Assembly (NCBI GenBank): GCA_002314325.1
Contig: DCFC01000011.1
Span: 1-27,544 of the forward strand
Reading direction: 5' to 3'
DNA: 27,544 nt
Origin: Megamonas hypermegale
GTDB lineage: Bacteria > Bacillota > Negativicutes > Selenomonadales > Selenomonadaceae
Shown here: positions 1-27,544 of the stretch, piece by piece
How the letters are laid out: each line of letters opens with the position of its first letter
Numbering within the stretch: position 1 is the stretch's first letter
Position numbers and translations under genes: made by a program
Notes under the pieces: model-generated
Database searches by the model: none
The model's input: the letters and a program-made list of their open reading frames with translations, nothing else
What the model was told of the DNA's origin: nothing

Positions 1-392
1 CCTGAAGAAGATAGCGGGATTTCTGTACTATATCTCGGGTTATCTTCTCCATCTTTATAAATCTTTACTTCAGCTACTTTAAAGATATTTCCGTCATCAT
101 CTTCAAATTCGTTTCCTATTTCATACGTATACAGCCAATCATCGTCATCATCATTTCCGGTTATATCACTAAGCGGCGTTTTTGTTGTTACTTCCTCAGC
201 ATCAACGCCCTCAAGTTTCAATTTTTCGGACACTATGTCTGAAAGGTTTTGTGCTTCTGTTGCTGTTTTTGCCGCTGTAAGTGTTGTAAAACTATTACCC
301 CATAAGTTCATAAAGCTGTTTGCTATTATTATAAACATTACAGAAGCGAGTATCGCTGATATAAGCATACTTGCCGGTCTTTTGTTTTTCAT
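1..392 (-). CDS. Prepilin-like protein, 3' end beyond window
   Basis: An open frame starts at ATG 392 and runs off the left edge; 130 codons are visible. An ideal AAGGAGGA ribosome-binding site lies at 401-408. The N-terminus has a short basic leader, KNKRPA, followed by SMLISAIL and a hydrophobic helix to about residue 30, then a soluble domain with an acidic stretch (GNDDDDDW). This is the layout of a minor (pseudo)pilin with predicted cleavage after Ala7. Position 5 of the mature form would be Ser, not the usual Glu. It is the last visible gene of the secretion/pilus operon. It lies 62 bases after the preceding prepilin gene, with a strong hairpin between them. The family assignment rests on N-terminal architecture and neighbours only. 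Confidence 0.7.
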   Translation of the reverse strand, partial: MKNKRPASMLISAILASVMFIIIANSFMNLWGNSFTTLTAAKTATEAQNLSDIVSEKLKLEGVDAEEVTTKTPLSDITGNDDDDDWLYTYEIGNEFEDDDGNIFKVAEVKIYKDGEDNPRYSTEIPLSSS

Positions 393-416
393 TTTCAGAG
401 TCCTCCTTATTGATAT

Positions 417-447
417 AAAGGCAGATTAGGTTGTCTAATCTGCCTTT
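417..447 (-). terminator. Intercistronic hairpin behind the GspG-like prepilin gene
   Basis: There is a perfect 13-bp stem, AAAGGCAGATTAG paired with CTAATCTGCCTTT, around a 5-nt loop between two prepilin genes of one operon. On the transcribed minus strand the stem is followed by TTTATAT rather than a long U-run. It may be a leaky terminator or a 3' stabilising structure that raises expression of the upstream prepilin over the downstream one. Confidence 0.7.
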
Positions 448-454
448 TTACTAA

Positions 455-937
455 TTACCAGCTGATTGTTACTTCGCTGTCAAGTCCACCCACGGACACT
501 GCATTGGATGTTGAAATGCTACCGCTGCCGTCGCTGTTTGTTTCAATTACATATTCGCCGCCCCACGGATCATTTAAATCAGCATCCTCCGGTAAAATAT
601 TTGTATGGGCCATACCGTCAATAGAGTCTTCGGCTTCAAGTCCCGCCTTAAGATCTTCTGCGGTAATACCATCTGTCGGGCTTGCAGACATCATTTGGTA
701 GCTTGTAACGGCTGTTTTAAGTGTATCCATTTCTTGTTTTGCCGTAGTAACCTTTGCCTGGTTAATTAAAAACGGCAGACCAAAGAACAATACGCCGACA
801 AGGAACAAAACTACAACCATGTAGATTATAAGTTCCATAATGGAAAAGGCACTTCTTTGTCTTAAATTTACCGAATGTAATGGTTTTTTTAAAGTTGCTG
901 GAATTGCAGCTAAATTGTTGTTTAATGCTAATATCAT
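455..937 (-). CDS. Prepilin / GspG-like (pseudo)pilin, probable major subunit
   Basis: This is a 160-residue protein with RBS AAAGGAGA 8 bases before ATG. A long leader ends in NLRQRSA, followed by FSIMELIIYMVVVLFLVGVLFF. That is a class III (prepilin peptidase) signal with Glu5 of the mature protein present but Ala instead of Gly at -1 (residue 30). The C-terminal half contains LNDPWGGEYVIE, matching the DPWGxPY signature of GspG major pseudopilins. The strong RBS, Glu5 and the hairpin after the gene suggest it is the main subunit. It follows the two assembly genes and a minor prepilin in one operon. It could equally be called a type IV pilin. Confidence 0.82.
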   Translation of the reverse strand: MILALNNNLAAIPATLKKPLHSVNLRQRSAFSIMELIIYMVVVLFLVGVLFFGLPFLINQAKVTTAKQEMDTLKTAVTSYQMMSASPTDGITAEDLKAGLEAEDSIDGMAHTNILPEDADLNDPWGGEYVIETNSDGSGSISTSNAVSVGGLDSEVTISW

Positions 938-967
938 TATTAAAATCTCCTTTAATTTAAGTTTGTT

Positions 968-1399
968 TTATTTGCCGATTATACCTACAGCACCGTTTTT
1001 AAATTCTTTGTTTGAATATGTTCCTGTATTATCACTTCCTTTAGAGTAGATAACAAAACCTGTTTCATCACCTCCTGTTTTTAATGTCTCATAAACAAAA
1101 TCTCTATCCCAAGCGTCTTTTTCGATTTTGTTTATCCACGGTCCGAAATGAGAGGCATCATTTCCGTCGATATCTTTATCGCCCTCTTTAGTTAGGTCGT
1201 CTAAGCTCTTCGGATATTCGCCGATTTCAAACCGATATTGACTTACAGCCGTAGCGTAGTTGGCTGCGGTGGATTTGGTATCTGCAATCTTGGAAATGGT
1301 CAGGTATTCATTGGCGCCGTAAAGTGCTATACCAGTCAGCATTATGACGGCAACTGTATATATAACCAGGGTTATCATGTTAAATGCAGGTCGTTTCAT
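968..1399 (-). CDS. Minor prepilin, GspG-like
   Basis: The protein is 143 residues. It has a very short leader, MKRPA, then FNMITLVIYTVAVIMLTGIALYG, so cleavage is again predicted after Ala. Mature position 5 is Thr rather than Glu, a feature seen in some minor pseudopilins at the fibre tip. The C-terminal part has DAWDRDFVYE followed by GFVIYSKGSDN, resembling the calcium-binding loop region of GspG. RBS GAGGT precedes the ATG. It lies 4 bases after the GspF/PilC gene and 30 bases before the next prepilin gene. It is probably a fibre-initiating or accessory subunit. Confidence 0.75.
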   Translation of the reverse strand: MKRPAFNMITLVIYTVAVIMLTGIALYGANEYLTISKIADTKSTAANYATAVSQYRFEIGEYPKSLDDLTKEGDKDIDGNDASHFGPWINKIEKDAWDRDFVYETLKTGGDETGFVIYSKGSDNTGTYSNKEFKNGAVGIIGK

Positions 1400-1403
1400 A
1401 TGA

Positions 1404-2513
1404 TTACCTCATTCCTATGCCCTGCGCGCTTTGGGTAAGCGTAAAAATTGGAATATAAATGGAAACATATATTGTTATTACAACAACGCAGGCAATGCCC
1501 ATAATCGGTGTCGATATTTTTTCCGGCAGTGTTACAAGCGTAGCTAAAAGTTGTTCTTTGTAGTCTTCTGATAGTTCATCAAACGAAGCTGCGGCAACAC
1601 CTGTCTGCACGATTGAACGAATTACGAAGATAAAATCTTTATCTAAAAGATTATAATGTTTATCTACTTCTTCTACTGCATCTAAAAGCGAGTAGGCATT
1701 ATTGACTTTTTCCGCGATATCCAAAAGTTCATTTCTGTATCTTGTATTATCTATCGCCATAGCGGTATATCGCAGGGCTTCATATGTTCCTATGCCGTTT
1801 TTAAGTAAGATAGAAAGTATCTTACAGATATAGTAATGGGTCATTAGTTTTAAAATTACTTTATATATCGGCATTTTTAAAAGGAATGTATCAACTTTTT
1901 CTTTATAATTTCTCATTACATATTTATAAAGAATGATTAAACCTACTAAAATGAACGGTAAAATCCAGATGTAATACACGGCAAAATCGCCAAACGCCAG
2001 TAAAATTTTTGTTATAAGCGGTAAATCAGCATTAAGGCTGTCGAACAGACTCTTCATTTTACCGAGCATGTAAATTGCAACTATCATGAGGATGATTAAT
2101 CCGGCAAGCATTATTTTTACCGTAAACATATTGGATTTTATTTTTCTTGCTATATCGGTTTTTTGTTTCAAATAATATACGATTTCGTCCAAAATCGTAT
2201 TCATATTCGTTGTTTCACCGATTTTAATCATCTCAATAATGAAATTCGGTACAATCTGCTGTTTTATAATTGCCTCAGATAAACTACGGCCGGAATTGAG
2301 TTCATTAATTATGTTTTTAAGATACGGCTTCATTATTTCATGGTTGGACTCTAAATATTCTTCAAGTGCCTTATCCATAGGAATGCCGGCTCTTTGATAA
2401 CGCCTTAGAACTCTGAAAAATTTCAGTAAATCAATATCATTTGGCACAGTCCGCTTTTTTATGTGCAGAAATATCAATACTGAATTTACTATTTCAAGTA
2501 GTATCTGTTTCAT
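1404..2513 (-). CDS. Inner-membrane platform protein, GspF/PilC family
   Basis: At 369 residues it is slightly shorter than typical GspF/PilC (about 400). It has two cytoplasmic four-helix domains (roughly residues 25-125 and 225-330, the second containing GVAAASFDELSEDYKEQL). These are separated by two hydrophobic segments (about 135-155 and 170-200) and followed by a C-terminal membrane helix ending in the family-like YIPIFTLTQSA. It anchors the assembly ATPase and extracts pilins from the membrane. RBS AGGAGG is 4 bases before ATG. The gene lies 8 bases after the ATPase gene, the common GspE-GspF order. Confidence 0.9.
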   Translation of the reverse strand: MKQILLEIVNSVLIFLHIKKRTVPNDIDLLKFFRVLRRYQRAGIPMDKALEEYLESNHEIMKPYLKNIINELNSGRSLSEAIIKQQIVPNFIIEMIKIGETTNMNTILDEIVYYLKQKTDIARKIKSNMFTVKIMLAGLIILMIVAIYMLGKMKSLFDSLNADLPLITKILLAFGDFAVYYIWILPFILVGLIILYKYVMRNYKEKVDTFLLKMPIYKVILKLMTHYYICKILSILLKNGIGTYEALRYTAMAIDNTRYRNELLDIAEKVNNAYSLLDAVEEVDKHYNLLDKDFIFVIRSIVQTGVAAASFDELSEDYKEQLLATLVTLPEKISTPIMGIACVVVITIYVSIYIPIFTLTQSAQGIGMR

Positions 2514-2521
2514 GTTTCCTC

Positions 2522-4150
2522 CTATAAATTTTTTATGATATTGTCTACGGCATTTTTATTGCCGATCTGATTGTAAAGCTCATTTAGACTTGTTTTGCCT
2601 GCCATTACATAACTAAGTCCCTTTTCCCACATGGAAACGAATTTATTCTTTTTAAGAGCTGCCTGTATCTCACGCATGGAGCTTGTATGATACAGAATAT
2701 CTTTTAAATCCGTATTGAAAAATACGTACTCCACAACGGCAATTCTTGTTATATAGCCTGTATGATTGCAGTGGGTACAGGCATCTCTTTCTTCTTTCGT
2801 TCCTATTTGCTTTAAATCAATTTTTGAAAGCATATCGTATTCTTCTTTGTCAAGCAGAATCTTGTCCGATTCGGACAAGTTGTATTTTCTGCTGCAATAA
2901 GGACAAAGTATCCCGATAAGACGCTGACTGCTTATAAGATTTAGCTGGTTTAAAAGAGAGACTTTAGATACACCCAAGTCCAAAAGACGGGAAATTGCCG
3001 TTATACAGTCATTGGCGTGAAGCGTCGTAAAAACCTGGTGCCCTGTTGCACCGGCTTGAATTACTGTTTCAGCATCCATCCTGTCGCGAATTTCGTTATA
3101 TAATATAATTTCCGGATCTTGACGCAGTATTACTTTTAAGGCTGTCTGAGCGTCCAGATTGGTATTTTTATCTTCTGACTCGTGAATTTGCACCTGGCAG
3201 TAATTGTTGTTGTAAATTTCTACCGGATCTTCTATCGTTACAACCGTTTTCTCGTAGTCAGCATTTTGATACACGTAGTTAATCTGTGCATGCAGTGTTG
3301 TTGTTTTACCGCTACCAGTCGGCCCCGTTATGATAAATAATCCCGTCGGACAGATTTTAAGCTGCCTTTGAATATTTCTAATATCTTTTTCACTGTATCC
3401 GATATCATAAAGCGTTTTTTGCTTACTTAAAAACTGCTGAAGACGAAGCACTACTTTTTCCATGCCGCTCACCATCGGCATAGTAGAGATACGCACGTCA
3501 ACGTCTATGCCGTTTCTGTCTTTTGTAAGAAATGAACCTTTATTCGGCATGTTTTTTCGCAAAGTATCGGAACTTGCTGATGTATCAAGACGTTTTATTG
3601 CCATAGATATTCGCGGTATTTCACTTTCTGTAAAAGCATAGTCGTTCGAGTGATTTACGTTTTTACCGTTTATACGGTAAAGAATTCGAATTACATAATG
3701 CCCATTTTCCCTATATGGCAGAAAATGAATATCGGAGGCGCCGAACTCTATGGCATCGGCTATAATGTTTTTTACCTTGTTTAAAATAGGCGCTGTATCT
3801 TCCGTCGTATCTTGCGCTTCATAAACATTTTGTCTTTTAGCAAGGTCTACTTCATAGTAATGTTTCAGTGCCTCTTGAATGTTATAGTCGTCTGTTAACA
3901 CAAGATATATCGTTATATTCGAATTGAAAATATCCTCAATTTCATTTTGCTTTAACAGACTTTCTGTCATACAAGCTATATAAAGTACATTATTTCTTAA
4001 TTCAAAAGGAACAATGCCGTACTTTTTAGCATTTTGCTCTGAAATAAAATCTAAAATATTTTTAGGAATGCTCATCTTAACAAGAGATTTATCTAAAAAC
4101 TTTCCTCTTTCGCGCATTTCCTCTTTTAAGCTCTCATCTGTTATAATCAT
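2522..4150 (-). CDS. Assembly ATPase, GspE/PilB family
   Basis: This 542-residue secretion ATPase powers fibre polymerisation. It has an N-terminal GspE-N-like domain (about 25-110), FGASDIHFLPY at 136-146, Walker A GPTGSGKT at 276-283, an Asp box IEDPVE at 306-311, Walker B-type EIILYNEIRD at 347-356, a His box TTLHAND, and a tetracysteine zinc site (C416, C419, C458, C461). The zinc site is typical of GspE/PilB and absent from the retraction ATPase PilT. The usual VGEIRD reads YNEIRD here. The start ATG overlaps the secretin stop as ATGA, implying translational coupling. One of the GTCCGAWTCGGAC palindromes lies inside the gene, encoding LSESDK. Confidence 0.95.
   Translation of the reverse strand: MIITDESLKEEMRERGKFLDKSLVKMSIPKNILDFISEQNAKKYGIVPFELRNNVLYIACMTESLLKQNEIEDIFNSNITIYLVLTDDYNIQEALKHYYEVDLAKRQNVYEAQDTTEDTAPILNKVKNIIADAIEFGASDIHFLPYRENGHYVIRILYRINGKNVNHSNDYAFTESEIPRISMAIKRLDTSASSDTLRKNMPNKGSFLTKDRNGIDVDVRISTMPMVSGMEKVVLRLQQFLSKQKTLYDIGYSEKDIRNIQRQLKICPTGLFIITGPTGSGKTTTLHAQINYVYQNADYEKTVVTIEDPVEIYNNNYCQVQIHESEDKNTNLDAQTALKVILRQDPEIILYNEIRDRMDAETVIQAGATGHQVFTTLHANDCITAISRLLDLGVSKVSLLNQLNLISSQRLIGILCPYCSRKYNLSESDKILLDKEEYDMLSKIDLKQIGTKEERDACTHCNHTGYITRIAVVEYVFFNTDLKDILYHTSSMREIQAALKKNKFVSMWEKGLSYVMAGKTSLNELYNQIGNKNAVDNIIKNL
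2861..2879. repeat. GTCCGAWTCGGAC palindrome, site 1 (inside gspE/pilB)
   Basis: The 19-bp perfect dyad is CTTGTCCGATTCGGACAAG, 9-bp arms around a central T. It falls within coding sequence and is translated as part of LSESDK. It shares the 13-bp core with eight other sites in the element. Confidence 0.9.
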
Positions 4151-5667
4151 TTATTCACATTCACCTTCTCACTTGTTTCATCCGCCGGCTGCATTAAATT
4201 TTCAAGAAGCTTATCCTCTTTTTTTATGCCATTTAGAAGTTGACTGTCCATGCCGTCATTTACGATATACGGTGTGATGGTTATGAATACTTCCGTATTG
4301 GATTTATTTTTCGTATGATATTCAAAAAGTTTACCCAGCAGCGGCAGTTTTCTTAAAAGCGGGATGCCGGAGATTGTATCAAAGTCTTCTTTACTCATAA
4401 GACCGCCGATAACGAAAGTCTGGCCAGATTTTAAATGCGCTACGGTTTTAGCCTCCCTGCTTGCTATCTGTGGCGCCTGCATACCGCCTTGTTCAATGTA
4501 GCGGACAATATTTTTTATTTCCGCTTCAATATTTAAACTTACAATACCGCTGGCTTTATCTATAGCAGGTTTTATTTTCAATGTGCTGCCGACATCTTGA
4601 TAGTCAAACGTTATGTTCGTACTTCCGTCTGCTGTATTTTGCTGCGGAATTGGTACGCTGTCGCCCATAAAAAGCTCCGCTTCATAACCGTTTTCTGTTA
4701 AAATTACAGGTCTCGACATTACTTTGCCTTTGGAGATGGCTTCGTTGAACTGACTGGTTACGCCAAAAGTAAGTTTTGTACCCCAATTTTGATGTGACAG
4801 CGGGTCATCAACATTATGAACATAGCTTGGCATAGAGTAGGTAAATCCGGCATCCAGATCATCTGTATGAGTAGTTTCAATAAGCTGTGCCACAATAAGG
4901 CATTGACTTACAGGCTTATCTATGGAAGCGATAAGTCTTCCTGCCTGCATTACTTCATAGCTGTTGCCGGTTACAGTTACAGTAGAATATTGGTCGTTTG
5001 ATACGATATTGGTATCATCAATTCCCAAGCCTTTGAGTTCCGTAATAAGCTTTTCCTTATCGGCGTAACGTACATTAAAACGCTGCGATGTAAGCATGGT
5101 GTCTTCATCTTTTGCGATGCGGTATGTGCTGTTTGTATAAGACCAGTTTAGATTATATGCGGCCGTTAAATATGCTATCGTATCTTCAAGTGTTACTCCT
5201 TTAAGCGTTGCATAAACTTTAACATCTGTTAAATCATCATCATCAACGACGAGGATATTGTCGCCGGATATTTTACCGAGTGAATAAAATACTGCTGTAA
5301 GCGGCGCCCCCTGCCAGTCAAAATTATATTTTGGTCCGTAAGATACAGGCTCATCTTTAAGTTCTACATCGTCATTTGCTGTAGGAATATACTGATAATC
5401 CGTCGGAACTCCTTCACCGTAAAGATTAATCGGAACAGGTGTTTCGTTTATCCTTGTAATTTCTACATTTTTAGCGTTTTGCGGAATGTGTTTATCCTGT
5501 TCATATCTTTTCAGTACATCTTCTGCCGTAATTTTAGGAGTATCTTCTTTTTTAAACTGTGCTGCAAAATCCATAGCTTCCTGACTTGGTGCAGCCTGCA
5601 CAATCGGTGTAAAAATAATACTTAGCGGAAGAGCCGTCAAAACTACTTTATTTGCTATTTTTTTCAT
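4147..5667 (-). CDS. Outer-membrane secretin, PilQ/GspD family
   Basis: The 506-residue protein has a Sec signal peptide (residues 1-25, cleavage near IVQA). It carries a compact N-domain similar to the N0/STN fold (about 108-200, containing GVTLEDTIAYL), one N1-like repeat (about 205-270) and the secretin barrel. The barrel includes a VPIPQQN gate region, VGSTLKIKP and the signature SGQTFVIGGL near 430, followed by GIPLLRKLPLLGKLFEYH. This forms the gated outer-membrane channel of a pilus or type II-like secretion system. It is shorter than classical GspD (about 650). No pilotin lipoprotein is visible nearby. It requires an outer membrane, which is the best clue to the host envelope. Confidence 0.95.
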   Translation of the reverse strand: MKKIANKVVLTALPLSIIFTPIVQAAPSQEAMDFAAQFKKEDTPKITAEDVLKRYEQDKHIPQNAKNVEITRINETPVPINLYGEGVPTDYQYIPTANDDVELKDEPVSYGPKYNFDWQGAPLTAVFYSLGKISGDNILVVDDDDLTDVKVYATLKGVTLEDTIAYLTAAYNLNWSYTNSTYRIAKDEDTMLTSQRFNVRYADKEKLITELKGLGIDDTNIVSNDQYSTVTVTGNSYEVMQAGRLIASIDKPVSQCLIVAQLIETTHTDDLDAGFTYSMPSYVHNVDDPLSHQNWGTKLTFGVTSQFNEAISKGKVMSRPVILTENGYEAELFMGDSVPIPQQNTADGSTNITFDYQDVGSTLKIKPAIDKASGIVSLNIEAEIKNIVRYIEQGGMQAPQIASREAKTVAHLKSGQTFVIGGLMSKEDFDTISGIPLLRKLPLLGKLFEYHTKNKSNTEVFITITPYIVNDGMDSQLLNGIKKEDKLLENLMQPADETSEKVNVNK

Positions 5668-5680
5668 AAAATCAATATCC

Positions 5681-6337
5681 TCACTTTGCTATATTGTATG
5701 CAATCTGATTACCGTTAGAAAAAGTAATGCCGCTGCTGTTTATATTGGAAATTGTGCTGCCGTTAAACTTATCTCCTTCTTTTAAAACCTGACCGTCAAC
5801 AATGGCTATATTCTGCCCGTTTTGATCAGAAGATATGCCCTGTATCTGCGGGCTTTGTTTTGGCAGGCTCATTTTCGGCAAATCTCCGGAAATAGCAGGT
5901 ATCGGCGGGAGACTTCCCGACGGGTAATTATAATTTAGAATTGCCGGCAGATTAGTGTTTGCCGTATTTACGGTTTTTCCCGCCTTTTGCGGTGCATTAT
6001 CTACATAAATCGGGCTTTGTTTTGTTACAAACGGATTTTCAAGTCCGGCTAAGTTTATAATTTCATTTTCCGGTTCAGTTTTAATTTGTTTTTGTTTTTT
6101 TGCCGCTAAGACGTTTTCTTTCGGACTTTTTATTTTGTTTGTATTATCATCCGGCATATCAAAATATGAAAAATATACTGTACCGACTGCACATAAAAGA
6201 AAGACTCCGACTAATATACTTATGGGCAGCAGCATTTTCGATGTCGGTTTTTTGCTGACACTTAAATTTTTTATATAGTCATTTTCATAATCTTCGTCTA
6301 TGTTTAGTTTCACTTTCTTTTTAAATAGATTTATCAT
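5681..6337 (-). CDS. PilP/GspC-like alignment protein
   Basis: The preferred start is ATG 6337, 8 bases after a GGTGG motif, giving 218 residues; GTG codons 12 bases upstream are possible. It has a cytoplasmic basic head, one membrane helix (about 35-55), a proline- and lysine-rich linker with LENPFV (like the RNPF motif of PilP/GspC), and a C-terminal beta domain. In that domain, IAIVDGQVLKEGDKFNG and ISNINSSGITFSNGN match the homology region that contacts the secretin. It links the inner-membrane platform to the secretin. It lies between the PilO-like and secretin genes, as in pilMNOPQ clusters. Confidence 0.85.
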   Translation of the reverse strand: MINLFKKKVKLNIDEDYENDYIKNLSVSKKPTSKMLLPISILVGVFLLCAVGTVYFSYFDMPDDNTNKIKSPKENVLAAKKQKQIKTEPENEIINLAGLENPFVTKQSPIYVDNAPQKAGKTVNTANTNLPAILNYNYPSGSLPPIPAISGDLPKMSLPKQSPQIQGISSDQNGQNIAIVDGQVLKEGDKFNGSTISNINSSGITFSNGNQIAYNIAK

Positions 6338-6349
6338 ATTCTTCACCAC

Positions 6350-6859
6350 CTATTTTGTATAAATTCTATAGACCATATTTGCCTTTACCTTACCTGTTTC
6401 ATCAGTATTGGAAAGTTCCAATTCCTGAATGCTCATAAGCGCATCACTTTGATTTGTGAAATTTACAACCGTATTAATCACGTTTTCCCAGTTGCCGGTA
6501 AAGGATAAATCATATTCTTTAAAAGAAGATTTTTCCTTTTTGTTGCTTTTAGATGTTTTTTCACTGAACTTATCTAAAAGAAGATTATTCTTGGCCAAAT
6601 TATTCAATATCCCTGTCTGAATCATGTCAAGGTTTTGCGTTTCGACAGGTCTGTACGCTTCAGAATTTATTTTTCTGGCCAGCTTGTTGTATTCGCCCAC
6701 TGTGTTTTCCATGTTGGCAATATTGGCTTTAACAACATTGGCATTTTGATAGCTGATACTGAGCTGAAAAAATAATCCTAGCATTACGCAGCCCATCACC
6801 GTGCTTATTAAGATATATTTCCAGACCCCTTTTATCTTAGATAATTCTTTTAGCTTCAT
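6350..6859 (-). CDS. PilO/GspM-like inner-membrane protein
   Basis: The 169-residue bitopic protein has a short cytoplasmic tail, a membrane helix at about 14-34, a coiled-coil stretch (about 36-65) and a small periplasmic alpha/beta domain ending in MSIQELELSN and VKANMVYRIYTK. That last domain is the ferredoxin-like fold expected of PilO/GspM. Sequence signatures are weak; the call depends on architecture and on its place between the PilM-PilN fusion and the PilP-like gene. It probably dimerises with the periplasmic part of the PilM-PilN fusion. Confidence 0.8.
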   Translation of the reverse strand: MKLKELSKIKGVWKYILISTVMGCVMLGLFFQLSISYQNANVVKANIANMENTVGEYNKLARKINSEAYRPVETQNLDMIQTGILNNLAKNNLLLDKFSEKTSKSNKKEKSSFKEYDLSFTGNWENVINTVVNFTNQSDALMSIQELELSNTDETGKVKANMVYRIYTK

Positions 6860-6866
6860 AATCTAC

Positions 6867-8306
6867 CTACTCTTTCTTCTTATCCGTATTTTTCTTTGTC
6901 TCCTTTATATCTTTAGCTATGGATATATCGGCAGAATTTATGCCGGCAGAGGCAGCATTGTCCATTTTTGTAAGTGTTATGCTTTTAAACCTGTCGTTGG
7001 ATAAGTTAGAGACAAATTCCTGGATTTTTACGGGCTCAGTAGAAACAAGGCTCATTTTTATCCAATCAGAGCTGTTTTTTGCCGTAACGGTATTGTCTAT
7101 GGAGAGTTTCGTAAATCCCAGTTCATTATTGTTTGGCTTATTAGCAAGTATTTCAGAGATTATAGGACCTACAGGTTCTTGTGATTTTTTCACGTTTTGA
7201 ATTATGCCGTCTTCTTTTTTCAAAATGGTTATCTGCCTGTTGGCATAATCAAAATCATTTTGCAGTTTATCCGGCACTTCAATGCCGCTAAGATAATATA
7301 CAAATACTGCCTGCACTGTTATTACAAAGGTGAAAAACAAGATTAAAACGCGGGTTATTTTCTTTACGTCCTGCTCAATCTGAATTAGTTTTGTCGTTTC
7401 TTTTACGGCATTTGGCAGTACGTTAGCCACCGTAAACTTAATAAATTTTACCGGCGTAACTTCAAATTCTTGTAGAAGTGTGCCGAGCCCTATATAATAT
7501 TCATCAATTTCTGTCTGTGTGTATTTTTTAAAAATAAGCGAACCATTCGGTCTAAGCTTATATACACGGGAAGACTCGTGGGCAAAAGTTATTTTGGAAA
7601 CAGAGGATTTTGCACCGATAACATAGATATCCGCACTACCTGTGATATTCTTAAATTTATTTTTAGCGACAGTGTTAACCAGTAGCAGTAAATCGGAAAG
7701 ATCGTATCCTGACAGATTATTCAAAGCATATTCTTTAGATAAATTCATTTTAAAGAGACCGCCGAGCGGTGAATACATAATTACGCTGGCACTATTTTTA
7801 TAAAGCTCAAATATATATGCTTCATTTTTAGGCGTATTCTTGTACCTTACAGCGCAAAAACTCATTGGTTCAGCGGATTTAACCAGAAAATCCGCTGCTT
7901 TTGCTGCCTGTAACACAGCGTCAATATATTCCTTTTCTATGCTGTATACAGTTTTAAAACTAAATGTATTGCTTTTAAGCGAAAACGGCAGGCTGTAATA
8001 ATATTTTTCCGTATCAACGGCATTTGCTTTTAGAAATTTATCTATATCCGCCTCTTTTTCGCTATTTGTAGGATAGTAATAATAATCAAGTCTGAATTTA
8101 TCGTCCGGAAGAACTATATACGCTTCTTTGTCTTTTATAAGTGCAGCTATTTCCATAAAACAACTCGTCAAAGCATCCACGTTCTTACTTGTATAAGCCT
8201 CATACATAGACCTGAAAGATATCAGTGATTTAACCTCAAGTTTGTCTTTTTTCTTTTTAGTAGCAACAATCTGCGTTGTATCTTCAAAAATAGTTATGGC
8301 AATCAT
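6867..8306 (-). CDS. PilM-PilN fusion, GspL-like
   Basis: The 479-residue protein has an N-terminal ~1-300 that reads as a degenerate actin-like (PilM/GspL cytoplasmic) domain. A single membrane helix follows at about 319-340 (VLILFFTFVITVQAVFVYYL), then a coiled segment and a PilN-like periplasmic domain (about 390-455, FVSNLSNDRFKSITLTKMD). Type IV pilus systems usually have separate PilM and PilN. The fusion is the arrangement of GspL in type II systems. It couples the ATPase in the cytoplasm to the periplasmic PilO-PilP complex. RBS AAGGAG lies 7 bases before ATG. The C-terminal tail is lysine-rich. Confidence 0.85.
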   Translation of the reverse strand: MIAITIFEDTTQIVATKKKKDKLEVKSLISFRSMYEAYTSKNVDALTSCFMEIAALIKDKEAYIVLPDDKFRLDYYYYPTNSEKEADIDKFLKANAVDTEKYYYSLPFSLKSNTFSFKTVYSIEKEYIDAVLQAAKAADFLVKSAEPMSFCAVRYKNTPKNEAYIFELYKNSASVIMYSPLGGLFKMNLSKEYALNNLSGYDLSDLLLLVNTVAKNKFKNITGSADIYVIGAKSSVSKITFAHESSRVYKLRPNGSLIFKKYTQTEIDEYYIGLGTLLQEFEVTPVKFIKFTVANVLPNAVKETTKLIQIEQDVKKITRVLILFFTFVITVQAVFVYYLSGIEVPDKLQNDFDYANRQITILKKEDGIIQNVKKSQEPVGPIISEILANKPNNNELGFTKLSIDNTVTAKNSSDWIKMSLVSTEPVKIQEFVSNLSNDRFKSITLTKMDNAASAGINSADISIAKDIKETKKNTDKKKE

Positions 8307-8317
8307 AAAAAGACTCC

Positions 8318-8617
8318 TTATTCTTCATCGAAAATATTTTTAAACTGCTTTATATGCCGAAATTGAGCGTAAACCATTTTATTGGCGCCGAAAGCTTTCA
8401 TCTTGCGAATTTTAGCGTCCTTCATTATATCTGCCACAAAACCTATGCCCATACTGTTTATATCTTCCGTTTCCGAAAAATCCAGGTTTACCTCCGTAAT
8501 ACCGTTTGCCAAAGCGTCTCTGTATTCATCCATAATTACAAGATACTCATCAGGGGAAAGCGGTTTTCCTTTCATTTTGATATTAGCCGTATTGTTATTG
8601 ATTGTTACGTATTTCAT
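8318..8617 (-). CDS. STAS-domain anti-sigma factor antagonist (RsbV/SpoIIAA-like)
   Basis: The 99-residue protein is a single STAS domain. LDFSETEDINSMGIGFVADI around residues 46-65 matches the phosphorylation loop. The DSSG/DSTG motif reads NSMG here, leaving Ser55 as the likely phosphorylatable residue. In partner switching the kinase next door would phosphorylate it and the PP2C phosphatase would reactivate it. Its gene starts immediately after the phosphatase stop (spacing 3) and is followed 11 bases later by the PilM-PilN gene. The switch is thus embedded in the secretion operon. Whether its target is a sigma factor or the machine itself cannot be seen. Confidence 0.88.
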   Translation of the reverse strand: MKYVTINNNTANIKMKGKPLSPDEYLVIMDEYRDALANGITEVNLDFSETEDINSMGIGFVADIMKDAKIRKMKAFGANKMVYAQFRHIKQFKNIFDEE

Positions 8618-8620
8618 ATA

Positions 8621-9694
8621 TCATCCCTCTTTTTCTTTTGTGTCCGAATCGGACACATTTTTTAAATTTATAAAGATGGCCGTAATGTCATCTTTTTTAT
8701 TGTCTTTACTTTTTTGCTCATACTCTAAAAGCTCTGAAAGCCCATCTGTACATAAGATAAGCTCATTTTTATCATTCAGGTTTAGGTATTCCTCTTCAAA
8801 TTTGGGAGCAGCACTAAAGCCTAAAATATCACTGCAAAGTGAAACTTCTCTATAAGCTTTTTCATTTTTTACATACAGACTCGGTAAGCCAGCGGGAATA
8901 TAACAAAATCTGCCGCTTTTTATATCAAGTTTAAAAATAATAGCTACAACATAGCTGCCTTTATCTTGATCGGCATCCATTTGATACAAAACTTCCTCAT
9001 TTACGTTATTCATTACATCAATCAGAGATTTAAATATGCCCTTGTTGTAAAATCTGAAAGCATAGTTAAAAATAGTCTTTATCTTTGCCGTCTGTCGCCA
9101 TGCTGTTAAATCATGTCCCTTGCAGTCGAATAGATAACCGTAAAGAATATCTTCTTCCAACCAATAATTGAATAAATCACCGGATAAGTTCAAATACGGA
9201 CTGTAAATATAGTTTACGGATAAATTTTCATTTTCGATGAAATCCGGAAGCGTTGATGCTTGACTTATCTGTGCTCTTTTTACTGACTCTTCAAGCGTCG
9301 TATCAAAGCCGGTTTTAAAATTACTGAAAAAATTCATCATTTGCAACTTAAACAATGCTTCATTCATCGGCTCTTCAATAAAAAATTTGATGTTTAACGA
9401 AGATAACTGTGTAAAATCTTCTTTTATTTGAGAGGCAGATAGCAGCATGAAAATAGTTAAATCCTTATAAGAGATACTGTCCTTAACCATCATGTCCCGC
9501 AAAATCTGGCAAAAAGTTACACCGTTTATTTGCGGCAGAGCATAATCAATAAAAAGCACGGACGGTCTAATTTTGTTATATAATGCCAATCCTTTCAGAA
9601 AGTTGTCCGTTGTAAAAATCTTATGCTCGACCGTAATGGATACCAACAAATTCTCAATCTTACTGTTTTTTGGGGAAATAATTAAAATATCCAT
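8621..9694 (-). CDS. Receiver-PP2C phosphatase (RsbU/SpoIIE-like)
   Basis: The 357-residue protein has an N-terminal receiver-like domain (1-125). A possible phospho-Asp50 is present (LFIDYALP), but the acidic pair near residue 7 reads SPK and the conserved Lys reads Glu in FFIEEP, so it looks like a pseudo-receiver. The C-terminal SpoIIE-type PPM phosphatase (about 155-345) keeps metal-binding motifs LSGDLFNY, FDCKGHD, LCTDGLSEL and DDIT, so it is probably active. It should dephosphorylate the STAS protein. The context matches RsbU-V-W modules. The last codons (VSDSDT) are written by a GTCCGAWTCGGAC palindrome shared with distant sites. Confidence 0.9.
   Translation of the reverse strand: MDILIISPKNSKIENLLVSITVEHKIFTTDNFLKGLALYNKIRPSVLFIDYALPQINGVTFCQILRDMMVKDSISYKDLTIFMLLSASQIKEDFTQLSSLNIKFFIEEPMNEALFKLQMMNFFSNFKTGFDTTLEESVKRAQISQASTLPDFIENENLSVNYIYSPYLNLSGDLFNYWLEEDILYGYLFDCKGHDLTAWRQTAKIKTIFNYAFRFYNKGIFKSLIDVMNNVNEEVLYQMDADQDKGSYVVAIIFKLDIKSGRFCYIPAGLPSLYVKNEKAYREVSLCSDILGFSAAPKFEEEYLNLNDKNELILCTDGLSELLEYEQKSKDNKKDDITAIFINLKNVSDSDTKEKEG
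8639..8657. repeat. GTCCGAWTCGGAC palindrome, site 2 (end of phosphatase gene)
   Basis: The perfect 19-bp dyad TGTGTCCGAATCGGACACA has 9-bp arms. It lies in the last codons of the receiver-PP2C gene, about 20 bases before its stop and just ahead of the STAS gene. Confidence 0.9.
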
Positions 9695-9697
9695 ACA

Positions 9698-10180
9698 TCA
9701 TATCTCTAACACTCCTATATCCATTTTTTTTAGAAGTGCTTTGTTGGAAAGCTCTTTTACTCTGTAAGGAAAATACACGACAAGATGAACTTTCTCCATT
9801 TTGGGCTCTAAAATGACCCTGTCGCAGGCTTGAAGCATTATCCATATTCCCCTGCCGGATGTGCCATCTACAAGAGATGACCAATGTTCTTCATTTTTGG
9901 CAAGTTCCATCATTTTTCGCTGGATATCTACAGCCGCTACAGAATATGTATCCGACGAAATAGAAACAATTAGAGCTTTGTTTATATATCTTACGGATAT
10001 TTCAATTTCGGCCGTATCAAAGGTTTTTTTTGAATATCTTGCGGCATTGAAAACAGCTTCGATTACGGCAGCCATAAAAAAAGCCGTATTATCTTCATTT
10101 TTGAAATAATTATTAAAAAATCTGAACATCCTTTTTTGCGGATGGTTCTGATAGCCTGTAAATTTAAATTTATATTTCAT
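9698..10180 (-). CDS. HATPase_c anti-sigma factor / protein kinase (RsbW/SpoIIAB-like)
   Basis: The 160-residue GHKL ATPase has an N-box AAVIEAVFNAARYS (Glu41, Asn45), the RsbW-like EAxxNAxxH pattern with Tyr-Ser in place of His. A clear second glycine box, GTSGRGIWIMLQACDRV, lies near residue 108. The first glycine box, normally DxGxG, is not recognisable in VSISSDTYSV, so nucleotide binding may be altered. Such proteins bind and inhibit a partner and phosphorylate the STAS antagonist. Its gene sits 3 bases before the phosphatase gene. No cognate sigma factor is certain. The two-helix regulator at 11417-12136 is one local candidate. Confidence 0.87.
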   Translation of the reverse strand: MKYKFKFTGYQNHPQKRMFRFFNNYFKNEDNTAFFMAAVIEAVFNAARYSKKTFDTAEIEISVRYINKALIVSISSDTYSVAAVDIQRKMMELAKNEEHWSSLVDGTSGRGIWIMLQACDRVILEPKMEKVHLVVYFPYRVKELSNKALLKKMDIGVLEI

Positions 10181-10186
10181 ACCTAT

Positions 10187-10606
10187 CTACTCACTTTGCG
10201 TATTATTTTGAGCTAAACTGTTGAGTTCTTCTTCTATCTGACTGAAAATCTCACCATCATCATAATAAACGGCAGGAACATCGCTATTATACGCTGAGAT
10301 AATATAAGGCTCTGTCAAACTGTCATAATACGCTTGCAATGTCTCAGCAAGCTCAACATCTCCTATCGTCTGGGCCTGAGCTATTTGCATCCTCAGTTCA
10401 TCTTTAAGCGCATTGTTACTATCCAGTGCATTTTGAGCCATAAACACATAGCCCTGACTTTCCTTATCTTGCAAATCCGTGCTCAAATCCTGCATATTAA
10501 ACTCTGCAATAGCTGTATTTGCTTCCTGCATATTAACCTGAGCACTAGCAGGACCTGTAAATGTACATGCAGCCATTAAAATCGCTGCTATCATTTTTGT
10601 CTTCAA
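10187..10606 (-). CDS. Small exported protein of unknown function
   Basis: I do not recognise a family. The preferred start is TTG 10606, because AAAGGTG lies 5 bases upstream; the GTG at 10615 would sit inside that ribosome-binding site. This gives 139 residues beginning MKTKMIAAILM, a Sec signal peptide cleaved near ASA-QVN, and a small acidic helical mature protein ending NSLAQNNTQSE. There are no cysteines after the signal peptide and no membrane helix. It lies between the TraF-like peptidase and the anti-sigma gene with 6-14 base gaps, so it is probably a periplasmic accessory of the machine or a sensor input. Confidence 0.7.
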   Translation of the reverse strand: MKTKMIAAILMAACTFTGPASAQVNMQEANTAIAEFNMQDLSTDLQDKESQGYVFMAQNALDSNNALKDELRMQIAQAQTIGDVELAETLQAYYDSLTEPYIISAYNSDVPAVYYDDGEIFSQIEEELNSLAQNNTQSE

Positions 10607-10620
10607 ACTAATCACCTTTC

Positions 10621-11127
10621 TTAGAATTTGATAAGTAAAATAACTTTGTTTTTTATACTTTTAAGAGGAACACAGCCGAAATATCTGCCGTCATAAGAAT
10701 TTACGGCCGTTCCCATCGGCAGGAAATATCCTTCTTCTACCGTATGGTCTCCGTAAAACGGTTTGATTTCCCTACCACGTGAGTCTATTGTCGATATTGT
10801 TCCGGCGTATTTACCGTTTATCTGAATAAATCTGTCATCAACGGTAAACCGGTCGTTTTCAAGTGCTTTTATTTCTTTTAGTAGACTGTCTTTTGGCATA
10901 ACGTAACCTCTTTCCACCATAAACGCTTTTACGTCTACCGGCGGATTGAATATCACCATGTCGTCTTTTTCGTATTCTCTGGCAAACATTTTAGGAACAA
11001 CAAAATATATTCCTTTTGTTACCGATGGAGAGGTGTTTACGGTAAACGGAGTATACGAACACAAGTTGAAGATTAAAAGCACTACCAAAGCAAAAATAGC
11101 GCCTATAAATTTTTTATTTCTGTCCAT
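10621..11127 (-). CDS. TraF-like signal peptidase, S26 family
   Basis: The 168-residue protein has an N-terminal membrane helix (about 7-24). The catalytic motif NTSPSVTKGIY at 31-41 gives Ser35 as nucleophile, where TraF-type enzymes read NxTxSxPxGxY. Lys84 in SLLKEIKAL is the general base. The C-terminal SYDGRYFGCVP matches SxDSRYxGxV. In IncP plasmids TraF matures the conjugative pilin. This is the first gene of the secretion operon. Its substrate is unknown: it might process the exported protein next door, a pilin, or another element-encoded protein to the left. No good ribosome-binding site precedes ATG 11127. Confidence 0.88.
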   Translation of the reverse strand: MDRNKKFIGAIFALVVLLIFNLCSYTPFTVNTSPSVTKGIYFVVPKMFAREYEKDDMVIFNPPVDVKAFMVERGYVMPKDSLLKEIKALENDRFTVDDRFIQINGKYAGTISTIDSRGREIKPFYGDHTVEEGYFLPMGTAVNSYDGRYFGCVPLKSIKNKVILLIKF

Positions 11128-11233
11128 GTTTCCATATTAGCACGAAAGTCGATTTTGAAAGTCTCGATTTTTGAACAAAATGAAAAAAGCCTGTAAGCCT
11201 TGATACATAAGGATTTCTAAACTTAAAAACCTT

Positions 11234-11268
11234 TTTTTGTCCGACAAAAACAAGGAACTTTTTGTCGG
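11234..11268. repeat. Nested inverted repeats TTTTTGTC-C-GACAAAAA and TTTTTGTCGG
   Basis: A perfect 17-bp palindrome, TTTTTGTCCGACAAAAA, lies at 11234-11250. Its right half (CCGACAAAAA, 11241-11250) can instead pair with TTTTTGTCGG at 11259-11268 across an 8-nt loop, so two mutually exclusive hairpins are possible. It looks like a shortened relative of the GTCCGAWTCGGAC family. Confidence 0.8.
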
Positions 11269-11274
11269 TAAATA

Positions 11275-11303
11275 AAAAAGTAGTCCGATTCGGACTACTT
11301 TTT
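11275..11303. repeat. GTCCGAWTCGGAC palindrome, site 3 (14-bp arms)
   Basis: A 29-bp perfect dyad: left arm AAAAAGTAGTCCGA, central T, right arm TCGGACTACTTTTT. It ends in a T-run on both strands, so it could also act as a bidirectional terminator between the 11417-12136 gene and the secretion operon. Confidence 0.9.
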
Positions 11304-11351
11304 CTGGATATTCTTTTTTTCAATGAGAACATATTTTGAAATCTGAAATAT

Positions 11352-11364
11352 GTCCGATTCGGAC
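11352..11364. repeat. GTCCGAWTCGGAC palindrome, site 4 (core only)
   Basis: The exact 13-bp core GTCCGATTCGGAC is present, but the flanks do not pair. It is the only site in the family without extended arms, which shows that the core alone is conserved. Confidence 0.9.
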
Positions 11365-11395
11365 TAATTCGATTAATAAAAAGGTACAAACAAAA

Positions 11396-11418
11396 AAGTT
11401 GTCCGATTCGGACAACTT
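11396..11418 (-). terminator. GTCCGAWTCGGAC palindrome, site 5, also an intrinsic terminator
   Basis: The 11-bp arms are AAGTTGTCCGA and TCGGACAACTT around a central T. On the minus strand the stem is followed by TTTT. It overlaps the stop codon of the 11417-12136 gene, so it fits a terminator for the gene block upstream. Confidence 0.8.
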
Positions 11419-12136
11419 ACAAATGATTAATCTGTTCTATTATATTATCTCTAAAACGATAAAGTAACTTCTTTATTTTTCCTTCAGGTATATTGTATCT
11501 ATGAGAAATGTTACTGATATGCTCAAAAGGATTGTTTATTTTATATAATAAGATATCCTTTTCCGAGTTATCCATTCCATTTATTTCTTCATCAACAATT
11601 TTTTGCACTGCCATTAACTTTTTGTCTTTTTTATATAAACTTTTCAGATAATCATAACTCACATCAACATATATATTATTTCTCAATAAATATTTTATCT
11701 CGGCTTTTATCTTATTTTGTAATATAAATAACAAATTCAAGGATACCAATAACATATCGTATGAAGTATCCTTGATAAATAAATTATGGACATCACAAAA
11801 CATTAGCTTTGTTAGACACTGTATCATTTTGTTATTCATAGTTATAATTCCGGATTTACTTATACTCAATGTTAAAGCGATTTTAGACAAGCTGTAACAC
11901 TGTTCGTATTTCAGCCTTAACAAATTTTGATATTTTGAAGGTAGCATATCGAAAAAATTACTAATTAACTTTATATCATATCGCAGGCATAATTGCTTAT
12001 AACGGATTTTATAGATTATTATATTTTTCTTGTTTAGCTGTATATATTCATCTTGTTTTAAAAATAACTGTTCTCGTGAACTGACATCAAAAAACAGTGT
12101 TATCCTATCTTTAATAATCTCTTCCTTTATAAACAA
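11417..12136 (-). CDS. Putative regulator with two sigma-region-4-like HTH segments
   Basis: The start chosen is TTG 12136, 7 bases after GGAGG, giving 239 residues; a TTG at 12151 is also possible but contains that RBS. I do not recognise a named family. Near the first third, MLPSKYQNLLRLKYEQCYSL with KIALTLSISKSGIITMNNKM has the pattern of sigma-70 region 4. The C-terminus, MDNSEKDILLYKINN with ISHRYNIPEGKIKKLLYRF, repeats it. No regions 1-3 are seen. It may be a phage-type transcription regulator or a diverged sigma-like factor, and a possible client of the partner switch encoded just downstream. That link is inference. Confidence 0.55.
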   Translation of the reverse strand: MFIKEEIIKDRITLFFDVSSREQLFLKQDEYIQLNKKNIIIYKIRYKQLCLRYDIKLISNFFDMLPSKYQNLLRLKYEQCYSLSKIALTLSISKSGIITMNNKMIQCLTKLMFCDVHNLFIKDTSYDMLLVSLNLLFILQNKIKAEIKYLLRNNIYVDVSYDYLKSLYKKDKKLMAVQKIVDEEINGMDNSEKDILLYKINNPFEHISNISHRYNIPEGKIKKLLYRFRDNIIEQINHL

Positions 12137-12156
12137 CGTATAAACCTCCAATTTGT

Positions 12157-12462
12157 TTAAATATGCTTTTCTAATCTTATTATTAATTGATTTATACCAT
12201 CAGTAGTACATGAATAATCTTCTATCTGCTTCAAAATAGAACTGATTTCATCCTTTTGTTTATTATATTCCTGAAAATCAATGACTCTTTTTTTCATATC
12301 CACTAAGATTTGCAATTCTTCTATCTTTAGCAGTTTGATTACTGTACTTTTTATAACATAAAATTTGTTGTAATCTATCTCACTTGTCAGTATAAGTTGT
12401 TTCAATTTTACTATTTCAAATGAGATTTTTTCTTTGATTTCACTTAATGTCATTAATATCAT
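12157..12462 (-). CDS. Small coiled-coil protein, unknown
   Basis: The 101-residue protein is rich in Lys, Glu and Ile, with heptad-like stretches along almost the full length (for example SEIKEKISFEIVKLKQLIL and QDEISSILKQIEDY-like segments). There are no membrane helices or signal peptide. RBS AGGAGA lies 8 bases before ATG. It follows the XRE gene by 12 bases and precedes the two-HTH regulator by about 20 bases, so all three are probably co-transcribed. It may be a binding partner of one of these regulators; no function can be assigned. Confidence 0.6.
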   Translation of the reverse strand: MILMTLSEIKEKISFEIVKLKQLILTSEIDYNKFYVIKSTVIKLLKIEELQILVDMKKRVIDFQEYNKQKDEISSILKQIEDYSCTTDGINQLIIRLEKHI

Positions 12463-12474
12463 TTTGCTATTCTC

Positions 12475-12669
12475 CTATTCATTAAAAAAATTCTTGTCTA
12501 TTTTAAAGTATCTGCATATTTTTATAAGATTGCTTTCTGATGGGGTCATTTTATTTGTTTCCCATCGACGGATTGTAGAGCGATTTACAAGTAAATTTTC
12601 TGCCAATTCTTCTCTTGTTAAATAATTTTGCTCTCGTAAATACCTTATTTTAGCACCGATTTCACTCAT
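12475..12669 (-). CDS. XRE-family HTH regulator (short)
   Basis: The 64-residue protein is a single Cro/C1-type helix-turn-helix. IGAKIRYLREQNYLTREELA leads into LAENLLVNRSTIRRWETNKM, the recognition helix followed by the Trp-Glu pair common in XRE proteins, and PSESNLIKICRYFKI closes the fold. No extra domain is present, so it acts as a minimal DNA-binding protein. It belongs to the minus-strand gene set downstream of parB. Its operator is not identified. Confidence 0.85.
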   Translation of the reverse strand: MSEIGAKIRYLREQNYLTREELAENLLVNRSTIRRWETNKMTPSESNLIKICRYFKIDKNFFNE

Positions 12670-12687
12670 AGATGTATCCCTACAATT

Positions 12688-13002
12688 CTATAATAAATCT
12701 TTTAATTGTTTGGCTGCTGTTTCCAACGTTTCTATTAAACTATTTAAATTCTGTCTGTTTTTTTTACTGTATTTGCAAGCTGAAAATTCAAATGCTATAG
12801 CTTTACATTTTGCGTTTATATTCATCTTTAAGCCAGTAACCATATTTTCCAGGTCACTAAATTTACCTTCAGACAGAAGTCTTTTCAATCGTTCGTTTTC
12901 TTTAGTCAGATTTTCGACTTCAGTTTTTAACCAGCCATAATCTTTAGGCGGAACCACTTCTATTACCTTTATTACTTTTTCATCTTGTTGCATTTTGTTC
13001 AC
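12688..13002 (-). CDS. Small coiled-coil protein, unknown
   Basis: The 104-residue frame starts at GTG 13002, directly behind the stop of the preceding gene, with AAGGA just upstream; ATG 12993 is an alternative. A leucine-zipper-like coiled coil (LKTEVENLTKENERLKRLL, about 25-43) is followed by a helical C-terminal half with KYSKKNRQNLNSLIETLETA. It is soluble. Its location after parB and an overlapping small gene suggests plasmid maintenance or regulation, but nothing in the sequence fixes a role. Confidence 0.6.
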   Translation of the reverse strand: MNKMQQDEKVIKVIEVVPPKDYGWLKTEVENLTKENERLKRLLSEGKFSDLENMVTGLKMNINAKCKAIAFEFSACKYSKKNRQNLNSLIETLETAAKQLKDLL

Positions 13003-13212
13003 TCATTCCTTTGCTTCAAAAGTATGAAATACTTTAAGTGTAGCCACCGCAATTTCAATTTTATTAAACTTTTTATTTTTGTCATAACCATATATAAATG
13101 CCTGTCCTTCATCATTTTGATAAAAACCAGAACCTTTTACATAGGCAAAGCTTCCATTTATTTTATAAAGTGTTCTCGCCCTGAATACCACCTTCTCCAC
13201 CATCTTTTTCAT
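13003..13212 (-). CDS. Small protein overlapping the parB 3' end, unknown
   Basis: The 69-residue frame starts at ATG 13212 with AAAGGA 6 bases upstream, inside the last 50 bases of parB in another frame. The sequence (FRARTLYKINGSFAYVKGSG, FIYGYDKNKKFNKIEIAVATL) looks like a small beta-rich domain. The good ribosome-binding site and tight junction with the next gene support a real, translationally coupled gene. No family is recognised. Confidence 0.6.
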   Translation of the reverse strand: MKKMVEKVVFRARTLYKINGSFAYVKGSGFYQNDEGQAFIYGYDKNKKFNKIEIAVATLKVFHTFEAKE

Positions 13213-14311
13213 GATTTTTTCCTTTCAGTTTAGCCGTCAAATCACTGTTACAATTTGCAATCAGCTTTTCCAGATAATCTACAGTCGCCAGTAGCCTTAA
13301 ACCTTTATCATCGTTTTTTACCTGCTCTACAAGTTTATCTATTTTGTTTTTGTTTTCTTCTAAAATTGAGAGGCAGGTCTCAATGGCCACAACCTCCAGA
13401 TCTTCATTTTCATTATTTTCCACTATTTTTTCTATCTCTGCTTTTTTTATCTCATTTGAGGCTGTAGCTGTTTTTGCCTGTTCTTTCTTTGTTTTACTGT
13501 TATCAGTTTTTTTCTTAGCGGTGGATTTTTTTACAGGAACAGCTTCTTCTTTTGGGCTGTAATCATCTTTCAGATCAGATACATCATAACCTTCTTTTAT
13601 GGATTTCTTCAGATTTCTGATTTCCATCGTCGATACATCGTCTTTTTTCGAAATTTCTTCATAAGCAATTTTCTGTTCTTCTTTATTTAAGCCGGTTAGT
13701 TCACTGGCTTTAGAAAATGTCAGTTTGGAATTTTCATCATCTACAGCATTTTGTATCTCCGGCGATAGTTTATTGTAATCCCAATAACGTTGTAGGTCAG
13801 TCTCAGATATTCCAAGTTTTTTAGCTATATAAGACCGTAAACTGCCTTTTTCATTATTTCTTTCCTTTTCTTTTTTCAAGATATCTGTCATAACAGCAAT
13901 TTCATTGTAACGTGTTTTAAAATCTTTCTCCCTCTGCGTATTTCTGCCAATTATAGCTGCTTTTTCATCATCTTCCGTCTTTATATCATTATTTACAAAG
14001 TACGGAACTTTTTTTGTTCTAAGTAGACCTTCTTCAAAAGCTTTAATTGTTGCCAGCTGCCGACGATGCCCGGAAATTATTAAAAGTTCTCCATCTTTTT
14101 TTATAACTTCAATAGGATTTTTTACGCCGCCGCTTCTCACTATCTCCGGTATTAGATCATCAACATTGAGTTTGCCATAAATAGCTTCGTTTTCTGGATT
14201 AATTTTTAATTTATCCGCTTCAATATAATCGCAAACCAATCTAACCTGTTGTTTAGGCATACTGGATGCCGAAGAAAATACATCTGCCATGTTTATATTC
14301 TTTATTGCCAT
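13163..14311 (-). CDS. parB: ParB-family partition / CTPase protein
   Basis: The 382-residue protein has a ParB N-terminal nuclease-like CTPase domain (about 30-130) with the motif ISGHRRQLA, where chromosomal ParB usually reads GERRxRA. NTQREKDFKTRYNEIAVMTDIL follows, then a central HTH (SLRSYIAKKLGISETDLQRYW, about 155-180) and a helical region. A lysine-rich linker at about 265-285 leads to a C-terminal dimerisation-like segment. It should bind centromere sites and spread. Two GTCCGAWTCGGAC palindromes lie immediately upstream between parA and parB and are the natural parS candidates. The canonical chromosomal parS sequence is absent from the window. The gene follows parA in the same direction. 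Confidence 0.9.
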   Translation of the reverse strand: MAIKNINMADVFSSASSMPKQQVRLVCDYIEADKLKINPENEAIYGKLNVDDLIPEIVRSGGVKNPIEVIKKDGELLIISGHRRQLATIKAFEEGLLRTKKVPYFVNNDIKTEDDEKAAIIGRNTQREKDFKTRYNEIAVMTDILKKEKERNNEKGSLRSYIAKKLGISETDLQRYWDYNKLSPEIQNAVDDENSKLTFSKASELTGLNKEEQKIAYEEISKKDDVSTMEIRNLKKSIKEGYDVSDLKDDYSPKEEAVPVKKSTAKKKTDNSKTKKEQAKTATASNEIKKAEIEKIVENNENEDLEVVAIETCLSILEENKNKIDKLVEQVKNDDKGLRLLATVDYLEKLIANCNSDLTAKLKGKNHEKDGGEGGIQGENTL

Positions 14312-14327
14312 AAAATATCACCTTTCT

Positions 14328-14354
14328 AAAATGTGTCCAAATCGGACACATTTT
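14328..14354. repeat. GTCCGAWTCGGAC palindrome, site 6 (one mismatch)
   Basis: Arms AAAATGTGTCC and GGACACATTTT flank AAATC; the core reads GTCCAAATCGGAC, one base off the family core. It sits just before the parB start, inside the likely ribosome-binding/leader region. Confidence 0.85.
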
Positions 14355-14371
14355 TTGTTATGTATGTGGGA

Positions 14372-14400
14372 AAGAATGTGTCCGATTCGGACACATTCTT
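14372..14400. repeat. GTCCGAWTCGGAC palindrome, site 7 (14-bp arms)
   Basis: A 29-bp perfect dyad: left arm AAGAATGTGTCCGA, central T, right arm TCGGACACATTCTT. It lies 10 bases after the parA stop, in the parA-parB gap, a classic parS location. Confidence 0.92.
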
Positions 14401-14410
14401 ATTCCTGTTT

Positions 14411-15220
14411 TTATTTATCGTAGAGAAGCTCATTAACAAATTTATTGATTTGACGGGAAAACAGACAGTTCGACGACAATTCCAAAATACTTTTTCCTGT
14501 TTCAATGGACTCAATAAACCTCTTGCTTGCTTCGTAATTTGTGGCAAGCTTAATATTCGTTTTAAAAAATTTATATTTGGAAGATGACTTATTATAACTG
14601 TTTGTGATGTACTTGTTTAAAAGTGCCCCACGCAGTATAAAGTTATTCTGCGGATCGTATTCATCGTAATCTTCATCATAAAGCTGCCGATCCTGAAGCA
14701 CGTTGTTGAATTGTTTATCCATCTCATCGACACCACTGTCTGCATAAGCATCCGGATTTGTAACAATAATCACCTGGTTTGTTGCGATAAGTGCATTATA
14801 AACCGTAAAGTTGATATCCGGCGCATTATCTATCAGACAAAAGTGATATTCGCCTTCTACGGCTTTCAGTGCGTTTCTAAGGATAAATGTCTTATTTTCC
14901 TGGTTGTTTAAATTTATATCCTTATGTTCCATATTAAGCGGCAGCAGTGTCATGTTGCTAGGTAGAACATCAATCTGTCCCTCCTTAAATTTTCGTGCCG
15001 GATAAATAGCACGCTTTATATCAAAGTTCTGTTTTAAGAATACATCTGATAAAGTCAATTCTTTATCTTTTAATCCGAAAAACATACTGGCGTTTCCCTG
15101 TTTGTCATTGTCTATAAACAATACCTTTGCTCCTGCCGCAGCCAGTGCATATGCAACATTGGTGGAAATAGTAGTCTTGCCGACGCCGCCTTTTAAGTTA
15201 ATAAAACTGTATGTTATCAT
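14411..15220 (-). CDS. parA: ParA-type partition ATPase
   Basis: The 269-residue P-loop ATPase has a deviant Walker A motif, KGGVGKTT, at 10-17. A' is represented by IDNDKQGNAS (usually DxDPQGN), and Walker B by FCLIDNAPDI. There is no N-terminal DNA-binding extension, so it is a Type Ib or Soj-like short ParA. RBS AAGGAG precedes the ATG. With parB it should segregate the element when it replicates outside the chromosome. Partition genes on an integrated element suggest a plasmid-like stage. A candidate small RNA is encoded divergently just upstream. Confidence 0.93.
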   Translation of the reverse strand: MITYSFINLKGGVGKTTISTNVAYALAAAGAKVLFIDNDKQGNASMFFGLKDKELTLSDVFLKQNFDIKRAIYPARKFKEGQIDVLPSNMTLLPLNMEHKDINLNNQENKTFILRNALKAVEGEYHFCLIDNAPDINFTVYNALIATNQVIIVTNPDAYADSGVDEMDKQFNNVLQDRQLYDEDYDEYDPQNNFILRGALLNKYITNSYNKSSSKYKFFKTNIKLATNYEASKRFIESIETGKSILELSSNCLFSRQINKFVNELLYDK

Positions 15221-15233
15221 TTAAACTCGCTCC

Positions 15234-15262
15234 TTGAACTATTACTACCTTTTTGATATAAT
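15234..15262 (+). promoter_or_regulatory. Sigma-A-type promoter pointing away from parA
   Basis: TTGAAC at 15234-15239 and TATAAT at 15257-15262 have an exact 17-base spacer, on the strand opposite to all surrounding genes. There is no open reading frame between it and the strong terminator 40 bases downstream. Confidence 0.6.
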
Positions 15263-15268
15263 TATTAA

Positions 15269-15330
15269 TACAAAGTAGTTTTGGTAGTAGGTTTTTATTT
15301 CGGCTATGGATTTATCCATAGCTTTTTTTT
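15269..15330 (+). ncRNA. Candidate small RNA, antisense to the parA leader
   Basis: A transcript from the promoter at 15234-15262 would start near 15269. It would end in a textbook terminator: GCTATGGA (15303-15310), loop TTTA, TCCATAGC (15315-15322) and eight Ts. That predicts an RNA of about 60 nt. It contains GGTAGTAGG, and an inverted partner TACTACC lies at 15243-15249. It is complementary to the gap between the SAP-domain gene and parA, so it could control parA expression as plasmid antisense RNAs do. It is predicted only from promoter and terminator sequence. Confidence 0.5.
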
Positions 15331-15520
15331 ATGCCTTTAAAAATGCTTTGACACAATCATTAGACCACAGACAGTCCGTATTATCGCATTTCATAGTGGA
15401 ATAACATTCATTGTTTCCTTCGGCTTTCTGAATGCAGTGTATAAGTTCCGCTTTTTTTGCTTTTTTAGGAAGCATAATACCTTTTTCAGCTGCAAATTTT
15501 TTGATTTCCTTGATTGTCAT
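15329..15520 (-). CDS. SAP/Rho-N-like small protein with C-terminal Cys cluster
   Basis: The 63-residue protein has a helix-extension-helix SAP-type fold in TIKEIKKFAAEKGI and KAKKAELIHCIQKAEGN. A compact Cys motif with CYSTMKCDNTDCLWSNDC follows, four cysteines likely to bind a metal. SAP proteins with an EGNxxC...CxxxxCLWxxDC tail are familiar as small proteins in many bacteria. They are expected to bind nucleic acid; the exact role is unknown. It precedes parA by 108 bases, with the small-RNA locus between them. Confidence 0.75.
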   Translation of the reverse strand: MTIKEIKKFAAEKGIMLPKKAKKAELIHCIQKAEGNNECYSTMKCDNTDCLWSNDCVKAFLKA

Positions 15521-15550
15521 TTTTCTAACCTCACTATAAAATTTTTATTT

Positions 15551-15573
15551 AATATGTCCGAATCGGACATATT
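15551..15573. repeat. GTCCGAWTCGGAC palindrome, site 8 (11-bp arms)
   Basis: Left arm AATATGTCCGA, central A, right arm TCGGACATATT. It abuts the stop codon of the 15574-15852 gene and lies 30 bases before the SAP-protein start. No T-run follows, so it is a poor terminator. Confidence 0.92.
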
Positions 15574-15852
15574 TTAAACCTGTTTTTCCGGCGATATATC
15601 TACATCCAATTCTTCAGACAGTGCCAAATCTACCTTTTTAAGAAAATCGCTGATACTTATATTCTGCTTATCAGCCAAAATCTGAATTAAAGCAAGATGC
15701 ATACAGATAATTTTCATATCTTCGCCACCTACCAAAAAACCTACTTCATTGTCATCATATATCACACCTGTGATATATGCGGCAATTTCCTTATTTTTGT
15801 TCATTTCTAACATATCCATAGTTTTAGCGATAACTGTATTTTTATTAATCAT
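15574..15852 (-). CDS. Small acidic protein, unknown
   Basis: The 92-residue soluble protein includes AKTMDMLEMNKNKEIAAYIT, VGFLVGGEDMKIICMHLALIQILADKQ and an acidic tail LSEELDVDISPEKQ. I do not recognise the family; length and context resemble small phage/ICE replication-module proteins. Its start overlaps the end of the MmcB-like gene by 8 bases, so it is translationally coupled. Confidence 0.65.
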   Translation of the reverse strand: MINKNTVIAKTMDMLEMNKNKEIAAYITGVIYDDNEVGFLVGGEDMKIICMHLALIQILADKQNISISDFLKKVDLALSEELDVDISPEKQV

Positions 15853-16294
15853 TTCTCAATGCCTCCTTAACCGTATATCTGCTTAAACTTCGTATCATGC
15901 AGTACATTAGGTCAATTTTCTTACCCAGATGTACTGTTTTTTGTTTTGCTCGTCTTTTCAATATAAGGTCATACCCGTTATATACATATATGCCGGCGCC
16001 GTAAAATCTTATATCTATATCCTGCTGTACTTGCTCATATACATCTTTTGTTAATACAAGATAATTAAAATCACCGACAAAAGACAACTTGGCACGAGAA
16101 TAGAAATCGTCTCTTGAAGTTTTTATCTCATAGCAGCGGAATACATTTTTACAGTCCATTGTCATGTAATCCACTCTTTCTGTGCCGTATCCTTCACCGA
16201 GTGTTACTTCCAATGCGCCGTAAACACCTACGCCGTCAGCTTTTGTCGCAAGCACAAGAGCCTGTTCTACTTCTTTTGTTAATTCTGTTTTCAT
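15845..16294 (-). CDS. MmcB-like PD-(D/E)XK nuclease
   Basis: The 149-residue protein has a restriction-endonuclease-like core. An acidic residue lies in GTERVDYMTMD (about 35-45), and the catalytic EIK of RCYEIKTSRDDFYSRAK lies near residue 56. KLSFVGDFNYLVLTKDVYEQV and GAGIYVYNG follow. This pattern is shared with MmcB-family DNA repair proteins and similar phage nucleases. It probably nicks or processes DNA during replication or repair of the element. It sits between ssb and a small coupled gene. Substrate and specificity are not deducible. Confidence 0.7.
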   Translation of the reverse strand: MKTELTKEVEQALVLATKADGVGVYGALEVTLGEGYGTERVDYMTMDCKNVFRCYEIKTSRDDFYSRAKLSFVGDFNYLVLTKDVYEQVQQDIDIRFYGAGIYVYNGYDLILKRRAKQKTVHLGKKIDLMYCMIRSLSRYTVKEALRND

Positions 16295-16309
16295 AAAATC
16301 ACCTCACTT

Positions 16310-16714
16310 CTAAAACGGTATATCCTCATCCGGCGGTATTTCTTCACCGAATTGCATCTGTTCTGCTGTAGCCGCATTATTACCATTAGCAGTTTCAGCA
16401 GGCTTCTTACCAACAAATTCAAGCTCATCCATGATAACTTCTGTACTGTATCGTTTACTGCCGTCCTGCGCCGTGTAACTGCTTACTTGAATGCGTCCTG
16501 CCATGATAATCTGTCTGCCTTTAGCTAAATGATTTCCGCATATTTCAGCAAGCTTGTTGAAAACAACAATCGGAATAAAATCCGCCTGCTGCTGATCATC
16601 TTTACTTATTCTGCGGTTTACGGCAAGGTTAAATCTTGCCACGGCAATTCCTGTTTGCGTATAACGTACTTCCGGATCTTTTGTAAGCCTGCCGGCTAAT
16701 ATTACTTTATTCAT
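16310..16714 (-). CDS. ssb: Single-stranded DNA-binding protein
   Basis: The start is ATG 16714, with GAGGAG 6 bases upstream. The longer frame to 16771 would add 19 residues before the OB fold and is not supported. The 134-residue protein begins MNKVILAGRLTKDPEVRYTQTG, a canonical SSB opening, continues with FIPIVVFNKLAEICGNHLAKGRQI and ends in the acidic tip PPDEDIPF, which recruits repair and replication enzymes. It coats single-stranded DNA at the element's fork. It sits with dnaB and the replisome organizer. Confidence 0.96.
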   Translation of the reverse strand: MNKVILAGRLTKDPEVRYTQTGIAVARFNLAVNRRISKDDQQQADFIPIVVFNKLAEICGNHLAKGRQIIMAGRIQVSSYTAQDGSKRYSTEVIMDELEFVGKKPAETANGNNAATAEQMQFGEEIPPDEDIPF

Positions 16715-16791
16715 CTTTATCTCCTCATTCTTCCGTAAATTTGAACCAGCCGTTTTTAAGAGCCTGTTCACTTAAATTTTTCTGTGCTTCC

Positions 16792-16989
16792 TTAAAAGTG
16801 GTAAATAATATATTTTCCCTCTCTTTTCAGCTTTTCTACATACTTTCCATAGCTCATCTTATGTGCATCGGCTTCTAGTGCCAGCCGTTCCAAATGGGCC
16901 ATACGTTCTTTCACATCTTTTTCTCTTTTAGCTGCTGCCGTCATAACTATATCCGTTTTTCGTTTTCTACCTTTATTTTCCCGACTCAT
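16792..16989 (-). CDS. Small basic helical protein, unknown
   Basis: The 65-residue, strongly basic protein begins SRENKGRKRKTDIVMTAAAK, has a helical middle (EKDVKERMAHLERLALEADA) and ends KREGKYIIYHF. It overlaps the stop of the zinc-ribbon gene as ATGA. In the next frame the reading continues past its stop to the ssb ribosome-binding site without interruption (tail NGWFKFTEE), so a lost or shifted C-terminus is possible. No family is recognised. Confidence 0.6.
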   Translation of the reverse strand: MSRENKGRKRKTDIVMTAAAKREKDVKERMAHLERLALEADAHKMSYGKYVEKLKREGKYIIYHF

Positions 16990-17156
16990 TTAATAATGCC
17001 CCACTTTCTATACTTGTTTTTCTTATTCATCTTCCTGTAATAACACAGCCTGTCATCGCGACAAATACTTACCCATTTATCTATTTCCGGCAGGTAAAGC
17101 AGTTGCCGTTCATCCTCATCAAGTCGCTTACCGCATTTCCAACAGCAGTATTTCAT
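16986..17156 (-). CDS. Small zinc-ribbon-like protein
   Basis: The start chosen is ATG 17156. The frame is open to 17195, but its extra 13 residues are written by the palindrome at 17177-17193. The 56-residue product begins MKYCCWKCGKRLDEDERQ, a CxxC knuckle, with further cysteines at SICRDDRLCYY that could complete a zinc site. The C-terminus is basic. It lies right after dnaB. It is probably a nucleic-acid or protein-binding accessory. Confidence 0.65.
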   Translation of the reverse strand: MKYCCWKCGKRLDEDERQLLYLPEIDKWVSICRDDRLCYYRKMNKKNKYRKWGIIK

Positions 17157-17176
17157 ATCAATCACATCTTTTCTGC

Positions 17177-17193
17177 GTGTCCGAATCGGACAC
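17177..17193. repeat. GTCCGAWTCGGAC palindrome, site 9
   Basis: The perfect 17-bp dyad GTGTCCGAATCGGACAC lies 1 base after the dnaB stop. No T-run follows on the transcribed strand. Confidence 0.92.
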
Positions 17194-17194
17194 A

Positions 17195-18514
17195 TTATGC
17201 CGGTCGAACTAAATCTTGAAACCTTACAAAGTCTTTGTGAAAAAATACCTGTACGGTGCCTGTCGGTCCGTTCCTGTGTTTAGCAATAATAACGTCTGTA
17301 ATATTGCTATTTTCCGTGTCCGGATTGTAATAATCATCTCTGTATAAAAGCATTACAATATCTGCATCCTGCTCCAGTGAACCCGACTCACGTAAATCAC
17401 TTAGCATAGGCTTTTTATTCTGTCGCGCTTCCACGCTACGGGAAAGTTGGGAAAGAGCAATTATCGGTATATCTAATTCTCTAGCCAGAAGTTTTAGAGA
17501 ACGGGATATTTCCGAAATTTCCTGGTTTCTATTTTCTCGTTTCGCTGTTTGTATAAGCTGTAAATAATCTATTACGATAAGTTCTATATTTTTTTCTCTT
17601 TTCAGTTTTCGAGCTATAGAACGAATTTCCATAACGGATAATCCCACATTATCGTTTATAATTAAATTGGATTTTGCTACATCATCAGCCGTTGCTACAA
17701 TCTTATTCCACTCTTTATTATCTAATTCTCCGGTTTTAATATTTGCTAGCTTTACGATACCCCATGACGAAATAATTCTTTGCAGTAATTGCGCTGAAGA
17801 CATTTCCAGAGAAAAAACGGCTACTGATTTTTTCTCTTCTAGCGCAACAAATGAGGCAATATTAAGAGCAAACGCCGTTTTACCCATAGATGGACGGCCG
17901 GCTATAATTATAAAATCCGATTTTTTCAAACCTGTAATCATGTGATCGATATCATTAATGCCTGTAGATAAGCCTAATAATTTTCCTTTGTTGTTATAAA
18001 CATCTTCTATTTGCGTCAGTGCTTCAAGCGTCTGCTCCTGTATACTGGGAATTTTATTGGTTTTACAATTTTGTGTAGCTTGCAAAATATAGGCTTCTGC
18101 CTTGTCTGTTAATTCGTCTAAATTACAATCACTGTTACAGGAAAGATAGATAATTTCTTCCGCAGCATGAATTATATTTCGCATCACTGCTTTTTCTTTA
18201 ACGATTTTAGCATAATGACTTGTATTTGCTGTAGTTGGTACAGTATTTGCAAGCGCTGTTACAAATGCAATACCGCCTACTGTGCCTAACAGCTTTTTTT
18301 TAGACAACCTATCTACCACGGTAAGATTATCTATACCGCTTTGTTCATTATGCAATTCTAACATCGTCGAAAAAATTATGCGGTGATTTCTACGATAAAA
18401 ATCGTCTGTATTTAAAAATTCCACGATATCATCCATAACTTCGTCATTGATTAGAATTGCTCCTAAGACTGCTTCTTCAGCTTCTATGTTATACGGTAAC
18501 TGTACTGCCCTCAT
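17195..18514 (-). CDS. dnaB: Replicative DNA helicase, DnaB family
   Basis: The 439-residue protein has the usual DnaB domains. The N-terminal helical domain (about 5-105) starts with PYNIEAEEAVLGAIL, and a linker follows. The RecA-like domain has Walker A GRPSMGKT at 206-213, FSLEMS, LIVIDYLQLI (Walker B), ALSQLSR and LRESGSLEQDADIVMLLYR. It unwinds DNA at the element's fork. Its ATG overlaps the stop of the replisome organizer (TAATG), so the two are coupled. No separate helicase loader is visible; the replisome organizer probably serves this role or the host loader is used. Confidence 0.97.
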   Translation of the reverse strand: MRAVQLPYNIEAEEAVLGAILINDEVMDDIVEFLNTDDFYRRNHRIIFSTMLELHNEQSGIDNLTVVDRLSKKKLLGTVGGIAFVTALANTVPTTANTSHYAKIVKEKAVMRNIIHAAEEIIYLSCNSDCNLDELTDKAEAYILQATQNCKTNKIPSIQEQTLEALTQIEDVYNNKGKLLGLSTGINDIDHMITGLKKSDFIIIAGRPSMGKTAFALNIASFVALEEKKSVAVFSLEMSSAQLLQRIISSWGIVKLANIKTGELDNKEWNKIVATADDVAKSNLIINDNVGLSVMEIRSIARKLKREKNIELIVIDYLQLIQTAKRENRNQEISEISRSLKLLARELDIPIIALSQLSRSVEARQNKKPMLSDLRESGSLEQDADIVMLLYRDDYYNPDTENSNITDVIIAKHRNGPTGTVQVFFHKDFVRFQDLVRPA

Positions 18515-19446
18515 TATTTGTTTTCATTCCTTTCCGAGTAACCAAATTGCAGTGCTTCCAACTGCTTTTGCTTCAACTGCTCAATATCTATATTACTTTT
18601 AGACTTATCAAGAGACTGTGCTACGTAGCTATAATTATCTTTACAGGCTATATACAGCCAGCCCATAGGATTTTTTATATTTTCCTTTTTCTGCAAATCA
18701 TAATTTTTCAGCTGTTTTAAAACAAGCTCTTTAGGAAATTTGTTAAAAACTTTTAACGTAGTGTTATTTATTTCCAATCGTCGCTTCTGAAATTCATGAG
18801 ACAGATTTATTTTTTCAATACCGTTACATTGTAACGAACTACTACTACTAGTAGTTATATCTATCTCTTTCTCTGTCTCTATCTCTTTCTCTACGTTACA
18901 TTGTAACGCTACTATTTTTTCAGAATTTTCAACGTTACAATGTAACGTTTTTATGATATTATCCAGCTTCTTTTTGCTATTTATTTTTCCGTTATTTATA
19001 CTGTTTTTTAGTATAAATATAAATTTTTTATCTATTAAACCTTGTTTTAGATATTCACTTAGAAATTCCAACAGTCTATGTTTCATAACGCGAGCCTGTG
19101 ATTCACTGGCAGAGCCGAATTCCAACTCTTTTATCAGTAAACCTAACACATTATTACCGTCTTTTACTATTTCAAGCCAGTTACATCGCTCAAAATATGA
19201 AATCGTCATGGCTATGTCATCTATTGGTTTATCCAGTACGGCAGCTATTTCATCTTCAATAGAGCCATACAGACCTTTAAACGGTATAAAACCTTCATTG
19301 CCTACGTTATCAAGGCTTAGAAGCTGCATCTGCTGAAAACATATTATCTTTTCACTACCACCGGATTGCTTCATTAATTTTCGTATTTCTAATCTGTTAT
19401 AGAAATCTTTCATAAGTTTTATCCAATATAACTGACCCTTTTTCAT
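18514..19446 (-). CDS. Phage-type replisome organizer (initiator)
   Basis: The 310-residue protein's N-terminal 120 residues (YWIKLMKDFYNRLEIRKLMK, IICFQQMQLLSL, GFIPFKGLYGSIEDEIAAVL) match the Phage_rep_org N-terminal winged-helix domain of Firmicutes phages. A poorly conserved linker (about 160-215, with a five-Ser run) carries three near-repeats LHCNV, LQCNV and LQCNG. These are encoded by DNA palindromes that look like its own binding sites. The C-terminal part (about 225-290, with IKNPMGWLYIACKDNYSYV) resembles the DnaD-like end that recruits helicase. It precedes dnaB with a one-base overlap. Confidence 0.88.
   Translation of the reverse strand: MKKGQLYWIKLMKDFYNRLEIRKLMKQSGGSEKIICFQQMQLLSLDNVGNEGFIPFKGLYGSIEDEIAAVLDKPIDDIAMTISYFERCNWLEIVKDGNNVLGLLIKELEFGSASESQARVMKHRLLEFLSEYLKQGLIDKKFIFILKNSINNGKINSKKKLDNIIKTLHCNVENSEKIVALQCNVEKEIETEKEIDITTSSSSSLQCNGIEKINLSHEFQKRRLEINNTTLKVFNKFPKELVLKQLKNYDLQKKENIKNPMGWLYIACKDNYSYVAQSLDKSKSNIDIEQLKQKQLEALQFGYSERNENK
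18822..18947. repeat. Three CGTTACAWTGTAACG palindromes inside the initiator gene; candidate replication origin
   Basis: Exact 15-bp dyads CGTTACATTGTAACG lie at 18822-18836 and 18894-18908, and CGTTACAATGTAACG at 18933-18947 (arms extend to 18931-18949). A further palindrome, ACTACTAGTAGT (18844-18855), and a 36-base pyrimidine-only-like tract (18857-18892) lie between the first two. Iterons inside the initiator gene are the known origin layout of several Firmicutes phages. The copy in coding sequence and the variable linker above it support selection on DNA. Confidence 0.7.
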
Positions 19447-19455
19447 TCAAATCAC

Positions 19456-19863
19456 TCAAACTTCAATGGATAATATATCTTTTATATCCTTCCATTCTTC
19501 TTTAGTCGGAACTGTAAAGCCGTTTTCAATATCTCGATATCTTTCTTCCGGCATATCCAAAATCTGAGCTAGAGCTTCTATCGGCATTGACAATTCTTCT
19601 CTATATCGTTTAATTAATGGCGCATATTTAAAACTATCGCTCATCTTTTCAACTCTTTTTGTTTGTTTTGGTTTTGATTTCGCTACAACTACAGCATTAT
19701 TAGCACGGTTTCCTTTTTTGTAAGCATCTATTCCTACTGTTAGAAGAATTCTAATCATTTCAGAACGTGATTTGTTAAAGAAAAACTGTTGTTTCATTTC
19801 CAATAAACTATTATTTAAATCATCATTTACCGGAAATGTCATTTTTTTATTTAGCGATTTCAT
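19456..19863 (-). CDS. RHH-HTH fusion regulator
   Basis: The start is ATG 19863 with GGAGGT 6 bases upstream, giving 135 residues; the frame is open further to 19944 but that part overlaps the promoter. The N-terminal ribbon-helix-helix reads KKMTFPVNDDLNNSLLEMKQ with NKSRSEMIRILLTVGIDAYKK. After a basic linker, a second domain (APLIKRYREELSMPIEALAQ, ILDMPEERYRDIENG) looks like an XRE-type HTH. The fusion suggests a regulator that reads two DNA elements. It is the first gene of the replication operon and faces another RHH gene across tandem repeats. Confidence 0.78.
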   Translation of the reverse strand: MKSLNKKMTFPVNDDLNNSLLEMKQQFFFNKSRSEMIRILLTVGIDAYKKGNRANNAVVVAKSKPKQTKRVEKMSDSFKYAPLIKRYREELSMPIEALAQILDMPEERYRDIENGFTVPTKEEWKDIKDILSIEV

Positions 19864-19915
19864 TAATATACCTCCAATAATTTTTATTAAGTTCATAACT
19901 TCATAACCTATGTAT

Positions 19916-19944
19916 AATTTATCACTACTTCTGAACTTTGTCAA
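19916..19944 (-). promoter_or_regulatory. Promoter of the replication operon
   Basis: On the minus strand, TTGACA (19939-19944), a 17-base spacer and TAAATT (19916-19921). The leader to ATG 19863 carries a direct repeat GTTATGAAGTTATGAA (19892-19908), a possible operator. Confidence 0.7.
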
Positions 19945-19980
19945 GTTATTATTTTCTTAATTTCTTATCTGGTGAAAATT

Positions 19981-20070
19981 AAGAAATTCTTATCTTCTTA
20001 TCTTCGGAAGTTCTTATAAGAAATTCTTATCTTCTTATCTTCGGAAGTTCTTATATTAAGAAGATAAGAA
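19981..20070. repeat. Two 37-bp tandem repeats plus inverted partial copy between divergent RHH genes
   Basis: Positions 19981-20017 and 20018-20054 are identical. Each contains the direct octamer TTCTTATC twice followed by TTCGGAAG. The reverse form, AAGAAGATAAGAAG, follows at 20057-20070, and a diverged copy (TTCTTAATTTCTTATC) precedes at 19954-19969. The array lies between two divergent promoters. RHH proteins typically bind such short direct repeats, so it is a likely shared operator; an origin-related role is possible. Confidence 0.85.
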
Positions 20071-20071
20071 G

Positions 20072-20100
20072 TTTACATTTTTAAGGTTATGTTATATCAT
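20072..20100 (+). promoter_or_regulatory. Promoter of the small RHH gene
   Basis: TTTACA (20072-20077), 17-base spacer and TATCAT (20095-20100), directly downstream of the 37-bp repeats and about 35 bases before the start codon. Confidence 0.65.
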
Positions 20101-20134
20101 AAGATTATATTAAGGAATTTAGGAGTGATACGTA

Positions 20135-20308
20135 ATGCCTTCCAACAAACCACGTTTTACTGTAGTCTGTGATGAAGAATTATTAAAAAGAATAGATGAC
20201 TTCCGTTTCGAAAACAGATATACTAGTCGTACTTCAGCTGCCATAGAGTTAATCAATCGAGGATTAGAGGCTGTTGAAAAGGAAGCAGCTATAAAAGATA
20301 GTAAATAA
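20135..20308 (+). CDS. Small Arc/RHH-type DNA-binding protein
   Basis: The 57-residue protein has AGGAG 9 bases before ATG. KPRFTVVCDEELLKRIDDF followed by NRYTSRTSAAIELINRGLEA is a complete ribbon-helix-helix domain: a short beta strand and two helices with a G at the end of helix 2. It has a promoter of its own next to the 37-bp repeats and is divergent from the RHH-HTH regulator. It probably binds those repeats and controls replication-operon transcription, like small plasmid copy-control repressors. It is followed by an inverted repeat (20316-20344) and a terminator. Confidence 0.85.
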   Translation: MPSNKPRFTVVCDEELLKRIDDFRFENRYTSRTSAAIELINRGLEAVEKEAAIKDSK

Positions 20309-20364
20309 AGAAAAATTCCCTTACACTATAGTCGTATAAGGGAATATATACAGCATCTTATTAG

Positions 20365-20399
20365 GCTATATGTATTGTTTCAGTATATATAGCTTTTTT
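20365..20399 (+). terminator. Terminator after the RHH gene
   Basis: GCTATAT (20365-20371) pairs with ATATAGC (20387-20393), followed by six Ts. A second inverted repeat, TTCCCTTA/TAAGGGAA, lies closer to the gene at 20316-20344 without a T-run. Confidence 0.7.
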
Positions 20400-20550
20400 A
20401 TTTAGACATCAAAATCTCGGCGTATTTCTTATTATACTTATCTAAAATATTACTATTTGGTGGATTGTAAAAAACAGTCATTGATATATTATCTTCCTTT
20501 ATAACAATCTTGTTTTTAAAATCATTTGGATTAACGATCTTTTCTTTCAT
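20398..20550 (-). CDS. 50-residue protein, unknown
   Basis: The frame begins at ATG 20550 with GAGGT 6 bases upstream and ends at TAA 20398-20400. The product begins MKEKIVNPNDFKNKIVIKED and ends KYAEILMSK. It is basic and soluble with one likely beta hairpin (KIVIKEDNISMTVFY). It is the second gene of a two-gene unit transcribed away from the XRE repressor. By position it could be an excisionase-like or antirepressor factor, as early genes facing a repressor often are, but no motif shows this. Confidence 0.6.
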   Translation of the reverse strand: MKEKIVNPNDFKNKIVIKEDNISMTVFYNPPNSNILDKYNKKYAEILMSK

Positions 20551-20567
20551 TATTTAACCTCTTAAAA

Positions 20568-20723
20568 TCAAGCAGTTTTTTTAGTATTTAAATCAATTTT
20601 TCTCATCCGTTCATTTTCTTTTTGAGCTATTTTCATACCTTTAGCTACTAAAATAATGATATCTTTATTTTGTTCTGATAATTTATTAAAAATTTCTTTC
20701 ATATCATCTATCTTATTTTTCAT
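20568..20723 (-). CDS. 51-residue helical protein, unknown
   Basis: The ATG at 20723 is preceded by an excellent AAGGAGG (8-base spacing) and by a near-consensus promoter. The product (begins MKNKIDDMKEIFNKLSEQNK, then DIIILVAKGMKIAQKENERM) is a helical, charged peptide. It resembles the C-terminal helices of XRE regulators more than a DNA-binding domain. Expression should be directly controlled by the divergent XRE repressor through operators overlapping the promoter. It may be a lysis/lysogeny-type switch partner; this is inference. Confidence 0.65.
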   Translation of the reverse strand: MKNKIDDMKEIFNKLSEQNKDIIILVAKGMKIAQKENERMRKIDLNTKKTA

Positions 20724-20745
20724 TGATAAATCCTCCTTAAATTTT

Positions 20746-20846
20746 ACTAATTATTGATTTCTAATTTCAATATTATACTAATGATTAGTTTTTGTCAACC
20801 TTTTACAGGCTATTTCATTGACATTTTTATCAATCATTGATATTAT
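20746..20846. promoter_or_regulatory. Divergent promoters with three 13-bp operator dyads
   Basis: Rightward promoter: TTGACA 20818-20823, 17-base spacer, TATTAT 20841-20846. Leftward promoter (minus): TTGACA 20793-20798, 17-base spacer, TAATAT 20770-20775. Dyad ATCAATCATTGAT (20829-20841) fills the rightward spacer and ACTAATGATTAGT (20777-20789) the leftward spacer. A hybrid, ACTAATTATTGAT (20746-20758), lies just downstream of the leftward -10. This is the geometry of a phage-repressor switch. Confidence 0.85.
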
Positions 20847-20864
20847 AAGTTTGGAGGTGTAATC

Positions 20865-21347
20865 ATGAATAGTCGAATTCGTGAATTAAGAAAAATACTT
20901 AACTTAAACCAAAAAGATTTTGCTCAAAAAATAGGATTAAAGCAAGGTGCTATAAGTTATATGGAGAAAAATGGCTCAACCATTACTGAACAAAATATAA
21001 AAAATATATGTTCTCAATTTAATGTAAATGAAAAATGGTTACGCACTGGTTTCGGTGATATATTCATTGAAAATGAAAAAAAATATGATGAACTTTTCAA
21101 TATATTCGAGAAACTTTCTCCTGTTCTTCAAGATTATCTAATAAAAACAGCTAAAGATCTATTAGATATTCAAGAAAAAAATCAATTAAATAACAATACA
21201 AAACAAGTATCCAAGTCTTATAATTTCTCACATAGTGATAATGAACTCACTGTAGAACAAAAGAGAGCTATAGTTAATCGTGAACTTGATGATGAAGAAA
21301 AGTCCAAATCCAATACTGATATCAATGCGAAAAGGGAGTTGTCTTAA
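20865..21347 (+). CDS. XRE-family repressor
   Basis: The 160-residue protein has GGAGGTG 5 bases before ATG. The N-terminal HTH (about 1-65) reads RIRELRKILNLNQKDFAQKI, then GLKQGAISYMEKNG and NEKWLRTGFGDIF, the typical opening of Firmicutes phage/ICE repressors. The C-terminal part is helical and charged. It lacks the Ser-Lys peptidase of LexA/cI or the HEXXH of ImmA partners, so induction by self-cleavage is unlikely. It should bind the three dyads at 20746-20841, repressing the leftward pair and itself. It lies between the switch and the recombinase. Confidence 0.87.
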   Translation: MNSRIRELRKILNLNQKDFAQKIGLKQGAISYMEKNGSTITEQNIKNICSQFNVNEKWLRTGFGDIFIENEKKYDELFNIFEKLSPVLQDYLIKTAKDLLDIQEKNQLNNNTKQVSKSYNFSHSDNELTVEQKRAIVNRELDDEEKSKSNTDINAKRELS

Positions 21348-21413
21348 GTTTCCACTATTATAAATGGTTCAAGAAACCAAAAAAACGACGAACACTATAT
21401 TAAAATAAGGCAT

Positions 21414-21451
21414 AAAAAAACCACCATAATGCTGGTAACATTACAGTGGTT
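21414..21451 (-). terminator. Minus-strand terminator facing the recombinase
   Basis: AACCACCATAATG (21419-21431) pairs with CATTACAGTGGTT (21439-21451), 11 of 13 pairs, around a 7-nt loop. It is followed on the minus strand by seven Ts (21414-21420). No minus-strand gene lies upstream of it inside the element; it would stop antisense transcripts entering from the chromosome side. Confidence 0.7.
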
Positions 21452-21454
21452 AGA

Positions 21455-21536
21455 AGAAGACACAATATCCCCATATCATGTCTTCTATTGGCTGATTAAG
21501 CCTAATTTTACACAGTTTATTATATAGTAATCAGCC
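21455..21536. repeat. Inverted repeats upstream of the recombinase gene
   Basis: There are two perfect pairs: AGAAGACA (21455-21462) / TGTCTTCT (21479-21486), and GGCTGATTA (21490-21498) / TAATCAGCC (21528-21536). A palindrome CTAATATTAG (21556-21565) and a TATAAT-like -10 (21577-21582) follow before the recombinase. They may be leader structures or regulator sites. No gene is seen in 21348-21627. Confidence 0.65.
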
Positions 21537-21627
21537 TTTAATATCAAACTCTATTCTAATATTAGGTTCATTATTGTATAATAAAATTTATATGCAATAA
21601 TTGACCTTCTATAAAGGAGGTCCTTTT

Positions 21628-23148
21628 GTGTTTGAAAATAACTTAAAAACAGCGGCGATATACGCTCGCGTTTCTACAACAAGACAAGCTGAAGAAGGTT
21701 TTTCTCTTCCCAGCCAAATTGATGCTTGTGTAAGAAAAGCAAAAGAATTAGGTATATCCAATATAATAAAATATGTTGATAATGCATCCGGAACAACATT
21801 GGATCGTCCAGCATTGACAATAATGAGAAAAGCTATTCGGGAGAAAAAAATTGATATAATAATTTGTTACGACCAAGATAGATTATCCCGTAATTTAGGT
21901 CAACAATTAGTCTTAACTGAAGAAATTGAAAAATATTGTCAAAAACTTATATTTATTTGCGGAGATTATCATAACTCTCCAAATGGTAGATTATTCTATG
22001 CTATAAAAGGCGCAATAGCAGAATATGAACGAGAAAAAATAATTGAACGCTGCATACGAGGAAAAAAAGAAAAATATAAGAAAGGAAAAACTTCTAATAG
22101 TCACTTGTTTGGATATCAATACAATCCTATTACAGAATTATATGAGATAAATACAGATGAAGCTGTGATTGTTCGTAGGATATTTAAACTTTATATAAAT
22201 GGTATGAGTTCAAGACAAATTTTACGACAATTTCAAATAGAGAATATTCCTAAATATTTTCAGGGAAAAAATGTTGGCTGGAATGATCCATCCGCTATTA
22301 TGCGAATTTTAAAAAATGACTCATATACCGGTGTTTTTCATGCATGGAAGCATAATTCTCATAATTCATTGAAGAAAGCTCCTAAGCAAAGATATAAAGA
22401 TACATCTGAATGGATAAATGTACCTATTCCTGCAATAATTTCAGAAGAAGAATTTATTTTAGCCAATCAGATAATCAAAGAAAACACTGACCGATCTACA
22501 CGTAATGAAAAAAGAATACATTTGTTATCTAAGATTGCTTATTGTACTTGTGGAAGAAAAATTTATGTACGACCTAACAACAACAAAGACTACTATTATT
22601 GTTCATCGAAAAGCTATAAAAAACGTAATGAAATTGATATTCCTTTTTGTCCAATAGCTAAATATATGCCAGCTGATAAAATCGATAACATTTTTTGGGA
22701 CACTTTAACAAAAATTTGTATTTCAGAAGATACTTTGCAAAAATATATTAACCGTCAGCAAGAAGATAGCAACATAAACGAAATCCAACAACAGTTATTA
22801 GATTTAAAAACTTTACTTCAGAAAAAGCAAACTGAACAAGTTTCCATTCTTGAATGGTATTCTAACCAACTAATTGATGAAGATGTTGCAAAATTAAAAT
22901 TACTGAAGTTAAAAAACATCATTACTGAGTTAAAGTCTCAACAACAAATATTATCTAATAAGTTGAATAATAAAAATAAACCTCAAAAAATATATGATAT
23001 ATTTAAACAAGAACGTAAAATTACATTAGAAGAAAAACGTAATCTTATACGCAAAATTGTTGATAGAGTATATTTGAAACGAACCGATCCTGCAATATCC
23101 AGCAATAAATATGATATCGAAGTGGATTTATTTATAATTTTCAAATAG
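21628..23148 (+). CDS. Large serine recombinase (integrase)
   Basis: The start is GTG 21628, 7 bases after AAAGGAGG; the upstream TTG at 21601 precedes that RBS and is rejected. The 506-residue protein begins with a resolvase catalytic domain: IYARVSTTRQAEEGFSLPSQ with nucleophile Ser16, then CYDQDRLSRN, and GAIAEYEREKIIERC. The recombinase domain follows (about 165-270), then a zinc ribbon (YCTCGRKIYVRP ... YYYCSS ... PFCPIAKY) and a C-terminal coiled coil (about 380-460) of the kind that controls direction. It integrates and excises the element. Its 3' end lies at the junction with the interrupted symporter gene. Confidence 0.96.
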   Translation: MFENNLKTAAIYARVSTTRQAEEGFSLPSQIDACVRKAKELGISNIIKYVDNASGTTLDRPALTIMRKAIREKKIDIIICYDQDRLSRNLGQQLVLTEEIEKYCQKLIFICGDYHNSPNGRLFYAIKGAIAEYEREKIIERCIRGKKEKYKKGKTSNSHLFGYQYNPITELYEINTDEAVIVRRIFKLYINGMSSRQILRQFQIENIPKYFQGKNVGWNDPSAIMRILKNDSYTGVFHAWKHNSHNSLKKAPKQRYKDTSEWINVPIPAIISEEEFILANQIIKENTDRSTRNEKRIHLLSKIAYCTCGRKIYVRPNNNKDYYYCSSKSYKKRNEIDIPFCPIAKYMPADKIDNIFWDTLTKICISEDTLQKYINRQQEDSNINEIQQQLLDLKTLLQKKQTEQVSILEWYSNQLIDEDVAKLKLLKLKNIITELKSQQQILSNKLNNKNKPQKIYDIFKQERKITLEEKRNLIRKIVDRVYLKRTDPAISSNKYDIEVDLFIIFK

Positions 23149-23736
23149 TTTTGCACAGCAAATATTCATTTGTATGTGTGTTACTTTAAACATCGCTTCG
23201 GCAATGCCGCGGCAGCATTCCACCACGATTTTTCCTTTCTCGCCGATATGAGCAAGTGCTACGCCAAAGAAACAGCTGAAGAAAATGATTTGCAGCATGT
23301 CGCTTTTGGCGCAGGCTTCAATAATGTTGGCAGGAATAATATTTAATAAGTGCATGGAGATACTGAATGATTCCGCCGTAGCCGCAGCGTTGGCTCCGGC
23401 AGCCGCTCCGATGGACGGAAGCGAAACGCCCACACCCGGTTGAAGAACGTTTACTACAACCAGCCCGACAATGAGCGCCAGACAGCTTGCCACTTCAAAC
23501 CAAATAATCGCCTTGCCGCCGAGACGGCCGAGCTTTTTGAAATCGCCTGTTCCGGCAATACCGACGATAAGCGTGCTGAAAATGAGCGGGACAACAATCA
23601 TTTTAATCATGCGGATAAATGCGTCGCCGAGCGGTTTAAGCTCCGAGCCGATATCCGGCAGAAAATATCCGAAACATGCTCCCAGTAATAATCCTAAAAA
23701 AATCTGCGTTGTTAAACCCATACGTATTTTTTTCAA
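23128..23736 (-). pseudogene. Dicarboxylate/amino acid:cation symporter, truncated by the element
   Basis: TTG start at 23736 with AAGGAG 8 bases upstream. The first ~190 residues match the DctA/GltP (SDF) family: MGLTTQIFLGLLLGACFGYF, AFIRMIKMIVVPLIFSTLIVGIA, and LQIIFFSCFFGVALAHIGEKG. At MFKVTHIQM (ATG codon 23167-23169) similarity to the family stops. The frame then reads 12 element-encoded residues to a stop inside the recombinase gene. About 210 residues of the normal ~400 are missing, including the substrate-binding half, so the product is non-functional while the element is integrated. The rest should lie beyond the left edge. Confidence 0.9.
23149..23170. other. Approximate attachment-site junction
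   Basis: The recombinase stop ends at 23148 and the symporter reading becomes family-like from about 23167 rightward, so the crossover lies in this short span or a few bases either side. The partner site is outside the window, so the exact core cannot be read. Confidence 0.6.
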
Positions 23737-23805
23737 TTAACTAGCTCCTTTTCTCATTTAAATTTGCATAATTAAACCGATGATATTAATATCAATGCAG
23801 TCTAT

Positions 23806-23834
23806 ATATTATTACAGTATTCATTTTTAGTCAA
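23806..23834 (-). promoter_or_regulatory. Promoter of the truncated symporter gene
   Basis: On the minus strand, TTGACT (23829-23834), 17-base spacer and TAATAT (23806-23811), about 70 bases before the TTG start. It would drive transcription antisense through the recombinase while the element is integrated. Confidence 0.75.
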
Positions 23835-23961
23835 TGTATACATATTATGCAAGGCAGTTGCAACTTATATGTAAATTTTTCAGGTCAATTATTGTATATA
23901 CGCAATAAAAAAATACATTCCGTCAGTTTTTACTTGTCAAAAAAGGTGTCAGGATTTATTA

Positions 23962-23992
23962 TTGACATGAACTTCACTTAAAGAGTTATAAT
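23962..23992 (+). promoter_or_regulatory. Promoter of the DMT transporter gene
   Basis: TTGACA (23962-23967) and TATAAT (23987-23992) with a long 19-base spacer, 36 bases before the start codon. Both elements are consensus. Confidence 0.65.
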
Positions 23993-24028
23993 TTATCTAC
24001 TCAATCCAGAAAAGAAAGGTGATAAATC

Positions 24029-24973
24029 ATGTTCATCTTACTCGGAATACTGATGGGGTTCGGTCTGCCGCTGCAAACCGGCATAAATGCCAGATTAACT
24101 CATAAACTCGGTTCACCGTACAATGCTTCATTCGTTTCCTTCATCATTGCGTTCATATTTTTGCTGCTGCTTGTCTTCATCACGGAACAGAATTATTTCA
24201 TTCCGTTCGGCGAACTGGCGGGCGAGCCACTCTGGATATGGATGGGCGGCGTATGCGGCGTTATATTCCTGACAGGCAATATCGTATTGTTTGCCAGACT
24301 CGGCGGCGTGCAGACAGTCATCTTTCCCGTACTCGGTCAGATTTTAATGGGACTTATTATCGACAACTTCGGTCTTTTTTATGCACCGCAGACGGATTTG
24401 ACACTGCTCCGTATTCTCGGCGCAATTCTCGTCCTGCTCGGTGTAATCAACGTTGTCATGGCTAAAAAAACACCGGATAACAATCTGCTTAATAAACCGA
24501 AACGGCAGCATACATTGCTCTGGCAAATATTCGGCATTATCGCCGGTATGCTCAGCACCGTGCAGACAGCTGTAAACGGTCATCTCGGCATTATTCTCGC
24601 TTCGCCGGTCAAAGCGGCCGTAATTTCGTTCATTATCGGTATCGCTCTGCTTGCTGTCATATGCGTCATCATACTGCTGCAGCGCAAAACCGTTTCCGCT
24701 TTGCGGATAGAGCTGCGCCGCCGGGAAAATTATCCGTGGTGGATTTGGCTCGGCGGTATCTTAGGCGGTCTGTTCGTCTTGACGAATGCGTATCTTTCTA
24801 ATATCATCGGCACGGGCATGACGATTATCGCCATTTTAATCGGCTCGACAAGCGGCGGTCTGATTATCGACTGTTTCGGACTGCTCGGCTCGGAGAGAAA
24901 ACCTGTCGGTATGCGCCAAATCTTCGGCATCATTATTATGATAATCGGCGCTGCCGCCATAAAATTATTCTAA
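24029..24973 (+). CDS. DMT-superfamily transporter, DUF606/YdcZ-like
   Basis: The 314-residue integral membrane protein has about ten helices in two homologous halves. The first half opens FILLGILMGFGLPLQTGINARL, the second GMLSTVQTAVNGHLGIIL, each with the N-A/GxL pattern of DUF606 proteins. FGLFY and DCFGLLG mark the equivalent ends. A basic loop (KKTPDNN to KRQHT) separates the halves. The substrate is unknown; relatives are small-molecule exporters. RBS AAAGGTG is 7 bases before ATG. The GC-richer codon use differs clearly from the element genes, so this is host chromosome. Confidence 0.85.
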   Translation: MFILLGILMGFGLPLQTGINARLTHKLGSPYNASFVSFIIAFIFLLLLVFITEQNYFIPFGELAGEPLWIWMGGVCGVIFLTGNIVLFARLGGVQTVIFPVLGQILMGLIIDNFGLFYAPQTDLTLLRILGAILVLLGVINVVMAKKTPDNNLLNKPKRQHTLLWQIFGIIAGMLSTVQTAVNGHLGIILASPVKAAVISFIIGIALLAVICVIILLQRKTVSALRIELRRRENYPWWIWLGGILGGLFVLTNAYLSNIIGTGMTIIAILIGSTSGGLIIDCFGLLGSERKPVGMRQIFGIIIMIIGAAAIKLF

Positions 24974-24976
24974 ACG

Positions 24977-25007
24977 AAAAAGAGAGGCTTTCACCTCTCT
25001 TTTTTTA
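24977..25007. terminator. Bidirectional terminator between convergent genes
   Basis: AAAAAGAGAGG, loop CTTTCA, CCTCTCTTTTTTT. A-run on the left and T-run on the right serve both the DMT gene and iadA. Confidence 0.9.
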
Positions 25008-25018
25008 TCGCTTAAAGC

Positions 25019-26209
25019 TTATTTCCTCTTTTCAAAAGTGCCGAATACAATCGGTTCGCCGTCTTTTACCATATGCGTGCCTCTTGCCCATACGTGCTGG
25101 AGATTTAAGTCTTTGTCCAGAACGATGATATCGGCGTCGCTGTTTTTAGCAATCGTGCCTTTGCGCGGATACAGTTTGAGATTTTTCGCCACGTTGCTCG
25201 TAGTCGTCTGAATGGCGTCGGTAATGGCGATATTTTCCTTCTGCACCATATCGCGGAACTCTTCCAACAGTGAGGACTGGCTGGCTACGCCTACGCCGAT
25301 ATTATTACCCTTATCGTCGAAAATCGGCATACTGCCGTTGCCGTCGGAGCTCATTGTAATGCGGCTGATATCCACACCTGCGTCCAACGCCTGTTTTACA
25401 GCTTCACTCGATTTCAAACCTTTGACGGAGCCGGTTGCCGGGCTTACGCTGGAGGTTACATCCATAATGCCGCCCTGTTTTGCCCATTCCACGCATTCTT
25501 TGAACAGTCGTTTATGGCGGTTGGCATGCGTCGGGATAATCTGCGTTTTCGGAATTTCACCGCTTTTGGTGATTTCATAGAGCATTTTAAGTCCGTCTTC
25601 GCCGTCGCCCAGGTGCATGTTGACAACACCGGCTTTGCCGCTGAGCATTCCGCCGACACGCGCTTCTGCTGTAATCTGCTGATATGCTTCCTTCGGCGAC
25701 TGAGAGGAGCGGTGGTCGCACATAGCGATTTCGCCCGTACCGATTATTTTGTCAATTAAGATAATATCGCTGCGCACACTGCCAGTGATGGTCGGTGTCG
25801 GAATTTCATACGAGCCGGAATAAATATACGCCGAAATACCTTCGTCCTCCAGTCCGCGCGCTTTCGCCAAAAGACTTGCCACATGGCGCGTTACGCCGTC
25901 CGTGCCCAGAAGCCCCCCAACGGTCGTTACGCCGGAGGTGGTGATGTCCGTCAGCTGGATTTCCGGTGTTCTCGTCGCATAGCCGCCTTCACCGCCACCG
26001 CCGATTAAATGCACATGCGAGTCGATAAAGCCCGGCAGAGCGATTTTATCCGTACAATCGACAACTTCGCAGTCGTAAATTTCCGGCAGGCTCAGATTTT
26101 CACCGATAGCGGCGATTTTTTCGCCCGCCATTAAAATATCTTTCACGCCCAAATCTTCCGGTGCAATGATATGCACATTTTTCAGTAAAGTAAAAAACGG
26201 TTTTTCCAT
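25019..26209 (-). CDS. iadA: Isoaspartyl (beta-aspartyl) dipeptidase
   Basis: The 396-residue amidohydrolase of the IadA family cleaves isoaspartyl dipeptides arising from protein turnover. Zinc ligands are His65 and His67 in FIDSHVHLIGGGGEGG. The segment IIGTGEIAMCDHRSSQ around 155-170 carries Glu160 where the E. coli enzyme, from memory, has a carbamylated lysine. Further ligands are in MHLGDGEDG and PTHANRHKRLF, and the catalytic Asp is in MSSDGNGSMPIFD. KNSDADIIVLDKDL closes the composite beta domain. It follows yjiG by 117 bases in the same arrangement as E. coli yjiH-yjiG-iadA. Confidence 0.95.
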   Translation of the reverse strand: MEKPFFTLLKNVHIIAPEDLGVKDILMAGEKIAAIGENLSLPEIYDCEVVDCTDKIALPGFIDSHVHLIGGGGEGGYATRTPEIQLTDITTSGVTTVGGLLGTDGVTRHVASLLAKARGLEDEGISAYIYSGSYEIPTPTITGSVRSDIILIDKIIGTGEIAMCDHRSSQSPKEAYQQITAEARVGGMLSGKAGVVNMHLGDGEDGLKMLYEITKSGEIPKTQIIPTHANRHKRLFKECVEWAKQGGIMDVTSSVSPATGSVKGLKSSEAVKQALDAGVDISRITMSSDGNGSMPIFDDKGNNIGVGVASQSSLLEEFRDMVQKENIAITDAIQTTTSNVAKNLKLYPRKGTIAKNSDADIIVLDKDLNLQHVWARGTHMVKDGEPIVFGTFEKRK

Positions 26210-26326
26210 ATTAAATACCTTCTTCGCTATTTTTATTTATTATAACCTACTGTGCTAACATCGAACGAATATAAAGTATTATCCTGCTGATTGCAGTTTC
26301 GATATTTTGTTCACACAACGGATTTA

Positions 26327-26812
26327 TTATAAAAACATCATGATTAAACGCATTGCCCAGATGGACAGCAGGGCATTGATTACACAGATTAAAATAATTG
26401 CCGGATAATGCTTCGTATTTACTTCAGCGATACCGAGACAGCGGCCGACATTCTGCACCGGATTACCCATTAAATAAATAGCAGGAATTATCACCGTAAT
26501 CTGCATAGCGTCGAGTGTTCCCGCCGTATACAGGCTCATAGCCACGCCGACGCCGCCGCCCATACTCATGAGCGCCGTAATCAGCACCGTTGCCGCTTCG
26601 CCCGGCAGTCCCCAAAGACCCATAATCGGTTCAAAGACAACGCCGATTAAGTGCAAAAGTCCCGTAACATCCAGAATGCGGATAACGACAAACGCCATTA
26701 CAACGTTCGGGAGCAAACTCGTCGTACCGATAGTGAAGCCTTTTCTCGCACCTTCAATGAACAAATCCAAAATATTCTTATTAACTTTAACTTCCGTATT
26801 TGTATTACTCAT
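26327..26812 (-). CDS. yjiG: YjiG-like membrane protein (nucleoside-recognition/Gate domain)
   Basis: The 161-residue protein has four or five hydrophobic helices. IEGARKGFTIGTTSLLPNVVMAF and MGLWGLPGEAATVLITALMSMGGG are typical of the SpmB/YjiG half of Gate-domain transporters, and IYLMGNPVQNVGRCLGIA lies near the middle. It pairs with the YjiH protein encoded 18 bases upstream. Its proximity to iadA suggests a transporter for peptides or amino acids used by the peptidase; the substrate is not proven by sequence. Confidence 0.88.
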   Translation of the reverse strand: MSNTNTEVKVNKNILDLFIEGARKGFTIGTTSLLPNVVMAFVVIRILDVTGLLHLIGVVFEPIMGLWGLPGEAATVLITALMSMGGGVGVAMSLYTAGTLDAMQITVIIPAIYLMGNPVQNVGRCLGIAEVNTKHYPAIILICVINALLSIWAMRLIMMFL

Positions 26813-26830
26813 CCTAAATCCGCCTTTCTA

Positions 26831-27469
26831 TCAGCTGAAAATTTTAAAATACAACCGCATGAGATTTGCGCCGACGATTTTAAAGACGAAAATAACGAAA
26901 ATCGGCACGATAATCGGTGCCATCAATATGCTGAACGCTGCCGCACCGGAGGAGAAATAATTCGTGATAAACGCACTGCCACTCGTCTGATAGGCAATTA
27001 TAATCGAACGTTCCTTATCCGTGATTAAATTATTGTCCTTCAATTCCTTAACCATACCGGCAGCCGCATCAGTGCTCTGCATGTTGGCGATATTGGCAAG
27101 AGCGGAGATACCCGGCACGCCGAGCAATGGTTTTAAAAGCGGGTTCATGATTTTCTGCGCCGCTTTCAGACCGCCGAGACCGTCGATTACATTTACAATA
27201 CCGAGCGCCAGGATAACGGCAGGAATAAGTTCAAGCGCAAATAAAAAGCCGTCTTTGGCACCGCTGCCGCCTGCACCGCGGAAGCTCATCGCCTTGTCCG
27301 TCGGTATCTGACCGAAGCTGCCGCTTAACACGTTGAAATCGAGAGCGCGCAAAATTCCGTCGGAAGACGAGAAAACGCCCGAGAATAATAAAATTGCCAG
27401 TATGAATACAACATAACCGTACCAAGGAACTTTGATTTTGACATTATCAAGTTTATTAGGTTTTTCCAT
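26831..27469 (-). CDS. yjiH: YjiH-like membrane protein (nucleoside-recognition/Gate domain)
   Basis: The 212-residue membrane protein is the companion half of YjiG. An N-terminal helix (about 17-35) is followed by LFALELIPAVILALGIVNVI, then LLKPLLGVPGISALANIANMQSTDAA, a Gate-domain signature with a conserved Asn/Ser-Thr-Asp stretch. FITNYFSSGAAAFSILMAPIIV follows. RBS AAGGAG precedes ATG 27469. It is the first gene of the operon yjiH-yjiG-iadA. The next 75 bases to the window end hold its upstream region. Confidence 0.88.
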   Translation of the reverse strand: MEKPNKLDNVKIKVPWYGYVVFILAILLFSGVFSSSDGILRALDFNVLSGSFGQIPTDKAMSFRGAGGSGAKDGFLFALELIPAVILALGIVNVIDGLGGLKAAQKIMNPLLKPLLGVPGISALANIANMQSTDAAAGMVKELKDNNLITDKERSIIIAYQTSGSAFITNYFSSGAAAFSILMAPIIVPIFVIFVFKIVGANLMRLYFKIFS

Positions 27470-27544
27470 GACAGTTCACTCCTTAAAAATATATACACTA
27501 CCTGTTATGCCAGCTGATTTTTTCAGCAGTATAATAGTTTATAT

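Follow-up and report, generated by a model that had tools for sequence, protein, structure and literature searches.

A dispersed family of 13-bp palindromes in a Megamonas element, strongly supported as parS sites of its ParABS system

The window, i.e. the whole stretch of 27,544 nucleotides analysed here, comes from Megamonas hypermegale (contig DCFC01000011.1 of assembly GCA_002314325.1). It carries a parA and a parB gene on the minus strand, together with a family of 13-bp palindromes. All nine palindromes located in the preliminary description were recovered, eight with the exact core GTCCGAWTCGGAC and one with a single mismatch. They are listed below with the two genes; the half-arm is the perfect complementarity counted outward from the palindrome centre.

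13163..14311, minus strand: parB, predicted to bind the sites; contains a helix-turn-helix and the motifs GHRR and NTQRE; adjoins parA
14411..15220, minus strand: parA, Walker-type partition ATPase; Pfam AAA_31 (PF13614) 9.1e-40, above cut-off; PHROG 164 ParA-like 2.1e-43
2864-2876: exact core, half-arm 9, within the GspE-like ATPase gene (2522-4150)
8642-8654: exact core, half-arm 9, within the final codons of the SpoIIE-like gene (8621-9694)
11283-11295: exact core, half-arm 14, first of a three-site cluster upstream of signal peptidase and secretion genes
11352-11364: exact core, half-arm 6, arms outside the core not complementary
11401-11413: exact core, half-arm 11, resembles a terminator on the minus strand
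14335-14347: one-mismatch core GTCCAAATCGGAC, half-arm 1, parA-parB gap
14380-14392: exact core, half-arm 14, parA-parB gap, 19 bases beyond the parA stop
15556-15568: exact core, half-arm 11, 6 bases beyond the stop of ORF 15574-15852
17179-17191: exact core, half-arm 8, immediately past the stop codon of dnaB; also within the first codons of ORF 16986-17195

When GTCCGANTCGGAC is matched with at most two mismatches the window contains nine matches, while shuffled sequences contain 0.28 on average and never more than 3; nine or more were reached in 0 of 100 shuffles. The placement is as first described: two sites lie in the parA-parB gap, three are clustered before the secretion genes, and the others are found at stop codons or in coding sequence. 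The host flank is free of palindromes, and none is found near the recombinase (21601-23148) either. Stems of up to 14 are also real, with half-arms of that length at 11283-11295 and 14380-14392. At 14335-14347 the mismatch falls within the core, and complementarity resumes in the arms further out. A collapsed relic, TTTTTGTCCGACAAAAA, is present at 11234-11250.

The site in the GspE-like gene encodes LSESDK, which is identical in 120 of 120 homologues among the matches listed (378 in total); this fits either a kept site or a constraint on the protein. Because LSESDK is unchanged in these homologues, we dropped the prediction that relatives use GTTCGAWTCGAAC, made from the SpoIIE C-termini (NVFESNT) of a 62% relative, which failed at the GspE site.

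For the ParB of the window Pfam gives no match, and TIGR00180 reaches 33 bits, below its cut-off of 58.45. However, the protein matches phage proteins of PHROG 4715 (2.6e-24), 15982 (4.6e-22) and 27290 (5.7e-6), and Noc among PDB profiles (4.2e-4). A Foldseek search with its predicted structure (mean pLDDT 75.4, pTM 0.53) returned Noc, ParB, KorB (8qa9) and Spo0J. GHRR and NTQRE, putative CTP-binding motifs of the ParB fold, occupy aligned positions. Its profile matches those of the phage ParBs with a probability of 99.6, but the identity is only about 27% and the recognition helix differs. Used alone or in alignment A2, the window ParB gave no confirmed locus in viral or genome contigs; a protein search with it does list Megamonas relatives, and ParBs that are 92% and about 60% identical are among its matches.

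If the palindromes belong to this system they should be found beside parA and parB elsewhere. We studied 80 viral loci retrieved by their ParB protein, of which 63 were left after dropping the contigs that a palindrome scan had also picked. The exact core is present at the parA-parB junction in 28 of the 80 loci, and in 41 when one mismatch is allowed; for the 63 loci the corresponding numbers are 18 and 30. The junctions of these 63 loci add up to 37,205 bp and contain 19 exact sites, while the other 432,201 bp contain 3; the shuffled junctions of the 80 loci contain on average 0.02. The exact core is absent from the junction in 52 of the 80; in 8 loci without it the junction carries GTCCAAWTTGGAC, in which both half-sites are altered. 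The one-mismatch variant of the window, GTCCAAATCGGAC, also lies near the parB start in five loci (L144, L145, L147, L148 and L152). Flavonifractor phage Cormatin, whose ParB is a full-length member of PHROG 27290, has the palindrome at its parA-parB junction. In the phages the site often stands directly before the parB ribosome-binding site, inside the operon. The GC content of the phage-like loci carrying these ParBs ranges from 0.27 to 0.66. A plasmid-type parS had been one of the candidates put forward at the outset, and the recurrence of the same core at the junctions of phages found by ParB alone strongly supports it.

The linkage is also seen from the side of the sites. Among 39 records picked by the palindrome, 22 contain ParA and 22 a relative of ParB, while ParA was found in 0 of 8 control records (0 of the 5 that are at least 20 kb). 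The 17 palindrome records without ParA include many short fragments, and among IMG/VR records of at least 20 kb ParA is present in 16 of 18. In 12 of the 20 IMG/VR records with ParA an exact site lies between parA and the parB start; in the remaining ones the closest exact site lies 0.5-0.9 kb past the ParB match (4), inside parB (2) or far away (2). One viral record, G002, has two sites 49 bp apart and 29.9 kb in which neither ParA nor ParB was detected. It starts at terminase genes on the left and reaches ribosomal-protein genes on the right, so the early region may just be missing from this record.

A few other candidates were set aside. Lacticaseibacillus phage P7.1 (W02), with one core and no ParA or ParB found, and MT835617 (W04), with a weak ParA match and no core, both appear to have matched by chance. 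A search for the doubled core gave 7 stretches in viral contigs, five of which (L003-L007) are Ser-Asp-type repeats, and a single one in genome contigs, L010, which is a tandem repeat within a contig rich in GC. The Sporomusa plasmid pSSP59 lacks the core, despite a ParA, a related secretin (31% identity) and a similar secretion and SpoIIE/STAS module. Further matches are listed in Stanieria and other plasmids.

The preliminary description held that the arms outside the core vary between sites and yet remain complementary within each site. This is true for eight of the nine; the site centred at 11358 has T/T at ±7 and A/A at ±8. The arms also vary less freely than that description implies: T-A recurs at ±7 in 7 of 9 sites, A-T at ±10 in 6 and A-T at ±11 in 7. 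Over ±7 to ±14, 47 of 72 cells are complementary, compared with a mean of 37.2 when the right arms are dealt out among the nine sites, and 108 of 20,000 such permutations reach 47. Most of the symmetry in the window is therefore a shared symmetric consensus, and a part is true covariation within sites, modest but real in the Megamonas element. In the relatives, where recurrence of both core and covariation had been proposed as a check, the core recurs and the outer-arm covariation is mostly absent. At 36 distinct sites of the ParB-found loci complementarity falls from 32 at ±7 to 27, 20, 11 and 7 at ±8 to ±11, and at 12 sites whose arms were free of selection the counts for ±7 to ±10 are 12, 12, 3 and 4. 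Symmetry in the relatives is thus reliable only to about ±8 and near chance by ±10, and for the family as a whole the added structural role read from the covarying arms lacks support. A symmetric binding word and a few extended palindromes can mimic covarying hairpin arms.

How, then, did the long arms of the window arise? One tentative answer, which would add to the parS reading and not replace it, is template switching. Quasi-palindrome mutation is described as extending the identity between the arms of imperfect inverted repeats (PMC3820800); a selected core could in this way seed the copying of one arm onto the other and leave perfect, site-specific and unselected outer arms. Such an origin, which we hold to be possible but doubtful, agrees with covariation that is modestly above the permutations in the window and mostly missing in the relatives, and with the collapsed relic, but nine sites are few. 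It is improbable that the sites are in addition functional hairpins, either in single-stranded DNA during replication or transfer or in a structured transcript. Half-arms of up to 14, window complementarity above permutation and single long phage cases with half-arms of 12-14 would suit such a role. However, symmetry is near chance by ±10 in the 36 relative sites and from ±9 in the 12 free sites, the relatives showed no long stems maintained by compensatory change, and the 11358 site has no arms. Of the 27 cells listed as non-complementary at ±7 to ±9 only 3 are T-G, so there is no wobble signature, and no Rfam family matches at gathering score. The RNA-hairpin and single-stranded DNA candidates of the preliminary description are accordingly poorly supported.

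Intrinsic terminators with a conserved stem are another conceivable reading. The region 8001-18600 indeed contains 11 terminator-like matches, where shuffled sequence gives 5.3 on average (sd 2.8), and four of them are these palindromes. But the genes are on the minus strand, where only one of the eight scanned sites, 11407, has a stem followed by a T run; for 8648, 14341 and 14386 the match is on the plus strand. A terminator just before the parB ribosome-binding site of the phages would cut off parB. We regard this explanation as highly improbable. Finally, the sites could be operators of the Cro-like (12475-12669) or the sigma-like (11417-12151) protein instead of ParB. They do lie near gene starts and ends, and a helix-turn-helix protein is encoded nearby, but in phages retrieved through ParB alone the core goes together with ParA and ParB, and promoter-like matches in the region (42) are as many as in shuffles (42.3), which leaves such operators hardly credible.

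From these comparisons we consider it highly likely that the palindromes are the parS centromere sites of the ParABS system encoded at 13163-15220. Three features of a type I system are present: a Walker-type ParA, a ParB that has an N-terminal ParB domain and a helix-turn-helix and adjoins parA, and a repeated cis site linked to parAB. A ParABS centromere of known kind, with its sites dispersed over the element, is thus strongly supported; the dispersal into coding sequence is more than partition needs, and counts against the parS reading.

The mechanism would be the general one of ParB clamps and ParA-driven partition. A ParB dimer is expected to read the symmetric GTCCGAWTCGGAC with one helix-turn-helix per half-site, in a preferred flanking context, TGTCCGAWTCGGACA in the window and mostly GTGTCCGAWTCGGACAC in relatives. 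Loaded ParB would close as a CTP-dependent clamp and slide onto the adjoining DNA, and nucleoid-bound ParA would move or anchor the loaded DNA; this would secure inheritance of the element in an excised or plasmid-like state. The pair of sites in the parA-parB gap would form the basic centromere and the other seven extra loading points. Through the three-site cluster ahead of the secretion genes ParB may also influence these genes, as KorB does on RK2.

On RK2 the OB operators of KorB are 13-bp odd palindromes, present in about a dozen copies. KorB is described as a ParB-family CTPase clamp that acts from OB and has IncC as its ParA partner (PMC11790492). The window ParB resembles it in predicted structure, with KorB among its Foldseek matches, and also has a ParA partner, but its site word is another one and gene control by it would be an extrapolation: three sites do lie upstream of secretion genes, in a region where promoter-like matches are at chance level. 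In phage N15, sites are scattered over the genome, and its SopB belongs to a different branch of ParB. The N15 sites are described as several single inverted repeats, IR1-4, with differing flanks (PMC7205306). Phage-borne partition with multiple single inverted-repeat sites is thus shared, whereas the ParB family, the linear plasmid prophage and the site word are not. Extrachromosomal mycobacteriophages such as RedRock encode ParA, ParB and their own parS loci, and the diversity of their ParBs is thought to avoid incompatibility; unlike the palindromes here, these loci are given as an 8-bp motif in direct repeat (PMC7157519). Partition-type genes on integrating elements are also described for SXT/R391, with the actin-type srpMRC (PMC4489591), and for ICEclc, whose ParA has a growth-inhibiting role with Shi (PMC6812849).

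Very probably, then, the kind of system is a known one, and what is particular to these loci is the parS word. PHROG 15982 and 27290 are listed as of unknown function, and the PHROG output gives no site word for them or for 4715. In the open-access literature searched, GTCCGAWTCGGAC was not found as a parS word. The palindrome assigns a site word to a little-described ParB group of phage-like loci, so that phages and elements carrying this partition system can be recognised from DNA alone. One centromere word is common to the Megamonas element and to many phages whose ParBs are distant, so the ParB of one co-resident element may bind the sites of another. That this happens, and that the nine sites also make ParB a KorB-like regulator of the secretion genes, is in our view rather unlikely. 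If true, it would mean cross-incompatibility, or parS-only elements riding on the ParAB of another, for which G002 is a lead and SGI1, described as riding on the partition of IncC plasmids (PMC10954446), a parallel. In either case, unrelated elements with a centromere in common can now be tested directly for cross-talk.

The sequence scan recovered all nine palindromes at the positions of the preliminary description, eight with the exact 13-bp core and one (14341, named like the others by its centre) with a single mismatch. When up to two mismatches are allowed there are 9 core matches in the window, compared with a mean of 0.28 in shuffles. The placement reported earlier, with a pair in the parA-parB gap, a cluster of three before the secretion genes and other sites at stop codons or in coding sequence, agrees with the ORF list.

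Palindrome sites and a further reading frame in the window, from the ORF list
14341 and 14386: between parA (14411-15220, minus strand) and parB (13163-14311, minus strand)
11289, 11358 and 11407: flanked by a sigma-like ORF on one side and, on the other, by the gene for the signal peptidase, first of the secretion genes
15562 and 17185: immediately beyond stop codons
8648: final codons of the SpoIIE-like gene
2870: within the GspE-like gene
23128-23736, minus strand: dicarboxylate-symporter-like reading frame

A perfect palindrome at 11234-11250, TTTTTGTCCGACAAAAA, looks like a collapsed site, in which two half-sites have run together; the three-site cluster is 41 bases away. In two relatives of the SpoIIE-like protein (P0065 and P0066) the C-terminal residues are NVFESNTK, in place of the window's NVSDSDTKEKEG over site 8648, so this site is altered in them. 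A protein with 100% identity to the GspE-like product carries the name Megamonas hypermegale, and the element therefore very probably resides in Megamonas.

Loci were found with A3, an alignment of ten phage ParBs, and the core was counted from -500 to +100 around the start of the ParB match. Among the best 80 of 91 encoding loci the exact core is present at the parA-parB junction in 28, and with at most one mismatch in 41 (20 and 30 of 61 at 90% non-redundancy), while 50 shuffles of the 80 junctions contain 0.02 exact sites on average. Because the ten A3 seeds came from palindrome-bearing records, a recount was made: without the nine seed loci the numbers are 22 and 35 of 71, and without all 17 loci on palindrome-picked contigs 18 and 30 of 63 (non-redundant, 12 and 22 of 48). 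The junctions of these 63 loci, 37,205 bp in all, contain 19 exact sites, and the 432,201 bp outside them contain 3. The core that the preliminary description proposed to look for in relatives is thus present at the junctions of part of the loci found by ParB.

About half of the loci (39 of 80) have no core at the junction even with one mismatch, as expected of a family with diverging ParB specificity; equally, this is a limit of the test. In eight of the 80, all without an exact core, the junction holds GTCCAAWTTGGAC, altered in both half-sites. Three viral loci (L119-L121) have a different palindrome, TTTGTGCTCATTATGAGCACAAA, either whole or as the 21-bp core. It lies 31 to 94 bases ahead of the point where the ParB match begins, and a separate ParB specificity group probably uses it as its site word.

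Starting from the site, the 19-mer TGTGTCCGAWTCGGACACA was found in 36 stretches from 34 viral contigs, compared with none for a rearranged 19-mer and three for a rearranged, shorter 17-mer; this comparison rests on two single control words. The 39 records searched, 34 from IMG/VR and five from phages, include near-copies of one another. ParA is present in 22 of them, counting the phage record W04, whose ParA is weak and which lacks an exact core. A ParB relative is likewise present in 22; for IMG/VR the two numbers are 20 and 21. At a length of at least 20 kb, 16 of 18 IMG/VR records have ParA (exceptions G002 and G009), while none of eight control records does (0 of 5 at this length), three being from the 17-mer search and five having Ser-Asp repeats.

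An exact site falls in the interval running from the ParA match to roughly base 60 of parB in 12 of the 20 ParA-bearing IMG/VR records (G004, G006, G008, G011, G014, G015, G017, G019, G021, G023, G029 and G033). The nearest exact site is 0.5-0.9 kb past the ParB match in G001, G010, G013 and G025, within parB in G024 and G026, and far off in G020 and G032, the last having a one-mismatch copy at the junction (L139). The prophage G002, with two cores 49 bp apart, also contains (L183, 3-4047), as judged by eye, variable lectin-like ORFs in repeated copies and an ORF resembling reverse transcriptase, much like a diversity-generating retroelement. In Flavonifractor phage Cormatin (W01) the gene that follows parA has the site within its initial 65 bases; PMC10197239 lists this phage among induced prophages, under F. 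plautii.

The window ParA has a clear Pfam match. For ParB the Pfam search gave no match and TIGR00180 matched below threshold, and PHROG 4715 (ParB-like partition protein) matched at 2.6e-24. Among PDB chains its profile matched Noc at 4.2e-4 and ParB at 1e-3, and a structure search with the predicted model (mean pLDDT 75.4, pTM 0.53) matched Noc, ParB, KorB and Spo0J, with 24 matches at E <=0.001. Profile-profile alignment with the phage ParBs covers 231 columns (probability 99.6, 27% identity). Compared by eye, the recognition helix is SETDLQRYWDY in the window family and, for example, SPTQIARLNAI in phages; the arginine they have in common is suggestive only.

The arms, counted from ±7 outside a core reaching ±6, had been described as covarying. 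At the window sites 47 of 72 cells at ±7 to ±14 are complementary; permuting right arms among sites gives a mean of 37.2 (47 or more in 108 of 20,000 permutations), and base composition alone (27% per position) about 19. This indicates that some within-site covariation is real, but that the symmetry is mostly a shared symmetric consensus. In the ParB-found loci, 36 distinct sites (exact core, or GTCCAA / TTGGAC variants) are complementary at ±7 to ±11 in 32, 27, 20, 11 and 7 cases. Their totals, 90 of 144 at ±7 to ±10 against 73.8 permuted (3 of 20,000 permutations) and 84 of 252 at ±8 to ±14 against 67.9 (86 of 20,000), exceed permutation mainly through ±8 and ±9. Five multi-site records gave 21 sites, from which one at a record end was dropped and eight holding the search 19-mer were set aside; the remaining 12 are complementary at ±7 to ±10 in 12, 12, 3 and 4, with isolated long half-arms of 14, 12 and 10. 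Complementarity in relatives therefore falls beyond ±8 and long arms are no family trait, which speaks against the added structural role once suggested for them as a property of the family.

As to hairpins in RNA, T-G pairs make up 3 of 27 listed non-complementary cells at ±7 to ±9 (a hand tally of rows giving the commonest pairs only), in the stretch scanned for terminators one of eight sites resembles one on the strand that carries the genes, and an Rfam search gave no family at gathering score. We favour outer arms with no function of their own, perhaps shaped by template-switch smoothing, a mutation process described in PMC3820800.

The core word was not found in the open-access library searched, which lacks most subscription papers, and none of the phage-plasmid and partition papers listed there concerned this word.

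Inside the Phage_rep_org_N gene (18822-18949) there is a second small palindrome group, CGTTACATTGTAACG twice, AACGTTACAATGTAACGTT and ACTACTACTAGTAGT; adjoining dnaB, these are possibly replication-origin sites. In the stretch 21601-23200 a large serine recombinase ends at the point where the symporter-like frame gives way to residues unrelated to it, which looks like integration of the element into the symporter-like gene. Secretin, GspE, GspF and pseudopilin-like ORFs occur at 1-11127 with SpoIIE-like and histidine-kinase-type ATPase ORFs; Sporomusa plasmid pSSP59 has a similar secretion set, there beside TrbB/TrbG-type transfer genes.

RK2 carries many KorB operators and is a precedent for the many scattered sites of the window element. 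Another is N15 (PMC7205306), and partition genes on integrating elements are already known (PMC4489591 and PMC6812849). In the best reading the sites are very probably parS; ParB would, by analogy, load at them as a CTP clamp and then slide along the DNA, and ParA would move the ParB-loaded DNA. Clamp loading and sliding have been shown for KorB on RK2, which in this way acts on promoters at distances of up to 1.5 kb (PMC11790492). Promoter-like matches around the three-site cluster are at chance level. It is plausible that this cluster may control the secretion genes.
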